In this document: in pieces, positions 1-64,000 of the stretch | How positions within the stretch are numbered: position 1 is the first letter of the stretch | Layout: the number at the start of each line of letters is the position of its first letter | DNA from: a virus | Strand: one strand, 5' to 3' | Length of the DNA stretch: 64,000 bases | Virus record (IMG/VR): IMGVR_UViG_3300027969_000039 | Location: 239,058-303,057 of that record | The notes under the pieces: model-generated | The model's input: the letters and a program-made list of their open reading frames with translations, nothing else | What the model was told of the DNA's origin: nothing | Databases searched by the model: none | Translations under genes and position numbers: made by a program

Positions 1-2919
1 TTTGCTAATGCTGCTAATACTTTAAGTGGCAGCGCAAACTTTGTATTCGATGCTACATCAAATACATTGTCCGTTGATAATGCAAATCTAACAGGCACTT
101 TAAATGGCAACATTGCTAACTTCATTGGGAACTTAACATCATTAAATGCTAACTTAGGTAACTTAGCAACTGCTAACTATGTAAACATAGCAACACAACT
201 TAATGGTAATGTTGGTAATTTCAGTGGTAATGTTACTGCTGCTAACTTTATTACAAGTGGTTCAGGTGGTAACATCAGCGGTGCTAATGTTGTAAGTGCT
301 AATAGTTTCTTAGCTATCGGTGGTACAGCAAACTTCAGTAATACAAGTAATGTTGCATTAGGTAGTGTAAGTAATTTACATATCACAGGCGGAAGTAATG
401 GTTATGTATTGACTACTGACGGCACTGGCAATGTAGCGTGGGAAGAAACTGCTCAATCAAATCAAATTTTTAATGGCAATAGTAATGTAACTATTGCTGA
501 TCCAAATGGTAATGTAACTATTACTGCAAATGCAGGTTCTGCTTACACCTGGACATTTGCTAATACAAATGGTTCATTCAATGCACCGGGCGACGGTAGT
601 TTTGTTGGTGTTATTGGCGCTAATGCTATAACAGCTAACGGTAATATAACTGCAAATGGTAATGTTTATGCAAATTCAGGCGGCGGTGATGGTTATGTTT
701 ATGCTAACTTTGCAAATATTTCTACTGATTTATTTGTTGGTGCTAATGCCAATATCGTTGACACATTAACTGCTAATACTGCTAACATCACTAATCTTAA
801 TGTAGCGAATATCAGTACTACTGGCAATATCACAGCAAATAACGCAACAATTAATTTAGAATTAGCTGGTAATACTGCTAACTTCAGTGGTAACGTTAAA
901 TTTAATGGTGCTGAAGCTAATATAGCTAATGCTTTATATGTTGGTACAAATGCTAACATAGGTGGCAACTTGAATGTAGTTGGTAATATTGCTAATGTTA
1001 ATAACATCAGTGTAACAACTAATATTACTTCTAATAGTGCAAACTTCACTGGTTTCTTACAAGGTGCAAATGCTAACTTTACAGGTAATGTAAATGCTGT
1101 AAACTTCATCGGTAACCTTGCTAATGGTGCAAGTAATGTACAAATTGATAATGGTGGTAATATCAGATTCAGCCCAGGTACTGGATATGCAAATGCTGTA
1201 ATTTTTAGTTCAGGTGGTGTTGATACAATTGGTTATGTAACTGCTAATGGTAATATCACATCAAATACTGGATTTGTTTCTAATACTGTAACAGCATTTG
1301 CTAATACTGCTCTAACTCTTAATGCAGGTACAGCAACTGGTGCAGCTAACATAAATGTTGTTCTTGTACCATCAGGTAATGGTACTGTTGATGTCTCTAG
1401 TAAGAGAATCACAAGTGTAGCAGCTCCAACAAGTGACTCTGATGCTGCTAATAAAGCATATGTTGATAGCGTAGCACAAGGGTTGAATATTAAGGCATCA
1501 GTTCGTGTTGCTACATATGCTGCACTTCCAGCGTATACTTATAACAATGGTACAGCTGGTGTAGGCGCAACTATTACTGCTAATGCATTTGGTGCATTAG
1601 TTGTTGATGGTCAAACAATTTCAACAATAGGCACTCGTGTCTTAGTCAAGAATGAAACTGCTGGCAATGCTCCTTATAACGGTATATACACACTAACAAC
1701 AGCAGGCGGCGTTGCTGATTATTTCGTATTGACTCGTTCATTGGATATGAATGTAGCAATAGAATTTGATGGTGCATTCACTTTCGTTTCTGTTGGTACT
1801 GAAAATGCAGATACTGGTTGGGTACAAACAGGGGAAATTGTTACAGTTGGTACAACTCCTGTAGTTTGGACACAGTTCTCTGGTGCTGGTCAATATACTG
1901 CAAATACTAGTGCTGGTTTAGCATTAAACGGCACAGTATTCAGTGCTAAGGTTGATGGTAACACTAACCCAACAACTGCGTTTGACGGTAACGGTAATAT
2001 TTATGTTCCAGCTGGAGCAGCGTTCACGACACCAAATATTGGTGCTGCAACTGGTACAAGTATTGACTTATCTGGTAATGTATTAGCGGCTAATATTAAT
2101 TCTAACGCAATGATTACGACTGCTAATCTTGAAGTTAGTGCTAATATCTTAACTAATAATATTACTGCTAATGCTAGTGCTAACATTGTTGGTAACTTAA
2201 GTGCTAATAATGCTACTGTTACTAACTTATTAACAGTTAGTGGAAATGCCAATGTTGCTTTAACATTAAATGGTAATGTTGCTAACTTTACTGGTAACTT
2301 AACCGCTGCTAATGCTAACTTAGGTAACTTAGCAACAGCTAATTATGTAAATGTAGCAACACAGATTAATGGTAATGTTGCTAACTTCAGCGGTAACTTA
2401 ACTGCACTTAATGCTAACTTAGGTAACTTAGCTACTGCTAACTATGTAAATGTAGCTAATGACTTGAATGTTGTTGGTACTGCTAATATTGCTAATGTTT
2501 CTATAACAGGTAATATCACTGCTAATAATATTACTTCTAATAACATTATAGCAATGCAACAAGCCAATATTGGCAACACATTGATTAAATGGGCAAACAC
2601 TACAACAACTAGTACTGGTGCTAATCAAACTATTGCATATTACACTATATCAAGTACTGATATCGTTGGTGTAGAGTTCTTAGTAAAAAGTTATGATTCC
2701 ACTCCCGGCGACACTAAATACAGTGTAGCAACAGTGCAAGCAGTTACTAATGGAACGGCTGCAGATTATGCTGTATTTGGAACAGTTAGATTAGGTAATA
2801 CTACTGGTATGCTAGCAGTTAATATGAGTATTGTTGGACCAACAGCAAATATTAACTTGCAAGTTACCCCAGCTAGCAGCAACACTACAGTATGGACTAC
2901 ACAGTATAGATTGATTTAA
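1..2919 (+). CDS. Phage tail fibre / adhesin, beta-repeat type (5' end cut by window)
   Basis: The reading frame is open from base 1, so the true start lies upstream; the first in-window start-like codon (TTG at 67) is not a real start. The protein is built almost wholly of Asn-Ala-Gly-Asn repeats (motifs such as NGNVANFSGN and LGNLATANYVNVA), expected to form a long beta-helical or beta-prism shaft. A central insert (about 1380-1900) has the phage-fibre signature NKAYVD followed by a compact domain containing VLVKNE and NGIYTL, typical of T4-like fibre proteins. The unit with NLHITGG and YVLTTDGTGNVAW recurs in the 3009-residue fibre. It is probably a structural virion protein acting at the host surface. 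The next fibre gene starts 3 bases after the stop. The family call is secure; which fibre it is cannot be told. Confidence 0.8.
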   Translation, partial: FANAANTLSGSANFVFDATSNTLSVDNANLTGTLNGNIANFIGNLTSLNANLGNLATANYVNIATQLNGNVGNFSGNVTAANFITSGSGGNISGANVVSANSFLAIGGTANFSNTSNVALGSVSNLHITGGSNGYVLTTDGTGNVAWEETAQSNQIFNGNSNVTIADPNGNVTITANAGSAYTWTFANTNGSFNAPGDGSFVGVIGANAITANGNITANGNVYANSGGGDGYVYANFANISTDLFVGANANIVDTLTANTANITNLNVANISTTGNITANNATINLELAGNTANFSGNVKFNGAEANIANALYVGTNANIGGNLNVVGNIANVNNISVTTNITSNSANFTGFLQGANANFTGNVNAVNFIGNLANGASNVQIDNGGNIRFSPGTGYANAVIFSSGGVDTIGYVTANGNITSNTGFVSNTVTAFANTALTLNAGTATGAANINVVLVPSGNGTVDVSSKRITSVAAPTSDSDAANKAYVDSVAQGLNIKASVRVATYAALPAYTYNNGTAGVGATITANAFGALVVDGQTISTIGTRVLVKNETAGNAPYNGIYTLTTAGGVADYFVLTRSLDMNVAIEFDGAFTFVSVGTENADTGWVQTGEIVTVGTTPVVWTQFSGAGQYTANTSAGLALNGTVFSAKVDGNTNPTTAFDGNGNIYVPAGAAFTTPNIGAATGTSIDLSGNVLAANINSNAMITTANLEVSANILTNNITANASANIVGNLSANNATVTNLLTVSGNANVALTLNGNVANFTGNLTAANANLGNLATANYVNVATQINGNVANFSGNLTALNANLGNLATANYVNVANDLNVVGTANIANVSITGNITANNITSNNIIAMQQANIGNTLIKWANTTTTSTGANQTIAYYTISSTDIVGVEFLVKSYDSTPGDTKYSVATVQAVTNGTAADYAVFGTVRLGNTTGMLAVNMSIVGPTANINLQVTPASSNTTVWTTQYRLI

Positions 2920-2922
2920 TAA

Positions 2923-5250
2923 ATGGCAACTCAAGCATTCAACGCGGATACCGGGGTTAGCGTTGGAAGCAGTGCTAGTCTTGTAATTGATGCTAACAGA
3001 AACGCAAATTTTGCGAATGTTAGCGCCAACCTTGGAAATTTTTCTGGCAATGTTTCTACCAATAGCTTCTTTGTAGGAGACGGTGGTTATTTAACCAATA
3101 TAAGTTCCGGCGGCTCTAGCTTAAATGTAAGTCAATACACGACTGGAACAATTAGTAATACAGTAACAAGTGTAGCTAATTTATTATTTGACACCACAAC
3201 AGGTTTTAGTGTAACTAATTTAGGTAATGGCAATGCATTAATTCAATTAGGTAGTTCATTCAAAACTTGGGAAGTTGCAGGTCAAACCAGTCTTGTTGCG
3301 GTAGGTGAAGATACTGTACAGTTCATAGCCGGCTCTGGTATAGATATCACAACTAATGCCTTAGCATACCCACAACAAATCACATTCTCTGCTAATTTAG
3401 GAAACATCTCAGACAATGAGATTAGCAATGGAACTAGTAATGTTTCTATCCCAACAGCAAATGGTAATGTTTTCATATCAGTCAATGGTAACGCAAATGT
3501 AGCAGTGGTTACTAGCACTGGTGCCAATATCAATGGAACATTAACTGTAAGCAATACAGTAACTATCTCAAATACAGCAGGTGGAGCAACGAACATTGCA
3601 TTAGGTAGTCCTAGTCAAGGAAATCTAGTAAGCAATGCAATATCTTTTACCACGGACTCAACAGTGTCAAACGCCATCGCCCAATTAAATACAGTATTAG
3701 GGAAATTAGTTCCCCCGTCTCCCCCTAATTTCCCTGCCAGTCAATCAATAACTATTAATAGCTTGTCATCATATCGTATGGCAAACTATGTTCAAACTGA
3801 TAATACTCCTGGCGCAAACAAATCAGTAGCAGGTGGAACAACGGTATCAACCGTAACCAGAGTAGCAACATACACTACAAGCAATATAGCTAACGCTGGC
3901 CCGGGTGATAGTGGAACAATTACTGCATTTCTGAATGGCGCCAATGCAGGAAGTAGAATACTTACTACTAGTTTAAATGGAAACGGTGTTTATAGTAATT
4001 TAGTTATATTCAATAATGCTGACTATAATACAGTCAATGCAAATATTACTGCCGGGTTTTGGAGTGTGTTTTCTTCAAGAGCCTCAGGTACAGTAACTCA
4101 AGGTTGGAATGAAGTATACATAAGAGATTCAGCTACTAGTAACACTAATACTGCAAATTGGTTCTATGATTCAAGTTCACCCGGCACTCCCACATTCAGT
4201 TCACTATCAATAACTGCGCCCGGGTCACCTACTTATACATACTCAAGTACTGTTCCACATTATGCTAATACTAATAATTTTACCATTGGATTTAACTGTA
4301 CAAAATTAAGTGGAAACATGTATCCAGTGAGTGATGCGTTTGTAACAGGAACAGCAGGTGGCGCATTTGCTGCACCAACATCAGTAACATACGCTACGGC
4401 AGGCGTTACTACACCACTAGCACAAAATTTATATGTAAGTTCTGGTTCGCAAGCAGTATCAACTACTAGTAGTATAATATCAGGATTTGGTGCAAGTACA
4501 ACTGGACCAAGTGTTAATGTACTAAACAGTTATGCTACTGGAACACAGTCATTCACTACTACATTAGGTGCCAATGTATTATATAAAACAGGAACAGTAA
4601 GTTCATTGAGTGTTATACAAGAAGCTAATATTTATATTGGTTCAACGATAGGGGTTGGATCTGGATTAGCATTTAGAATATTAAACCCAGGTGCAAGTAA
4701 TACTCCATACTTTACAGGATATGAAACTGCATTTGATAGTCAGTCAAGTTTATTAAGAGTATACGATGCAACCGTAGTAGCAAATGTATTAAAACATGAT
4801 CAAACAAATTACTCAACGGGTTATTTACCAGTTGGCCCTGATTTAAGCACTGGTAGAAGTGGTACACAGTATTTTACTTTTAAAGTTGTTAGAACATCTG
4901 TATCTAAATTTGATGTAGGATGGTCAGGGAACATAGCTGGATTATGGGTAGCTTTGCCTGGAAGTACCATTGATAACACTTCAACTGCAAATGGTTGGTT
5001 AGATATGACAGTTTCGTATGCTGGAGCAGGAGTTCCGGGTGCGAATGTAGCTGCTGGTGGTAATGGAAGTGACGGTTCTGCATTGGGAGGAACAGCTCCG
5101 ATAAATATAGTACAGACAAATAAATTCATTACTGCGACCTTTGGAACTGTAAGTAGTTCTAGTACAGCACAAAATGAAATTTATTTAAGGGTAGGATTAA
5201 CAAGCGGACAAACTGTTACAGCATTATCATTGAGAGCGGCAAGCAACTAA
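2923..5250 (+). CDS. Phage tail fibre protein (775 aa)
   Basis: It starts at ATG 2923, just after the previous stop, with an N-terminal MATQAFNADTG module resembling the start of other fibre genes here (MATIINADNG, MAAIINGDTG). Residues of about 1-230 carry the Asn/Gly/Ala beta-repeats, with the SNGTSNVSIPTANGNV unit that also recurs in the 2607-aa fibre. The rest is Ser/Thr-rich, non-repetitive and probably globular beta-sandwich material forming the tip. No enzymatic motif or coiled coil was seen. It likely forms trimers in the virion tail and contributes to receptor binding. Position inside an unbroken run of fibre genes supports the call; the receptor is unknown. Confidence 0.75.
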   Translation: MATQAFNADTGVSVGSSASLVIDANRNANFANVSANLGNFSGNVSTNSFFVGDGGYLTNISSGGSSLNVSQYTTGTISNTVTSVANLLFDTTTGFSVTNLGNGNALIQLGSSFKTWEVAGQTSLVAVGEDTVQFIAGSGIDITTNALAYPQQITFSANLGNISDNEISNGTSNVSIPTANGNVFISVNGNANVAVVTSTGANINGTLTVSNTVTISNTAGGATNIALGSPSQGNLVSNAISFTTDSTVSNAIAQLNTVLGKLVPPSPPNFPASQSITINSLSSYRMANYVQTDNTPGANKSVAGGTTVSTVTRVATYTTSNIANAGPGDSGTITAFLNGANAGSRILTTSLNGNGVYSNLVIFNNADYNTVNANITAGFWSVFSSRASGTVTQGWNEVYIRDSATSNTNTANWFYDSSSPGTPTFSSLSITAPGSPTYTYSSTVPHYANTNNFTIGFNCTKLSGNMYPVSDAFVTGTAGGAFAAPTSVTYATAGVTTPLAQNLYVSSGSQAVSTTSSIISGFGASTTGPSVNVLNSYATGTQSFTTTLGANVLYKTGTVSSLSVIQEANIYIGSTIGVGSGLAFRILNPGASNTPYFTGYETAFDSQSSLLRVYDATVVANVLKHDQTNYSTGYLPVGPDLSTGRSGTQYFTFKVVRTSVSKFDVGWSGNIAGLWVALPGSTIDNTSTANGWLDMTVSYAGAGVPGANVAAGGNGSDGSALGGTAPINIVQTNKFITATFGTVSSSSTAQNEIYLRVGLTSGQTVTALSLRAASN

Positions 5251-5257
5251 CTAAATC

Positions 5258-14287
<9,030 letters not shown>

Positions 14288-14310
14288 AATGAAACTAGAT
14301 AATGGTAACG

Positions 14311-14318
14311 GATAAATA
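14311..14318 (+). promoter_or_regulatory. Putative T4-type late promoter (GATAAATA)
   Basis: A 7/8 match to the T4 late octamer TATAAATA, followed by C as at several other sites here. It lies in the 53-base gap after the giant fibre gene and 23 bases before the next ATG. Late promoters of this type are read by phage sigma gp55 in T4-like phages; no such gene is inside the window. Confidence 0.5.
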
Positions 14319-14340
14319 CTTACTGAAAGATAATTAAAGA

Positions 14341-15237
14341 ATGCCATACGGAACATTAGCGATAGATTCAATAACACCCTCAGCGAACGCACTATCTGTC
14401 ACGGGTAGCGTGTCATCGGTAAATACTTTTGGGTTCAAAAATCGTATCATCAATGGTGGACTATCAATTGATCAAAGAAATAGTGGCGCAGCACAAACTA
14501 TAACAGCGGCTGCGGCTATTGCTTATACTGTAGACAGATGGTATGCATATTGTACTGGTGCAAATGTCACTGGTCAACAGATAGCTGGAACATATCTATC
14601 ATCACAATATCGCTATCAATTCACAGGTGCAGCGAGTGTTACTGCGATTGGGTTTGGTCAACGCATTGAGCAACTTAATTGTTATGATTTAGCAAACTCA
14701 ACTGCTACCCTTAGTTGTTATATCTCTAATTCATTACTAACAACTGTTACATGGACAGCTTATTACGCTAATACAGCAAACACATTTGGTTCATTAGCAA
14801 GTCCGACAGTGACACAGATAGCTACGGGAACATTCACAGTCACATCATCTAGGGCGCAATATTCAGCGCAGATAGCTATACCATCAGCGGCTACTACTGG
14901 AATTCAAATAGTATTCACAGTGGGCGCACAGACGAGCGGTACATGGGTAATTGATACTATTCAACTTGAAGAAGGAACTCAAGCTACATCGTTTGATTAT
15001 CGTTCAATAATTACAGAATTACAATTTTGTCAGAGATATTATGAAATTGGTGGTGGCGTAAGTAATGCTGATTATGCAATGCAATATTATAAAGTCACTA
15101 AACGAGTAACTGGTGCAGTAACCACAGCAGGGGTAACTGGATCAGTCACAGTTGGTCCACTCATAAGCACAGATAATTTTTATGCGAAATTTAGTAACGT
15201 AACTGGATTCAGTTGGATAGCCAATGCGGAGTTATAA
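14341..15237 (+). CDS. Short tail fibre with NRIINGG / carbohydrate-binding-like domain (298 aa)
   Basis: After a short N-terminal attachment module (SITPSANALSVTGS) the protein has the widespread phage-fibre domain marked by NRIINGGLSIDQRNSG, YTVDRWYAY and, near residues 215-245, QLEEGTQATSFDYR and LQFCQRYYE. In known phages this beta-sandwich domain sits at fibre C-termini and resembles carbohydrate-binding modules. About 50 residues follow it and give the tip its specificity. It is preceded by a late-promoter-like octamer and followed 3 bases later by the next fibre gene. Family membership is clear; the ligand is unknown. Confidence 0.8.
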   Translation: MPYGTLAIDSITPSANALSVTGSVSSVNTFGFKNRIINGGLSIDQRNSGAAQTITAAAAIAYTVDRWYAYCTGANVTGQQIAGTYLSSQYRYQFTGAASVTAIGFGQRIEQLNCYDLANSTATLSCYISNSLLTTVTWTAYYANTANTFGSLASPTVTQIATGTFTVTSSRAQYSAQIAIPSAATTGIQIVFTVGAQTSGTWVIDTIQLEEGTQATSFDYRSIITELQFCQRYYEIGGGVSNADYAMQYYKVTKRVTGAVTTAGVTGSVTVGPLISTDNFYAKFSNVTGFSWIANAEL

Positions 15238-15240
15238 CAT

Positions 15241-15918
15241 ATGGCAACTATAATAAATGCAGATAACGGTGTAGTCAGCGGTGTTCCGGGACTGAAGTAT
15301 GTCTCAGACTCTACTGGTAATCTTCAACTACAGACTAATGGTACTAACGCATTATTGGTAGACACTAGTCAATATCCATCCGCAACGGTGAATGGATTAG
15401 GTACTGGTCGTATTCCAGCAGAACAGTTCTATAGATTGAATAGTGATTTGGTTGGTGCGAATGTGAATACAGCACAAAGCATATTAGGGGTTGGGGTTAC
15501 ATTGATCGGTAGTACGGTATATCAGTTTGAAGCTGTTTACGCATTAAGCAAAACAGCCGGGACAACATCTCATGCGTACGGGCTTGGATTTGGAGGAACA
15601 GCTACTATAAACAATATTGGATATGATGTACAAGGGTTGTTTAAAACAGGAGCTTTTGCTGGAGGCGCCCCTGATATGGCGTTGTATATACAAACAGCTA
15701 CAAATACTGCTGTAACTGGCCCTTTGGCCCTTGCTGGTCTTCAGTTTTTTTGTCTAATAAAAGGTACAGTTTCTGTTAACGCCGGCGGTACATTTATTCC
15801 GCAATATACACTAAGCGCAGCGCCAGGTGGCGCATACACTACAGCTATTGGCAGCTATTTCAAAATCTCTCCACTAGGTGCTAGTGGATCGAATACAAGT
15901 ATAGGAACATGGAGTTAA
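15241..15918 (+). CDS. Short tail fibre protein (225 aa)
   Basis: It begins with MATIINADNGVVSG, a short N-terminal module shared with neighbours, then the sequence GTGRIPAEQFYRLNSD, often the junction to the tip domain of T4-like fibre proteins. The remainder (QSILGVGVTLIGSTVYQFEA and following) is a Gly/Ala-rich beta domain that matches my recollection of phage fibre C-terminal domains. No catalytic motifs were seen. It is likely a virion adhesin with a tip different from the preceding and following genes, so these three genes read as a cassette of alternative or co-assembled fibres. Confidence 0.7.
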   Translation: MATIINADNGVVSGVPGLKYVSDSTGNLQLQTNGTNALLVDTSQYPSATVNGLGTGRIPAEQFYRLNSDLVGANVNTAQSILGVGVTLIGSTVYQFEAVYALSKTAGTTSHAYGLGFGGTATINNIGYDVQGLFKTGAFAGGAPDMALYIQTATNTAVTGPLALAGLQFFCLIKGTVSVNAGGTFIPQYTLSAAPGGAYTTAIGSYFKISPLGASGSNTSIGTWS

Positions 15919-15919
15919 T

Positions 15920-16534
15920 ATGGCAGCGATAATAAACGGTGATACGGGAATCACATTTCCAGCTGGTGGTGTTGGAAATCCTACAAGTGCTGTCGTTGGT
16001 ACGACTGACACACAAACATTAACGAACAAAACGATTTTAGGCGGAGCAATTAGTTCAGGTACTTCTGTAACTGCTAGTGGCACAAGCGTAGGATTTCCCA
16101 ATATCCCAAGTTGGGCAAAAAGAATCACATTGCAATTGTTTGCAGTATCAACAAACGGCACATCTGGAAATTTAACTGCCCAGCTTGGAACAGGTGGCAC
16201 GCCGACATACGTTGCATCTGGGTATGCTGGTACATCTTCAATTATTAGAGGCTCAACATCAACTGCAAGCGCAGGCGCTATTAGTACTGGTTTTGATTTG
16301 TTAAGGGCATTGGCTACTACGGCATTTACATCTGGAACATTTGTTTTTACTCTTGTAGATGCGGCAACAAATAAATGGGTTTGTTCTGCAATAATGGGAA
16401 GAAGCGATGAAGCAACTACAATTTTTACCGCAGGTTACATTGAGTTGGGTAGTGCCTTAACTGCCGTTAGGTTAACAACTACTACCGGTGTAGATAGTTT
16501 TGACGCAGGTACTGTAAATATTCTGTACGAATAA
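15920..16534 (+). CDS. Short tail fibre protein (204 aa)
   Basis: It starts at ATG 15920, one base after the preceding stop, with MAAIINGDTGITFPAGG. The TDTQTLTNKTILGG motif near residue 30 is a common phage-fibre element. The C-terminal domain has FPNIPSWAKRITLQLFAVSTNG, a signature of many phage tail-fibre tips. It is probably a receptor-binding or fibre accessory protein and forms one set with the two genes before it. Confidence 0.72.
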   Translation: MAAIINGDTGITFPAGGVGNPTSAVVGTTDTQTLTNKTILGGAISSGTSVTASGTSVGFPNIPSWAKRITLQLFAVSTNGTSGNLTAQLGTGGTPTYVASGYAGTSSIIRGSTSTASAGAISTGFDLLRALATTAFTSGTFVFTLVDAATNKWVCSAIMGRSDEATTIFTAGYIELGSALTAVRLTTTTGVDSFDAGTVNILYE

Positions 16535-16568
16535 ATCATACCAACTAGATATTCACTTTCAAAAGACG

Positions 16569-16576
16569 CATAAATA
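16569..16576 (+). promoter_or_regulatory. Putative T4-type late promoter (CATAAATA)
   Basis: A 7/8 match to TATAAATA in the 60-base gap before the 2607-aa fibre gene. The octamer ends 18 bases before the ATG, leaving room for a start site and the ribosome-binding site aaggaa. Confidence 0.55.
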
Positions 16577-16594
16577 TAAGAACAAGGAACATAG

Positions 16595-19500
16595 ATGGCA
16601 GTTTTAACGATACAACCGGTAGCAATTGACTCAGCGAATAACTTCACATTCGCTAGTACAACCAGCAACTCAGTAACCGTCTCGGGAAACGCTACAGGTA
16701 ATGTTAATATCGCCACTGTAACTGCAAACTTAGGTTTCCGTGGTGTTTTTGCTACATATACAGATAATTCTGCTGCATCATCAGCGACAGTAGCTAATGC
16801 AGCTATACACGCATTTGCTGCACCAAACTTAGCAGCGGCGAACACAGGTGTCACGTTCACAAACGCAGCTACTTTCTATATCGCAGGTGGACCAGTAGCT
16901 AATACAAATGCTACGATAACTAACTCATATTCATTATTAGCAGGGGGAAACGCACGTTTCACTGGTAATATCATAGGTACACTAGCGAATGGCAATAGTA
17001 ATATCTATATCGCTACCGCAAACGGCAATGTGACTGTAGCTGCTGCTGGTAACACAACACTAACAATCACTGGTACTGGGGTGAATGTAGCTGGTACAGG
17101 AAATTTTAGTGCTAACGTTGCTGCTGCATATTTCATAGGTAATGGTAGTCAATTGACAGGACTTCCAAGTAGTAGCGGTGCAACAGGCGCTACTGGATAT
17201 ACAGGTAGTACTGGAGCAACGGGTGCTACAGGAGCAACAGGCAATTCAGGTAGCACAGGTGCAACTGGTTTAGGTAGTACAGGTGCAACTGGTGCAACTG
17301 GTAATCAAGGTAGCACAGGAGCAACTGGCTTAGGTAGTACTGGCGCTACTGGTAATGATGGAGCCACAGGAGCAACTGGCTTAGGTAGTACTGGTGCAAC
17401 TGGTGCAACTGGTGCAACAGGTAATCAAGGTAGCACAGGAGCAACTGGATTAGGTAGTACAGGTGCCACAGGTGCAACTGGTTTAGGCAGTACGGGTGCT
17501 ACAGGAGCCACTGGTTTAGGTGCTACGGGCGCCACTGGTGCAACTGGCTTTAATGGCGCAACCGGAGCAACAGGACCAGTTGCAGGCAGTAATACTCAAA
17601 TTGTATTCAATGACGCCGGCACTGCGAATGGTAGTGCTAATTTAACATTCAATAAAACAACTAATGTATTAGCAGTAGTTGGTAATGTAACCGCAAGTAA
17701 TTTTGTAGGTGCATTAGCGAATGGGAATAGCAACGTATACATAGCAACAGCTAATGGAAACGTAACTATAGCAGCAGTAGGCAACACAACATTGACTGTT
17801 ACTGGTACTGGCGCTAATATCACTGGTACAGCAAACATCTCTGGTAATTTAACTATAGGATCAGCCACTGGTGGTAACTTAACTGGTGCTAATGTTATTA
17901 GTGCTAACACAGGTAATTTTACTGCTAATGTAACAGCAGCATACTTTATTGGCAATGGTAGTCAATTGACTGGACTTACTAGTTTTACAGGTTCAACTGG
18001 TGCTACTGGTGCTACTGGATATAATGGTGCCACTGGCGCAACTGGTTTAGGTAGTACAGGTGCTACTGGTGCAACTGGTTTAGGTAGTACAGGTGCTACA
18101 GGTGCAACTGGTTTAGGTAGTACAGGTGCAACAGGTGCAGCAGGCAATGACGGTGCAACTGGTGCAACTGGTCCGATTGCCGGAAGTAATACTCAAGTTG
18201 TATTCAATGACGCAGGTGTTGCGAATGGTAGTGCTAATCTAACTTTTAACAAAACAACCAACGTGTTAGCAGTAACTGGTAATGTTAGTGCTACTTACTA
18301 TATTGGCAATGGTAGTCAATTAACTGGTATTGCAACTGGTACTCCTGCTAGCATCAGCAATGGAAATAGTAATGTAAACATTCCTGCTGCGAACGGTAAC
18401 ATTACTATGAGTGCTGTGGGTAATAGTAACGTAGTAATTATCACTGGTACCGGCATGAATGTTGCAGGAACTGCAAATATCTCTGGTAATTTAACAATAG
18501 GTTCAGCTACAGGTGGTAATTTAACTGGTGCTAATGTAATATTTGCAAATGTGTTTACCTCGAATGTAACAACAGGTACTGCTCCGTTTATTGTTAGTTC
18601 AAATACAGTAGTAGCAAACTTGAATGCTGATTTACTTGATGGATATACTACAGCAACAGCAAATACGGCAAATACAGTTGCAGTAAGAGATGCAAGTGGC
18701 AATTTAAGTGCTAATTATTTTATCGGTAATGGTAGTCAATTGACAGGTGTAGGTAGTGCCGGTTCATTGTCAAATGGTAATAGTAATGTAAATATTCCAG
18801 TGGCCAATGGTAATATAACTATTAGTGCTGTTGGTAACGCTAATGTAGTGATAGTAACTGGTACTGGTATGAATGTTGCAGGTACAACAAATATCTCTGG
18901 TAATTTAACAATAGGTTCAGCTACAGGTGGTAATTTAACTGGTGCAAATGTATTAAGTGCAAATACAGGTAATTTCAGTGCTAATGTAACAGCATCATAT
19001 TTCTTAGGTAATGGTAGTCAATTGACCGGTCTTTCAAGTAGCAGCGGCGCCACTGGTGCTACAGGTGCAGGTGCGACTGGTGCAACTGGAGCTACTGGTT
19101 TAGGTAGTACTGGTGCGACAGGTGCAACTGGTGTAGGTAGTACTGGTGCAACTGGTGTAGGTAGTACTGGTGCAACTGGTGTAGGTAGTACTGGTGCAAT
19201 TGGAGCGACGGGCGCTACTGGATTAGGTAGCACGGGTGCTACAGGTGCAGCAGGCAATGACGGTGCAACTGGTGCAACTGGCTTAGGTAGTACTGGTGCA
19301 ACTGGTGCAACTGGTGCAACAGGCAATTTAGGTAGCACAGGTGCAACTGGCGCCCAAGGTGCAACAGGTGCAACTGGTTTAGGTAGTACAGGTGCAACTG
19401 GTGCCCAAGGTGCAACAGGTGATCAAGGTGCAACAGGTGCAACTGGTTTAGGTAGTACAGGTGCAACTGGTGCCCAAGGTGCAACAGGTACAGCAGGTAA

Positions 19501-22500
19501 TGACGGTGCAACTGGTGCTACTGGTTTAGGTAGTACAGGTGCAACAGGTGCTCAGGGTGCTACTGGTTTAGGTAGCACTGGTGCAACAGGTGCAGCGGGT
19601 AATAACGGAGCAACTGGCGCTACAGGTCCGATTGCAGGATCTAATACACAAATCATATTCAATGATGCAGGTACAGCAAATGGTAGTGCTAACTTAACAT
19701 TTGATAAGACATCTAGCGTATTAACAATCACTGGTAACATAATAACTGGTGCAGGCACTGGCGGCAATATCACCGGAGCTAATGTTTTAAGTGCTAATTC
19801 TGGTAACTTTGCTACTACTTTGAATGTTGTAGGTAATGCTAATGTAGGTAATTTAGGATTTGGTAGTGGTATAATCACTGGTACAGGTAATGTAACTGCC
19901 GGATACTTCTTGGGAAATGGTAGTCAATTGACCGGTATATCTACAAGTAGTAATACTATATTTAATGGCAATAGCAATGTAAGCATCCCGTCAGCAAATG
20001 GTAACATCAACTTAAGTGCTGTAGGCAACGCTAATGTTGTAATAGTTACTGGTACTGGTATGAATGTTGCAGGTACAGCGAATATCACTGGTAACATCAT
20101 AACGGGTGCAGGCACAGGTGGAAACATCAGTGGGGCTAATGTTATAAGTGCAAACACAGGTAATTTTACTGCTAATGTAACCGCATCATATTTCTTAGGT
20201 AATGGTAGTCAATTGACCGGTATTACTAGCAGCGGGGGTGCTACAGGTGCTACAGGTGCAGGTGCAACGGGTGCTACTGGTTTAGGTAGTACAGGTGCAA
20301 CTGGTGCTACTGGATATGATGGTGCTACTGGTGCAACAGGATTAGGTAGTACAGGTGCAACGGGTGCTACTGGTTTAGGTAGTACAGGTGCAACTGGTGC
20401 TACTGGATATGATGGTGCTACTGGCGCTACAGGTCCGATTGCAGGATCTAATACACAAATCATATTCAATGATGCAGGTGTTGCTAATGGTAGTGCTAAC
20501 TTAACATTCGATAAAACTTCCAGTTTATTAACAGTTACTGGAAATATAGTAACGGGTGCAGGCACAGGTGGAAACATCAGTGGGGCTAATGTTATAAGTG
20601 CAAACACAGGTAATTTTACTGCTAACGTAACAGCAGCGTACTTCTTAGGCAATGGTAGTCAATTGACTGGACTAACTAGTTTTTCAGGCGCTACAGGCGC
20701 TACTGGATTAGGTAGTACTGGCGCGACGGGAGCAGTAGGTAGTACAGGTGCTACTGGTTTAGGTAGTACAGGCGCAACAGGTGCAACAGGCAATGACGGA
20801 GCAACTGGTGCTACTGGTATAGGTAGTACAGGTGCTACTGGCGCTACTGGTTATAACGGAGCGACTGGTGCAACAGGACCAGTCGCTGGTAGTAACACAC
20901 AAATTATATTCAATGACGCTAGCACTGCAAATGGTAGTGCTAATCTAACATTTGATAAAACAACCAATCAACTTACAGTAACCGGAAATCTTCAAGTAAC
21001 AAATACCTCAAATTTAGGTTCTGTGAGTAATGTAAAAATTACAGGTGGTTCTAGCACATATGTACTAAGTACAGACGGTGCCGGTAACTTAAGTTGGGTA
21101 GCACAATCAGGGGGAGGCGGCGGTGGTGCAAGTATCAGTAATGGAAACAGTAATGTAAATATAGCTACTGCAAACGGCAATATCACTATGAGTGCTACTG
21201 GTGTTTCAAATGTAATGGTAGTAAGTAACACCGGCGTAGTTACATCTGCCTTAACAGTGGGCGGCGGTGTCGGCGGTAATGTTACAGGTGCTAATGTGAT
21301 TTCAGCTAATACAGGTACCTTTGGTGCAAATGTAACAGCAGCATTCTTCATAGGCAATGGTAGTCAGTTGACCGGTATCAGTGTAAGTGCTGGCACATTT
21401 GTGTCAAATGGCAATAGTAATGTAAATATTCCAGCAGCAAACGGGAACGTTAATATATCAGCAGTAGGTAATGCTAATATATTGGTAGTGACTGGAACTG
21501 GCGCTAATATCACAGGTACAGCTAACATTGCCGGTAATGCAAACGTAGGTAATTTAGGTACAGCAGGACAGATTATATCTACTGTCGCAACAGGTACTGC
21601 TCCATTAATAGTTACTTCGACCACAGTTGTAGCAAACTTAAATGCTAACGCATTGCAAGGTAATACACCTACATCTGCAAACACAGCAAATACAATTGCT
21701 CAGAGAGATGCTAACGGTAACTTGAGTGCTAACTTCTTCACAGGTAACGGTGCATTCTTAACTGGTCTTACTTTTACTACATTCAGTAATGGTAACAGTA
21801 ATATAAATATACCAGCAGCAAACGGAAACGTAACTGTAGCTGCGGTTGGTAACACAACATTGACAATCACTGGTACTGGCGTGAACGTAGCAGGTACTGG
21901 AAACTTCAGTGGTAATGTAAGTGTCACTGGTAATTTAAGTGCAGCTAACCTATTGGGGTCTCACGCAAATGGTAACAGTAATGTAAACATACCAGCAGCA
22001 AACGGAAACGTTAATATATCATCAGCAGGTAATGCTAACATATTAGTAGTAACTGGAACTGGCGCTAATATCAATGGCACATTGAACACTGGTAGTGGGA
22101 ATATTAATACTACGGGTAACGTAAGTGGAGCATTCTTCATAGGCAATGGTAGTCTATTGACTGGCATTTTTCCAACAACATCAAGTATAGCTAATGGAAA
22201 TAGTAATGTAAACGTAGTAGCAAATTCAAATGTCACTATCTCGGTAACAAGTGTACCAAACGTTGTAGTTGTAACATCAACTGGCGTTAACGTAGCCGGC
22301 ACATTGAATACAGGCAGTGGTAATATTAATACAACCGGTAATGTCAGTGGAGCATTCTTCATAGGTAATGGTAGTCAATTGACTGGTCTTACTATCAGTG
22401 CTGGCACTTCTTTAATAAATGGTAATAGCAATGTGACAGTCATAGCAAATGGTAACATTACTATGAGTGCCACTGGTACTGCTAATGTATTAGTTGTTTC

Positions 22501-24418
22501 TAATACCGGTGCAAACGTCACTGGAAACGGATTTTATTCTAATACAGTTACTGCACCCTTCTTTGCAGGTAATGGTTCACTATTAACTGGTATAGCTACC
22601 AGTGGTGCATTGATTAGTAATGGTAGCAGTAATGTAAATATACCAGTTGCTAACGGAAATGTTAATATATCATCAGCAGGTAATGCAAACGTATTAATAG
22701 TTACTGACATTGGTGTTAATGTACCGGGTAATTTAACAGCTGGTAATTTAATTGGAATTTTTGCAAATGGAAATACTGATTTTAGTATTCCAGTAGCAAA
22801 TGGTAATATACTTACTGATGTTGGTGGTGTAGCAAATGTTATGATAATAGCTAATACTGGTGTTCTAGTACAAGCTGCAAACACTTCATTTATTGCTAAT
22901 ACAATTACTGCTAACGGCGTTGCGTACGGTAATATGAATTTTAGTACCACTATACCAGTCGCTAATAACGTTGGTATAAGAGCAACTCAAGCTACATATA
23001 CAGATACTATTAGTTTGGCTTCAACTTCTATCACACTAGCAGGCGCACATGGATTTGATATACCAACTATGGCAGCGTCAAATCTTCTTGTTACGTATGG
23101 TAACGCAGCAACGATGGCAATATTAGGTGCACCAACTGCTGGCAGTAATGTAACAATAACTAATAGATATGCATTGTGGGTTGGTGGTGCATCAACACCG
23201 GCTAACTCATACTTTAACGGTAACGTTACTATTTCTGCTAACTTGACAGTTGGTAACTTAATTGGTGGTATTGCGAATGGTAATAGTAACATAAATATCC
23301 CATCAGCAAACGGAAATGTTAATATATCAGTAACTGGTACAGCTAACGTATTAGTAATATCTAACACGGGTGCTAATATATCTGGTACTGCCAACATTAC
23401 TGGTAACTTAAATGCAGCTAACTTAACTGGTATATATGCAAATGGCAATAGTAACGTAAGTATCCCATCAGCTGCCGGCAATATTACTCTATCCGTCGGT
23501 GGTACTAGTAATGTAGCAGTATTTTCTAATACCGGTGCTAATATATCTGGTACTGCAAACATCACTGGTAATCTTACAGTTCAAGGCACAAACGTAACTA
23601 TTGGTTCTGGTACCGGTGGCAACATATCTGGTGCAAATGCTATAACTTCTAATAGTTATACAGCAAACGGTGCAGTTACTGGTAATGCTAACGTGAGTAC
23701 AGTCACCGGTGTTATGGGTATTAGAAGTATATCTTCAACTTATACGGACAATTCAGCAGCGGCATCCGGTACATTGTCAGTTGCAGCAGCACATGCGATT
23801 GCTACCCCAACTTATGCAGCAGCAAATACTACAGTAACAGCAACCAATGCGGCTACTTTCTATATTCAAGCACAGCCAACTGCTGGTACGAATATGACAA
23901 TAACTAACCCATATGCACTATATGTTGCAGCAGGTAACAGCTTCTTTGGTGGTAACATCATTGGTACATTAGCAAACGGAAATAGTAATATAAATATTCC
24001 TGCAGCTAATGGAAATATAAACTTCAGTTCAGCAGGTAATGCCAATGTAGTAGTTATTACTGGAACAGGGTTACGTGTAAACGGTGCAGGTGGATTAGGA
24101 TATAACAGCACTATTGGTGCTAATACTCAAACAGCTAATCGTAATAATTCGGTTACTATCAGTAACATTACTGGTGCTATTACATTGTTCAGTACAATTA
24201 CTACAGCAAATACAACCAATGTGTTTACTGTTACTAATACTACAGTAGCAGCAACTGATGTAATTATATTGAGCCAACGATCTGGTACTGTTGGTAGCTA
24301 TATACTCAATGTTGCTAATGTAGCAGCAGGATCGTTTGCTGTACAAATTTATAATGTAGTATCGCCTGCTGTTGCCGAAGCACCAATCATTAACTTTGCA
24401 GTAATCAAGACAGCATAA
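16595..24418 (+). CDS. Giant modular tail fibre with beta-repeats and collagen-like blocks (2607 aa)
   Basis: The protein alternates two kinds of module. One is a beta unit containing [14 protein letters not shown], a [12 protein letters not shown]-type strand and the closing motif F(I/L)GNGSQLTG, the last seen about 13 times with small variations. The other is short collagen-like blocks of G-A-T and [12 protein letters not shown] near 17180-17580, 17990-18175, 19048-19630, 20240-20440 and 20687-20880, each normally followed by GP(V/I)AGSNTQ(I/V)(I/V)FNDA. A pair of related domains ([12 protein letters not shown] near residue 50, and similar YTDTIS and YTDNSA segments near 2130 and 2390) flank the repeats. 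This is a long virion fibre, not a tape-measure protein, because no helical or membrane segments are evident. Two copies of an about 80-base block (from about 20101 and 20551) are almost identical. Confidence 0.8.
17180..20880 (+). repeat. Collagen-like G-A-T coding blocks within the 2607-aa fibre
   Basis: Five separate blocks encode Gly-Ala-Thr and Gly-Leu-Gly-Ser-Thr-Gly units, each joined to the same GSNTQ...FNDAG...ANLTF beta module. The same module also sits in the 3009-aa fibre (near 10700 and 13625), so DNA here can recombine between the two genes. Confidence 0.8.
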
Positions 24419-24421
24419 ATA
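24414..24421 (+). promoter_or_regulatory. Putative T4-type late promoter (CATAAATA)
   Basis: A 7/8 match to TATAAATA overlapping the stop codon of the giant fibre gene and ending 20 bases before the next ATG, with aaaagga as ribosome-binding site between. Confidence 0.5.
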
Positions 24422-24441
24422 TTTTTATAAAAGGAAACAAT

Positions 24442-24765
24442 ATGTCAATATCATATACATGGACAATAGAAAATATGGCTTCTCAAGTGCAATTAGATGG
24501 TTATACAGATGTAGTCGTACAAGTAGCCTGGAGTTGCACTGGAATTGACGGTGCTTATTCAGCAACTATACCAGGATTAACTAGAATCACATTTGGCGGT
24601 GGACCAGATTTTACCCCATATAGTGATTTAACAGAAGAAGAAGTATTAACTTGGGTATATAGTTCTGGAGTAGATCAAGCTAGTGTTCAAGCACAGATTG
24701 ATAATCAAATAGAATTACAGATAAATCCCCCTATCGTAATGTTACCTTTACCTTGGACTAATTAA
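24442..24765 (+). CDS. Conserved small phage protein next to adhesins (107 aa)
   Basis: The protein has the pattern YTWTIE...TDVVVQVAW...G.DG.Y near its start and FTPYSDLTEEEVLTWV near residue 70. I recognise this arrangement from small proteins encoded beside tail-fibre genes in many tailed phages (a DUF-type family whose function I do not know). No signal peptide or membrane segment was seen. A good RBS (aaaggaaac) and a late-type octamer precede it, and the first glycine-rich adhesin starts 3 bases after its stop, so it may be a fibre accessory or chaperone. Confidence 0.6.
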   Translation: MSISYTWTIENMASQVQLDGYTDVVVQVAWSCTGIDGAYSATIPGLTRITFGGGPDFTPYSDLTEEEVLTWVYSSGVDQASVQAQIDNQIELQINPPIVMLPLPWTN

Positions 24766-24767
24766 AA

Positions 24768-25676
24768 ATGATTTTATTTGGAATGACCCTTACCGGCGGA
24801 TTTACTATATCTAAACCGGACTTGAGTTCTGTTGAATATCTAGTAGTCGCCGGCGGCGGCTCTGGTGGTGGTGGACCAGGTGGCGGCGGTGGAGGTGCAG
24901 GAGGCGTATTATCTAGTAGTAGTTTTTCTATATCATTAGGCACTCCATATACGGTTACAGTTGGTGGTGGTGGCGCAGGTGTTAGTTATGGCGCATATGG
25001 TAACTACGGAAACGCCAGTGTGTTTAGTTCTGTCACTGCCACAGCGGGGGGACGAGGGGCAGTTGGTGGTATAGGCACAAACGTAGGTGGCAACGGTGGT
25101 TCTGGGGGCGGTGGCGGTTCTGGCCCAAACAGTGGTGTGTTAGGAAGCGCAGGCGGTACCGGGGTATCAGGTCCACCTATTCAAGGATATGCCGGCGGCT
25201 ACGGTACACAGGTCAGTGGAGCACATCAACAAGGTGGCGGCGGTGGTGGTGGAACAAGCATTGGTGGAAATTCATCTACGTCTGGATCCGGTCCGGCAGG
25301 TGACGGCGGTACAGCCGTGTATAGTACTATCTCTGGTGCAAATGTTTCATATGCCGGTGGAGGCGGTGGCGGTGGACACTATACTGGCACGACACGCGGT
25401 GGTTATGGTGGCGGAACAAATCCTGCAACAGGCGGCGGAGGTAATGGTGCAAATCAAGATACCAATGGAACCGCAGGCAGTGCTAACACCGGTGGCGGTG
25501 GAGGTGGTGGTGGTAATGGACCAACATCAGGTCAAGCAGGCGGCTCTGGTGTTGTTATTGTCCGTTATCCAGATAGTTTTGCAGCAGCATCAAGTACTAC
25601 AGGTAGCCCAACTATCACTGTTACCGGCGGATACAGAATATACATCTGGACTAGTTCAGGTTCAATAACTTTCTAA
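24768..25676 (+). CDS. Glycine-rich phage adhesin (302 aa)
   Basis: After about 25 residues the protein shows the hallmark EYLVVAGGGSGGG, then long Gly-rich stretches with Gly runs separated by Asn, Ser and Ala. It ends with VIVRYPDSF, then a Thr-rich linker and GGYRIYIWTSSGSITF. This is the glycine-rich domain architecture of phage tail-tip adhesins; in the T4-like phage S16 gp38 such sequence forms stacked polyglycine-II helices whose loops bind the receptor. It is the first of three tandem paralogues. High Gly content raises local GC and leaves other frames open; those frames are not genes. Confidence 0.75.
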   Translation: MILFGMTLTGGFTISKPDLSSVEYLVVAGGGSGGGGPGGGGGGAGGVLSSSSFSISLGTPYTVTVGGGGAGVSYGAYGNYGNASVFSSVTATAGGRGAVGGIGTNVGGNGGSGGGGGSGPNSGVLGSAGGTGVSGPPIQGYAGGYGTQVSGAHQQGGGGGGGTSIGGNSSTSGSGPAGDGGTAVYSTISGANVSYAGGGGGGGHYTGTTRGGYGGGTNPATGGGGNGANQDTNGTAGSANTGGGGGGGGNGPTSGQAGGSGVVIVRYPDSFAAASSTTGSPTITVTGGYRIYIWTSSGSITF

Positions 25677-25683
25677 AGCAAAT

Positions 25684-26670
25684 ATGATCATAGGTAATTT
25701 ATCTGTTGCAGCTGGGGGTGTTGATTTTTCATTCCCGACCATTTCATCTATCGACTACTTAGCAGTAGGTGGCGGCGGTGGCGGTGGTGTGGGTACTGCT
25801 TGGGATACTGACTCGGGAGGCGGTGGTGGCGGTGGTGGAGGATTCATTGAAAGAACAAATATTTCAATCACCCCTGCTACACTTTATACTATTACCGTAG
25901 GCGCAGGGGGCGCCGGTGGATTAGTAACTAATGGCAGCGGTATTGGCGCTACAGTAGCAGCAGCTACCAACGGGAACACATCATCTATAACAACTTTAGT
26001 TAATGCACGTGGAGGTGGAAGTGGCGGATATTATACTCCAACAAATGGCCGTACTGATGGCGACGTCGGCGGGTCTGGGGGCGGGGCAGGTTCAGGTGGT
26101 GGTGGTCAAGATCAATTTGGAGGAGCTGGTAATGTACCGGCAGCAACTCCACCTCAAGGTTATGCTGGTGGAAGAAATTACACAAGTGATGTACAAGGGG
26201 CTGCCGGTGGAGGCGGAGGCGCTGGGGCTGCCGGGGCAAACGGAACCGCAGCAAGGGGAGGAAATGGTGGTATTGGGGCAATCACTACATTTATTAGTAC
26301 TACATTAGCTACTAGTTTAAGTGTAGGGCAAGTAAGCGGGGGTTCTGTGTATTTTGCAGGCGGTGGAGGCGGATCTACAGGATCCACAATTAATCAAGGA
26401 CTTGGTGGTCTTGGTGGAGGTGGTAACGCAAGATATAATGCTAATGTAGTATCAAGTCTACCTAACACAGGTGGAGGTGGAGGTGGATTAGGATTTGGTG
26501 CAAATAACATGACCGGGGGAACTGGTGGTTCGGGTATTGTAATCATACGAGTCACAGATTCAGTTTACAACAACTCATCAAACATCATTGTTACCGGCAC
26601 TGTATCGAATACGGTGATAGATGGGTATAAATTATTCATTTTTACCGGTAGCGGAACAATAACTTTTTAA
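25684..26670 (+). CDS. Glycine-rich phage adhesin, second paralogue (328 aa)
   Basis: It has the same plan as its neighbours: IDYLAVGGGGGGG near residue 25, Gly-rich body, GIVIIRVTDS, then GYKLFIFTGSGTITF at the end. It begins 7 bases after the preceding stop. The Gly-rich middle diverges from the flanking copies while the two ends are conserved. That fits conserved attachment and core parts with a variable receptor-contact region. Confidence 0.72.
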   Translation: MIIGNLSVAAGGVDFSFPTISSIDYLAVGGGGGGGVGTAWDTDSGGGGGGGGGFIERTNISITPATLYTITVGAGGAGGLVTNGSGIGATVAAATNGNTSSITTLVNARGGGSGGYYTPTNGRTDGDVGGSGGGAGSGGGGQDQFGGAGNVPAATPPQGYAGGRNYTSDVQGAAGGGGGAGAAGANGTAARGGNGGIGAITTFISTTLATSLSVGQVSGGSVYFAGGGGGSTGSTINQGLGGLGGGGNARYNANVVSSLPNTGGGGGGLGFGANNMTGGTGGSGIVIIRVTDSVYNNSSNIIVTGTVSNTVIDGYKLFIFTGSGTITF

Positions 26671-26680
26671 GGATATATAA

Positions 26681-27604
26681 ATGTTAATAACTTCAGGAGT
26701 GACTATTGGATTAGGTGTAACGATTATACCCCCTATCCCTACACCATCAACAGTAGAATATCTAGTAGTTGCCGGTGGAGGTGGTGGCGGTACCATTGGT
26801 GGTGGCGGCGGTGGCGGCTACTTAGCCGCAAGTGGCTTTGCAGTTCCTACAGGTTCAGCAATTACAGTAACTGTAGGTGCTGGCGGCGCGGTACCAGTGG
26901 GAAGTTACCGTATCGGTGGCAACGGTGCTAATTCTTCTATAACTGGAACAGCAGTATCCGTTGTTTCCGTTGGTGGGGGAGGCGGCGGCGCTTACTACTA
27001 TAACTATGGGGAGATGGACGGGGCTAATGGTGGCTCAGGTGGCGGCGCTGGCGTTACATATGGCGGTGATAGTCATGCAAATGGAAATCCGGGTACAGGT
27101 GTTGTTGGGCAAGGTAATAACGGAGGAACAGTTTCAGCTACTGCTGGGGGTGGTGCAGGCGGCGGCGGCGGAGCAGGTGCGGTTGGTGGTGCCGGCTCAG
27201 GTAGTACAGGTGGTGCCGGCGGTATCGGTGTCTTAAATGCTATCACTGGTACTAGTTATTATTGGGCAGGCGGTGGCGGTGGCGGTTGGTCGCCAGCTGG
27301 TGCAGGCGGTAACGGTGGCGGACAAGGCGGCGCTGGGCCAGGATCGTCTGGGGCTATGGGGAGCGGACTTAATTCTGCTACCATATATGGTGCAGGACAA
27401 AATACAGGTGGTGGCGGTGGTGGGAATTACCCATTTTCCGCCGGGCCTGCTGGGTTTACTAATACAGGTGGTTCTGGAATCGTTGTTATTCGTTATCCAG
27501 ATAGTTATCTAGCAGCAACAAGCACTACAGGTAGCCCAACTATTACAACTACCGGTGGATATAGAATATATACTTGGACTAGTTCAGGATCGATAACTTT
27601 TTAA
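26681..27604 (+). CDS. Glycine-rich phage adhesin, third paralogue (307 aa)
   Basis: It contains VEYLVVAGGGGGG near residue 25, a long Gly-rich body, VVIRYPDSYLAATSTTGSP and the terminal GGYRIYTWTSSGSITF. The C-terminal about 40 residues are nearly identical to those of the first paralogue, more so than to the second, so a gene-conversion or duplication event between copies 1 and 3 is likely. The RBS aaggatat lies before ATG 26681. Confidence 0.73.
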   Translation: MLITSGVTIGLGVTIIPPIPTPSTVEYLVVAGGGGGGTIGGGGGGGYLAASGFAVPTGSAITVTVGAGGAVPVGSYRIGGNGANSSITGTAVSVVSVGGGGGGAYYYNYGEMDGANGGSGGGAGVTYGGDSHANGNPGTGVVGQGNNGGTVSATAGGGAGGGGGAGAVGGAGSGSTGGAGGIGVLNAITGTSYYWAGGGGGGWSPAGAGGNGGGQGGAGPGSSGAMGSGLNSATIYGAGQNTGGGGGGNYPFSAGPAGFTNTGGSGIVVIRYPDSYLAATSTTGSPTITTTGGYRIYTWTSSGSITF

Positions 27605-27620
27605 TTAACATAGTTTAATT

Positions 27621-27628
27621 AATAAATA
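27621..27628 (+). promoter_or_regulatory. Putative T4-type late promoter (AATAAATA)
   Basis: A 7/8 match to TATAAATA, 21 bases before ATG 27650, followed by a strong ribosome-binding site (aaaggaga). Confidence 0.5.
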
Positions 27629-27649
27629 TATATTATAAAGGAGACATAA

Positions 27650-28000
27650 ATGAGTCATTTTGCAAAAGTAGAAAACGGAATAGTCACTTCAGTGATTGTT
27701 ATAGAACAAGATGTATTAAATACTGGTTTGTGGGGAGACCCAGCATCTTGGGTACAAACAAGCTATAACACATACGGTGGAGAGCATCGTCTAGGTGGGA
27801 CCCCAATGCGTAAAAATTACGCAGGACTTGGATACACATATGATAGTGAACGAGATGCATTCTATGCACCTCAACCTTACCCAAGCTGGACATTGAATGA
27901 TGATACATGCCAATGGGAACCACCTACCCCAATGCCAACTGATGATAAACAGTACAGTTGGGATGAAGAAACTGTTTCATGGAAAGAAATCACAGTCTAA
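27650..28000 (+). CDS. Conserved phage protein of unknown function (116 aa)
   Basis: The sequence MSHFAKVENGIV, then VQTSYNTYGGEHR, RKNYAGLGYTYD, DAFYAPQPYPSWTLN and a Trp/Asp-rich end is a pattern I recognise from many marine and freshwater T4-like phages, usually near fibre genes. No enzymatic motif was seen; it is Tyr/Trp-rich and soluble. It follows a late-type octamer and a strong RBS, so late expression and a virion or assembly role are likely but unproven. Confidence 0.6.
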   Translation: MSHFAKVENGIVTSVIVIEQDVLNTGLWGDPASWVQTSYNTYGGEHRLGGTPMRKNYAGLGYTYDSERDAFYAPQPYPSWTLNDDTCQWEPPTPMPTDDKQYSWDEETVSWKEITV

Positions 28001-28018
28001 CAAAATGATAAGTAGAAT

Positions 28019-28453
28019 GTGAATGTATTTCAATTAAACTATGAAACAAGACTTAAGAGTTGGTACGACTTAAGAAAATCCCTAGAAAACAGTGATATAG
28101 AAACCGTTTGTCTAGCAATAGACAAATGGTGGCAATATGCACCTCTATTAAACCATCATCTACACCCAGATGATGTAGATAACTGGCCCGGACCATGGGA
28201 ATTACTAGTAGAAAATAACTACTGTCAACTCAGTAGAGGATTAGGAATGGTATACACACTGCAATTAGTGGGCATCAAAGACATTGACTTTTGCCTAGCA
28301 ATAGACGATAATAGTGAAGAATGTGCCTTAGTCATGGTCGATAACGCAAAATATATACTGAATTACTACCCTAACACGGTAATAAGTAATAGTCTACAAG
28401 ATTTTAAGTTGGGCAATCCAGTGAATATGGATATAATAAATAAAAAAATATAG
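28019..28453 (+). CDS. Conserved phage protein of unknown function (144 aa)
   Basis: The start is a GTG at 28019; no in-frame ATG lies nearby. Features are WYDLRKSLENSD, a central IDKWWQYAPLLNHHLHPDDVDNWPGPWELL (residues about 34-65) and CQLSRGLGMVYTLQL. This Trp/His-rich pattern recurs in T4-like marine phages as an uncharacterised protein. It ends 7 bases before nrdA and may be co-transcribed with it. No function can be assigned. Confidence 0.55.
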   Translation: MNVFQLNYETRLKSWYDLRKSLENSDIETVCLAIDKWWQYAPLLNHHLHPDDVDNWPGPWELLVENNYCQLSRGLGMVYTLQLVGIKDIDFCLAIDDNSEECALVMVDNAKYILNYYPNTVISNSLQDFKLGNPVNMDIINKKI

Positions 28454-28460
28454 GTGATGA

Positions 28461-30776
28461 ATGATTAATGTTTTAAAACGCAATGGCAAAAAAGAGCCAT
28501 TAATGTTAGAGAAATGGCAAGCACAAGTAGCAAAAGTATGTACAGGAATCGCTGATGTAAGCCCGAGTATGGTTGAGATCAAAAGTCAACTACACTTTTA
28601 CGATGGAATCACTACAAGTCAGATAGATAGTATAACATTACGAGCAATCGTTGATTTGATTGACGTAGAAAGTAACCCTGAAGTTGGACATACGAATTAT
28701 CAGTATGTAGCAGGAAAGCAGCGTATGAGTATGCTGCGTAAGGATGTATATGGTCAATATGAGGTTCCGCACCTCTACGATATTGTGAAAAAGAATGTAG
28801 CTACAGGATTGTATACAAGTGAATTACTAGAATGGTATACTGAGGAAGATTGGAACAAAATGAATGATATTATAGATCATTCTAAAGATGAGACTTATAG
28901 TTATGCCGCTATTGAGCAACTTATCGAAAAGTATCTAGTAAAAAATCGCAGCACTAAGGAAATATATGAAACTCCGCAAATTCGCTACATGGTTGCAGCA
29001 GCTACCGTCTTCCATAGTGAAGAACCAAACACAGCAAGACTCAGATACATCAAAGAATACTACAATGCTGCTAGTGATGGTCTTTTTACATTGGCTACCC
29101 CTGTGCTTGCTGGCCTGGGAACTCCAACTAAGCAATTCAGTAGTTGTGTGCTTATTCGCAGTGACGATGATCTGGACAGTATCTTTGCTTCGGGAGAGAT
29201 GATGGCCAAGTATGCTAGCAAACGTGCTGGCATTGGTCTAGAAATTGGAAGATTGCGTCCGTTAGGCAGTCCCATCCGTGGTGGAGAGATCATGCACACC
29301 GGCATGATACCTTTTCTAAAGAAGTGGTTCGGTGATCTACGTTCATGTAGTCAAGGAGGTATCCGTAATGCTAGTGCTACTGTTTTTTATCCTATTTGGC
29401 ATCATCAGTTTGATGATCTTATTGTTCTCAAGAACAATCAAGGCACAGAAGAAACCCGTGTGCGACACATGGACTATGGTGTGGTTCTATCCGCATTTTT
29501 CTGGAAGAGATTCAAGAACAAAGAGAACATAACATTCTTTGACCCTAACGAAGTACCTGACTTGTATGAAGCATTTTATAAAGATACTAATCTGTTTGAA
29601 GAACTTTACTGCAAATATGAAAAGCAGAAAACCCTGCGTAAGAAAACGATGGCTGCGGAGGAAGTTTTCAAGAGTGGTATTCTCAAGGAACGAACAGACA
29701 CTGGACGTATATATCTAGTGTTCATTGACAATGTGATGAAGCAGGGTCCATTTGATCCCGAGTATCATACAATTTACCAGAGTAACTTATGCTGTGAAAT
29801 ACTTTTACCCACTAGATCCTTTAAGCGTCTTGATGATCCTGATGGTCGCATTGCCCTTTGCACTTTGGGCTCAATCAACTGGGGAGCCTTCAGAAATCCG
29901 GAAGACATGCGTCGGGCTTGCCGTATTCTACATAGGAGTCTTAACAATATATTGGATTACCAGGACTTCTTAAGTATTCAATCTAAACTTAGTAACGATG
30001 AGATACGCCCATTAGGCATTGGTGTAACTAATTTAGCATACTGGCATGCTAAACGCAGTCTTAAGTACGGCGAGAAAGATGCATTGGCTGAAGTCAAAAT
30101 TTGGGCAGAACATCTAGCATTCTATCTAACAGAAGCAAGTGTAGAACTTGCTAAAGAAAGAGGTAAGTGTGAAGGTAGCGACAAGACAAGATATGGTCAA
30201 GGAACATTTCCGTGGGAACTAAGAGCCAAAGGTGTTAATCAACTAACTGACTTTAACCCAGAATTAGATTGGGAAACACTACGCACAAATATGAAAGAAC
30301 ACGGTGTACGTAATGCTACGCAAATGGCTATCGCTCCTGTAGAATCAAGTAGTGTAGTTATTAACAGTACAAATGGTATTGAAATGCCAATGAGTTTGAT
30401 ATCTGTAAAAGAAAGTAAAGCAGGTAGCTTCACTCAAGTAGTTCCAGAATATCACAAATTAAAGAACAAGTATCAGTTGATGTGGGAGCAGAAAGACTGT
30501 GATGGTTACTTAAAGACCGCAGCAGTACTAGCAGCATACATCGACCAGAGCATAAGTACTAACACATTTTATAATCCTGCTCATTTTGAGGGTCGTAAAG
30601 TTCCAACTACATTGATTGCAAAGAATCTGATGCAAGCACATATGTGGGGACTTAAGACTTTCTATTATAGCTTGATTAACAAACAGGGTAGTAAAGCACC
30701 CGATGAGATAGCCCCAACAATGTTGGAACCAATCGACTTTGATAATGAAGAAGATTGTATTGCATGTAAATTATAA
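28461..30776 (+). CDS. nrdA: Ribonucleoside-diphosphate reductase class Ia, alpha subunit
   Basis: It reduces NDPs to dNDPs together with NrdB, feeding phage DNA synthesis in the host cytoplasm. The length (771 aa) is normal for NrdA. Residues 1-90 hold an ATP-cone-like allosteric region (KRNGKKEPL at the start). Key residues seen are C229 in FSSCVL (reducible pair), the active-site segment SNLCCE with thiyl Cys at 444 and Glu 446, the tyrosine pair in KTFYYSL for radical transfer, and the C-terminal redox pair C766/C769 (CIAC) that glutaredoxin would recycle. The glutaredoxin gene lies downstream. The start at 28461 has the RBS taggtg. An unusual lipoprotein gene separates nrdA from nrdB. 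Confidence 0.96.
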   Translation: MINVLKRNGKKEPLMLEKWQAQVAKVCTGIADVSPSMVEIKSQLHFYDGITTSQIDSITLRAIVDLIDVESNPEVGHTNYQYVAGKQRMSMLRKDVYGQYEVPHLYDIVKKNVATGLYTSELLEWYTEEDWNKMNDIIDHSKDETYSYAAIEQLIEKYLVKNRSTKEIYETPQIRYMVAAATVFHSEEPNTARLRYIKEYYNAASDGLFTLATPVLAGLGTPTKQFSSCVLIRSDDDLDSIFASGEMMAKYASKRAGIGLEIGRLRPLGSPIRGGEIMHTGMIPFLKKWFGDLRSCSQGGIRNASATVFYPIWHHQFDDLIVLKNNQGTEETRVRHMDYGVVLSAFFWKRFKNKENITFFDPNEVPDLYEAFYKDTNLFEELYCKYEKQKTLRKKTMAAEEVFKSGILKERTDTGRIYLVFIDNVMKQGPFDPEYHTIYQSNLCCEILLPTRSFKRLDDPDGRIALCTLGSINWGAFRNPEDMRRACRILHRSLNNILDYQDFLSIQSKLSNDEIRPLGIGVTNLAYWHAKRSLKYGEKDALAEVKIWAEHLAFYLTEASVELAKERGKCEGSDKTRYGQGTFPWELRAKGVNQLTDFNPELDWETLRTNMKEHGVRNATQMAIAPVESSSVVINSTNGIEMPMSLISVKESKAGSFTQVVPEYHKLKNKYQLMWEQKDCDGYLKTAAVLAAYIDQSISTNTFYNPAHFEGRKVPTTLIAKNLMQAHMWGLKTFYYSLINKQGSKAPDEIAPTMLEPIDFDNEEDCIACKL

Positions 30777-30785
30777 AGGAAAAAC

Positions 30786-31700
30786 ATGAAAAAATTATTA
30801 GTTATATTAACTGTATTAGTATTAGCAGCTTGTAGTAAAACAACAACTGCTCCTACAGCAACCGTAACAACATTCACCCCTTCTTTTGTAGTAGACTACA
30901 ATGGATGTGGAACTGATCCAGTAATATCAGGTAACTCTGTTACATTCGGTTCAGGAACAAATTGTCAAGCAGGTAGACTTGTATCACAACAAGGATATGT
31001 GAATATCACACAAGTCAAAGCAACGATTGATCTGTCAAAACTATCACAGAACTATGTTAACGCTAGTTTCTACATGGTATCAAACCCAGTACAACCTAGT
31101 GTTCAACCAAAAGGCACTAACTACTGTGATGCAGGTGGTAGCCAGAACCAATGGAACTGCCAAGAGATTGATATCATAGAAACAAATGGTAACAAAATCA
31201 CACAATCTACATTACATCTAGGTACAGGTGGTTCTAGTGCTCCACAACGATATGAGTATTCATTCGCATCTACAGCGAATAACAGTTGTTTCAACTATTC
31301 ATCAATGACTAGTTCACCTACTGCTACTAACGGATTACACAGTATGGTCAATGTCATTGACATGAGCAAACCATTTGATATGGTGACTGATTTCACATAC
31401 GGAACAACTCCTACAATGAAAGTAACATATTCACAGAATGGTAATTTTGTGATAGTATATGATAGTAGTATTGGTACAGGTGCAGAAGGTAGTGGTAGTG
31501 TAGATATGACTTCATTGATAACTAGCATGAAGAATGGTTACTGGTTGAATCTATCATTCTGGCAAGGCTTTAGCCCGACTGGCCCCGGTAGTGCTCCGTG
31601 GTGGAACAACAGTTGTTCATGGGGCGCATTGTGCAATAATACAAGTGGATACTGGAGTATCAGCAACATACAAGTAACTGCTGATAGCGTAATAAAATGA
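30786..31700 (+). CDS. Lipoprotein with GH16-like ExDxxE motif (304 aa)
   Basis: The N-terminus is a textbook lipoprotein signal: two Lys, a hydrophobic stretch, then lipobox LAAC with Cys 16, so the mature protein should be membrane-anchored. The rest is a Ser/Asn-rich beta-type domain containing EIDIIE (E127, D129, E132), the catalytic pattern of GH16 and related concanavalin-A-fold glucanases, followed by STLHLG. Several Cys (41, 60, 114, 125 and later ones) suggest disulphides and export. It may be a polysaccharide hydrolase or lectin displayed by the infected host. It sits between nrdA and nrdB and overlaps nrdB by 4 bases (ATGA). The GH assignment rests on a short motif and overall character, so it is tentative. 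Confidence 0.5.
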   Translation: MKKLLVILTVLVLAACSKTTTAPTATVTTFTPSFVVDYNGCGTDPVISGNSVTFGSGTNCQAGRLVSQQGYVNITQVKATIDLSKLSQNYVNASFYMVSNPVQPSVQPKGTNYCDAGGSQNQWNCQEIDIIETNGNKITQSTLHLGTGGSSAPQRYEYSFASTANNSCFNYSSMTSSPTATNGLHSMVNVIDMSKPFDMVTDFTYGTTPTMKVTYSQNGNFVIVYDSSIGTGAEGSGSVDMTSLITSMKNGYWLNLSFWQGFSPTGPGSAPWWNNSCSWGALCNNTSGYWSISNIQVTADSVIK

Positions 31701-32800
31701 GTCAAGCACAATACGATTTACACACAAAGACAGATTACTTAAATCGTAAGATGTTTCTAGATCCGTTGGGTCCAGTTACTATCCAACGTTTTGAAGAAGT
31801 TAAATATAAGAAGATCGCAGACTTTGATAGTACTGCTAGGGGATTCTTTTGGCAACCAGAAGAAATCAGTTTAACTAAAGATGCCAATGACTTCAAAGAA
31901 GCCAGTGATGCAGTTAAACATATCTTCACTAGTAACTTACTACGACAGACAGCATTGGATAGTTTGCAAGGACGTGGACCAACACAAGTGTTTACCCCTG
32001 TATGTAGCATCCCTGAACTAGAAGCATTGATGTACAACTGGGGCTTCTTTGAGACAAATATTCACAGCAAGAGTTATAGCCATATCATTCGCAATATCTA
32101 TAATGTGCCAAAAGATATATTCAATACTATACACGATACACAAGAGATTGTGGATATGGCTGCAAGTATTGGCAAGTACTATGACAAACTACACGAGTTA
32201 AACTGTTTCAAAGAAATCAGTCCAAAGACAGTAAGTGAAGAAACTCATATTAAAGCAATATGGTTAGCATTGAACGCAAGCTATGCATTAGAAGCATTTA
32301 GATTTATGGTATCATTTGCTACTAGTTTAGCAATGGTAGAGAACAAAATCTTTATTGGTAATGGTAATATTATTGGATTGATTTTACAAGATGAATTACT
32401 ACACAAAGCATGGACTGCATACATCATCAATCAAGTAGTCAAAGAAGATGAAAGATTTGCTAAAGCAAAACAAGAGTGTGAAGGTGAAGTATATCAATTG
32501 TACTTAGATGTAATCCGTGAAGAAAAACAATGGGCAGACTATTTGTTCAACAAAGGACCTGTAATTGGATTGAATGCTAATGTATTGAAAGACTTTGTTG
32601 ATTATACAGCAGTAGGTGCATTGAAAGAGATCGGTATTAAATATCAAGGTAATGCGCCAAAGAGTACGCCTATACCTTGGTTCAACAAACATAGTGATAC
32701 AAGCAAGAAGCAGACCGCACTACAAGAAAACGAATCAACAAATTATGTAATCGGTATTATGAGTGAATCACTTGATTACGACCAATTGCCAAATTTATAA
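31697..32800 (+). CDS. nrdB: Ribonucleoside-diphosphate reductase class Ia, beta subunit
   Basis: It carries the diiron-tyrosyl radical cofactor for NrdA. Length is 367 aa, typical for the family. Ligand-bearing segments seen are D88 in ALDSL, E119 and H123 in FFETNIHSKSYSHI with the radical Tyr 127, the Glu in ALEAFRF, and DELLH near residue 237. Between the Glu and His of the first helix there is one extra residue compared with the usual ExxH of class Ia. The C-terminus ends DYDQLPNL, the acidic tail that docks on NrdA. The start overlaps the preceding lipoprotein gene by 4 bases; glutaredoxin follows after 11 bases. Confidence 0.95.
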   Translation: MSQAQYDLHTKTDYLNRKMFLDPLGPVTIQRFEEVKYKKIADFDSTARGFFWQPEEISLTKDANDFKEASDAVKHIFTSNLLRQTALDSLQGRGPTQVFTPVCSIPELEALMYNWGFFETNIHSKSYSHIIRNIYNVPKDIFNTIHDTQEIVDMAASIGKYYDKLHELNCFKEISPKTVSEETHIKAIWLALNASYALEAFRFMVSFATSLAMVENKIFIGNGNIIGLILQDELLHKAWTAYIINQVVKEDERFAKAKQECEGEVYQLYLDVIREEKQWADYLFNKGPVIGLNANVLKDFVDYTAVGALKEIGIKYQGNAPKSTPIPWFNKHSDTSKKQTALQENESTNYVIGIMSESLDYDQLPNL

Positions 32801-32811
32801 AAGGAAATAAG

Positions 32812-33042
32812 ATGAAAGCCATAGTATGGAGTAAGTACGACTGCCCTTATTGCGACCAAGCAAAAGCCTTACTAAAAAGTAAAGGGATACAGTTTGAAGA
32901 AAAGAAAATTGGTGATGGATACACCAAAGAAGATTTATTAGAAGCAGTACCAACTGCCAGATCAGTTCCGCAGATTTTCCTAGACGGAGAACTTGTGGGT
33001 GGGTTCACAGAACTCAGAAAAAAATTAACAGAAAGCGTATAA
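32812..33042 (+). CDS. Glutaredoxin (76 aa)
   Basis: A small thioredoxin-fold protein with the active site CPYC at residues 11-14, the cis-Pro segment SVPQIF near 56 and the GG(F) motif VGGFTEL at 63-69, all glutaredoxin hallmarks. It should reduce the C-terminal Cys pair of NrdA, as T4 NrdC does for its reductase. It follows nrdB with a good RBS (aaaggaaa), and the next gene overlaps its stop by one base. Confidence 0.9.
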   Translation: MKAIVWSKYDCPYCDQAKALLKSKGIQFEEKKIGDGYTKEDLLEAVPTARSVPQIFLDGELVGGFTELRKKLTESV

Positions 33043-33335
33043 TGGAAATTGGAAAAGTATTTACAATTAAATTGAATTCAGGTGAAGAATTGATTACTAA
33101 GGTAGTTGACATTACTAGAGATAACATCATTATTGAAGAACCAGTGAGCATTGCACCAGGGCAACAAGGTATGCAAATGATACCTAGTATGTTTACTGCA
33201 AATCCTAAGGGTAAATTTACACTAAATAATACTAGTATTAGTCTTTATGCAGAGACAGATGACAATATTAGAATGAAATATTTAGAAGCAACCACTGGAA
33301 TTAAAGTACCGGATAAGAAAATCGTATTAGGATAA
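33042..33335 (+). CDS. Small beta-rich phage protein, possibly Sm-like (97 aa)
   Basis: The N-terminal pattern LNSGEELITKVVDITRDNIIIEEP resembles the strand order of Sm/LSm-like folds seen in uncharacterised T4-like phage proteins; it is followed by a Met-rich turn and a short C-terminal tail ending PDKKIVLG. No Cys, signal or membrane segment was seen. It is translationally coupled to glutaredoxin (TAATG) and lies one base before the PAAR gene. The function is unknown; the Sm-like suggestion is by pattern only. Confidence 0.5.
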   Translation: MEIGKVFTIKLNSGEELITKVVDITRDNIIIEEPVSIAPGQQGMQMIPSMFTANPKGKFTLNNTSISLYAETDDNIRMKYLEATTGIKVPDKKIVLG

Positions 33336-33336
33336 T

Positions 33337-33609
33337 ATGGCAAAAGTAAGCAGATTGGGTGACACAAATCAAGAAGGCGGTAGAATATTACGCGGCGCCA
33401 AGACGGTTTATGTTAATGGAATCCCAATCGGTTTACATGTTAGTAGATTATCGGGGCATGGCGAAGATGAACACAGTGAGAATGTTGCGTATACTACAGA
33501 AGCTAGTCCAACAGTATTCGCTGAAGGTGTTGCTGTACTAAGAGTTGGGTCGGGTAATAGCTGCGGACATCGTATTGTTAAAGGCAGCGAGGATGTGTTT
33601 GTACCATGA
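33337..33609 (+). CDS. PAAR-domain protein, probable tail-spike tip (90 aa)
   Basis: The pattern MAKVSRLGD, then VYVNGIPIGLHVSRLSGHG, a middle with SPTVFAEGVAVLRVGSGNSCGH and the end VKGSEDVFV matches PAAR-repeat proteins. These form a sharp metal-binding cone on the baseplate spike (gp5.4 in T4). His residues in SGHG and CGH could be the metal ligands. It overlaps the following large protein gene by 4 bases (ATGA), so that neighbour is probably also structural. Confidence 0.8.
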   Translation: MAKVSRLGDTNQEGGRILRGAKTVYVNGIPIGLHVSRLSGHGEDEHSENVAYTTEASPTVFAEGVAVLRVGSGNSCGHRIVKGSEDVFVP

Positions 33610-35747
33610 GTGATTCAGGAAAACAAAGTCCTTTGGGCGTTAACGTACTAAGCGGGTTATTGCAAAATACTGGCATAGGAATTAATTCTACCTCTGCTTC
33701 TTATATGGGTTCCAGTACTAGTATTAGCACTTATACCTACGGTACAATAATCTCTAATACTGTACTTAATAACTTAACAAATGCAATAAGACAAGGATGG
33801 GTAAGATATAATGCCGGTGATATATCATTGTCAACCTATACTAATTTATTAGCAATAGGTAGTACAACTATCCCTGCACTAGGCAATAGCCCACCAAGTA
33901 CATACTCGGGTAGTCAAAGTTACAACTTTGCTTACACTGGACAAAATGCTAGCTATGGATATTACAGATTATTCGCTTGGCAAGCATATAACGAATACAA
34001 TTATAATTCTAGTTTACCAAGCTATATAGATTTTTTGGGTTCTTTCCAACAAGCTGGATCATATATAAGCCAATCAAATCAATCTATAATGACTTTACAA
34101 AATTCTCTAGAATTTTTGACAGGCACTTATAGTAATATGAATGACTTGACTACAGCAGATATAACTGGTGTAAGTTTATCAACTACTAATTTTGGTCAAG
34201 ATTTAATTAATTTAGGTAAAGCACTAGACTTAAAAACTATCGCTACATTTGGACTACCTTCTAATCTATTAGCTACTATAAAGAATGTTAATGGGTTAAC
34301 AACATCATTGCGTATAGCATTACTCGCAAGTGGATTGTCAGTATCTGATGTAGATAGAGCAACTAGCAATAATAATGTAACAGCAAATCAACAACAAATG
34401 ATTTATGGTGCATTCTTGATAATAGCAGGTGTTGACTTAGATGAAATATTGATTTCGTTAAATTGCAAGACAACAGGATTGGACACTTTAGCAGATTTAT
34501 TGAACCCAAGTAAAATGTTTCCTAATAGCTATCTGACACTAACGGTTCCGGTATACAATGTAGGACAAACACAATCTACAAACAGCAAGACTTACTATCC
34601 TATATATACTAGTAGTGGAAGTTTGAATTCAGGTTTAACTGCACCAGCTATAAAAGCACAAATAGGGTCAACATCACCGTCTGGTACTGCACAAGTATCA
34701 TATACTGGATATAGTAGTATTAACAATGTACAAGTTATACCACAAGGATTTGGGTCTTATTTACAAGATTTAATACCAGCAGATATAGCAGTTGCAGCGG
34801 GCGCATTCAGTATGTCAATGCAGCAGATAAAAAACATCACTAATGTTCCTATAGAAAAGTTTGCTCAAGTAGCAGCAAACTTAGAAACTACTCAAGGATT
34901 AAATTTAGTCAATGGAACAACTGTTCCAACTGACACAATCAATGCACAGATAGCATTGACTTCAATAGCATTGGGTAGTGGAGCAAGTAATACATATACA
35001 TATAGTGATTTCTTTGGTTCAATGTCTGGATTACCTTATCCATGGGAATTGATGCAAACACTAATACTATCTATTCAAACACCAACATTAGCAACTATAT
35101 ACGCAACTTTATATACTGCTACGCAAGGTGCTACTCTTGGATTAGATGCAGCAGTACAAGCACAAATTGATTTGGCAAATGCTGAGATATCAACAATAAT
35201 GAATTTATCTTCAATTCAAGCAACACAACTTAATAGTTTATATAGTAAAACTGCAACACAATTAAACATAGAACAACGTGCTAGGTATAACGGAATTAGT
35301 ACTGTAGTATACAAGACACCAACTGTATATAGTTTTGTAGATAGTATACCTAATTATGCATTAGATACTCAACCTAATATGGCTGCACAAACATTAGAAG
35401 CTATTAGTAATTTAACTAATGTAACTGGACAAAGTATAGTGGGTATGATGCGTGAGAATAGAAATCAAACTAGATTGAATTTAGTTGGAATTCCATTAGA
35501 TAACAATATACCAGATAATGTTCCATTAAATGCACCAGATGCTGCACCAGCATATCCTGCTGATACAAGTATTATAACAGCACCTGACCCAATAGTAATA
35601 CCCGGAAGTTTAGCAGAACCTGTGAATATCATTCCAATTCCGCTAAATACTATAGACAATTCTTCGGTACTGTTACCTTCAGTACCTTCAATAGCGCAAG
35701 CTATCAATGATGTAATCACATGTAATTGTGATTGCTGGGTTCAATAA
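33606..35747 (+). CDS. Probable phage structural (baseplate/tail) protein (713 aa)
   Basis: A Ser/Thr/Asn/Tyr-rich protein without signal peptide, long helices or enzymatic motifs. Residues 1-150 are rich in YTYG/TYSGSQSYNFAY, the middle contains a Thr-rich beta-like part, and residues of about 500-590 look helical (AQIDLANAEISTIMNL). The C-terminal 80 residues are Pro-rich with NIPDNVPLNAPDAAP and end in a Cys cluster CNCDCW. Coupling to the PAAR gene (4-base overlap) suggests a baseplate or spike-associated virion component. I do not recognise the family with certainty. Confidence 0.5.
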   Translation: MSDSGKQSPLGVNVLSGLLQNTGIGINSTSASYMGSSTSISTYTYGTIISNTVLNNLTNAIRQGWVRYNAGDISLSTYTNLLAIGSTTIPALGNSPPSTYSGSQSYNFAYTGQNASYGYYRLFAWQAYNEYNYNSSLPSYIDFLGSFQQAGSYISQSNQSIMTLQNSLEFLTGTYSNMNDLTTADITGVSLSTTNFGQDLINLGKALDLKTIATFGLPSNLLATIKNVNGLTTSLRIALLASGLSVSDVDRATSNNNVTANQQQMIYGAFLIIAGVDLDEILISLNCKTTGLDTLADLLNPSKMFPNSYLTLTVPVYNVGQTQSTNSKTYYPIYTSSGSLNSGLTAPAIKAQIGSTSPSGTAQVSYTGYSSINNVQVIPQGFGSYLQDLIPADIAVAAGAFSMSMQQIKNITNVPIEKFAQVAANLETTQGLNLVNGTTVPTDTINAQIALTSIALGSGASNTYTYSDFFGSMSGLPYPWELMQTLILSIQTPTLATIYATLYTATQGATLGLDAAVQAQIDLANAEISTIMNLSSIQATQLNSLYSKTATQLNIEQRARYNGISTVVYKTPTVYSFVDSIPNYALDTQPNMAAQTLEAISNLTNVTGQSIVGMMRENRNQTRLNLVGIPLDNNIPDNVPLNAPDAAPAYPADTSIITAPDPIVIPGSLAEPVNIIPIPLNTIDNSSVLLPSVPSIAQAINDVITCNCDCWVQ

Positions 35748-35765
35748 CCAAAACATTTGGTTATT
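35743..35765. terminator. 10-bp hairpin at the gene end, possible terminator
   Basis: The stem aataaccaaa / tttggttatt with loop aca spans the stop codon of the structural protein gene. The stem is A/T-rich and not followed by a run of T, so it may be a weak terminator or an mRNA 3'-end stabiliser. Confidence 0.35.
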
Positions 35766-35789
35766 AATCAAAACTGTAGTATACTACAG
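35757..35789 (+). promoter_or_regulatory. Possible sigma70-type promoter with a 16-bp perfect palindrome
   Basis: TTGGTT (35757-35762), 17 bases, then TATACT (35780-35785) resembles a host sigma70 promoter. The perfect palindrome ctgtagtatactacag (35774-35789) covers the -10 box, as an operator would. The RBS of the hydrolase gene follows at once, so the untranslated leader would be very short. Confidence 0.35.
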
Positions 35790-35801
35790 AAAAGGAAAAT
35801 T

Positions 35802-36344
35802 ATGTTTTTATCATTAAAAAATAAAATAGTATTACTGTCCATGATGTTTTTATCATTCATGGTTATTCCTTTGCCAACACAATCATTGTACAATTTACCA
35901 GAGATTAGTATACCTACTCTGAAGAAAATTGACATGAAACAACTTGCGTGTATGGCAAAAAATATATATTATGAAGCGGGCGCTGAGATAATGCCTGGTC
36001 AAGCCGCTGTCGCCAGAGTAGTAATGAATCGTGTTAATCATGGGTTCGCCGAGACTCCATGCAAAGTAATCTATCAAAAGACTACAATCAATGAAAATGT
36101 TGTATGTCAGTTTAGCTGGGTTTGCGAGGGCAAAGGTGATCCTAACCCTGCAAGCGCAAGATACAAGCAAGCAGAAATGATTGCGTACCAAGTAATGACA
36201 GGCATGTATAAAGATGTTGTTCCAAAGACAACATTGTTCTTTCATTCGATACATGTTGATCCATCGTGGCCATACAAGCAAGTAGCAAAGATAGGTAATC
36301 ACATTTTCTATAGCAAGCAAAGAGTCAAAAAAACTGATGATTGA
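35802..36344 (+). CDS. SleB/CwlJ-type cell-wall hydrolase with N-terminal anchor (180 aa)
   Basis: The start chosen is ATG 35802 (RBS aaaggaaaa); a TTG further upstream in frame has no RBS. Residues 8-27 are hydrophobic after two Lys, giving a signal-anchor or SAR-type export signal. The catalytic domain has the Hydrolase_2 pattern CMAKNIYYEAGAE with the key Glu, GQAAVARVVMNRV, then P...VIYQ and CQFSW. Such enzymes cleave peptidoglycan and serve as endolysins or host-entry enzymes in T4-like phages of aquatic bacteria. The late part contains FFHS and YSKQ, also family-typical. A tight overlap with the next gene (8 bases) suggests co-translation. Confidence 0.85.
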   Translation: MFLSLKNKIVLLSMMFLSFMVIPLPTQSLYNLPEISIPTLKKIDMKQLACMAKNIYYEAGAEIMPGQAAVARVVMNRVNHGFAETPCKVIYQKTTINENVVCQFSWVCEGKGDPNPASARYKQAEMIAYQVMTGMYKDVVPKTTLFFHSIHVDPSWPYKQVAKIGNHIFYSKQRVKKTDD

Positions 36345-36813
36345 TGATAGTAAGCTAGATTGGAATTGGGAAAAGTATCTATCATCAAAAGAAGATGGCA
36401 TACTGATTCCTAAACAAGATAACTTAGAATATGATTTACTTACTACTGAGTGGATCATAGAAAAAGTTAAAAGTGATAAAGTCTATGCCCAACATCTATA
36501 TGCGGCAATGTGCAACAATGACTTTATGCGTAATGATGTATGGCCTATACTAACTGAGAAAAAATGGAGTTGCAGTTGGAGACATGCAGGTGGAGTCATT
36601 TCTGAAATACGCGGTGAAGGTGATTATTTGGATTGGTACTGTAGTGGTATAGTTGATGCGGACGAAGATCAGTGGGGTATTTTAAGTGAAGATTCAAAGA
36701 AAAGACTACTTGAGACTAAAGCGCATGTAGCTGAAAGTGTTGTTACCGATGAAATACGCAAAGATTTGTTTAAATTAAATTGGATTGTAGTAGAAGATAA
36801 ATCGTCCGACTAA
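36337..36813 (+). CDS. Conserved phage protein of unknown function (158 aa)
   Basis: The core QHLYAAMCNNDFMRNDVWPILTEKKWSCSWRHAGG, then EGDYLDWYCSG, is a pattern I recognise from T4-like marine phages, where it is uncharacterised. The end, VVTDEIRKDLFKLNW, is part of the same pattern. Soluble, Trp-rich, no known catalytic motif. The start overlaps the hydrolase gene by 8 bases. Confidence 0.6.
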   Translation: MIDDSKLDWNWEKYLSSKEDGILIPKQDNLEYDLLTTEWIIEKVKSDKVYAQHLYAAMCNNDFMRNDVWPILTEKKWSCSWRHAGGVISEIRGEGDYLDWYCSGIVDADEDQWGILSEDSKKRLLETKAHVAESVVTDEIRKDLFKLNWIVVEDKSSD

Positions 36814-36816
36814 ATA
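36809..36816 (+). promoter_or_regulatory. Weak late-promoter-like octamer (ACTAAATA)
   Basis: A 6/8 match to TATAAATA followed by C, like other sites here, at the stop of the preceding gene and 18 bases before ATG 36835. The same octamer occurs at 61892. Confidence 0.3.
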
Positions 36817-36834
36817 CAACACAGGAGATATATT

Positions 36835-36957
36835 ATGTTAGAAACTTTGTTATATTTATTGTTAGGTGCATTCGTCGGATGGAACTTCCCTCAACCACAA
36901 TTTGCTAAAAACATTCAAGCAAAAGTTTTATCAATGTTTAATAAAGAGGCTAAATAA
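36835..36957 (+). CDS. Small single-pass membrane protein (40 aa)
   Basis: Good RBS (caggaga) 7 bases before ATG 36835. Residues 4-16 (TLLYLLLGAFVGW) are hydrophobic, followed by NFPQPQFAK and a Lys-rich amphipathic tail. The stop overlaps the iscU start by one base (TAATG), so translation is coupled. It is probably an inner-membrane microprotein; the role is unknown. Confidence 0.6.
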   Translation: MLETLLYLLLGAFVGWNFPQPQFAKNIQAKVLSMFNKEAK

Positions 36958-37337
36958 TGGCATATTCTCAACAAGTTGTAGATCACTATGAGAACCCACG
37001 TAACGTGGGTAGTTTTAGTAAAGAAGATGAAGATGTGGGTACAGGAATGGTCGGTGCCCCAGCTTGCGGTGACGTAATGAAACTGCAAATTAAAGTAGAT
37101 AAAGAAACGGGGTTAATAACAGATGCCAAATTTAAGACATATGGGTGTGGGTCGGCAATTGCTTCTTCAAGTCTTGTCACAGAGTGGGTCAAGGGTAAAA
37201 CACTGGATGAAGCTGGAGCCCTCAAAAACTCACTCATCGCCGAACACCTCGCCCTCCCACCAGTCAAAATCCATTGTAGTATCCTCGCCGAGGACGCCAT
37301 CAAAGCCGCAGTAGCAGATTACCGTAACAGGCACTAA
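36957..37337 (+). CDS. iscU: IscU-type iron-sulphur cluster scaffold (126 aa)
   Basis: It should assemble [2Fe-2S]/[4Fe-4S] clusters for transfer to apo-enzymes. The three conserved Cys are present: C37 in PACGD, C64 in YGCGSA and C107 in KIHCS, and the N-terminus YSQQVVDHYENPRNVG is family-typical. Full-length for IscU. No cysteine desulphurase (iscS) is seen nearby, so sulphur would come from the host. Bases of about 37190-37320 are clearly GC-richer than neighbours (codons such as ctc, gcc, ccc, gag), suggesting acquisition from a bacterium. The neighbouring radical SAM enzymes would be natural clients. Confidence 0.92.
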   Translation: MAYSQQVVDHYENPRNVGSFSKEDEDVGTGMVGAPACGDVMKLQIKVDKETGLITDAKFKTYGCGSAIASSSLVTEWVKGKTLDEAGALKNSLIAEHLALPPVKIHCSILAEDAIKAAVADYRNRH

Positions 37338-37338
37338 C

Positions 37339-37635
37339 ATGAGTACAGAAGAAGATAAAATTAAGCACAGTAAACGCTTGCTTAAGGACGACAATGCCAT
37401 CACCAAACAATTGCAAATCGCTAAGGAGATGGGTCATGCAGGTCATGACAAATTCATCAAAGAACCACATCGTCTAGCAAAACATCATGCATTGGATTGT
37501 GGTAATCCAAAATGTCTGTTATGTCATAGTGAGAAAGTATTTGGTCACAAGACTATTCAAGAACAACGCTTTGACCAAGATGTAGAACATCCTAGAGGAA
37601 AACATAGTAATGGTTTGACAATAAAAGAAGATTGA
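37339..37635 (+). CDS. Conserved small phage protein with CGNPxCxxC motif (98 aa)
   Basis: A Lys/His-rich protein with HHALDCGNPKCLLCHSEKVFG near residues 50-70; the Cys pattern (C-x4-C-x2-C plus His) could bind zinc or an Fe-S cluster. The surrounding KTIQEQRFDQD completes a pattern I associate with uncharacterised T4-like phage proteins. It follows iscU after one base and is followed by a late-type promoter. Confidence 0.55.
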   Translation: MSTEEDKIKHSKRLLKDDNAITKQLQIAKEMGHAGHDKFIKEPHRLAKHHALDCGNPKCLLCHSEKVFGHKTIQEQRFDQDVEHPRGKHSNGLTIKED

Positions 37636-37648
37636 CTGTTTGTGACCA

Positions 37649-37656
37649 GATAAATA
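37649..37656 (+). promoter_or_regulatory. Putative T4-type late promoter (GATAAATA)
   Basis: A 7/8 match to TATAAATA followed by CTG, 24 bases before the rubrerythrin ATG, with the RBS taggagg between. Confidence 0.5.
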
Positions 37657-37680
37657 CTGTTAGACACACTAGGAGGATTT

Positions 37681-38142
37681 ATGTCACAAACAATGCAAAA
37701 CTTAGCCGACGCTTTTGCTGGCGAATCACAAGCACACACTAAGTATCGTTACTTTGCTAAAATTGCCCGAGAAGAAGGTAATGAAGAAATAGCAAAACAT
37801 TTTGAACACACCGCAGATCAAGAGATTCTACATGCATGGGGACATCTAGAGTTAATGATCAAGAAGCCAACTACTGAAGAATGCTTACAAATGGCAATTG
37901 ACGGGGAGACTTATGAATTTGAACATATGTATCCTGAATTCAAAGAAACGGCTGAATTTGAAGGTAATATGGTTTTTGCTAATGAAGCGAATATGCAAAT
38001 TCAAGAATCAAAAGAACATGCGGAGCAATTCAAAGCATTGCTAACCAAAGCTGAAAAACGCTTTGGTGCATTAGCTAAGATTGAAAAGCGTCATGCTGAG
38101 GCATATCAAAAACATCTAACAACATATAAGGAGGCAGTATAA
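37681..38142 (+). CDS. Rubrerythrin, diiron domain only (153 aa)
   Basis: Rubrerythrins are diiron peroxidases that reduce H2O2, with electrons passed from rubredoxin. The four-helix diiron pattern is present: GESQAHTKYRYFA with E15, QEILHAW with E48/H51, then EGNMVFANEANMQIQESKEHAEQF with a second pair of Glu plus His. The usual C-terminal rubredoxin-like domain is absent from this protein, but a separate rubredoxin gene starts at its stop codon. A strong RBS (aggagg) and a late-type octamer precede it. Likely role: protecting phage-encoded Fe-S enzymes or the host from oxidants. Confidence 0.92.
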   Translation: MSQTMQNLADAFAGESQAHTKYRYFAKIAREEGNEEIAKHFEHTADQEILHAWGHLELMIKKPTTEECLQMAIDGETYEFEHMYPEFKETAEFEGNMVFANEANMQIQESKEHAEQFKALLTKAEKRFGALAKIEKRHAEAYQKHLTTYKEAV

Positions 38143-38270
38143 TGGAACATATATGCGTAGTATGCGGCCATGTCCACGATGAAACAATTGAAGGTAAATG
38201 GGAACAACTTCCTGACGACCATGTTTGCCCTGAGTGCGGATGCGGCAAAGAAGATTATGAATTGCTATAA
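38142..38270 (+). CDS. Rubredoxin-like electron carrier (42 aa)
   Basis: The start overlaps the rubrerythrin stop by one base (TAATG), with RBS aaggagg upstream. The sequence has ICVVCGHVHD (C5, C8), then W..LPDDHVCPECGCGK (C29, C32), the rubredoxin Fe(Cys)4 pattern with its LPDD segment. At 42 residues it is shorter than free rubredoxins (about 52) and matches the size of the C-terminal rubredoxin-like domain of rubrerythrin, so it is best read as that domain made as a separate protein. The next gene begins directly after its stop. Confidence 0.88.
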   Translation: MEHICVVCGHVHDETIEGKWEQLPDDHVCPECGCGKEDYELL

Positions 38271-38486
38271 GTGATAGAAACCCATAAAAGAACTATACTT
38301 AGAATGATCACCTATCGCTTAACTGCATGGGTGTTTACCATAGTATGGACATATTTGTTTACTGGGAATTTAAGTAGTGCAGCTGGATTTGCTACTGCTT
38401 TACACATTTTATTAAGCATCGACTATTACATACATGAACGTATATGGTTAAAAATAAAATGGGGAATAAGTGATGACAAAACTTAA
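38271..38486 (+). CDS. DUF2061-like small membrane protein (71 aa)
   Basis: The start is GTG 38271, adjacent to the rubredoxin stop. The pattern ETHKRTILRMITYRLTAWVFTIVWTYLFTG then YYIHERIWLKIKWG matches the DUF2061 family, with two predicted membrane segments (about residues 13-32 and 36-52) and the conserved HERIW end. The function of the family is unknown. It overlaps the next gene by 14 bases. Confidence 0.75.
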   Translation: MIETHKRTILRMITYRLTAWVFTIVWTYLFTGNLSSAAGFATALHILLSIDYYIHERIWLKIKWGISDDKT

Positions 38487-39138
38487 AATTCTTATAACAG
38501 GTAACCCTGACAAAGATATATCAAAAGAAATTGTCAATATTTATCCAGAAGCACATACTGTTTCAAGATCAGATAATTCAACATATCAAATGGATTTAAC
38601 TATTGATACTAATGTTTTTGAATTAGCTAAAATAAGCAAAGACTATGATATAGTAATCAATTCTGCTTTGATACCAAATTTTGGGCAAACACGCATATTG
38701 CAAGCAGTATGGACCGAATGGAAAGTAGAAAAACATCAAGGGCATATAATTAGTTTTGGTTCAGCAGTTGATTATTTTTATAGACCAGACAATAGATTAT
38801 ATCCTATTGAAAAACGTGCGCTTAGAGATTTAAATAGGTCTTTGTCCAAACATGTTACTTGGTACAATTCAAAAATAAAATGTACATATTTTAGCTTTGG
38901 TGGAGTATCAACAGAAAAAACACTCAATCAATGGGGACATTTTTCACACTTTGATACGGTCGAGATTGCAAATTATACTAAATGGATAATTGAATCTCCT
39001 TCAACTGCTAATATAGATGAATTGCATATAACACCTATTCAAACTGCAACGAAAGAAGAATTAAAAAAACTAAATAAGAACAATCCTATCAAATGGGATT
39101 CCGGTGACACCCGTTCTTTTCTTATATCAGCCGAATAA
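38473..39138 (+). CDS. SDR-like NAD(P)-binding protein (221 aa)
   Basis: The start chosen is ATG 38473, with ggggaa at RBS distance; a GTG one codon earlier is possible. The N-terminus KLKILITGNPDKDISKEIV looks like the first Rossmann strand and loop, IVINSALIPNFGQ fits the SDR NNA region, and HIISFGSAVDYFYRPDNRLYPIEKRAL could supply Ser and a Tyr-x3-Lys (YPIEK) pair. The glycine-rich loop is degenerate, so activity is uncertain. It lies among redox and lipid genes of the auxiliary region. Confidence 0.5.
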   Translation: MTKLKILITGNPDKDISKEIVNIYPEAHTVSRSDNSTYQMDLTIDTNVFELAKISKDYDIVINSALIPNFGQTRILQAVWTEWKVEKHQGHIISFGSAVDYFYRPDNRLYPIEKRALRDLNRSLSKHVTWYNSKIKCTYFSFGGVSTEKTLNQWGHFSHFDTVEIANYTKWIIESPSTANIDELHITPIQTATKEELKKLNKNNPIKWDSGDTRSFLISAE

Positions 39139-39139
39139 T

Positions 39140-39865
39140 ATGAAAAATCTTTGGAAGAAAAAAATTATAGATTTAGCAGCAATGCAACTTGATTTTCCTG
39201 TGACGGATGAAGATATCTTGATTATGGCTAAGGAAATAGATAATATCCCTGACAAATACTGGTATTGGTGTACATTCAGGGAGTCTTATCTACTATGTCT
39301 ATATGGCAACGAAGATGTAAATAATAAAAAAGATATGTATTGGTTGTCATTTGCTAACAATTGCACAAAGATAAAAGAGTTATGTAATAATTTTATTTTT
39401 CCAATGACAGATATTAGACCTAGAATAATTATTATTAGAACAATGCCTGGGATGAAGATGAGGTTGCACACAGATTGTTATGCAGATCAAATGGAAAAAT
39501 TAGAACCAAAACTTAGACTAGTACTTAAAGGTAGAAACAACACCTTGTATTATGTCAACGATAAAAAAGAACAGATACACATTCCTAATTCTTGGAGAGG
39601 ATACTTAATGTCCGGTGCTGCACTACATGGCATGGACAATGAAACTGAAGAAAAATATACATTATGTTGGGGTGATCCATGGACCGGTGATGAATTAAAT
39701 AATGATAAATTTTTTGAGTATATAACATCACAATATACCAAATATAGCAGTGATGCTATTCGTGTATCATCTTTAGGTAAAGTTGATCATGCTATCGGAA
39801 TAAAAGACCCTAACAAAGAAAAAATATATAGCTGGGATGATTGGCATGAACGTAAAAATAGTTGA
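39140..39865 (+). CDS. Asp/Asn beta-hydroxylase-like 2OG-Fe(II) oxygenase (241 aa)
   Basis: The start is ATG 39140, one base past the preceding stop. The C-terminal half has the double-stranded beta-helix pattern: RIIIIRTMPGMKMRLHTD with iron ligands H110 and D112, LRLVLKGRN, and LMSGAALHGMDN with the third ligand H163. This arrangement fits the aspartyl/asparaginyl hydroxylase-like group. I did not find the usual basic 2OG-binding residue with certainty (KYTLCW is in its place). The substrate is unknown. It overlaps the next gene by 20 bases. Confidence 0.6.
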   Translation: MKNLWKKKIIDLAAMQLDFPVTDEDILIMAKEIDNIPDKYWYWCTFRESYLLCLYGNEDVNNKKDMYWLSFANNCTKIKELCNNFIFPMTDIRPRIIIIRTMPGMKMRLHTDCYADQMEKLEPKLRLVLKGRNNTLYYVNDKKEQIHIPNSWRGYLMSGAALHGMDNETEEKYTLCWGDPWTGDELNNDKFFEYITSQYTKYSSDAIRVSSLGKVDHAIGIKDPNKEKIYSWDDWHERKNS

Positions 39866-40469
39866 TGCAAATAGTATAGATGTTTATAACTTTAGAAAAG
39901 AAATTATCTGCGTAGATGAAAAATCAATTGAAGATTATCTAACAGACGATATCAAATACAATAAAAATATACCTGAAGAAGTTTGGAAATTTAGCAAACT
40001 TAAATGGGAATCTCTTGGGTTTGATGCATTATATGCAGTATATGTAAATGACGAGATTGCTGCCATTAGTGGCGCAAAGTTATACGGAAGATTTCTTAGG
40101 GTCGGAATGATGTATTATGTTCTTAAAAGGTTTAGAAAATCCGTTAGGAGTACATTATGGGCTAATGATGGAATGTTAACAACGGCTGTTAATGATTTTG
40201 CTAAACAAATAGATTACAGTTTTGTTTCTATATATGCACATAATACACGATTAGAAGCATGGTGCCGCGCTTTAATTCGCGGGAAACGGTACGGTCAGAT
40301 AGGAAACGGGACAGAGCATATTGATTTACTTAAAAGTTATACGATGGATAACGATCTAATCATGTTTAATAATGTTCCTCAGTATATTTTGTATAGAAAA
40401 GAAACAACAAATGACATTGATCCTGATATATTCTTAGAAAAGTTATCAACGCTAATAAATACAACATGA
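39846..40469 (+). CDS. Unknown protein, possibly GNAT-like (207 aa)
   Basis: ATG 39846 is preferred; ATG 39837 three codons earlier is an alternative. The middle part (DALYAVYVNDEIAAISGAKLYG, then MMYYVLKRFRKS, FVSIYAHNTRLEAWCRAL) has the strand-helix order of GNAT acyltransferases, with the acyl-CoA loop region weakly defined. The N-terminus MNVKIVDANSIDVYNF resembles that of the TauD-like protein at 41256 (MKYKILDANAVEVYDV). It overlaps the desaturase start by 4 bases. Function not established. Confidence 0.45.
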   Translation: MNVKIVDANSIDVYNFRKEIICVDEKSIEDYLTDDIKYNKNIPEEVWKFSKLKWESLGFDALYAVYVNDEIAAISGAKLYGRFLRVGMMYYVLKRFRKSVRSTLWANDGMLTTAVNDFAKQIDYSFVSIYAHNTRLEAWCRALIRGKRYGQIGNGTEHIDLLKSYTMDNDLIMFNNVPQYILYRKETTNDIDPDIFLEKLSTLINTT

Positions 40470-41266
40470 AACAACTATTCACCCCTACTCACACTAAAGT
40501 TAAAAATTTACAATGGGCATTGCACCTATTCATCATTCCTGCTATCTATTTTGGAGACATGTATTATTGGTTAACTACCTTAATAGTATTTTGGTTGATG
40601 CATGGATTAGGTTCAGGTATAGGCGCACATAGATTCTATACACACAAGACTTTTACTACTAGTAAAGTGTGGGAAATAATAATGTCATTTTGTTTTACTG
40701 TCAGTTGCACAGGTTCGACTGTTGGATATACTTTGATGCATCTCAAACATCATGGATTTAGCGATCAAGATAAAGATCCGCATAATCCAGAACCTAACTT
40801 TTGGAAAACATGGTGGGGAATTTATGATGAGACTAAGTTAGTATTTGGTCCCAAAGTGTATGCTAGATTGATGTCTAATCCAATAATGAATTTTTTCCAT
40901 AGGAACTATTTCCTTATAATCATATCATATGTATTATTATTAGCATTGATAAATCCCATGCTGATTATTTTTGCTTTTGCTATTCCCGCTGTAATGCAAT
41001 TTCAAACTAATGCGATTTTGATAGCACTAGTACATTCCCCAAAGAGCAAATTTGTCGGAGGATATCGTAACTTTGAAACTACTGACCGTTCAGTTAATAT
41101 ATGGTGGTTAAAGCCGTTATTGCTTGGAGAAGAATTGCACAACAATCATCACGGGATGCCAAGTAGTATAACAATGAATTCAGGTAGAGGATGGAAAGAC
41201 TTTGATCCATTGTACTATGTAATCAAGTATGTTATTTGCGGAAAGGAAACTGTTCGTGAAGTATAA
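40466..41266 (+). CDS. Fatty acid desaturase, acyl-CoA delta-9 type (266 aa)
   Basis: A membrane di-iron enzyme that introduces a double bond into acyl chains. All three histidine boxes are present: HRFYTH (H55, H60), HLKHH (H92, H95, H96) and HNNHH (H225, H228, H229). Hydrophobic segments at about 16-48, 71-90 and 146-178 give the usual hairpin membrane topology. Shorter than many homologues but complete. It overlaps the preceding gene by 4 bases and the following one by 11. A phage copy could alter host membrane fluidity during infection or modify another lipid-like product. Confidence 0.9.
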   Translation: MKQLFTPTHTKVKNLQWALHLFIIPAIYFGDMYYWLTTLIVFWLMHGLGSGIGAHRFYTHKTFTTSKVWEIIMSFCFTVSCTGSTVGYTLMHLKHHGFSDQDKDPHNPEPNFWKTWWGIYDETKLVFGPKVYARLMSNPIMNFFHRNYFLIIISYVLLLALINPMLIIFAFAIPAVMQFQTNAILIALVHSPKSKFVGGYRNFETTDRSVNIWWLKPLLLGEELHNNHHGMPSSITMNSGRGWKDFDPLYYVIKYVICGKETVREV

Positions 41267-42092
41267 AATACTAGATGCTAATGCAGTAGAGGTCTATGAT
41301 GTTGACTATAAGAATTTATCTACGGATGAAGTTAATCAGATAGCAGAGTTGTATTTCAAACATCTTGTTGTGATAGCCAGGGATCAACACTTATCTCCAG
41401 AAGATATGATCAAGGTAGCAAATCAGTTTGGCGTTCCTGAATATTTTGATCCAGAAACACAACGACAAAGAGCCGCTGAGAATGTCAATGGAGTACAAAG
41501 AGTTTGCAAAGGATTCAATGACGATGGTACTCCTAAAGGATTGTTTGGGCATGATGAAGAATTGAATTGGCATGCTAATCGACCATCAGCAGAGAACGAA
41601 CGCAAACCTATCATATTCCTAGTAGCAGCACATGATACTAAAGGATCAAAGATAAGCTGGGCCAATATGGCATTAGCCTACGATGATCTAGACCAATCGA
41701 CTAAAGATTTCTTAGAAGATAAGAAAGGTATATATGGATTTGAGCCGGACACATATACTAAGTCATTCAACATATGGAAACCACATCGCAATAAAGATGG
41801 ACAGAATTTTATCAGAACGAATCCAGTAGGGATAAAAGGAATGTTTTTTCCTTATTATCAATTTTTTGGATTTAAAGATGTTGATGAGAAAACTAATCAA
41901 TATTATAAAGAACTTCTATTCAATCATTCTTATCAAGACAAATATTGCTATCACCATGAGTATGAAGATGGCGATGTTATATTTGGAGATCAGTGGTTAA
42001 CTGTTCACAAACGATGGGCTTGTGAATTAGGTAATAGAATGATCTATAGAGTTTCTATGGATTGGTCTAAATGTCTAACTATCTCATTGTAG
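41256..42092 (+). CDS. TauD/TfdA-family 2OG oxygenase homologue with HxN motif (278 aa)
   Basis: The start chosen is GTG 41256 (ggaaag upstream), inside the end of the desaturase gene; an ATG at 41229 would overlap more. The TauD pattern is clear: VIARDQHLSPEDMIKVANQFG at the start, LNWHANRP in place of the metal motif W-H-x-D, GSKISWANMALAY, the distal ligand H251 in TVHKRW and Arg 265 in NRMIYRVSMDW. H106 is kept but the carboxylate ligand is replaced by N108. The substrate is unknown. Its 3' end overlaps the convergent minus-strand gene by 49 bases. Confidence 0.75.
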   Translation: MKYKILDANAVEVYDVDYKNLSTDEVNQIAELYFKHLVVIARDQHLSPEDMIKVANQFGVPEYFDPETQRQRAAENVNGVQRVCKGFNDDGTPKGLFGHDEELNWHANRPSAENERKPIIFLVAAHDTKGSKISWANMALAYDDLDQSTKDFLEDKKGIYGFEPDTYTKSFNIWKPHRNKDGQNFIRTNPVGIKGMFFPYYQFFGFKDVDEKTNQYYKELLFNHSYQDKYCYHHEYEDGDVIFGDQWLTVHKRWACELGNRMIYRVSMDWSKCLTISL

Positions 42093-42799
42093 TAGGTATT
42101 TAAAATAGTATTACAGTACTCAATTTTTTCTATTCTGAATGAGTCACCTATCATACTTTGTAGAAAATCGATAATATCTACAAATCTTCTATCAACTAGC
42201 ATAGTACATAAATCTATTGAATTTTGTGTAGGTTTGGTATTAAATTTATTTAACACCAATTTATTACTGTTTTCTTCTGTCCCGGGGTAACATGCGACAT
42301 TTCTATCAAATTGATATTTCAACCCTCTTTCAGTCGTTGGAATAATAGATAGTTGTTTTATATTATATCCTAAACTAATCATTTCATCGTACGGTATAAT
42401 ATTGCTCCAGGTATGCATACCATATATCAATCTCATATCTTTTATATCAACATCATTATTACTATAAAACTTAATATCATTTGTTTGATGTTTCCATTTT
42501 TGCTGTTGAGCAATCAAATGAGTTGCTAAATTTTCAAAAAAATAAACATAATCAATAGTAGATGAAGGGTCACACTTGTCTAAAAACCAATTCACTATTC
42601 TTTTTGGAATTAATATATCGTAATCAATTTCTCTTGAAGCTGCATTCTGATTTATTGTTGTAGCGGATAATATTCTTGAATTCTCATAGTGTAATTTACT
42701 ATCTAGTTCAGCCCATAATCTTAATAACAGCTGGCCAGATGAACCAGGCATATAATCTATTAAAATTAATTCATTGTTTTCTAGTATTGAAAATTTCAT
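42044..42799 (-). CDS. Unknown protein with GSSG-type glycine-rich N-terminal motif (251 aa)
   Basis: The N-terminus has LILIDYMPGSSGQLLLRLW, a hydrophobic strand followed by a Gly/Ser loop and helix, placed like the phosphosulphate loop of sulphotransferase-type proteins. The protein at 46241 has the same plan (YYLMYGGGAGGEFLTNL). The rest has no motif I recognise; it is Ile/Asn-rich and soluble. It is the last gene of the long minus-strand block and overlaps the convergent TauD-like gene by 49 bases, so there is no space for a separate terminator. Confidence 0.5.
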   Translation of the reverse strand: MKFSILENNELILIDYMPGSSGQLLLRLWAELDSKLHYENSRILSATTINQNAASREIDYDILIPKRIVNWFLDKCDPSSTIDYVYFFENLATHLIAQQQKWKHQTNDIKFYSNNDVDIKDMRLIYGMHTWSNIIPYDEMISLGYNIKQLSIIPTTERGLKYQFDRNVACYPGTEENSNKLVLNKFNTKPTQNSIDLCTMLVDRRFVDIIDFLQSMIGDSFRIEKIEYCNTILNTYYNEIVRHLDQSIETL

Positions 42800-42800
42800 G

Positions 42801-43370
42801 TCACACTAAATCAAGTAGAATATTATTTAGATTAGGATCTATTTTTGACACCCAAGTGTTTATTGAATAAATTTCTAGTTCTCTTTTATCTTCACCTCTT
42901 TCAATAGAATATTTAAAATCAAACACTTTTATTTTACCATTCTTATGTGTCATATTGGCCATTGCATTATTAATTTTGTAAATATTATTTTCTTTGAAGA
43001 ACTTAAAAATTTCAACTATTTGTTCTGATGCGTCAGGTATAATGTGATTTAATCTAGTACTTTCATGCTCGTACCAAGTCAACAAATCTGGATTTGTCCA
43101 CTCTTGTATTAAATAAAAACCCGGCTCGTCTTTTAATTCACCATGCTCGTATAATTCAATTACCATATCAGATTTTAATTTAGTTGACCAATGTATTTCA
43201 GTATTAAAAAGTGAGGTTATTCTTTCCATAGATGTCTCAAACGGTTTTTTGCCGGTTATAGTAATACTATCTGGTTTATAAAATTTTTTACAAAGACCTG
43301 CATCCTTGTCTACCCAAACTTCAGCGGCCGACCCGCGGGACCCATTATCTTTTTGAAATAATTTAAACAT
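42801..43370 (-). CDS. Protein-kinase-like fold with altered catalytic loop (189 aa)
   Basis: The order of elements resembles small kinase-like proteins: EVWVDKDAGLCKKFYKP (nucleotide lobe with Lys), VIELYEHGELKDEPGFYLIQEW (hinge), a helix IVEIFKFFKENN, then KINNAMANMTHKNGKIKVFDFKYS. In the last segment the usual HxDxxxxN catalytic loop reads with Asn in place of Asp, while the metal-binding DF motif is kept. It may be an inactive or atypical kinase acting on a sugar or other small molecule. It lies between an oxygenase and the last gene of the block. Confidence 0.4.
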   Translation of the reverse strand: MFKLFQKDNGSRGSAAEVWVDKDAGLCKKFYKPDSITITGKKPFETSMERITSLFNTEIHWSTKLKSDMVIELYEHGELKDEPGFYLIQEWTNPDLLTWYEHESTRLNHIIPDASEQIVEIFKFFKENNIYKINNAMANMTHKNGKIKVFDFKYSIERGEDKRELEIYSINTWVSKIDPNLNNILLDLV

Positions 43371-43379
43371 TTAATCTAA

Positions 43380-43961
43380 TCAACGATTACTTAATATTAC
43401 TGCTACTAAATGAACTCTTGAACCTTTACTCCCATTAAATGCGGTATGTCTTTTTGTAGTATCTGCTATATGCCATTTGTTTAATGGTAAAGTCATAACT
43501 TCATCTTCTATTACTAAAAAACATCCTTCTTGTGATACAATTGGATAATGTAACCTAGGAGTATCATCAACATGCCAACTCAAACATGTTTTTGGTTTCA
43601 AATTCATCAATCTGATCCTACCTAATATATATCTTTCATTTAACATATTAAAAACTGTTTCAAAAGTTGTTCCTTTAAATTGACTGCACATGACCGTAAA
43701 GTCAGATTCATTTAACTGTTCTGTTTTTATAAAAAGATTACTAATATTATCAATACCGTTAACTGAATCTATTTTAGAATTATTCCAATCAAACATTAAA
43801 CTTCCTGCACCTTTGTGAAAATCATGTTCAAAATTTGGTATAGAATTTAAACAAATTTGATTTTGTTCTCCCCAGCTTAACACCTTTGAACTTATTAATT
43901 GATCAAGTTCTATGGATAGTGTTTCGAATGTTGGTAAATTTACTTCAGTAAAATATTTCAT
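43380..43961 (-). CDS. Asp/Asn beta-hydroxylase-like 2OG-Fe(II) oxygenase (193 aa)
   Basis: The C-terminal half carries the complete motif set: RIRLMNLKPKTCLSWHVD with ligands H130 and D132, then RLHYP (136-140), KWHIADTTKRHTAFN with ligand H172, and Arg 182 in GSRVHLVAVI to bind 2-oxoglutarate. This pattern is that of the aspartyl/asparaginyl beta-hydroxylase family. It hydroxylates an unknown substrate, perhaps a product of the upstream radical SAM enzymes (inference from the operon). Confidence 0.8.
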   Translation of the reverse strand: MKYFTEVNLPTFETLSIELDQLISSKVLSWGEQNQICLNSIPNFEHDFHKGAGSLMFDWNNSKIDSVNGIDNISNLFIKTEQLNESDFTVMCSQFKGTTFETVFNMLNERYILGRIRLMNLKPKTCLSWHVDDTPRLHYPIVSQEGCFLVIEDEVMTLPLNKWHIADTTKRHTAFNGSKGSRVHLVAVILSNR

Positions 43962-43981
43962 TTGATATTATATTAATAATG

Positions 43982-44506
43982 TTATGGTCTAATTAAGCAT
44001 TCAGTAACTCTATATTTAATTCCCCAATTAATCTGTTCTATTATATATTTTGCAGCATCGCTAACTTCTATATATGATTCAGGGTTACAATCTCTTAATA
44101 CCCGTTGAGTACCTACCCAGCCAAATTTAATATTAATTACTTTGCATGGATCGTCTAAATGACTTAATTGCTCAGAGGCTTTGTCTAATGCAATTTTGTG
44201 TGCTGTATACATGTGGGGAAAATTTTTGATTCCGCAAGTAGTGGATGAACCTATATTAACTATTATTTTGTTGGAACCTTGCCAAACTTTAAATAACTCG
44301 TATAACAAAGTTACCTGATTAAAATCAGCGTATGCATTATTGATGAATACATCACACTCAATAGACTGTAATATTATAGATTCTCTGTTTTCTTTAACTG
44401 TAATATCATATCCATTACTCTTAGAGAACCCTATATAATTTGATTCTAATAAATTAGTCAATGCTAATCCTATCCCTTGAGTATGACCTGTAATTGCGTA
44501 CTTCAT
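43982..44506 (-). CDS. Short-chain dehydrogenase/reductase (174 aa)
   Basis: ATG 44506 overlaps the stop of the PP-loop gene (ATGA) and directly precedes the Rossmann start KYAITGHTQGIG (Gly loop 6-13). Other SDR signatures are NNAY at 56-59, NIGSS with catalytic Ser about 87, and YTAHK with Tyr 100/Lys 104. At 174 aa it is short for the family (about 250). It should catalyse an NAD(P)-dependent oxidation or reduction, possibly of a sugar or nucleoside intermediate. Confidence 0.85.
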   Translation of the reverse strand: MKYAITGHTQGIGLALTNLLESNYIGFSKSNGYDITVKENRESIILQSIECDVFINNAYADFNQVTLLYELFKVWQGSNKIIVNIGSSTTCGIKNFPHMYTAHKIALDKASEQLSHLDDPCKVINIKFGWVGTQRVLRDCNPESYIEVSDAAKYIIEQINWGIKYRVTECLIRP

Positions 44507-45138
44507 ACAAACCTTTTGAATCCCCAAAGTCTTTCTTTGCACCACCAGCAGTTATTACAGTGTCCTAAAAAATCAGCCGGAGGATTTTCTATTTCGCAGC
44601 TTCTAGTTAATGGAAATAACGTTTCTGTTAAGTTTAAAGAGTGGTACATTTCAGCTATTTTTATTTTATCAATATTAAAAAATGGAAAACAAAAATTATC
44701 ATAAATTATAGATTTTACTATTAACGGGTCTCTCTCCACATGTTCAGTATTGTCAATTGGTGTCAAAAAATTATCTGCTATGTCTTTAGGAGGATTAGCT
44801 GTTAATCCTGCATATAATTTAGTTATTTTTTTATTTTCTAACATTTCATTGGGCAATCTAAGTAATTTTTCATTATTTTGTACATCAAGATATACTACAT
44901 GATGATTTATATTATTGTTTTTGGTTAACTCTACGCACTTGTCAATTACATTAGCTGCAACTTTTGCCGGTAATCTTCCCTTAAGGTCTGGTGCTAATGT
45001 AAATACTTCAAGTGTTTCTTTTTTATTTAATAGTAAAATATACAATAAAAGGCTACTATCGGTTCCACCGGAGAAATTTATTCCTACGTTCCCATCAAAT
45101 AATGGAATTTCTACATTTTCTATTATTATATTTTTCAT
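44503..45138 (-). CDS. QueC-like PP-loop ATPase (211 aa)
   Basis: The ATP-pyrophosphatase signature SGGTDSS is at residues 23-29. The C-terminus has a Cys set C181, C194, C197, C200 (SC...HCNNCWWC) followed by RLWGF, like the zinc site of QueC (7-cyano-7-deazaguanine synthase). QueC adenylates a carboxylate and adds ammonia. The middle differs from true QueC, so it is better described as a QueC-like ligase or amidase of unknown substrate. It starts inside the stop of a radical SAM gene (4-base overlap), the same rSAM-then-PP-loop order as at 58398/57727. Confidence 0.75.
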   Translation of the reverse strand: MKNIIIENVEIPLFDGNVGINFSGGTDSSLLLYILLLNKKETLEVFTLAPDLKGRLPAKVAANVIDKCVELTKNNNINHHVVYLDVQNNEKLLRLPNEMLENKKITKLYAGLTANPPKDIADNFLTPIDNTEHVERDPLIVKSIIYDNFCFPFFNIDKIKIAEMYHSLNLTETLFPLTRSCEIENPPADFLGHCNNCWWCKERLWGFKRFV

Positions 45139-46244
45139 ATCGTCCTCTTTGGCAATTTACTATCGGCACTACTTACACATGAATTACTTATACAAATCAT
45201 AGGCTTATCGAATAATTTGAATCCAGTCTCTATGTTTCCCAGTGGAGTATCAGTGCAACTATAACTACGCTTGATACTACCATCTGGTTCTCTGATGATT
45301 ATGCCTTGAAATCCACTATTACATTCCCAACCTTTAAAATTGTTGAACCCGAACGCATTGAATCGTTCTGCTTGATCCATGTACCATTTCTTACCGTATT
45401 TATCAGTGAATTCTACTTGCATGTGTGCAGGCACACTACTATCATTTTCTCCTGCCATGTGAGGAGGAACTTCAAATTTAGCTTTTGGTCTATCATTCCA
45501 TACACGCTTCTTTTCAGTATAAGCACGTTGCGGCATACCATTATGTAACTGTTTCATCTGTTCTTCAGTATACCCACTGACTACAAAATTAGCAGTAGGA
45601 TCGCTCTGCGGTTTCAACGTGACATTGATTCCTTGATTGTGGAAGAACAATGCATTCTCGTAGTCTTTATCAAACCATGCGGGAACCATTACCATGTTGA
45701 TGGTTATCTGTACATCATGTTCTTGACAGAATATCAGTTTATCTGCAAAGTCTTGCATCTTCTCAATCGTGTCAAGATGCTCTGTGTGTAGACTCGCCGT
45801 GATGCTAGCACGATGAAATTTCTTAGCATGTTCTACATATGTCTCAAACCATTTCATATTCCTAGAACAGTTACTGGTCATATGTATGCTAGTGTAATTA
45901 GTATTGTCTACATCATTCGCTAGATACTTTAGTATGTCTAGATATCCAGGATGAAACGTAGGTTCACCACCACTTAGACTAAAATGAAAACTATTAAATC
46001 CATTAAGTCTAGCTTGAGATTTTATCTCATCTATAGTACTTAAGCATAACTCTGTAGGTCTATGGTCTTTCGTATCACTACGGGCATAAGGCCAGCAATA
46101 GCTACATTTGTAGTTACAAAATCTACCTAGCAACCAACTGACGGTGAATAGGTCACGATACAATAAAGTTCGTTGGCCTACTTGCACTATATCTTTAAAT
46201 GGGATTTTAGTGAAATCATAATCACTGTATTTTAAATCAGTCAT
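45135..46244 (-). CDS. Radical SAM protein with C-terminal Cys-rich (SPASM-like) part (369 aa)
   Basis: The radical SAM motif CNYKCSYC (C43, C47, C50) follows SWLLGRF; the SAM-binding GGEP motif is present as LSGGEPTFHPG. C-terminal Cys residues (WECNSGFQG, SYSCTD, CISNSC) probably hold an auxiliary cluster. The pattern is closer to organelle-type rSAM enzymes with SPASM/twitch ends than to QueE. It overlaps the PP-loop gene by 4 bases downstream and the upstream gene by 4, so the three are made together. Confidence 0.88.
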   Translation of the reverse strand: MTDLKYSDYDFTKIPFKDIVQVGQRTLLYRDLFTVSWLLGRFCNYKCSYCWPYARSDTKDHRPTELCLSTIDEIKSQARLNGFNSFHFSLSGGEPTFHPGYLDILKYLANDVDNTNYTSIHMTSNCSRNMKWFETYVEHAKKFHRASITASLHTEHLDTIEKMQDFADKLIFCQEHDVQITINMVMVPAWFDKDYENALFFHNQGINVTLKPQSDPTANFVVSGYTEEQMKQLHNGMPQRAYTEKKRVWNDRPKAKFEVPPHMAGENDSSVPAHMQVEFTDKYGKKWYMDQAERFNAFGFNNFKGWECNSGFQGIIIREPDGSIKRSYSCTDTPLGNIETGFKLFDKPMICISNSCVSSADSKLPKRTI

Positions 46245-47185
46245 AATATATATGGGGCCACATTAAATCCATGTTTGGACAATAACGACAAATTCTTTTT
46301 GTGCCAAACAATCAATTCATCATTAAATGATGAATCATAGTCAATATCAAATATTTCTTCTAAATATCCTTTAATAAAGATTTTAGAATAATCAATAATA
46401 GTAACTCCTCTTTCTTTTAATGCTGGGATTTGAAAATTTGAATAGGCTTCAAAATTTCCCATTATTTTATAAAAATACTTATTATATAAATCAAACGGAG
46501 TTGAATTAAAAATTTCATTAAAGGTAATGTTTTTATCATATTTCATATATGCAATTACGTCTAACTGCATTCCGTACATAATCGTTATGTTATTTTTTAT
46601 AACCCAATCTAGTCCATTGTTTAACAAGCTAGACAATTCAGCGTCATTTATATACCTACTACGGTCATGCTCAAAAAATTTAATTTTATCATTCTCTTTA
46701 AGGCAGATATGTTTAACTGCTAAATCTTTTATAAATAATAAACTTCCTGCATAAGTATACCATTTTTCATTATCAGCACATATCAAATAAGTATTTTCTT
46801 TAGTAAAGTATGAATTTGATAAAATATTGCATCTAAACAAAGGTGGCTTGTGATCTTGTTTTAAATAAACAATAGCCTCATTTACTTTGTCTTTTATGTT
46901 ATACCCTAAAAAATCATTTTTAGTTTTTATGACATTGATTAAATCAGTAATTGATGAATTGTAAGTAAGGTTGCAATGATATACTAAATGAAAAAAATAT
47001 GGCAATCTGACTAAAGTTCTATTTTCTGAAGTTACAATAACTTGAGTAGAAACATTATTCCTAAATTTTTTAGTATGTGTCGAGATTAAATTAGTTAAAA
47101 ATTCACCACCTGCCCCTCCACCATACATGAGATAGTATATTGGATAATTGCATAATGCTTCTAAAATTAGTTCATCATCATTCAT
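46241..47185 (-). CDS. Unknown protein with GGGAGG-type N-terminal loop (314 aa)
   Basis: The start chosen is ATG 47185, which overlaps the upstream stop (ATGA) and has GGAG six bases before it; an ATG 4 codons earlier is less likely. The N-terminus IYYLMYGGGAGGEFLTNLIS could be a phosphate-binding loop. The end, VTIIDYSKIFIKGYLEEIFDI...WHKKNLSLL, is reminiscent of sulphotransferase C-terminal regions. Several aromatic residues lie between. Same plan as the gene at 42044. The sulphotransferase idea is weak. Confidence 0.45.
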   Translation of the reverse strand: MNDDELILEALCNYPIYYLMYGGGAGGEFLTNLISTHTKKFRNNVSTQVIVTSENRTLVRLPYFFHLVYHCNLTYNSSITDLINVIKTKNDFLGYNIKDKVNEAIVYLKQDHKPPLFRCNILSNSYFTKENTYLICADNEKWYTYAGSLLFIKDLAVKHICLKENDKIKFFEHDRSRYINDAELSSLLNNGLDWVIKNNITIMYGMQLDVIAYMKYDKNITFNEIFNSTPFDLYNKYFYKIMGNFEAYSNFQIPALKERGVTIIDYSKIFIKGYLEEIFDIDYDSSFNDELIVWHKKNLSLLSKHGFNVAPYIL

Positions 47186-48471
47186 ATATAGCTCCATGTT
47201 TTTATTAAAGTAGAAACAAATGGAAAAATATTAATCCAATCTTGTTTTTGATTTATAGCTAACCGATTAAATACTCCTACTAATTGTTTTCGTGTTTCAT
47301 TGAGCAACGATTCAGACATTATCATACGAGATGAGGTACAATACTTCTCATAAGAATCAAGTTTTTTTAATATTTTTTTGTCCCCGTTAGCTTTGTTTTT
47401 TACAATATCAAATATAGTATTCTGTTGCCGTTCATCAAGTAAATTGATATTGAAAAATGCTGGGTTATATACTAAATGACTAGTACCAGGATTTTCTATG
47501 TCTCTGTTTATCTTCTTATAGTTTTGCTTCTTTATCCATATCATTAAGTCAGAGTAATGTTCCAGTGTTAATATACTTACTGTAGTAGAAGTGAACACAG
47601 TAATGTTTTCCGCAGATTCATCCAACATTTTTAAATTTTGTTCAATAGTTTCCCATTTTGAAGGGTAACGAACAGCATCGTTAGCAATTCCATACGCATC
47701 TACACTAGCGCAAATTCTAATCACTTTGAATTTTTTCCACATGTCAAACAACAACGGAGGGAATACAGTTAAGTTCACGCTATATTCTAACTCAATGTTT
47801 TTTGCGTAACCTTCTTCTATCAACCTATTCAATAGATAATGATGGTACTTAATTATTAATGGTTCACCGCCACCGAACTTAATCTTGTTTAAATATTTTG
47901 AATTTTCGATTAATGCATCTATCTTATCTTTGTCATTGGCCCAATCAAAGTCGCTATCAGCTAATTTCAGATTGTAAATCTTGTCATCTACAATAAAATG
48001 ATCATGTCCAGTTATCTCTTGATAATCTTTATACCATAAGGTAGATTCACCGGGAAAACACATTACACATCGTAGATTACATTGATTTCCTATCCTAAGG
48101 TCTAGTGAAACTAACTTTGAATTAGTTATCGTACCGTCGACGGTCGTGCTGTTGATAGCATCATCAATAGTAAATGTATCTAAATGTCTTTTAGTTTCCC
48201 AATCGTTTCTGCTGTTACTTCCCGTACTAGTATCAACCTCACACCGCTTGCATTGTTCTGGCCACACCCCATTTAATATATCTTTGCGTACTTGCTTAAG
48301 TGTGTCACAATTTAATACATTGTCTATGTTAGCTAAACTATCTGCTTTCAATGTCACTTTATCTTTGGACAGCACGGTATTTTCATTACTACCACTTTGA
48401 CTATGGGAACACATACGGAGTGTTCCGTTATTTTTAATTGCGACATGAGTCCAAGGTAAAGGGCACCACAT
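47182..48471 (-). CDS. Radical SAM protein with N-terminal twitch-like Cys region (429 aa)
   Basis: The N-terminus MWCPLPWTHVAIKNNGTLRMCSHSQ (split as C3, C21) and CKRC (C74, C77) form the Cys-rich region that precedes the rSAM core in this group. The core has CNLRCVMC (C131, C135, C138) and GGGEPL. Residues RICASVDAYG and VRYPSKWETIEQNLK follow, as in its paralogues. The N-terminal Cys set probably binds an extra [4Fe-4S] cluster. First gene behind the minus-strand late promoter at 48492-48499. Only one Cys is seen where paralogues have CC. Confidence 0.88.
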   Translation of the reverse strand: MWCPLPWTHVAIKNNGTLRMCSHSQSGSNENTVLSKDKVTLKADSLANIDNVLNCDTLKQVRKDILNGVWPEQCKRCEVDTSTGSNSRNDWETKRHLDTFTIDDAINSTTVDGTITNSKLVSLDLRIGNQCNLRCVMCFPGESTLWYKDYQEITGHDHFIVDDKIYNLKLADSDFDWANDKDKIDALIENSKYLNKIKFGGGEPLIIKYHHYLLNRLIEEGYAKNIELEYSVNLTVFPPLLFDMWKKFKVIRICASVDAYGIANDAVRYPSKWETIEQNLKMLDESAENITVFTSTTVSILTLEHYSDLMIWIKKQNYKKINRDIENPGTSHLVYNPAFFNINLLDERQQNTIFDIVKNKANGDKKILKKLDSYEKYCTSSRMIMSESLLNETRKQLVGVFNRLAINQKQDWINIFPFVSTLIKTWSYI

Positions 48472-48491
48472 ATATTCTTATTTGTTATTGA

Positions 48492-48499
48492 TATTTATA
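48492..48499 (-). promoter_or_regulatory. T4-type late promoter, exact TATAAATA (minus strand)
   Basis: The plus-strand text TATTTATA is an exact TATAAATA on the minus strand, 20 bases upstream of ATG 48471. Three bases separate it from an exact plus-strand copy, giving a back-to-back divergent pair. Confidence 0.75.
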
Positions 48500-48502
48500 C
48501 AG

Positions 48503-48510
48503 TATAAATA
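48503..48510 (+). promoter_or_regulatory. T4-type late promoter, exact TATAAATA (plus strand)
   Basis: Exact octamer followed by C, ending 17 bases before ATG 48528 of the PLP-enzyme gene. It is the partner of the divergent minus-strand copy. Confidence 0.75.
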
Positions 48511-48527
48511 CGCTGGGAACAATACTT

Positions 48528-49373
48528 ATGCGTGATTCGGAGAATAGACAATATACAAGTGAATGGCTACAACATGAACGCCCTCAACCCATGTACGATT
48601 CATCTATCAACAAACTATATGAATCAGTTTTCTACACCAATCCGGCATACAATGATGATATAGCTAATGAATTCAAAATAGAATTCATACATTTTCTTAA
48701 CAATCATTCACTCAGTAAATTATCAGGTATTGATATGTTCCCTCATACTGATATATGTGTGGGGTGTACCCAATTTATTGATGATATCTATCAGCGTGTA
48801 GGTACCAATGATGTTATGATATTTGAAAATGATTACAAATATCACTGGAGATTGAACAATGACATTGAATATGTTACATTAGATACGCTTGTTCCAAATA
48901 AAGAATTGATAATCTCTATGCCTTTCCCTGCACACGGAGATGTGCATCCATTAATGCATACTATATTAGACCGTTGCGAACAACTAGATATACCCGTGCA
49001 TTTAGACGGTGCATGGATAACTTGTAGTAGAGATATAACATTCAACTTTGATCACCCTGCTATCAAAACTTTTGCTGTAAGTCTAAGCAAAGGTGGAATG
49101 GGCAATGATAGAATAGGTGTACGATTTTCACGCACTAGACCATGTGGAGCGATAACCATAATGAATGACTTTAATATGAATTGCAAAAGCCTGTTACATA
49201 CTGGATTGAAGTTTATGCAAGAGTTAGGTTCTGAATATTTCTGGAAAAAATATGAGACTAGATACTATAAAGTATGTGAAGATTTCAATCTAATACCCAC
49301 TAAATCTATACATGTAGCTAAAACAATGCAAGGAAAAATCGTAGGTATCAGACCTTTGTTGAGATGTTTATAA
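48528..49373 (+). CDS. PLP-dependent enzyme, aminotransferase fold type I, short (281 aa)
   Basis: Residues VHLDGAWITCSRD (D160, the Asp that contacts the PLP ring nitrogen) and VSLSKGGMGNDRIGVRFSR (K188, the Schiff-base Lys, with a downstream Arg) are the fold-type I aminotransferase/decarboxylase signatures. The family is usually about 400 aa; here the C-terminal small domain is mostly missing. It is the only plus-strand gene in the radical SAM block, with its own late promoter, and its 3' end overlaps the convergent rSAM gene by 6 bases. A role in supplying or trimming an amino substrate of the pathway is inferred from location. Confidence 0.7.
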   Translation: MRDSENRQYTSEWLQHERPQPMYDSSINKLYESVFYTNPAYNDDIANEFKIEFIHFLNNHSLSKLSGIDMFPHTDICVGCTQFIDDIYQRVGTNDVMIFENDYKYHWRLNNDIEYVTLDTLVPNKELIISMPFPAHGDVHPLMHTILDRCEQLDIPVHLDGAWITCSRDITFNFDHPAIKTFAVSLSKGGMGNDRIGVRFSRTRPCGAITIMNDFNMNCKSLLHTGLKFMQELGSEYFWKKYETRYYKVCEDFNLIPTKSIHVAKTMQGKIVGIRPLLRCL

Positions 49374-50687
49374 GAAGTATTTCTCTAATGATGGAATTAT
49401 ATCAACTATATCTTGATTACGTTCTTTATCTAAAAACTTAGTATAATTTACAAACTCTGAAAATTGAGTTTCGTGCAGGTCTTCTTGATTCATGTATGTA
49501 AGAATTCCAGTGTATATATCATTTGCACGTTCAATTAACGCACTGTCAATTTCAGATTCATTTAATTTAATCATAGATTCTTTGTATCTAGTTTCTATCT
49601 GAGTTTTTATCTCAGGTGGCAGTACCCTAACATTTAATGACAATGGACGATGTGCTACATGATGTGATATTATAGGACGATTTGACCTTATACTATCTAG
49701 ACCACTTTCAAATATTTTCCATTCAACAAAATCAGCTATATGTAAAGCATTATATGCGGTAACTGTAACGGTCAACCAGCATTTTATATTTGTTTGAGTC
49801 TCTACTAACTTATTTAATTTTTGTAGATTGGGGTATAGTTGACTCCATTTAACAGGCCATCTTTGATATTCGACTACCTTACCAAATCCATCTATACTTA
49901 CTCCTAACTCTACTTGCTTGAATTTTTTCCATAATTCTAATGCTCTTTTGGGTAATGTGGTTCCGTTAGTATTATATTCTAATTTTATATTTTTGGCAAC
50001 ATCCTTGTCTATGCATTTTTGTAAGAACTCGTAGTGCCTCTCTATCATTAATGGTTCGCCTCCTGCCATATAAACATGCCGTATGTTAGCCAAGTTACTC
50101 TCAATTTGTGTCCAAAAATTCTCTGAGTCATGCCAATCATAATCATTAGTAGCAAGTCTGCCTACGCTGTTTCTAATAAGCTGAACTTTTCCGTGTGTAT
50201 CATTAAAGCTATCTTTTCCAGTGTAAGAAGCCCATTGCTCATACCAACTATGACTATCAGTGGGACCGCACATTCTGCAAACTAGATTACATAGATTTCC
50301 AAACCTCATGTCATAAGATATAACCGGAAATTTCTCAATATCAATAGTTCCATCATCACTAGTATCATTTATTACATCATCTAATGACATTTCCCAATCA
50401 GCAATAGCATAATGTCTGTTGCTGGTCAATCCATTGTTTTCTTCTACTGTGCATCTTTTACATTCAGGACTCCATTCACCTACAATCATGTTCTTTCTAA
50501 GACGCTTCATTAACTCTGAATTACGTGATTCATCTAAATTGGCTGTTGCAGCATTAAATGTAGTGCCATCATCTCTGATAAGGATTCCCCTATTAGGACT
50601 TTGATTTGCTTGACAGCAAACGCGAACATCTCCGTTGTTACGGAATGCTTGGTAAACCCAAGGCAAAGGACAAAACGTATCAGACAT
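49368..50687 (-). CDS. Twitch-type radical SAM protein (439 aa)
   Basis: Cys-rich N-terminus: FCPLPW (C6), RVCCQA (C24, C25) and CKRC (C76, C79), preceding the core. The rSAM motif is CNLVCRMC (C133, C137, C140), followed by GPTDSHSWYEQW, YMAGGEPLM and LGVSIDGFG. The end (DIVDIIPSLEKYF) matches that of its paralogues. The large paralogous set here (47182, 49368, 50691, 52932, 54310, more distantly 56462) implies duplication and divergence on related substrates. The upstream paralogue ends 3 bases before its ATG. Confidence 0.9.
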   Translation of the reverse strand: MSDTFCPLPWVYQAFRNNGDVRVCCQANQSPNRGILIRDDGTTFNAATANLDESRNSELMKRLRKNMIVGEWSPECKRCTVEENNGLTSNRHYAIADWEMSLDDVINDTSDDGTIDIEKFPVISYDMRFGNLCNLVCRMCGPTDSHSWYEQWASYTGKDSFNDTHGKVQLIRNSVGRLATNDYDWHDSENFWTQIESNLANIRHVYMAGGEPLMIERHYEFLQKCIDKDVAKNIKLEYNTNGTTLPKRALELWKKFKQVELGVSIDGFGKVVEYQRWPVKWSQLYPNLQKLNKLVETQTNIKCWLTVTVTAYNALHIADFVEWKIFESGLDSIRSNRPIISHHVAHRPLSLNVRVLPPEIKTQIETRYKESMIKLNESEIDSALIERANDIYTGILTYMNQEDLHETQFSEFVNYTKFLDKERNQDIVDIIPSLEKYFL

Positions 50688-50690
50688 AAT

Positions 50691-52016
50691 TTAAGTGCTC
50701 ATTTCTTTTAATAATTTATATGTAATTGGACTAACAATCTCTAATGATTGATCTCTCATTTGATCTAATTTATTAGTTATCTCAAAAAAATTAGTAAGTT
50801 CATGTGACAAATCTTCAGAGTTCATAAATTTTACTGCCCTATCTAGCTCCTTACAAAAAAACTTGTAATTAATTTCTTGTGTTTTTGTATTCATAATTCT
50901 TTCTTTATATGTTACCTTGCATTCTTCAAAATAGTTACTTATAAAAAGTTTACTAGTTAATGGAAAAATTTTAATATTATAACGTGCAGGTCCGTGTAAT
51001 AAATGTGAATCAAATTTTGTATCAGGGAAATTTTCAAATTTCCATAACATTAACTCTGGTAGCTGTAACAGGTTAAAAACCATAATGGTAGGAGATATAA
51101 CTGTTCTAAAATTTCCTTTTGCAGTAGTTAATTTAGACAAGTTATTTTCAATCTGTTTCCATTTACTTGGATATCGTATATAATCATTTAATTCTCCGAC
51201 TCCATCAATACTAGGAGCAATTTGAATCAGTTTAAAATGTTCCCATAGCCCCCATGCTTTTTTAGGTATGTTAGTGAGATTAGTCATTACTTCAATATAA
51301 ATTTGATTAGCATAACCCAATGAAATGCATTTTTCTAAAAAGCTATAATGATTGTCTATTAACAATGGCTCTCCGCCTATAATAAAAATATGCTTAAGAT
51401 TAGGTATATGCTTTTCTAAATTTTTCCAAAATAGTTCTTGTTCATGCCAATTATAAATATCTGTCTCTAGTTTTGCTTTTTCAGTTAAGTTTGTTATAAT
51501 TTTTAATTGATTACCCGATTGATCAGTAAAATAATTATTATTAAATAAAGTAACATGGTCATCATACCAAGCACTGGAATCAGTTGGGCCGCACATTCTA
51601 CATTTAAGATTGCATAGATTACCAAATCTTAAATCTGCATATTTAATGGGTACACTAGTTTCATCTATAGAACCATCTTCATTCGTTCTAGTTACTGCAT
51701 CATTTAATGAAAATTCTTTATTCCAATTCTCAATCATCTGTATTCTATTACTTCTATATCCAGTAGATTCTTCTTTCACGCACCTACTACACATTTTTGG
51801 AGACTCGTTAGCTAGTATAGTTTTTCTTACTTCTTTTAGAATTTTGGAATTTCTAAACGTTTCTAATCCATCTTTGGCTATATTAAAGTTTTCACCGTTG
51901 TCTTTTGTTATTGAACCTTTAGTAATAGAGGAATCTGCTTGACAACAAACTCGTAAATCACCGGTACTCCTAGTGCTTACTCCTATCCACGGCAACGGAC
52001 AATATGTATTAGACAT
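50691..52016 (-). CDS. Twitch-type radical SAM protein (441 aa)
   Basis: The start chosen is ATG 52016, giving MSNTYCPLPW as in its paralogue; a start 7 codons upstream would overlap more of the preceding gene. N-terminal Cys are C6, C24, C25, C76 and C79; the rSAM motif is CNLKCRMC (C135, C139, C142); IIGGEPLL and IAPSIDGVGELNDYIRYPSKW follow. It is the closest relative of the 49368 protein in layout and probably arose by tandem duplication. It overlaps the preceding gene by 8 bases. Confidence 0.9.
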   Translation of the reverse strand: MSNTYCPLPWIGVSTRSTGDLRVCCQADSSITKGSITKDNGENFNIAKDGLETFRNSKILKEVRKTILANESPKMCSRCVKEESTGYRSNRIQMIENWNKEFSLNDAVTRTNEDGSIDETSVPIKYADLRFGNLCNLKCRMCGPTDSSAWYDDHVTLFNNNYFTDQSGNQLKIITNLTEKAKLETDIYNWHEQELFWKNLEKHIPNLKHIFIIGGEPLLIDNHYSFLEKCISLGYANQIYIEVMTNLTNIPKKAWGLWEHFKLIQIAPSIDGVGELNDYIRYPSKWKQIENNLSKLTTAKGNFRTVISPTIMVFNLLQLPELMLWKFENFPDTKFDSHLLHGPARYNIKIFPLTSKLFISNYFEECKVTYKERIMNTKTQEINYKFFCKELDRAVKFMNSEDLSHELTNFFEITNKLDQMRDQSLEIVSPITYKLLKEMST

Positions 52017-52935
52017 AATTAGGAGACCATTTCTCAACTAAAGCATCTTGCTTACAATGACATTCATGTTTATATGTGCAAGTTATGGGTTCTGTTGGTA
52101 AAGTATATCCAGAATAAACATTGCCTATTTTTCCACCTACTCTTGGCCAGCATCTAGATATATCACCATTTGGATCAATTACAAAACGGTCTATTCCTGC
52201 ATTGCATTTCCAATCTGTAAAAATGTTTTTTTGATTCACTACTAAACTGTTCCAATTTGCTTGAACTCCGTTTAAAAAAATATTCTTTGGATATAAATCT
52301 AACCATGTTGGAAAACTAATAATAGAAGTTTTTTTAGGATATGATCGAATGTACTCTAATTGACTTTCAGTATATGGATATAACTCATCGCATATTAAAC
52401 TTTTTCTTACGGGTTTAATATCAATTAATATATCTAATTTTTCAAATTCCTTAATAGCAGTTAACCCTTTTTCCCAATAATCAGGCGTTATCAATAATGA
52501 AACCATTGGGAAACATTTATCTTTCATTATTTTAACAACCTGTACCAAATGCTCAGTGTCCACTTCTTTTGAGTGCCATGAAAACAAAAACATTGAATTG
52601 CTAGACTTAAACTGTTCCCAATATCTGAGAGTCCTAGATCCATTGGTGTTTATTTCAATCACAAGATTTTCATGTGAAACGCTATCCATAAATGCTTGTA
52701 ATTGCGGCCATTGTGTGGGTTCCCCACCTATTATCTCTAAACACACATGTGAGTTTTTTTGTCGTACTTTGTTAATAAAGTTAGCTACAGCTATATAATT
52801 TATATTCCATCTTTCAGAACCATCATTACTATTTGGGTGACAATAATCACATGTATAATTACACACATTATGTGGTTTAAACGATATCATTGCTATGTTT
52901 TTTGGACCAGAATTAGTTAAGTGAATAGGTATCAT
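52009..52935 (-). CDS. Radical SAM protein with C-terminal SPASM-like Cys cluster (308 aa)
   Basis: The core motif CNYTCDYC (C25, C29, C32) follows AMISFKPHN, with EIIGGEPTQWPQ after it. The C-terminal part has WKCNAGIDRFVIDPNGDISRCWP, then CTYKHECHC, the layout of a SPASM/twitch auxiliary cluster site. In plan it resembles the 45135 protein rather than the N-terminal-twitch group. It overlaps neighbours by 4 and 8 bases. Confidence 0.88.
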   Translation of the reverse strand: MIPIHLTNSGPKNIAMISFKPHNVCNYTCDYCHPNSNDGSERWNINYIAVANFINKVRQKNSHVCLEIIGGEPTQWPQLQAFMDSVSHENLVIEINTNGSRTLRYWEQFKSSNSMFLFSWHSKEVDTEHLVQVVKIMKDKCFPMVSLLITPDYWEKGLTAIKEFEKLDILIDIKPVRKSLICDELYPYTESQLEYIRSYPKKTSIISFPTWLDLYPKNIFLNGVQANWNSLVVNQKNIFTDWKCNAGIDRFVIDPNGDISRCWPRVGGKIGNVYSGYTLPTEPITCTYKHECHCKQDALVEKWSPNYV

Positions 52936-54320
52936 TTAAATATATCTTTCATTTCTGGAAAAGTGTCATAAAAATTAGTACCGCGATATCTATCAACCTT
53001 CTCGAGGTAGTCTTTAGTTTCTGGTAATCTCACGCTCCAATCATCGCTTTTCATAAAGCTAATCATACCGCGCAGTCTATCAATACCATAAGACGCAACT
53101 TTCCAATCTTCTTTGGTTACTTTACCTTTGTGCCATGATGGAATACCTAACTCCCAATTTTCTTCCCACCACGGTATGAATTCTTCATACTTGCGTTCGC
53201 ACTCATCTTTGAACCATTTAGGCAATATCTTCACGTTCAAAAATGCAGGCCAATAGACAAAGTGATAGTTGATGCCACCCGCACCGAATGGCCACATATT
53301 TATTTTCTTGAAGTTCTGCTCTAACTTCCATTTTACAAAGTCTGGAATGTAATAAATGTTCAATGCGTTGACTGCACATGCAACAGTTATCTCTACATTG
53401 TCGCTAGTCTGTGTATCTAGTATATGAAATACTTCTTCTGTACGACTCCATTTGCTTGGATAACGTATGTAATCGTTCATCTCATGTATACTGTCTACAC
53501 TATAGTGAAAACGAACAATCTTGAAATGTTTCCATAATTCAAATAAATCTTCACGCCATTCTACTCCGTTACTGTTATAGCGTATCTCCATATCTTTAGC
53601 ATATCCTTGACGGATGCATTCTTCTAAGATATCATAGTGTTCTTCAATGATGAGACTCTCGCCACCTGCAAAATACAATTGCTTCATGTTTGGAATCTGT
53701 TCATAGAACTGTTTCCAAAATACTGGATTATTCTTGTGCCAATTATAGCTGCTTCCGTTTGTACTTCCTTTATTATCCCATTGCCATATCTCTTTTACAT
53801 TCTTATTTTCAATGGTAGGATAGATATTTTGCCATTCTTTAATCCAACCTGAACTGTCATGCGGGCTGCACATGATGCAAGCCAACTGACATTTAGTTCC
53901 AAATCTTAAATCAATATATGCTAATTGAGGTGGTACTTCGCCGTCACTTGTTGTCTCAGCTAATAACTTATCTAAGTCAACTCTTTCTTTCCAATACTTA
54001 GTTTCCCACATGCGTTTGCTGTTATGTCCTGCTCGTTCCTCTTCATAACACTTGCGACAGCTTGGTGGTTCTTCACCGTTCAACATCTGCTTACGCACGT
54101 TCCTCATGTAAGTACTATTCCAACTAGAGACAAAATCACTCACGTTCAGATTATTAGGACGACCTTCTTCATCTTTTAATATGCCTACATTACCACCACC
54201 AATTTTGTCATTAGTGATGCCTACACTACTAGCGTTGGCAGTACAGCATACACGCATCTGCCCATCTGGACGAGTGCTGAGATGTACCCAAGGTAAAATA
54301 CAGAATGTTTTAGAAGTCAT
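52932..54320 (-). CDS. Twitch-type radical SAM protein (462 aa)
   Basis: N-terminal region: FCILPWVHLSTRPDGQMRVCCTA (Cys 7, 25, 26) and CRKC (C88, C91). The rSAM motif is CQLACIMC (C144, C148, C151), then YFAGGESLI, with Ser in place of the usual Pro of GGEP. VRFHYSVDSIHEMNDYIRYPSKW continues the family pattern. The C-terminal third is Trp-rich (PWWEENWELGIPSWHKG). GC content and codon use look somewhat higher than in neighbours. It overlaps the upstream gene by 11 bases. Confidence 0.9.
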   Translation of the reverse strand: MTSKTFCILPWVHLSTRPDGQMRVCCTANASSVGITNDKIGGGNVGILKDEEGRPNNLNVSDFVSSWNSTYMRNVRKQMLNGEEPPSCRKCYEEERAGHNSKRMWETKYWKERVDLDKLLAETTSDGEVPPQLAYIDLRFGTKCQLACIMCSPHDSSGWIKEWQNIYPTIENKNVKEIWQWDNKGSTNGSSYNWHKNNPVFWKQFYEQIPNMKQLYFAGGESLIIEEHYDILEECIRQGYAKDMEIRYNSNGVEWREDLFELWKHFKIVRFHYSVDSIHEMNDYIRYPSKWSRTEEVFHILDTQTSDNVEITVACAVNALNIYYIPDFVKWKLEQNFKKINMWPFGAGGINYHFVYWPAFLNVKILPKWFKDECERKYEEFIPWWEENWELGIPSWHKGKVTKEDWKVASYGIDRLRGMISFMKSDDWSVRLPETKDYLEKVDRYRGTNFYDTFPEMKDIFK

Positions 54321-55503
54321 TTAATTTTATCAGTTCAGGGATAGTTTCCCAAGTGTTTTCATTTCTAAGTTTATCTATTTGTTTAGTTGTTTTGATGAAT
54401 AAATTTAAGTCTTTGAAATTAGAAGGTTTTGATAATTCTGCTAAAGTTTGTTTAAATTCTGAAATTATATTTGTTGAGTATTTATTGTCATATATATTTG
54501 CAAAAGATATAAGGTTATCGGTAATTGTTTTTTTAAATTCATCTGGAAGTACGCTTACGTTGTAATATGCAGGAGCTTCGATTAAATTAATATAAAAATT
54601 ATTCTTTTTAATTATCTTTGAATCAGTTAGATATGTAATAATATTAGGCAATCTACTAACATTTAATACTCCTACTGTTATTCCAATGCCAAATTTAATA
54701 AAATCAAAATTAGATAATTGTTTTAAATTAGATTCAACACTTTTCCATACTGTTCCGTAACGAACTAATTCAGCACGATCTCCAATCTCATCAATACTTG
54801 CCCATACACTTATCTTTTCAGAATTCCACTTGCGCCAATAATCTAGTATGTCTTTTTTTCCATATGTTAACGTAGAACAGTTTGTATTGTATCGTATACG
54901 TACATCAAATTTTTTATGTTCTACTAACATATCTAATATTTGCCAATGTTCAGGCATCAATAAAGGTTCTCCGCCTGCAAAATATATTTCTTCAACATTA
55001 TCAATTTGACTTTCTAAAAAATTAAAATCAATAGGAGTGTTTAATACTTTGTTTTGTTCAGATAACCATTTTAAATTAATTGCATCTTGTGTCCATGCGC
55101 TACTAAATGCAGGTCCGCAACTACGACATTTAAAATTACATAGATTGCTAAATCTAAAATCCCAATACTTCAAATGCATCGTAGAACAAGTTCCGTCAGA
55201 ATTTGTTATATTAGGTATATTTTTTAAAACATCTAAATAAGATTCATTGCGAGAATAACGATTACTTTTTCCGGTAACATCTTCTTTATCAAAACATGAA
55301 CTACATACAGTTGGACGAATGTTATTCATCATCTCACTTCGTAATTTCTTCATATTATCACTGTTCCATATTTCATTGATAGGTTGTGTATTAAGATCAC
55401 CGGCATGGTAATGCGGTTTAATCAAACAACACGGAACTACTTTACCATTTGGTTGAAAGTTTAAATGCACCCACGGAACAACACACAATGTTTTAGAAGT
55501 CAT
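54310..55503 (-). CDS. Twitch-type radical SAM protein (397 aa)
   Basis: It starts MTSKTLCVVPWVHLNFQPNGKVVPCC (Cys 7, 25, 26), nearly the same N-terminal plan as the 52932 protein, then CSSC (C67, C70). The rSAM motif CNFKCRSC (C122, C126, C129) and IYFAGGEPLL follow; ISVWASIDEIGDRAELVRYGTVW is the family strand. Somewhat shorter than its paralogues. It overlaps the detached SPASM-like gene by 11 bases. Confidence 0.9.
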   Translation of the reverse strand: MTSKTLCVVPWVHLNFQPNGKVVPCCLIKPHYHAGDLNTQPINEIWNSDNMKKLRSEMMNNIRPTVCSSCFDKEDVTGKSNRYSRNESYLDVLKNIPNITNSDGTCSTMHLKYWDFRFSNLCNFKCRSCGPAFSSAWTQDAINLKWLSEQNKVLNTPIDFNFLESQIDNVEEIYFAGGEPLLMPEHWQILDMLVEHKKFDVRIRYNTNCSTLTYGKKDILDYWRKWNSEKISVWASIDEIGDRAELVRYGTVWKSVESNLKQLSNFDFIKFGIGITVGVLNVSRLPNIITYLTDSKIIKKNNFYINLIEAPAYYNVSVLPDEFKKTITDNLISFANIYDNKYSTNIISEFKQTLAELSKPSNFKDLNLFIKTTKQIDKLRNENTWETIPELIKLNDF

Positions 55504-55828
55504 TTTTTATTTCTTTAAATGAAATGTTTATACTATCATCTCTTACATCAGACTTATCTATGTTGTCATTTATTTTGTCACTACAAAATTTAGAACAAAC
55601 TGATTTTTCATTTTTCCAACTTTCTTCTATTTTTTTCATAGCTTGACTATTTTTCATTTCAGCTAAAGAATATTTTTTACCATCTAGCTGTTCATATAAA
55701 GGTCCTAAAAATTCTGTCACTTTATTAATATATGGTTCATTTGCTATCCAGCAACATGGAAAATAGAAGCCATGAGCAGAAATATAGTCTGATGTTAATC
55801 CTTTTTTACATCTAGGATAAATTAACAT
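55493..55828 (-). CDS. Detached SPASM-like C-terminal half of a radical SAM protein (111 aa)
   Basis: It contains PRCKKG, then ISAHGFYFPCCWIANEPY and ESWKNEKSVCSKFC. These segments align by eye with the C-terminal part of the 58398 protein (ITAEGLLMPCCWTAGRMY and ESSWKL...VCSQKC). It lacks the rSAM core, which is in the overlapping upstream gene (55812-56456) in another frame. Either a natural split enzyme or the result of one indel. The Cys would hold an auxiliary cluster. Confidence 0.75.
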   Translation of the reverse strand: MLIYPRCKKGLTSDYISAHGFYFPCCWIANEPYINKVTEFLGPLYEQLDGKKYSLAEMKNSQAMKKIEESWKNEKSVCSKFCSDKINDNIDKSDVRDDSINISFKEIKNDF

Positions 55829-56456
55829 AGCGCCTCTGTACTTCTTGCCAATCTATCGTTGGTGTTAATGGATCTTCACTTTCATATCTTACACTTTTTA
55901 CAATGCTAAATTCATGGAATCCTAATTTTCTTGCTAAGTATATACCTTCGTCAATATTGTATTGATTATACTTAAATAAAATCCATTTCCAAATTATTTT
56001 AATATTAGGATTATATTCTACTAAAGTCTTAATACCGTTTTCAATAGTTTCCCACTTGCTATTAACTCTATATAAATGATTGTTGTTTGGTAATCCATCT
56101 ATTGAAAATACAATGTTGTCACGATGGTCAAGTATGCTTGCTGTTTCTTTCCACCAATCGATACTTCTAAATGCACCATTAGTATGCATACCTATACTCA
56201 TGTGGGGATGTGCTGTTCGTATACTAGATATTAATTCGTGAAATTTAGGGTGATATATAGGATCACCGTGATTGCCACACATGACAAACTTCTTTTTTCC
56301 CTCAGCTAATTTTACGGTAGTGTCAATATCACAATCTTCTAATTTAATATTATCAATTGACAATGTTCGCGGGCAATGCGGACATGCTAACGTACACCTA
56401 CTAGTAGGTTCTATGTGTAGTACTCTGTCATCTATCCAAATATCTTCATTATTCAT
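55812..56456 (-). CDS. Radical SAM core protein, N-terminal half of a split enzyme (214 aa)
   Basis: The motif CTLACPHC (C21, C25, C28) follows VLHIEPTSR, and the SAM-binding region reads MCGNHGDPIYHP, matching MCGNLGDPI of the 58398 protein. It ends WQEVQRRYVNLS just where that homologue continues toward its SPASM part. The 17-base overlap with the next gene is the only long out-of-phase overlap in the block apart from the convergent one. Confidence 0.8.
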   Translation of the reverse strand: MNNEDIWIDDRVLHIEPTSRCTLACPHCPRTLSIDNIKLEDCDIDTTVKLAEGKKKFVMCGNHGDPIYHPKFHELISSIRTAHPHMSIGMHTNGAFRSIDWWKETASILDHRDNIVFSIDGLPNNNHLYRVNSKWETIENGIKTLVEYNPNIKIIWKWILFKYNQYNIDEGIYLARKLGFHEFSIVKSVRYESEDPLTPTIDWQEVQRRYVNLS

Positions 56457-56461
56457 GCTAT

Positions 56462-57730
56462 TTAAATAACAAATTCATCTAACCATGGAAATAAAGGTTT
56501 CCAATTTAAATTTCTTCTTCTATCTATATCATCTAGTTGAATTTTTAGTTCTTTTACTAATTCAGGGCAATAAGGTTGATTATTAATAGTATCACGATAT
56601 CCACTAAGTTTTTCTTTGAGATATTCAGATGGTGCAACTGCAATCATCCTGTCAAAATCTTCATCAAAAAACCCATTAGGAAATATATCGGCTCGCAAAT
56701 AAGTCATATAGTCAGCAAAACTAAAAGAAATTTCAATTAGCGAAAGATCATTTGTTGTTCTGATATTGTTATAATAATTAATTTTTTCAATTAATTCTGG
56801 ATATGTTTTTATAGTTAAGTTGCACATAGTAGAATGTACTACTAATTTTATTTTAGGGTATTCTGCTATTAACGTTTTAAAATTTTCTTCCCATTGAATT
56901 AAATCTAAACCATGTCTAACATATTCTTCTTGTGGTCCCCATGCATCAATGCTACAAAATATTCTAAAAGATTTTATATGATTTTTAGTAACTAAATTTT
57001 CTACTTTATCTAATATTTTTCTAAATTTAGTATTTGATACTTTTAAATTTGAAAAAATACTAAAAATTAATTCAGGGCATGGATTTGTTTCAAAAAATTC
57101 TATATTTTGTTCAAACTCAGGTTGAAAAAATGGCTCACCACCTAACAAATTATATTCTCTTATAGACAATGCATTTTTTTCCAACCAAGCCCAATATTTT
57201 TTTACTAATATGGGATAGTCTTTTTTTCTGTCAATATGTTTATCTAACTCTTTTTGTGATTTTAAATTAAATTTAATATCTTCATTTTCCCATACCGTGC
57301 TATATTCTGAATTGCAATAAAGGCAAGCCATGTTACATAAATTATTGAAATATACTTCAACAATAGTTGGCGATACTTTAATAGCTTTATTATTATTTAA
57401 CAATTCAACAGCAGGTTTTACATAGTGTTTGCTAGTAGGATGCACGTTTAAATTTACACTCATCCTATCACTAATGCCACCACTCTTTTCAATTTTTTCG
57501 CAATATTCACATCCTTTGCCGGGCCAACGGCCATCTAACATATCTTTCCTGGTACTTAATTTTAAAGGAGTATTGTGAAAATCTTCAATGTTTTCAACTG
57601 TTATTTCATCGGGGTTTACTCTATGACAACTGTTTGTTTTTTTAGCATATATATTTATTGAACTCCATGAAAATTTCCACACACAAGCCGGTTCCGGCAT
57701 TCCATATATATCTTTAAAATTATTTTTCAT
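56462..57730 (-). CDS. Twitch-type radical SAM protein, divergent (422 aa)
   Basis: ATG 57730 overlaps the PP-loop stop (ATGA) and is preferred over a start 7 codons upstream. N-terminal Cys: C16 in PACVW, C35 in NSCHR, and CEYC (C74, C77). The rSAM motif is CNMACLYC (C132, C136, C139), followed later by NLLGGEPFFQPEF and FRIFCSIDAWGPQEEYVRHG. The N-terminal Cys set lacks the CC pair of its relatives, so its auxiliary cluster may differ. AT-rich codon use. Confidence 0.87.
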   Translation of the reverse strand: MKNNFKDIYGMPEPACVWKFSWSSINIYAKKTNSCHRVNPDEITVENIEDFHNTPLKLSTRKDMLDGRWPGKGCEYCEKIEKSGGISDRMSVNLNVHPTSKHYVKPAVELLNNNKAIKVSPTIVEVYFNNLCNMACLYCNSEYSTVWENEDIKFNLKSQKELDKHIDRKKDYPILVKKYWAWLEKNALSIREYNLLGGEPFFQPEFEQNIEFFETNPCPELIFSIFSNLKVSNTKFRKILDKVENLVTKNHIKSFRIFCSIDAWGPQEEYVRHGLDLIQWEENFKTLIAEYPKIKLVVHSTMCNLTIKTYPELIEKINYYNNIRTTNDLSLIEISFSFADYMTYLRADIFPNGFFDEDFDRMIAVAPSEYLKEKLSGYRDTINNQPYCPELVKELKIQLDDIDRRRNLNWKPLFPWLDEFVI

Positions 57731-58395
57731 ATGAGTCTTCCAAATCCCCATTTTCTTTCATGGCACCACCAGCAAGTTTCACAATGTGGTGTTGACCAAT
57801 CATAAGTCTTAGCTTCGCAACTTTTAGTGATTGGAAATAATGTATCCATCAAGTTAAAATGATTATATAATTCTGCTATTCCTTTTTTATCTAAATTAGC
57901 AAAAGGTCTATAACATCTAGGTCCCGGCATAACTGATTTTATTTCTTCTGTGCGGTCTCTCCTAAAATCTCTCTCGTCTATCACAGCTTCATTAAATGAA
58001 TTGCACACTTCAGGTGGTGGATTGCAATTAATACCAGTGACATGGCAATCAATAATTTCATTTTTATACGCTCCTTCAGTCAGTATATCTTGTGCATCTT
58101 GTAATTCGGGTCCTTCCATTACAGGATCACAATGTAAATGTTCACTAAATTTGATATCAAATTCTTTCTCACAAAATTCTATTACTCTTTTACTAAAAAT
58201 AAATTGATAAGGTTTTAAAATATTGACCGCAGTTATAGGATGTATACTGATTTCTGGTCTTTCAGTTACTTTATACTTCGATAGTATATAGCAGATCATG
58301 GCGCTATCTGCGCCGCCTGAGATTTTAATTCCCACTTTATTGAATTGTGGATCTATAGTAAAATCTATATCCTGTTGAGAATTTTTGATAAACAT
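57727..58395 (-). CDS. QueC-like PP-loop ATPase, second paralogue (222 aa)
   Basis: SGGADSA at residues 26-32 is the ATP-pyrophosphatase loop. The C-terminal set C193, C205, C208, C211 (SC...HCETCWWC) followed by KWGFGRL matches the first paralogue at 44503 and resembles the QueC zinc site. VTGINCNPPPEV in the middle corresponds to AGLTANPPKDI of the paralogue. It follows a radical SAM gene after 2 bases, repeating the rSAM-PP-loop pairing. Confidence 0.77.
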   Translation of the reverse strand: MFIKNSQQDIDFTIDPQFNKVGIKISGGADSAMICYILSKYKVTERPEISIHPITAVNILKPYQFIFSKRVIEFCEKEFDIKFSEHLHCDPVMEGPELQDAQDILTEGAYKNEIIDCHVTGINCNPPPEVCNSFNEAVIDERDFRRDRTEEIKSVMPGPRCYRPFANLDKKGIAELYNHFNLMDTLFPITKSCEAKTYDWSTPHCETCWWCHERKWGFGRLI

Positions 58396-58397
58396 GA

Positions 58398-59483
58398 TTA
58401 CTTAAATTGTTCTGTGAATACATCAAACTCTGTGCCGCATTTTTGTGAACACACTTCTAATTTCCCTGCTGCTACACTAGATAATTTCCAACTTGATTCT
58501 ATTTTTGAAAATAATTTACTATTGTCAATAACATCACTCAAATCGTTGTTGATAACATCGATGCCTTTTTTACCGCCTGTATTATCAATTATGTGCCAAA
58601 TTTGTTCTATTCTGTAATCTTCATGCCACCATTTATACATTCTACCTGCTGTCCAGCAGCAAGGCATAAGCAGTCCTTCGGCAGTGATAAAAATATTACC
58701 TTCTTTAACAACCTTACAATCTATTTTACAACTGTCATAGTATTTAGTCATGCTCCCGTGTTGAGCAATTAATTCTTGTTCTTTGGATAAAACACGATTT
58801 TGAAATTCTTCTTTAGGTTTTTTAAGCAATATAGTTTCCGTGCCTTTCCGATTTTGTGCTTGATGTTCTTCTTTTCCTTGATTTCTTGCAGTGCTAAAAA
58901 ATCTAGCAGTTTTCTTTTTAGTAAATTTTTCACATCCCCACTCATTTGCTAACTTTTCGGCTTCTTCCACTTGATGTTGATTGTGTTCAAATATGATATA
59001 ATCCCATCTTGCTCTGCCACCTGCATTGATAAAACTACGCATACTGTTTTCTACTATACTCCATTTAACATTTTGGCGATATAGATGATTAGTATCTACT
59101 AACCCATCCACAGAGAATATTACAGCACCTTTGTTGTTGTATATCTTGGCTAATTCTGTCCACCAATCAGTATCTCTAGCCCCTGCGTTAGTATTCATAC
59201 TGAGCCACATGTTTGCATTATGTTCTCTAAAATATCGAAATACTTCTAGTGTATCTCTAGCAACTATTGGATCACCTAAATTACCGCACATGTACATTGT
59301 GTCTAGCTGACTAATAAATTTTGTGGAGAATATCTTTTTGCAATCATCTAAAGATAGTTCAGCATTGGTGATGTGTTTATTATCTTTGCCACCGTTCTCG
59401 TTGCGGTCACACATTGGACATGCTGCTTGACATAACTGTGTTATCTCTAAATGAACTTTCTTTATATCTTTTGATTTATACAT
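58398..59483 (-). CDS. Radical SAM protein with SPASM-like domain (361 aa)
   Basis: The motif CQAACPMC (C18, C22, C25) follows KVHLEITQL, with YMCGNLGDPI in place of GGEP, and IFSVDGLVDTNHLYRQNVKW. The C-terminus has DSCKIDCKVV, then ITAEGLLMPCCWTAGRMY and VCSQKCG, an auxiliary cluster region. It is the intact relative of the split pair at 55493/55812. Its start overlaps the methyltransferase-like gene stop by one base. Confidence 0.9.
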   Translation of the reverse strand: MYKSKDIKKVHLEITQLCQAACPMCDRNENGGKDNKHITNAELSLDDCKKIFSTKFISQLDTMYMCGNLGDPIVARDTLEVFRYFREHNANMWLSMNTNAGARDTDWWTELAKIYNNKGAVIFSVDGLVDTNHLYRQNVKWSIVENSMRSFINAGGRARWDYIIFEHNQHQVEEAEKLANEWGCEKFTKKKTARFFSTARNQGKEEHQAQNRKGTETILLKKPKEEFQNRVLSKEQELIAQHGSMTKYYDSCKIDCKVVKEGNIFITAEGLLMPCCWTAGRMYKWWHEDYRIEQIWHIIDNTGGKKGIDVINNDLSDVIDNSKLFSKIESSWKLSSVAAGKLEVCSQKCGTEFDVFTEQFK

Positions 59484-60175
59484 TATTTTATGCCGATACG
59501 CATATATCGTGTGTACTTATCAAGCGCCAATTCACCTTCATATAGCATAGTAGACATTGGAGATTGTATTCTAAATTCTTCTAAGCTATTAGAACAATTT
59601 ATATGATCTTCAATCTCAACGTAGTTATTGGTTTGAAGTATAACTATCTTATTATTAGGTATGTTATTGTACCAAACATCAAAATTATGTATATGTTCAC
59701 AGCTAGTATTGATGATGGTGTTTGCAGAATCAGTTAATTCTAATTTACTTCTATCATATCTATGAGTTTCATATTTAAAATTTTCATAAATTAGATTATG
59801 TATATCTACTGTAGCTGCTTTAAATTGCCAATTATTTTTTACTTTTTCTCTGTTTATAGTTTCTGCTACTCGTTCACACAACGGATCAATGTCAAAGCTA
59901 CGAATTTTATCTATTATGCAACTACTCTCAAATAACATTGGTGCTAATGTAGCATACCAACCAGCACATAAAAATATGATACCTAAATCTAAGTTTAATT
60001 TTTCTAATTCAGATACTAACCATCGTTTACTTTTTAGTTGTCCCCAGCTTAACGCATCAGACAAGTCAGCACCCTCATTATCAACTGCATTGCATAATTG
60101 ACTAAACAATTTGTTTTGAGTTAAAACAAACATTCTTCCAAACGTATCTTTATCATCTGTCCAATTAATTGTCAT
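59483..60175 (-). CDS. SAM-dependent methyltransferase-like protein (230 aa)
   Basis: The start chosen is ATG 60175 (a TTG one codon upstream also exists); it overlaps the glycosyltransferase end by 11 bases. LDLGIIFLCAGWYATLAPML followed by KIRSFDIDPLCERVAETIN reads like motif I and the acidic loop of class I methyltransferases, with G-W replacing G-x-G. ANTIINTSCEHIHNFDVWYNNIP would be motif IV. The catalytic role is uncertain, but the Rossmann-like order is convincing. Confidence 0.6.
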   Translation of the reverse strand: MTINWTDDKDTFGRMFVLTQNKLFSQLCNAVDNEGADLSDALSWGQLKSKRWLVSELEKLNLDLGIIFLCAGWYATLAPMLFESSCIIDKIRSFDIDPLCERVAETINREKVKNNWQFKAATVDIHNLIYENFKYETHRYDRSKLELTDSANTIINTSCEHIHNFDVWYNNIPNNKIVILQTNNYVEIEDHINCSNSLEEFRIQSPMSTMLYEGELALDKYTRYMRIGIK

Positions 60176-61751
60176 CAAATTTCTCCTTTAACCAATCAAA
60201 GTTATTAATCTTTGATAGTGCTAGTAAATGGCCTTTATTTAATGTTCCGTATGATCTGCCTTGAATTGCACCAGCAATCGCATATTTACCATATGGTCTA
60301 TCAGCACCCACTGTACACCATGTTTCCAATCTATTAAATGTTTCCTCATCGTTCTGTCTGTCAATGACTTTACTTGCTAGTTTGCAACATTCTCTAAATG
60401 CACTACGCCAAGCACTAAATGCGTCAGTATTGAAATTTGTTATGTTGCTAACTTCAAATACGGGCTTGTACTTAGTGCTGATACTGGTGGTCATGTCAGG
60501 CTTACTCAAGTCCATGTTGATTGTTAACTCTCTAGGGAATAACTTGATGCCACCAAATCCATACTCTAAGTCATTGACTGGATTCTTACTGCGCCAAACA
60601 TAAACCCAGTCCATCTTGTCTGGATGAACGATATAGTCAAAATTAAAATTCTTGTTTATTACGGCATCACCATCTACTATCCAAACCATCTTAGTGTTGG
60701 CTAACTTAGCAGCAGTAATATGTGCATTATGTATACCTTTAACACCGTCAACTCTTTTTGCTCTTGGGAATCTACGCTTAAGATTAGTCCAATTCTCCTC
60801 AGCATTAGGTTCATTGTATGTTACCATAATAATATCATATTCATACTCATTAATAGTATCAACTGAGTGTATCGTTTTGGGTTGTCTATCGGGGTTGAAT
60901 TCTAAAGTTTTAATGAATTTGCTTTGTTCACTAGTAAATGGTTCACATATTGGGATAATGCTACCTAAAGTTTTGCATTCGTTTACTGCATCTAACACTG
61001 ACATTTTTTCTACCGTAGATTTATACAAATCATTTAAATAATCAAAATCTCTTACTTGAGTAAAATCCCAATTTGTATATTGTGTTTTATAACATCCTTG
61101 TCTAGCACCTAATATAGCCCATATGCCATTATTAACCTCTATTCCAGTAGTCATCCAAATTTTTAGTCTATTTAAATTACCTATGTTTAAGTCTGCTAAT
61201 TCATCGACTTTAATTCCGTTATGCAAGCACATCTTTACCCCTTCACGGAATCCAGCACGCCATGCTTGCAACTGGCTAGTATTATTGTGTATTATAGAAT
61301 ATGACTTATCTATTGCCATATAATTTAATGCCCAACAAAAATCTACTTGAGTCATGGGATCATTTAGATCCGCTGCCTCATGTGTTTTCATATCAAGCAT
61401 TGCTTGTACAGGCCAACATTTGATTCCCCCGTTGCCGTACAATAAACCGTTGATGATATTCTTACTGGGCCAACTAAAGACTGTTTTACTGTCATCGATT
61501 GAATCATCTAACACTAGTGTCTGATGTAGATATTTGTGGTCAATAACCGCATCGCCGTCAATGACTGATACTCGTGGGGTAGTTGCTAATTTTGCAACCG
61601 CTTTGTGTGCAGCGTCACTACCTTTAACTCCATGAACCCTTTTGGCATAAGGAATTTTTGTTAACAAATCTTCCCAATTTGCTTGTGCATTTGGCTCATC
61701 ATAGCTAAGATAGACAACATCGTATTCGTAGATTTTAAATTCTTTACTCAT
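60165..61751 (-). CDS. Tandem-duplicated glycosyltransferase, GT-A-like (528 aa)
   Basis: Two homologous halves: DVVYLSYDEPNAQANWEDLL...AKRVHGVKG...SVIDGDAVID (DGD at 65-67) and DIIMVTYNEPNAEENWTNLK...AKRVDGVKG...WIVDGDAVIN (DGD at 360-362). Each DGD is the metal/nucleotide-sugar motif of GT-A enzymes, and each half carries GNGGIKCWP or GFGGIKLFP and a later AWRAGFRE or AWRSAFRE. I recognise single units of this type from T4-like marine phages. It likely transfers sugars to phage DNA, protein or host glycan. First gene of the minus-strand block. Confidence 0.8.
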   Translation of the reverse strand: MSKEFKIYEYDVVYLSYDEPNAQANWEDLLTKIPYAKRVHGVKGSDAAHKAVAKLATTPRVSVIDGDAVIDHKYLHQTLVLDDSIDDSKTVFSWPSKNIINGLLYGNGGIKCWPVQAMLDMKTHEAADLNDPMTQVDFCWALNYMAIDKSYSIIHNNTSQLQAWRAGFREGVKMCLHNGIKVDELADLNIGNLNRLKIWMTTGIEVNNGIWAILGARQGCYKTQYTNWDFTQVRDFDYLNDLYKSTVEKMSVLDAVNECKTLGSIIPICEPFTSEQSKFIKTLEFNPDRQPKTIHSVDTINEYEYDIIMVTYNEPNAEENWTNLKRRFPRAKRVDGVKGIHNAHITAAKLANTKMVWIVDGDAVINKNFNFDYIVHPDKMDWVYVWRSKNPVNDLEYGFGGIKLFPRELTINMDLSKPDMTTSISTKYKPVFEVSNITNFNTDAFSAWRSAFRECCKLASKVIDRQNDEETFNRLETWCTVGADRPYGKYAIAGAIQGRSYGTLNKGHLLALSKINNFDWLKEKFDDN

Positions 61752-61763
61752 ACGAATATTTAA

Positions 61764-61771
61764 TATAAATA
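61764..61771 (+). promoter_or_regulatory. T4-type late promoter, exact TATAAATA (plus strand)
   Basis: Exact octamer in the divergent region between the glycosyltransferase gene and the RNA genes, pointing toward the small RNA and tRNA array. Confidence 0.55.
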
Positions 61772-61810
61772 AAGGATGATGCGTAATTTGTGTTTTGGGT
61801 AAATTGAAGG

Positions 61811-61839
61811 TTGACTTCTATTCAGAACTACTATATAAT
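61811..61839 (+). promoter_or_regulatory. Sigma70-type (early) promoter
   Basis: TTGACT (61811-61816), a 17-base spacer and TATAAT (61834-61839), nearly ideal for host sigma70 RNA polymerase. Predicted start near 61846, reading into the small RNA. Confidence 0.75.
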
Positions 61840-61845
61840 ACACAC

Positions 61846-62103
61846 ATAAACGCAAAAAACACTATGTAATTTGCAGTTATTTTTAACCAGGACTAAATAG
61901 AATACTATGATGAATAAAACTTGTTACATGCCGAAACATACGGGGCTATGGTCTATAGAGACCTTAGCGGCCTTTGCGGTATCATATCCTACAAGTATTC
62001 GCGGGAATGATAACCAAAGAGGAGCCCGGGGAGAGGAATAACTAGTTACATCATAACAAAATTTATTCAACCCCTGGGAAACTAAAAAGTCTCAGGGGTT
62101 TTT
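61846..62103 (+). ncRNA. Putative structured small RNA (about 260 nt)
   Basis: It is bounded by a strong sigma70-type promoter and an intrinsic terminator. Inside, GGGCT (61943-61947) can pair with AGCCC (62023-62027), enclosing hairpins GGTCT-ATAG-AGACC (61950-61963) and ATTC-GCGG-GAAT (61997-62008). Local GC is higher than the surroundings. A 44-codon frame (61907-62041, starting MMNKTCYMPKH) is open through the same region but lacks a well-placed RBS, so an RNA function or a small peptide are both possible. No known RNA family was recognised. Confidence 0.45.
62069..62103 (+). terminator. Rho-independent terminator
   Basis: Stem aacccctg / caggggtt (62069-62076 with 62093-62100), extended by a G-T and two further pairs, followed by a run of five T. 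A smaller gttgt/acaac hairpin follows at 62105-62120. Confidence 0.85.
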
Positions 62104-62120
62104 CGTTGTATAAAAACAAC

Positions 62121-62411
62121 AAACAGAGTTTACAGTAAATGGATACTCTGATATACTAAGGGTTAATTAAGAAGCAACTACAAAGTTGCGTAGTGGAGAG
62201 TTAGATAGTGTGTATAGGTAACGAGGACCTAGTCTGCACTTAAAACATGGACGAACGGGCGGCCTAGAGGATGAAGTCTCTTTTGTGAGATGAAAAATTC
62301 TAGCGTATTGAAACATATTAAAACACGCCCCTAGTAGCAGTAGCGAATCAAGGGTGTAATGTTGAGTGTGTTTCAATACACACATTCGCAAGAGTGTGTT
62401 AACAAACATGT
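62121..62411 (+). other. Non-coding stretch with several hairpins before the tRNA array
   Basis: No credible gene was found on either strand. The stretch contains GCAACT-ACAA-AGTTGC (62174-62189), TAGGT/ACCTA near 62215-62231, CTAGA/TCTAG enclosing TCTC/GAGA (about 62263-62305) and ACACAC/GTGTGT (62378-62399). It could be a second structured RNA or a leader processed from the tRNA transcript. Confidence 0.35.
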
Positions 62412-62487
62412 TGGGGTGTCGCCTAGTGGCCTAAGGCAACGGTCTTTGAAATCGTCATCATGGGTTCGAATCCCATCTCCCCTGCCA
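62412..62487 (+). tRNA. tRNA-Gln (TTG)
   Basis: Cloverleaf with anticodon loop CTTTGAA (anticodon TTG), T-arm ATGGG-TTCGAAT-CCCAT, discriminator G and encoded CCA. The first pair is U1-U72, comparable to the weak U1-A72 of tRNA-Gln. Confidence 0.88.
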
Positions 62488-62494
62488 AATTTAT

Positions 62495-62573
62495 TCCGTA
62501 GAATCCGAGCATGGTGCACGGACTTGACTGTTAATCAATGACTAGCTGGGATCATTACCCAGATACGGAGCCA
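62495..62573 (+). tRNA. tRNA-Asn (GTT)
   Basis: Loop CTGTTAA gives anticodon GTT; T-arm CTGGG-ATCATTA-CCCAG; acceptor TCCGTA pairs with TACGGA; CCA is encoded. Confidence 0.85.
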
Positions 62574-62579
62574 ATTTTA

Positions 62580-62653
62580 GCCCTTTTCGTATAACGGTAT
62601 TACGCCTGTTTTGTAATCAGGATACGGCAGTTCAATTCTGTCATGGGGCACCA
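62580..62653 (+). tRNA. tRNA-Thr (TGT)
   Basis: Loop TTTGTAA gives anticodon TGT; acceptor GCCCTTT/ATGGGGC with one mismatch; CCA encoded. Followed directly by the first AGGATAG inverted-repeat element. Confidence 0.85.
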
Positions 62654-62658
62654 GTTTT

Positions 62659-62716
62659 AGGATAGCAACAGCAAATCAAAAAAACTTTCAACGTTTATGA
62701 AAAAAAATGCTATCCT
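62659..62716 (+). repeat. AGGATAG...CTATCCT inverted-repeat element, copy 1
   Basis: AGGATAGCA (62659-62667) pairs exactly with TGCTATCCT (62708-62716). The inner part is A-rich with a TTTCA/TGAAA hairpin. CAGCAAAT occurs at 62669, the same position relative to the left arm as in copy 2 at 62888. It may be an RNA-processing or termination signal, or a remnant of a lost tRNA-like insert. Confidence 0.7.
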
Positions 62717-62726
62717 GTTTTATTAT

Positions 62727-62800
62727 GCGTGGTTAGTTTAACGGAAAAATCAGTGGTTGCCAACTACTAGTCAAGGGTTCGACTCCCTTACCCCGCACCA
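62727..62800 (+). tRNA. tRNA-Gly (GCC)
   Basis: Anticodon loop TTGCCAA in stem AGTGG/CTACT; T-arm AAGGG-TTCGACT-CCCTT; acceptor GCGTGGT/ACCCCGC with one mismatch; CCA encoded. Confidence 0.88.
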
Positions 62801-62806
62801 ATTTTA

Positions 62807-62882
62807 TGCCTGGTTAGTTCAGCGGAAGAACGTCTGCCCGATTAGCGGAATGTCGTAGGTTCGACTCCTACACTAGGTACCA
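62807..62882 (+). tRNA. tRNA-Ile (GAT by position), loop with C33
   Basis: All arms are canonical: acceptor GCCTGGT/ACTAGGT, D-stem GTTC/GAAC, anticodon stem TCTGC/GCGGA, T-arm GTAGG/CCTAC, CCA encoded. The anticodon loop is CCGATTA, so position 34-36 is GAT, but position 33 is C instead of the near-universal U. A second, normal tRNA-Ile (GAT) lies at 63424. Confidence 0.75.
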
Positions 62883-62887
62883 GTTTA

Positions 62888-62998
62888 AGGATAGGTTCAG
62901 CAAATAATTTAACTACTACTCTGTAAAAGTAAAGGAACGGTTCGACTCCGTAGCCGCAAGGTTTGGTGTAACGGTAGCACTATGTTAAAAACTATCCT
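62888..62998 (+). tRNA. tRNA-Tyr-like element in circularly permuted order
   Basis: Inside an AGGATAG/CTATCCT repeat (62888-62894, 62992-62998) and an inner TTTAAC/GTTAAA pair (62908-62913, 62984-62989), the tRNA parts occur in permuted order. First comes an anticodon loop CTGTAAA (GTA, Tyr; 62921-62927) with TACT/AGTA stem, then T-arm ACGG-TTCGACT-CCGT (62937-62951), then AGCC-GCAA-GGTT, a 4-bp acceptor-like stem closed by a GNRA tetraloop. After two spacer bases follows D-arm GTGT-AACGGTA-GCAC (62966-62980). No CCA end is encoded. It may be a permuted tRNA precursor, a tRNA mimic or a decayed gene. Confidence 0.45.
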
Positions 62999-63008
62999 GT
63001 TATTTTAT

Positions 63009-63083
63009 ATTCCGTGAGGCAGCTGGCGTGGCCGATAGTCCTTCAAACTATTGAGATGGGATCAAAACCCATACGGAATACCA
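63009..63083 (+). tRNA. tRNA-Glu (TTC by position), loop with C33
   Basis: Perfect acceptor ATTCCGT/ACGGAAT and anticodon stem ATAGT/ACTAT around loop CCTTCAA; anticodon TTC by position, but base 33 is C. T-arm ATGGG-ATCAAAA-CCCAT and encoded CCA are normal. Confidence 0.78.
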
Positions 63084-63089
63084 ATCAAT

Positions 63090-63166
63090 GCGACCGTAAC
63101 TCAGCTGGATAGAGTACTAGGCTACGAACTTAGGAGTCGGGAGTTCGAATCTCTCCGGTCGCACCA
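63090..63166 (+). tRNA. tRNA-Arg (ACG)
   Basis: Perfect acceptor GCGACCG/CGGTCGC, loop CTACGAA with anticodon ACG, CCA encoded. Confidence 0.92.
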
Positions 63167-63170
63167 ATTT

Positions 63171-63244
63171 GCTCTTTTAGTATAAAGGTATTATAATACA
63201 TTGGTAATGTATAGACGCTGGATCGTTACCAGCAAGGAGCACCA
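63171..63244 (+). tRNA. tRNA-Thr (GGT)
   Basis: Acceptor GCTCTTT/AAGGAGC, perfect anticodon stem ATACA/TGTAT with loop TTGGTAA (GGT), T-arm GCTGG-ATCGTTA-CCAGC, CCA encoded. Its CCA is the first part of the next inverted-repeat arm. Confidence 0.9.
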
Positions 63245-63340
63245 TATAAGAACACACTGCTTGCCTGACTGCAAAAGTCGTGGTAAACTACAAGAGAAAG
63301 GGGTTCAAATCCCCGGGACTGGTAGTGTGTTTCTATATGG
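63242..63340 (+). other. tRNA-like element inside a 17-base inverted repeat
   Basis: Arms 63242-63258 and 63324-63340 are complementary except at two positions. Inside are a T-arm GGGG-TTCAAAT-CCCC (63300-63314), a hairpin GTGG-TAAA-CTAC, and a TGAC/GTCG stem with loop TGCAAAA; no regular D-arm is found. The inner part of the arms (ACACACT/AGTGTGT) could serve as an acceptor stem, but CCA is absent and 9 extra bases follow the T-arm. Candidate degenerate or rearranged tRNA (Cys- or Leu-like); identity not resolved. Confidence 0.4.
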
Positions 63341-63414
63341 TAATATAGCATAGTGGCTAATGCAACTGCTTCATACGCAGTCTATCGTTGGTTCGAGTCC
63401 AACTATTACCACCA
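63339..63414 (+). tRNA. tRNA-Met (CAT)
   Basis: Perfect acceptor GGTAATA/TATTACC, anticodon stem ACTGC/GCAGT with loop TTCATAC (CAT), CCA encoded. Could alternatively be a lysidine-modified Ile tRNA. Confidence 0.9.
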
Positions 63415-63423
63415 AACAATTTT

Positions 63424-63499
63424 GCCTCTATAACTCAGTTGGTAGAGTATCGTGTTGATAACGCGGAAGTCCTTGGTTCAAGTCCAAGTGGAGGCACCA
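63424..63499 (+). tRNA. tRNA-Ile (GAT)
   Basis: Acceptor GCCTCTA/TGGAGGC, loop TTGATAA with anticodon GAT and normal U33, CCA encoded. Confidence 0.9.
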
Positions 63500-63505
63500 A
63501 AATTT

Positions 63506-63579
63506 GGGCTGCTAGTATAATGGGATTACACTGGCCTTGCAAGTCAGTTATTGGGGTTCGATTCCCCAGCGGTCCACCA
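63506..63579 (+). tRNA. tRNA-Ala (TGC)
   Basis: Acceptor GGGCTGC/GCGGTCC, stem CTGGC/GTCAG with loop CTTGCAA (TGC), T-arm TGGGG-TTCGATT-CCCCA, CCA encoded. Confidence 0.88.
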
Positions 63580-63588
63580 AGTTTTTAT

Positions 63589-63697
63589 GGGTTGTCAAGG
63601 TTGGTCTCATGCACGGTGAATAGCCGTAGGAGCATTATCGAGTGTGCGCCACCGCACTCTTGGTCTGACAAGGGTTCAAGTCCCTTACAATCCACCA
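63589..63697 (+). tRNA. Over-long tRNA (109 nt), identity unresolved
   Basis: The ends are tRNA-like: acceptor GGGTTGT/ACAATCC, T-arm AAGGG-TTCAAGT-CCCTT, encoded CCA. The middle is too long for a type II tRNA and holds two stable hairpins, ACGG-TGAATAG-CCGT and GAGTGTG/CGCACTC, without a clear D-arm or standard anticodon loop. TTGTCA and TGACAA inside could also pair. It may carry an insertion or be rearranged like the two elements above. Confidence 0.45.
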
Positions 63698-63705
63698 AGT
63701 TTTAT

Positions 63706-63784
63706 CTGTGTGTGAGAAAGTCCGGTCTAATCTACTCGCCTTGGAAGTGAGAAATCGTAGGTTCAAATCCTACCGCACAGACCA
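63706..63784 (+). tRNA. tRNA-Pro (TGG)
   Basis: Acceptor CTGTGTG/CGCACAG, stem CTCGC/GTGAG with loop CTTGGAA (TGG), T-arm GTAGG-TTCAAAT-CCTAC, CCA encoded. Confidence 0.87.
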
Positions 63785-63793
63785 ATTATTTAC

Positions 63794-63870
63794 GGTGACC
63801 ATAGTGTAAAGGTTTAGCACCTCGCTCTGTGAAAGCGATAGAATGGGATCGTTCCCCATTGGTTACCCCA
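63794..63870 (+). tRNA. tRNA-His (GTG) with encoded G-1
   Basis: Acceptor GTGACCA/TGGTTAC, loop CTGTGAA in stem TCGCT/AGCGA (GTG). Base 63794 is G-1 opposite C73, the histidine identity pair; CCA encoded. Confidence 0.9.
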
Positions 63871-63875
63871 ATCAT

Positions 63876-63952
63876 GCCCTGGTAGCGCAATTGGTAGAGG
63901 CAATGGTCTAAGAAGCCATCAAGTGCGAGTTCGAATCTCGCCTAGGGCACCA
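63876..63952 (+). tRNA. tRNA with AAG anticodon (Leu by code), short variable loop
   Basis: Acceptor GCCCTGG/CTAGGGC, stem ATGGT/GCCAT with loop CTAAGAA giving AAG, T-arm GCGAG-TTCGAAT-CTCGC, CCA encoded. Leucine tRNAs normally have a long variable arm and rarely A34 in bacteria, so the amino acid identity is uncertain. Confidence 0.75.
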
Positions 63953-63963
63953 AACAAATTTAC

Positions 63964-64000
63964 GCCCCGCTGGACAAATCTGGCAAAGTCGCTTCTCTCA
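63964..64000 (+). tRNA. tRNA, 5' part only (cut by window end)
   Basis: Acceptor-like GCCCCGC, then D-arm GAC/GTC with a long D-loop containing GG, and the beginning of an anticodon arm. Counting from the D-arm, the anticodon would begin CA (Leu or Met or Val). Confidence 0.55.

Follow-up and report, generated by a model that had tools for sequence, protein, structure and literature searches.

The uncultured virus studied here, a T4-type jumbo phage of 303 kb (record length 303,057 bp) that infects bacteria, carries a block of radical SAM and associated genes that is a conserved system around the core GT21-MT20-rSAM19-rSAM13-rSAM06 and not a random pile of genes, and which very probably works as one functional system. 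The explanation that we prefer, with a probability of about 0.45, is that of a phage-encoded biosynthetic and tailoring island, which would produce a variable glycan on the virion fibres or on the surface of the host. The odds of a glycan-type product, taken separately, are balanced, and given a glycan, the fibre and the host surface are about equally probable locations. Unless genome positions are given, all positions refer to the window, i.e., the whole analysed stretch of 64,000 nucleotides; the genes are listed in Table 1.

Table 1. Genes of the block and the two genes adjoining it, with their positions in the window.
Gene	Position	Strand	Assignment	Evidence
g01	42044..42799	-	251 aa, no family; last gene of block	Pfam match sub-threshold only
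g02	42801..43370	-	no Pfam family ("kinase-like" in the earlier note)	best PDB match TTK kinase, E 0.027
g03	43380..43961	-	Fe(II)/2OG aspartyl/asparaginyl beta-hydroxylase family	PF05118 (Asp_Arg_Hydrox) 33.3 bits, cut-off 22.6
g04	43982..44545	-	SDR-like, weak	PF00106 E 0.0044, below cut-off
g05	44503..45138	-	QueC-like PP-loop ATPase, C-terminal CxxCxxC metal motif	PF06508 27.6 bits, cut-off 22
g06 (rSAM06)	45135..46244	-	core radical SAM enzyme	PF04055 2.4e-12
g07	46241..47197	-	318 aa	no family match
g08	47182..48471	-	N-twitch radical SAM	NF033640 292.8 bits
g09	48528..49373	+	aminotransferase-like, putative	no Pfam or significant PDB match
g10	49368..50687	-	N-twitch radical SAM	NF033640 380 bits
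g11	50691..52037	-	N-twitch radical SAM	NF033640 354.9 bits
g12	52009..52935	-	radical SAM	PF04055 1e-7, above cut-off
g13 (rSAM13)	52932..54320	-	core N-twitch radical SAM	NF033640 422.8 bits
g14	54310..55503	-	N-twitch radical SAM	NF033640 365.8 bits; SPASM Pfam 53.9 bits
g15	55493..55828	-	free-standing SPASM-type domain, partner of g16	homologous to g19 C-terminus
g16	55812..56456	-	radical SAM core without auxiliary domain	PF04055 1e-8
g17	56462..57751	-	N-twitch radical SAM	NF033640 217.5 bits
g18	57727..58395	-	second QueC-like PP-loop ATPase	PF06508 22.1 bits, cut-off 22; 31% to g05
g19 (rSAM19)	58398..59483	-	core radical SAM, C-terminal SPASM-like region	radical SAM profile match
g20 (MT20)	59483..60178	-	core class I SAM methyltransferase fold	AlphaFold2 pLDDT 91.4
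g21 (GT21)	60165..61751	-	core tandem GT-A glycosyltransferase, as modelled	AlphaFold2 (homologous domain) pLDDT 93.3
desaturase	40466..41266	+	fatty-acid desaturase, adjoins block	PF00487 51.4 bits; homologue in Mosig island
TauD	41229..42092	+	TauD-family 2OG oxygenase, adjoins block	PF02668 79.2 bits; homologue in Mosig island

Radical SAM and accessory proteins of the block

An earlier note on this DNA had assigned ten genes with a CX3CX2C motif to the radical SAM enzymes. All ten are real open reading frames, and a PF04055 search of the phage's own genome matched 10/10 of them (E 9.1e-14 to 5.3e-5), which places their products in the radical SAM superfamily. The ten motif-bearing proteins compare with 0.08 expected from residue shuffling, and the motif occurs in none of the 21 other window ORFs of at least 150 aa. 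The entire record contains 19 radical SAM genes by PF04055 search, and eight related records contain 10-21 each, giving 10-21 such enzymes per virus across these genomes. As also described before, most genes of the block overlap or abut, with 16 of the 20 junctions overlapping or at most 4 nt apart.

Six of the proteins (g08, g10, g11, g13, g14 and g17) are full-length members of the N-terminal twitch family NF033640, with scores of 217-423 bits against a curated cut-off of 170 bits for the full-length profile. The family is defined by sequence, and this analysis came upon neither a function nor a substrate for it. Of three further proteins scanned, g06, g12 and g19, none reached the NF033640 cut-off. 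The Pfam Radical_SAM cut-off was passed by g06, g12 and g16, with g17 and g19 below it in the protein scan; g19 is over no curated cut-off, yet it is a homologue of g16 (33%, 4.6e-38), which is also 30% identical to Mosig_00084. The cut-off of the viperin-type antiviral equivalog NF038283 was not reached (best 40.3 bits, cut-off 180). The N-twitch proteins are very diverse, 320 of them falling into 102 clusters at 60% identity. Alignment A1, a broad one, proved too heterogeneous for the genome scan, for which A2 was used. The N-twitch cysteines C5, C23, C75 and C78 and the radical SAM triad C132, C136 and C139 are invariant in 26 sequences.

The small gene g15 is the detached SPASM half of g16, a relation missed in the earlier note. 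In phage Mosig, on a Bdellovibrionota contig and elsewhere, 13 distinct loci in all, a small SPASM ORF was likewise found abutting a separate radical SAM ORF of 200-250 aa. Since these separate pairs, overlapping or abutting, recur in both gene orders, the idea of a single gene broken by a frameshift was rejected, and the split radical SAM/SPASM pair is, judged from sequence, conserved.

Among the remaining enzymes named in the earlier note, both PP-loop ATPases pass the Pfam QueC cut-off and the Fe(II)/2OG oxygenase g03 passes that of Asp_Arg_Hydrox. The SDR g04 does give a match, if a weak one below the cut-off, and proteins related to it turn up repeatedly in clusters of viruses and of Bdellovibrionota. 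Profile searches lent no support to a kinase-like protein or to a PLP enzyme. The g09 product is 29% identical to a gene product of Pelagibacter phage Mosig annotated as an aminotransferase and has homologues in Bdellovibrionota clusters, and g01 has no homologue but itself in the fetched loci. A guess that g01 and g07 are sulfotransferase-like gained nothing from profile searches, and the same holds for the accessory protein L018:13655 as an amidinotransferase. Two genes for A-type Fe-S carriers are present on the phage genome and are counted in favour of the preferred explanation.

A conserved core in viruses and Bdellovibrionota

Most of the related viral loci on IMG/VR contigs, by a wide margin, show the order GT21-MT20-(74-aa ORF)-rSAM19-rSAM13-rSAM06. 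Relatives of rSAM06 are encoded on 583 viral stretches, and rSAM13 accompanies rSAM06 in 62 of 65 viral records that bear rSAM06. Nearly all of the best 80 related viral contigs carry rSAM13 with 75-84% identity. At 68 viral loci, rSAM19 lies upstream of rSAM13 in 66 cases, and GT21 and MT20 are present in 62 and 61, respectively. An ORF of 74 aa lies between MT20 and rSAM19 at 58 of these loci; it is conserved over its full length, almost always without cysteine, and was found neither in this whole genome nor in the Bdellovibrionota core loci. The genes between and around the core genes, among them N-twitch radical SAM enzymes, QueC-like ATPases, 2OG hydroxylases and further tailoring enzymes, vary strongly across relatives. 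Gp23 capsid was found in 9/9 records. Although the core stands on hundreds of uncultured viral contigs, it is in no phage record of the collection searched (50,697 records), where GT21 and rSAM06 gave no match and the other core genes only distant ones.

In cells, rSAM06 was detected in 12 of 192 Bdellovibrionota genomes (about 6%) and in 0/399 Pseudomonadota genomes. All 11 Bdellovibrionota genomes with rSAM13 (54-63% identity) are among these 12 (Fisher p 4.9e-17, 192 genomes); the core is clustered on the chromosomes of these predatory-type bacteria, with rSAM06 and rSAM13 within a few kb where seen. Homologues of g10 (44-48% identity) adjoin this bacterial core. At the bacterial locus L110, the core lies inside an exopolysaccharide-type cluster with an NAD-epimerase, an Asn synthase, a GT2 and an AT3-SGNH acyltransferase. 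Next to N-twitch genes of cells, GT2 is met more often than any other family, yet with only 8 in a neighbour count of 129 cellular proteins the glycan signal is modest. Scattering of the block in relatives, or proteins falling outside the radical SAM superfamily, had been named as findings that would speak against the earlier note; since the neighbourhood comparison shows the core co-occurring in relatives and the proteins are radical SAM proteins, neither was observed.

The product of the island

Pfam sees GT21 and MT20 weakly or not at all, and PDB sequence searches with their profiles gave no match; structure models were therefore used, and the assignments rest on them. The top PDB matches of the GT21 model are of GT-A/GT2 type, namely ppGalNAc-T, the WrtF fucosyltransferase, RmlT and SunS, and the best folds for MT20 are NodS and RebM, enzymes that methylate sugar-containing molecules. 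By these models, GT21 is a GT-A glycosyltransferase and MT20 has the fold of a class I methyltransferase, in agreement with the tandem glycosyltransferase and methyltransferase-like protein described before. Accessory genes of the viral islands include a carbamoyltransferase, an FkbM methyltransferase, a UDP-sugar dehydrogenase, a cytidylyltransferase, an Asn synthase and a GDSL hydrolase, within a small number of profile matches (125 proteins gave 23 families, and many proteins are without family). A glycan is also favoured by the N-twitch auxiliary domain, which matches that of the aminocyclitol dehydrogenase BtrN (E 3.5e-5); the domain precedes the radical SAM core here and stands behind it in BtrN. 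Against a glycan count the hits of the radical SAM core in the PDB, mostly a peptide maturase and viperins, and the QueC-like ATPases and aspartyl hydroxylases, which the known glycan clusters do not typically contain. A complete nucleotide-sugar pathway is absent from the block; nucleotide-sugar genes were found not in this first block but in a second one, as well as in some relatives and one bacterial cluster. This second block with radical SAM genes, missed in the earlier note, lies at genome 163.7-184.4 kb, contains a gene of UDP-glucose-dehydrogenase type and stands beside structural genes of weaker assignment. Some 14 kb separate the first block from the tail fibres, which lie on the opposite strand, and this counts against the preferred explanation. 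In its favour, the island of relatives such as L020 (there directly) and that of phage Mosig follow a tail-fibre-like gene.

According to the glycan explanation, the core would make and transfer a common sugar-derived unit, attached by the glycosyltransferases and methylated by MT20, with the core radical SAM enzymes oxidising, epimerising or dehydrating it as the step in common. Diversity would be brought to the unit by the variable radical SAM and tailoring enzymes, much like the interchangeable genes of O-antigen clusters, and the finished glycan, placed on the virion tail fibres or on the surface of the infected cell, would change recognition or exclude competitors. The pathway for a nucleoside, sugar or peptide suggested in the earlier note stands as a unit, with a leaning to sugar, whereas its product is one that we infer. 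We tentatively propose a new class of radical-SAM-driven pathway common to a widespread, uncultured T4-type phage lineage and Bdellovibrionota, in which the fixed core of glycosyltransferase, methyltransferase and three radical SAM enzymes may make a scaffold, on which fast-evolving N-twitch and split radical SAM/SPASM enzymes may write strain-specific radical modifications for phage or predator/prey surface recognition. If the island does make a radical-tailored glycan or decorated fibre, it would hold a wealth of enzyme chemistry that is still unexplored, and it would give phages a new means of varying the surface used in recognition.

The best-surviving alternative, which we consider rather unlikely, is that the island modifies a protein or peptide like a RiPP cluster with multiple radical SAM enzymes, its SPASM/twitch enzymes altering residues of a virion protein or of a small precursor, which would also be hydroxylated and methylated. 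SPASM/twitch radical SAM enzymes act mostly on peptides, the block proteins have profile matches to SkfB, PapB and mycofactocin-type maturases, and an Asp/Asn hydroxylase family is present. The GT21 fold is also used by peptide glycosyltransferases such as SunS and ppGalNAc-T, a point counted against the glycan, and the conserved 74-aa ORF might speak for a peptide as well. However, the tight gene junctions leave no space for a precursor gene in the block, no equivalog cut-off of a RiPP maturase was reached, and sugar genes are among the neighbours. A precursor was sought upstream of GT21, where the window holds no conserved peptide, and among the conserved small ORFs, which yielded only the 74-aa ORF; its conservation throughout, its near-constant lack of cysteine and its absence from this genome and the bacterial loci argue against it.

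A modified base or sugar on the phage DNA (of the 7-deazaguanine type, a hypermodified thymine or a glycosylated cytosine) as protection against host nucleases is improbable. T4-type phages often modify their DNA, two QueC-like ATPases together with radical SAM enzymes and a glycosyltransferase recall 7-deazaguanine and glycosylated-base systems, and a thymidylate-synthase-family protein is encoded at genome 51,230-52,132. However, no protein scanned reached the QueC or QueE equivalog cut-offs: g05, the only one of the two PP-loop proteins run against TIGR00364, scored 19.7 against 150.3 bits, and the QueE scores were far below 206. Of 7 core-bearing records, only 2 have thymidylate-synthase-family genes, Bdellovibrionota carry the core on their chromosomes as well, once surrounded by genes of exopolysaccharide type, and in the relatives read the islands follow tail-fibre-like genes and not replication genes.

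An equally low probability is given to a diffusible small molecule, aminocyclitol- or nucleoside-like, acting on the host or on competitors. The BtrN-like auxiliary domain and a gene content like that of small antibiotic clusters, with a carbamoyltransferase, an AMP-ligase and a carrier protein in some islands, are in line with it, but carrier-protein genes occur in few islands, the Pfam scan recognised no exporter or self-resistance gene in the block, and the closeness to tail fibres suggests a structural role. Finally, a hypervariable region that merely collects auxiliary cargo or Fe-S users with no function in common, as the extreme variability of the intervening genes and an earlier treatment of radical SAM genes as Fe-S users (PMC5332604) might suggest, is very improbable and largely contradicted by the co-occurrence data, i.e., the kept core order and the near-obligate rSAM06-rSAM13 pairing in viruses and one bacterial phylum.

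Relation to described systems

Large radical SAM sets in phages are not as novel as the earlier note supposed. In 2017, 12 radical SAM genes were described in the T4-like ocean virus TARA_ERS488813_N000010 as part of its Fe-S protein content (PMC5332604), and in 2020 pelagimyophages were shown to have radical SAM cassettes in their host-recognition cluster, which is hypervariable (PMC7029224). The literature searched for a system of this kind gave brief mentions only, and no system, pathway or function is described in these two. TARA_ERS488813_N000010 resembles the phage studied here as a large T4-type phage with many radical SAM genes and a phage-encoded Fe-S carrier; it is set apart, by description and not by sequence, in that its description mentions neither gene order nor a conserved core nor any counterpart in bacteria (PMC5332604). 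Like RiPP clusters of the PapB, SkfB and mycofactocin types, the island combines radical SAM and auxiliary-cluster enzymes in operons; unlike them, it has no precursor peptide and no maturase equivalog match, its paralogues are numerous, and its core includes a glycosyltransferase.

The island of Pelagibacter phage Mosig EXVC030M is an instance of the pelagimyophage cluster, for which no core, pathway or function is named (PMC7029224): it is hypervariable, beside tail-fibre genes and equipped with radical SAM genes. Mosig shares relatives of the desaturase, the TauD enzyme, g09, the split pair g16/g15 and MT20, but lacks a match to rSAM13, rSAM06 and GT21 at E 1e-5 and has only a distant relative of rSAM19. 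Through this related island, the question becomes testable in culture. The desaturase and the TauD-type gene, which adjoin the block in the phage studied here, had been missed in the earlier note.

Conserved core and variable tailoring genes

The block (genes g01-g21, window positions 42044-61751) is a conserved core embedded among variable tailoring genes, the core comprising the glycosyltransferase GT21 (g21), the methyltransferase MT20 (g20) and the radical SAM enzymes rSAM19, rSAM13 and rSAM06 (g19, g13, g06). All ten CX3CX2C genes listed in the earlier note are correctly placed open frames that match the radical SAM profile in a search of the phage's own genome; over the full 303,057-bp record, that search yields 19 of them. 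The window covers record positions 239,058-303,057. The motif count is far above chance (10 block proteins observed vs 0.08 expected from shuffling), and none of the 21 other window ORFs of at least 150 aa carries the motif. Six of the ten are full-length members of NF033640 (217-423 bits, cut-off 170), a family of radical SAM enzymes that carry their twitch domain at the N-terminus (N-twitch). The cysteines invariant in these enzymes comprise four from the N-terminal auxiliary domain plus the three of the radical SAM motif. Most genes had been called overlapping or abutting, and 16 of 20 block junctions indeed overlap or are at most 4 nt apart, an operon-like packing.

The companion labels fared unequally. 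Both PP-loop proteins exceed the Pfam QueC cut-off, and the one scanned with the NCBIfam QueC equivalog failed it; the Fe(II)/2OG oxygenase g03 belongs to the Asp/Asn beta-hydroxylase family. The tandem GT21 is barely detected in Pfam, and the model of a homologous domain (pLDDT 93) points to GT-A glycosyltransferases, with a Foldseek probability of ~1 and low TM-scores (0.3-0.5); MT20 is predicted to adopt a class I SAM methyltransferase fold (pLDDT 91) closest to NodS and RebM. The SDR, kinase and PLP labels proved weak or unsupported. In most relatives, MT20 has an extra N-terminal ~110 aa with ~22-residue repeats (DLRKAVLEENLHSLFRL; related loci L051:6822-7895 and L023:3330-4370), which the window's protein lacks.

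In g19, a radical SAM part and a SPASM-type part share a single chain; g15 (111 aa) is a free-standing SPASM-type domain, and its partner g16 has none. Since a small SPASM ORF adjoins a 200-250-aa radical SAM ORF at 13 distinct loci and in both gene orders, with Pelagibacter phage Mosig (an isolate) and one Bdellovibrionota contig among the carriers, g16/g15 looks like a genuine split enzyme rather than an error.

Distribution in viruses and bacteria

Scanning IMG/VR with g13 returned no fewer than 165 related stretches, of which the top 80 are 75-100% identical. Of the 68 viral loci with at least 7 kb upstream of rSAM13 (two copies near-identical to the window left out), 66 carry rSAM19 there, 62 GT21, 61 MT20 and 58 a 74-aa ORF, and the order GT21-MT20-74 aa-rSAM19-rSAM13-rSAM06 is conserved in nearly all. 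The neighbourhood comparison proposed earlier finds the conserved core co-occurring in related phages, not scattered; gene content between the core genes changes freely. An acyl-carrier-protein-like ORF lies within one viral radical SAM island (L039:19297-19530). An independent g06 scan gave 583 stretches; among the 65 g06-bearing records that extend 10 kb or more upstream, g13 lies close to g06 in 32 and elsewhere on the record (at least 59% identity) in 30 of the remaining 33, 62 of 65 overall. Both viral samples consist of top matches and are therefore biased toward near kin. The ~74-aa ORF between MT20 and rSAM19 (e.g. locus L012:6335-6556) is conserved and nearly always cysteine-free, has no Pfam family, and is absent from the phage's entire own genome and from the Bdellovibrionota core loci.

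Radical SAM genes number 10-21 in each of eight other core-bearing records. Clustering at 60% identity divides 320 N-twitch proteins, taken from this genome and the viral loci analysed, into 102 groups. T4-type Gp23 capsid was found in 9/9 records tested, 70-79% identical to this phage's in full-length comparisons and 100% in one near-identical record; its closest phage records are jumbo phages, e.g. Sinorhizobium phage Phosso (72%) and Pseudomonas phage PA5oct (68%). A T4-like ocean virus described as an Fe-S protein user likewise has many radical SAM genes, 12 against 19 here (PMC5332604), and pelagimyophages have radical SAM cassettes in a host-recognition cluster, mentioned as distinguishing two genomes (PMC7029224). 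Neither passage describes a core, pathway, Bdellovibrionota counterpart or split enzyme; the literature covered was open-access, and other reports may exist.

Among 50,697 phage records, GT21, rSAM06 and the 74-aa ORF had no match, rSAM13 had three, all distant, in two Vibrio phages and one single-cell marine virus, and rSAM19 and MT20 distantly matched only Mosig. In Mosig, tail-fibre genes and VrlC flank the island, which is annotated with a carbamoyltransferase, an ArnB-type aminotransferase, nitroreductases, an epimerase, a desaturase and hydroxylases. Vibrio phage K566 (161.5-168.3 kb) has four weakly similar radical SAM genes, one annotated merely as hypothetical.

Matches in a genome-collection scan came mostly from Bdellovibrionota, several chromosomes of which carry the core clustered (g13 54-63%, g06 56-66% identical). 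Of 192 Bdellovibrionota, 12 have rSAM06 and 11 rSAM13, all 11 among the 12 (Fisher p 4.9e-17); rSAM06 occurs in 0 of 399 Pseudomonadota. N-twitch enzymes exceed the cut-off in 55 of the 192, and profile matches number 10-32 per genome in an initial set of eight bacterial genomes with the core. Bdellovibrionota copies separate from viral copies in the g13 and g06 trees, and virus-bacterium exchange is therefore old. At one bacterial locus (L110), the core is accompanied by an epimerase, asparagine synthase, GT2 and AT3-SGNH acyltransferase, an exopolysaccharide-type set. Contigs L101, L102 and L127, filed under Rickettsiales, Neisseriaceae and Gammaproteobacteria genomes, carry phage-type cores, with identity to the window reaching 95% in L102; they look like mis-binned or co-binned phage contigs.

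Proposed function

The core would build and transfer a sugar-derived unit, which the variable radical SAM enzymes would diversify. A sugar is favoured by the predicted glycosyltransferase and NodS/RebM-like folds, the nucleotide-sugar, carbamoyl and acyl/SGNH genes of relatives, the exopolysaccharide context of the bacterial core at L110, and the relation of the N-twitch auxiliary domain to that of BtrN. In relatives the island comes after tail-fibre genes, which suggests action on fibres or the host surface: in viral locus L020, a tail-fibre-like gene comes first, then a small gene and two short ones, and after these GT21 and the rest of the island. The two short genes and other fibre-like genes had no confirming profile match.

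The strongest rival is that the island acts on a peptide or protein, since peptides are the usual substrates of SPASM/twitch enzymes and the GT21 fold also resembles peptide glycosyltransferases; no precursor is present, which weakens this reading. A diffusible metabolite is a possible product. DNA modification is less likely, as no QueC or QueE equivalog was found among the proteins scanned and the core is also chromosomal in bacteria.

A second radical SAM block in the phage genome adjoins virion structural genes that are less firmly assigned. The A-type Fe-S carriers possibly serve the numerous radical SAM enzymes.

Further features of the phage genome (record coordinates unless marked as window)
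Feature	Number or size	Location	Profile
Second block, large radical SAM proteins	2 (735 aa, 640 aa)	163.7-184.4 kb	
Second block, N-twitch enzymes	several	163.7-184.4 kb	
Second block, further g06/g12-type enzyme		163.7-184.4 kb	
Second block, UDP-glucose-dehydrogenase-type gene		163.7-184.4 kb	
Second block, single-domain relative of GT21		163.7-184.4 kb	
A-type Fe-S carrier genes	2	G000:C1:12751-13050 and 120197-120505	PF01521
tRNA gene cluster	11	62412-63952 (window)	
Giant proteins	2 (3009 aa, 2607 aa)	5258-24418 (window)	

The tRNA cluster lies just past the block at the record end, and the 3009-aa protein has profile matches to numerous families of tail fibres and collagen-like tail proteins.

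Follow-up and report, generated by a model that had tools for sequence, protein, structure and literature searches.

The window analyzed here is the final 64 kb of a virus record of 303,057 bp. It carries a tRNA-Tyr-like element (positions 62888-62998) in which the 3′ half of the tRNA is encoded ahead of the 5′ half, the order expected of a permuted tRNA gene. Comparison across phages shows that this element is one of a conserved family of RNAs that share a fixed cap and are placed on the tRNA strand within tRNA arrays; as judged from these sequence alignments, the structure, the family, the conserved cap and the array location are common to the members and the anticodon is variable. We regard the existence of the RNA as near certain; its function we infer. 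Among the products of the record are a T4-type gp23 capsid protein and a Terminase_6N domain, and the virus is therefore a tailed phage; the element sits within a tRNA gene array that starts at 62412.

Anatomy and covariation of the permuted element

The initial annotation had described a circularly permuted tRNA-Tyr-like gene without CCA, and all of the parts that it named are present (the repeats AGGATAG/CTATCCT and TTTAAC/GTTAAA, the GTA anticodon arm, the T arm, the GCAA loop and the D arm; Table 1). From 5′ to 3′, the order is terminal helix, anticodon arm, T arm, GCAA-closed stem, U8-G9, D arm and terminal helix. The tRNA-like spacing of two bases between acceptor and D stem is likewise there, as the TG that precedes the D arm, and the sequence contains no CCA.

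Table 1. Features of the permuted element and of a second, short family member in the window
Feature	Positions	Strand	Remark
Entire element, permuted tRNA-Tyr-like (CAGCAA-capped family)	62888..62998	+	full-length match to covariance model R1
P1 5′ strand of terminal helix, AGGATAG	62888..62894	+	pairs with 62992-62998
Conserved motif CAGCAA	62898..62903	+	first base is position 11 from P1 start; enriched over scrambled motifs
P2 5′ strand, TTTAAC	62908..62913	+	pairs with 62984-62989
Anticodon stem-loop, TACT-CTGTAAA-AGTA	62917..62931	+	anticodon GTA (Tyr) at 62923-62925
T arm, ACGG-TTCGACT-CCGT	62937..62951	+	read from sequence
Acceptor-like stem, AGCC/GGTT	62952..62963	+	closed by GNRA tetraloop GCAA, 62956-62959; without CCA
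D arm, GTG-TAACGGTAG-CAC	62966..62980	+	after two-base U8-G9 spacing (TG)
P2 3′ strand, GTTAAA	62984..62989	+	read from sequence
P1 3′ strand, CTATCCT, then GTT	62992..62998	+	read from sequence
Second family member, short form, AGGATAGCA..CAGCAA..TGCTATCCT	62659..62716	+	around 5-bp hairpin with 7-nt loop (TTTCA-ACGTTTA-TGAAA)

Standard searches do not recover this element. ARAGORN did not report it as a tRNA, and a search of Rfam at the gathering threshold returned ordinary tRNAs only. Rotation of the element to the normal order gave no ARAGORN tRNA; the rotated form has only 4 acceptor pairs in place of a 7-bp acceptor stem with CCA. Similarly, single-sequence folding does not single it out (fold z-score of -0.41), and the permuted tRNA fold has a predicted energy of -16.2 kcal/mol versus -22.3 for the minimum free energy structure.

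The structure is instead apparent from covariation. We aligned 15 permuted elements from other phages, picked for being alike in length and having the anticodon loop intact, and imposed on them the permuted tRNA structure together with P1; 98.6% of 420 cells were paired, as against 35-43% when the structures were slid by 1-3 columns. Two-sided changes were present in 19 of 28 pairs (shuffled mean, 9.0) and in 66 cells (shuffled mean, 16.3), and none of 500 shuffles scored as high. All seven acceptor pairs of the alignment show two-sided changes, which marks the closed acceptor stem as a genuine helix in the RNA. A covariance model (R1) built from this alignment, with the window excluded, aligned end to end with exactly positions 62888-62998 and scored 44.4 bits (E = 2e-8, a rough value, for 244 kb searched); the comparative evidence thus confirms that the permuted tRNA-Tyr-like arrangement is real. 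The model also found permuted elements in the arrays of cultured phages, including one each at 75.5, 65.5, 63.2 and 56.1 bits; ordinary neighboring tRNAs gave mostly partial matches of at most 36.9 bits, and a full-length match of 39.4 bits fell on two adjacent, ordinary-looking tRNAs without a cap (L437:14083-14191). The expectation that the arrangement would recur in related phages is thus borne out in many phages, with strong covariation, but not at the same spot in two relatives (L005 and L006) that are described below. In homologues of the window element, the loop of the acceptor stem is GCAA or GAAA, and five homologues of the window type (L068, L096, L121, L132 and L183) carry Ser TGA (loop CTTGAAA) where the window has Tyr GTA. 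Because its acceptor stem has 4 bp and the CCA is absent, the window RNA, sealed by a GNRA loop, is very probably not chargeable.

A family of capped elements in phage tRNA arrays

The initial annotation overlooked that the AGGATAG cap recurs, both at 62659-62716 of the window and in many other phages. Members of the resulting family have a terminal helix of 7-10 bp, the 5′ strand of which starts exactly 10 nt ahead of CAGCAA, and a G after the 3′ strand of the helix, usually as CTGT. Both window elements have a P1 of at least 7 bp that starts 10 nt before CAGCAA and is followed by G, and both lie in the tRNA array; the short one has C, not U, at loop position 33.

To delimit the family we scanned IMG/VR with two patterns. 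A T loop followed too closely by a D loop gave at least 120 rows; among the matches listed, 72 of 125 contexts were not readable as two ordinary tRNAs and many shared the terminal helix and the CAGCAA motif. The cap plus a T loop likewise gave at least 120 rows, versus 13 for a scrambled motif. Across 429 loci (4.09 Mb) there were 423 CAGCAA elements with a helix of at least 7 bp in the exact 10-nt register, 309 of them then followed by G, compared with 58-112 elements and 11-25 followed by G for eight scrambles of the motif; T loops lay inside 138 CAGCAA elements versus 2-8 for the scrambles. The cap and T-loop loci had been fetched with the P1 5′ strand, the motif and the T loop in the pattern, the 3′ strand and the G lying outside it, and the loci of the T-loop and D-loop scan, chosen without the motif, together with six further loci gave 64 of the 309 elements. 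After omission of the 114 of 423 elements that lack the following G, and of those in bacterial genome contigs and control loci (294 of 309 kept), near-duplicates were removed to leave 190 of the 294 as representatives. These lie at a median distance of 10.5 nt from a tRNA: 164 share the strand of their nearest tRNA, 2 are on the opposite strand and the other 24 are more than 2 kb from any tRNA. A scan of bacterial genome contigs gave matches that were mostly chance. A real case is L393, which is binned as Marinifilum, carries 17 tRNAs and is probably a phage contig; near position 7377 of its reverse strand a capped element contains a T arm and an acceptor end with CCA, which a long intervening stretch separates from the matching 5′ acceptor strand and the P1 3′ strand.

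Members are also found in cultured phages. BLAST of the window element against these gave nothing useful, and no homologues of two window proteins were found in named phages; however, BLAST with single elements from other loci led to Stenotrophomonas phage vB_SmaS-DLP_6 (KU682439.2) and to Klebsiella phages KP13-26, KP13-16, KP2025 and phi1_175008. Four cultured-phage arrays contain 17 capped elements, all of them on the same strand as the tRNAs; with 59 other permutations of the CAGCAA letters, the same arrays gave 0.46 elements on average and 3 at most. Permuted elements include one that reads Ser GCT in KP13-26 and, in its KP13-16 counterpart, Thr GGT, as well as, in DLP_6 (L437:15177-15319), a permuted tRNA-Arg(CCT) with an encoded CCA and an intervening sequence. 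Unlike the window element, this last one is recognized by ARAGORN as a tRNA once joined in the rotated order. In a separate observation, an annotated 432-nt tRNA-Arg-TCT of PP919962.1 (140087-140518; L436:4088-4519) overlaps a DUF2828 gene and is probably an annotation error.

The content held by the cap is diverse. A loose parser assigned 66 of the 190 representatives to the permuted form (T arm, then D arm), 8 to a normal order with the cap replacing the acceptor stem, 22 to forms with a T arm and no D arm, and 58 short and 36 long elements to forms without a T arm. A strict parser, which requires an anticodon arm, a T arm, perfect acceptor pairing and a D arm, passed 23 of the 96 representatives that reach 100 nt or more, versus 1 of 1920 shuffled interiors in which the T loop was kept. 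A canonical anticodon stem-loop is present in 26 of 63 short representatives, versus 2.7% of shuffled interiors, and lacking in the other 37 of 63. A long capped class without tRNA (116-170 nt; L175, L200, L209, L213, L217, L227 and L267), which has a conserved GAGTTTCG..CTC hairpin and AAACAAAAAG, is apparently a further structured RNA.

The anticodons vary within this frame: one body type bears ACG, TAG, GGA, GAA, GTA and GCG, and related elements differ by one base, TCT versus TTT. U36 occurs in 32 of 50 representative stem-loops, versus 357 of 1004 ARAGORN tRNAs (p = 7e-5), and A or U at this position in 45 of 50 versus 568 of 1004 (p = 6e-7), both p values being optimistic since the elements are partly related by descent; the tRNAs were counted in the loci of a larger, 103-element set. 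The A/U-rich anticodons could come in part from AT-rich mutation. We also considered an excess of anticodon changes in near-identical pairs (13 of 89 differences over 21 pairs) and rejected it, disjoint pairs giving 3 observed versus 1.83 expected (p = 0.28).

Searches of the open-licence PMC literature brought up no description of permuted or CAGCAA-capped tRNA-like RNAs from phages, which is weak evidence of absence, and the large family of capped phage tRNA mimics is apparently undescribed. The initial annotation had placed the novelty in one compact permuted tRNA. The permuted form stands, but what is new is the whole capped family, which also spans lone anticodon stem-loops, normal-order tRNAs and insert-bearing tRNA genes.

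Related arrays and insert-bearing tRNA genes

Three loci (L002, L003 and L007) contain the same element as the window, next to a gene that is 100% identical in protein. The contigs of these loci and of the window (end at 64000) all stop inside the tRNA array, and the array is therefore incomplete. Two further loci, L005 and L006, have the same array next to a protein that is 81% identical, and there the capped spacer between tRNA-Ile and tRNA-Glu has the same flanks as in the window and other content. Between tRNA-Gly and tRNA-Ile, where the window has a gap of only about 7 nt, L005 and L006 encode a normal-order tRNA-Tyr(GTA) with CCA. This gene has an insert between the D arm and the anticodon arm that carries the P1/CAGCAA module, closed by a GACA loop (..TTATTCT-GACA-AGAATAAGTTCTGCAA..). 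The window element and the gene of its relatives are therefore two circular permutants of one architecture; read from their sequences, the acceptor is open and P1 closed in the relatives, and P1 is open and the acceptor closed in the window.

Several other features of the window were noted in passing. An 18-nt inverted repeat closes the spacer between tRNA-Thr and tRNA-Met (63241-63341; z = -6.8), which has three hairpins, among them a T-arm-like one (GGGGTTCAAATCCCC); the spacer is outside the CAGCAA register, is near-identical in L006 and has other content within the same closing repeat in L005. A probable tRNA-Asn(GTT) at 62494-62573 and a probable tRNA-Glu(TTC) at 63009-63085, both read by eye, have T loops that start ATC, not TTC, and were missed by ARAGORN and by Rfam at the gathering score. 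Several adjacent radical SAM genes lie within 45135-59483 on the minus strand.

Inserts of the kind seen in L005 and L006 interrupt other normal-order tRNA genes too. The module closed by a short G-initial loop (mostly GNNA) gave 23 matches across loci L001-L297, of which 17 were in tRNA context, versus 0 of 17 for seven scrambled motifs, tRNA context being a simple test for D-loop and T-loop patterns on the two sides of the module. In the seven genes with exons readable by eye, where the inserts are 40-54 nt, ARAGORN found a tRNA in 7 of 7 when the insert was removed (Tyr, His, Asp, Arg, Pro, Arg and Ser) and in 0 of 7 when it was kept. Six of the seven are broken at 27/28, 28/29 or 29/30, the Ser case being ambiguous, and the bases on either side of the break complete the anticodon stem. 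Furthermore, 14 of 71 permuted elements take at least 2 anticodon-stem bases from the D-arm side, versus 2.5 on average and no more than 7 over 200 swaps.

Candidate functions and relation to known systems

The initial annotation had suggested, among other possibilities, a decoy or a mimic, which we judge a good guess; its interpretation as a whole is partly supported. The leading explanation, which we hold at about even odds, is that the window element is an anticodon-specific tRNA-Tyr mimic, a decoy or competitive inhibitor mounted on the conserved cap. Such a small structured RNA, possibly circular, would derive from the phage's own tRNA array and would be transcribed and stable; P1 and the CAGCAA bulge would form the cap that ends it, presenting a tRNA-Tyr body with an acceptor cut to 4 bp and sealed by the GNRA tetraloop. 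Resembling tRNA-Tyr in its anticodon, T and D arms and presumably escaping charging, it might compete for host factors that bind tRNAs or attack them (anticodon nucleases, for example), and more generally for factors that recognize tRNA-Tyr, and phages would swap cassettes and anticodons within the conserved frame. In some members, however, the cap breaks the anticodon stem or loop, and these are therefore a poor fit to a plain anticodon decoy. The 37 short representatives that have no canonical stem-loop, and the C at loop position 33 of the window's short element, also speak against this reading. In other relatives CCA or entire tRNA exons are retained, an indication that the family may in part yield working tRNA.

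An intron-like origin of the cap, which could hold together with a decoy role, is possible, if on balance doubtful. The cap would be a very small intron-like module that is cut from the anticodon arm in normal-order tRNA genes; in permuted genes the same cut would join the far ends into a circular RNA, opened to a tRNA where CCA is encoded and left as a closed circular tRNA mimic where, as in the window, the acceptor is sealed. For the insert form this is anatomically well supported on sequence grounds, given the tRNA context of the modules, the tRNAs obtained from the joined flanks (and likewise from the permuted Arg(CCT) of DLP_6) and the completion of the anticodon stem by bases from both sides in the permuted elements as well. 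The anticodon stem could, however, also form around a retained side arm, short forms without tRNA exons are left unexplained, and the rotated window element is not found as a tRNA. There is no bulge-helix-bulge (as read from the sequence, the P1 and P2 of the window element are parted by 13 nt and 2 nt), the module is too small for a group I or group II intron, and among 13 large records RtcB is encoded in 1 and T4 Rnl1 in 2, neither being in the window's record. If the insert is an intron, we know of no machinery in bacteria for one of its kind. More tentative still is the full form of the proposal, namely an undescribed tiny phage tRNA intron (about 40-54 nt, P1 plus CAGCAA) with its own removal independent of bulge-helix-bulge, which in a tRNA gene would restore the tRNA and which, inside out as a natural permuted intron-exon arrangement, would release circular tRNA-shaped RNAs, some of them sealed, unchargeable, exonuclease-proof decoys against tRNA-targeting immunity. 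Capped elements lie between tRNA genes on the same strand and at the median distance given above, and several have no tRNA part, as would be expected of processing or spacing hairpins of a long tRNA precursor with incidental contents; yet the tRNA parts covary and keep tRNA-specific spacing, U33 anticodon loops on a canonical stem are far above chance, and in the window array many adjacent tRNAs are not separated by an element of this kind, which makes this account improbable. That the window element is a real permuted tRNA-Tyr gene, matured to a chargeable tRNA as in red algae and some archaea, would fit the order of parts, the U8-G9 spacing and the normal-order tRNA-Tyr of the relatives, none being reported by ARAGORN or Rfam in the window array, an absence that counts only for the part of the array before the contig end. 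The 4 acceptor pairs without CCA, the GNRA seal, the lack of a bulge-helix-bulge and the lack of an ARAGORN tRNA upon rotation make it very unlikely. Least credible of all are unselected fragments of tandem tRNAs left by recombination, since all helices covary, the register of P1 to motif is rigid and many phages share the elements, even though arrays are shuffled between relatives and some acceptor loops retain ACCA, as from a tandem tRNA junction.

The window element and its family have partial parallels in other RNAs. YrlA, a bacterial Y RNA (RF02553), is a tRNA mimic with a permuted arrangement of T arm, closed acceptor stem and D arm. This permuted T-acceptor-D core recurs in the phage elements, whereas these have an anticodon arm and differ in the terminal domain. 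RF02553 gave sub-threshold matches to some family members (for example, L102 at 44.7 bits against a gathering score of 69) and no match on 62888-62998 down to an E of 10, and no TROVE/Ro60 gene was found in the window's 303-kb record, which may be incomplete. Separately, the viral contig at L077:3814-3908 has a YrlA-like sub-threshold match of 44.3 bits. A role as competitive inhibitor has been suggested for the tRNA-like domain of YrlA in PMC7790460.

Permuted tRNA genes are known from Cyanidioschyzon, other algae and Thermofilum and are defined by a bulge-helix-bulge junction, as described in PMC3978253. The likeness to the phage elements lies in a 3′ half placed ahead of the 5′ half and in a break that may fall in the anticodon arm, and the Arg CCT relative of DLP_6 has both a CCA and an intervening sequence. 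The phage element differs in its 4-bp closed acceptor stem without CCA or bulge-helix-bulge, and in that the phage P1 and CAGCAA cap is common to non-permuted and tRNA-less members. The dictyostelid Class I RNA (RF01414), as presented in PMC7919456, resembles the phage short forms in its length of about 60 nt and has a short terminal stem, a CAGCAA in the same register and a CTGT 3′ end. Each of the 22 virus records has a match to RF01414 at E ≤ 1, the best at 39.6 bits (E = 3.1e-8), and 62659-62716 scores 21.6 bits; none reaches the gathering score of 41.5. Of 14 control genomes, 7 likewise have a match at E ≤ 1, again below that score. Class I RNA is reported in PMC7919456 as unique to social amoebae, the phage members come from phages and many contain tRNA parts, and the likeness is one of layout that does not imply a common origin.

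Phage tRNAs are described as counters to tRNA-cleaving defences, with tRNA-Tyr acting against retron-Eco7 and Septu (PMC11555353, PMC13096335) and tRNA-Tyr or tRNA-Lys from tRNA-rich regions acting against PtuAB, Septu, PrrC or PARIS (PMC11555353, PMC13096335, PMC11455837). In those accounts, such tRNAs differ from the window element in having the normal order and in supplying or replacing the cleaved tRNA. Cas13a, for its part, is described in PMC11042736 as cutting tRNAs with uridine-rich anticodons.

The capped elements, which tRNA finders and Rfam miss, would constitute a novel class of noncoding viral RNA, made up of tRNA mimics that sit on a conserved cap in several circular permutations within phage tRNA arrays, and a bacterial-virus counterpart to permuted tRNA genes; their likeness to the dictyostelid Class I RNA is a separate puzzle. 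With members in cultured Klebsiella and Stenotrophomonas phages, the family is directly testable, and it bears on why phages hold large tRNA arrays and on their contest with tRNA-cleaving immunity.
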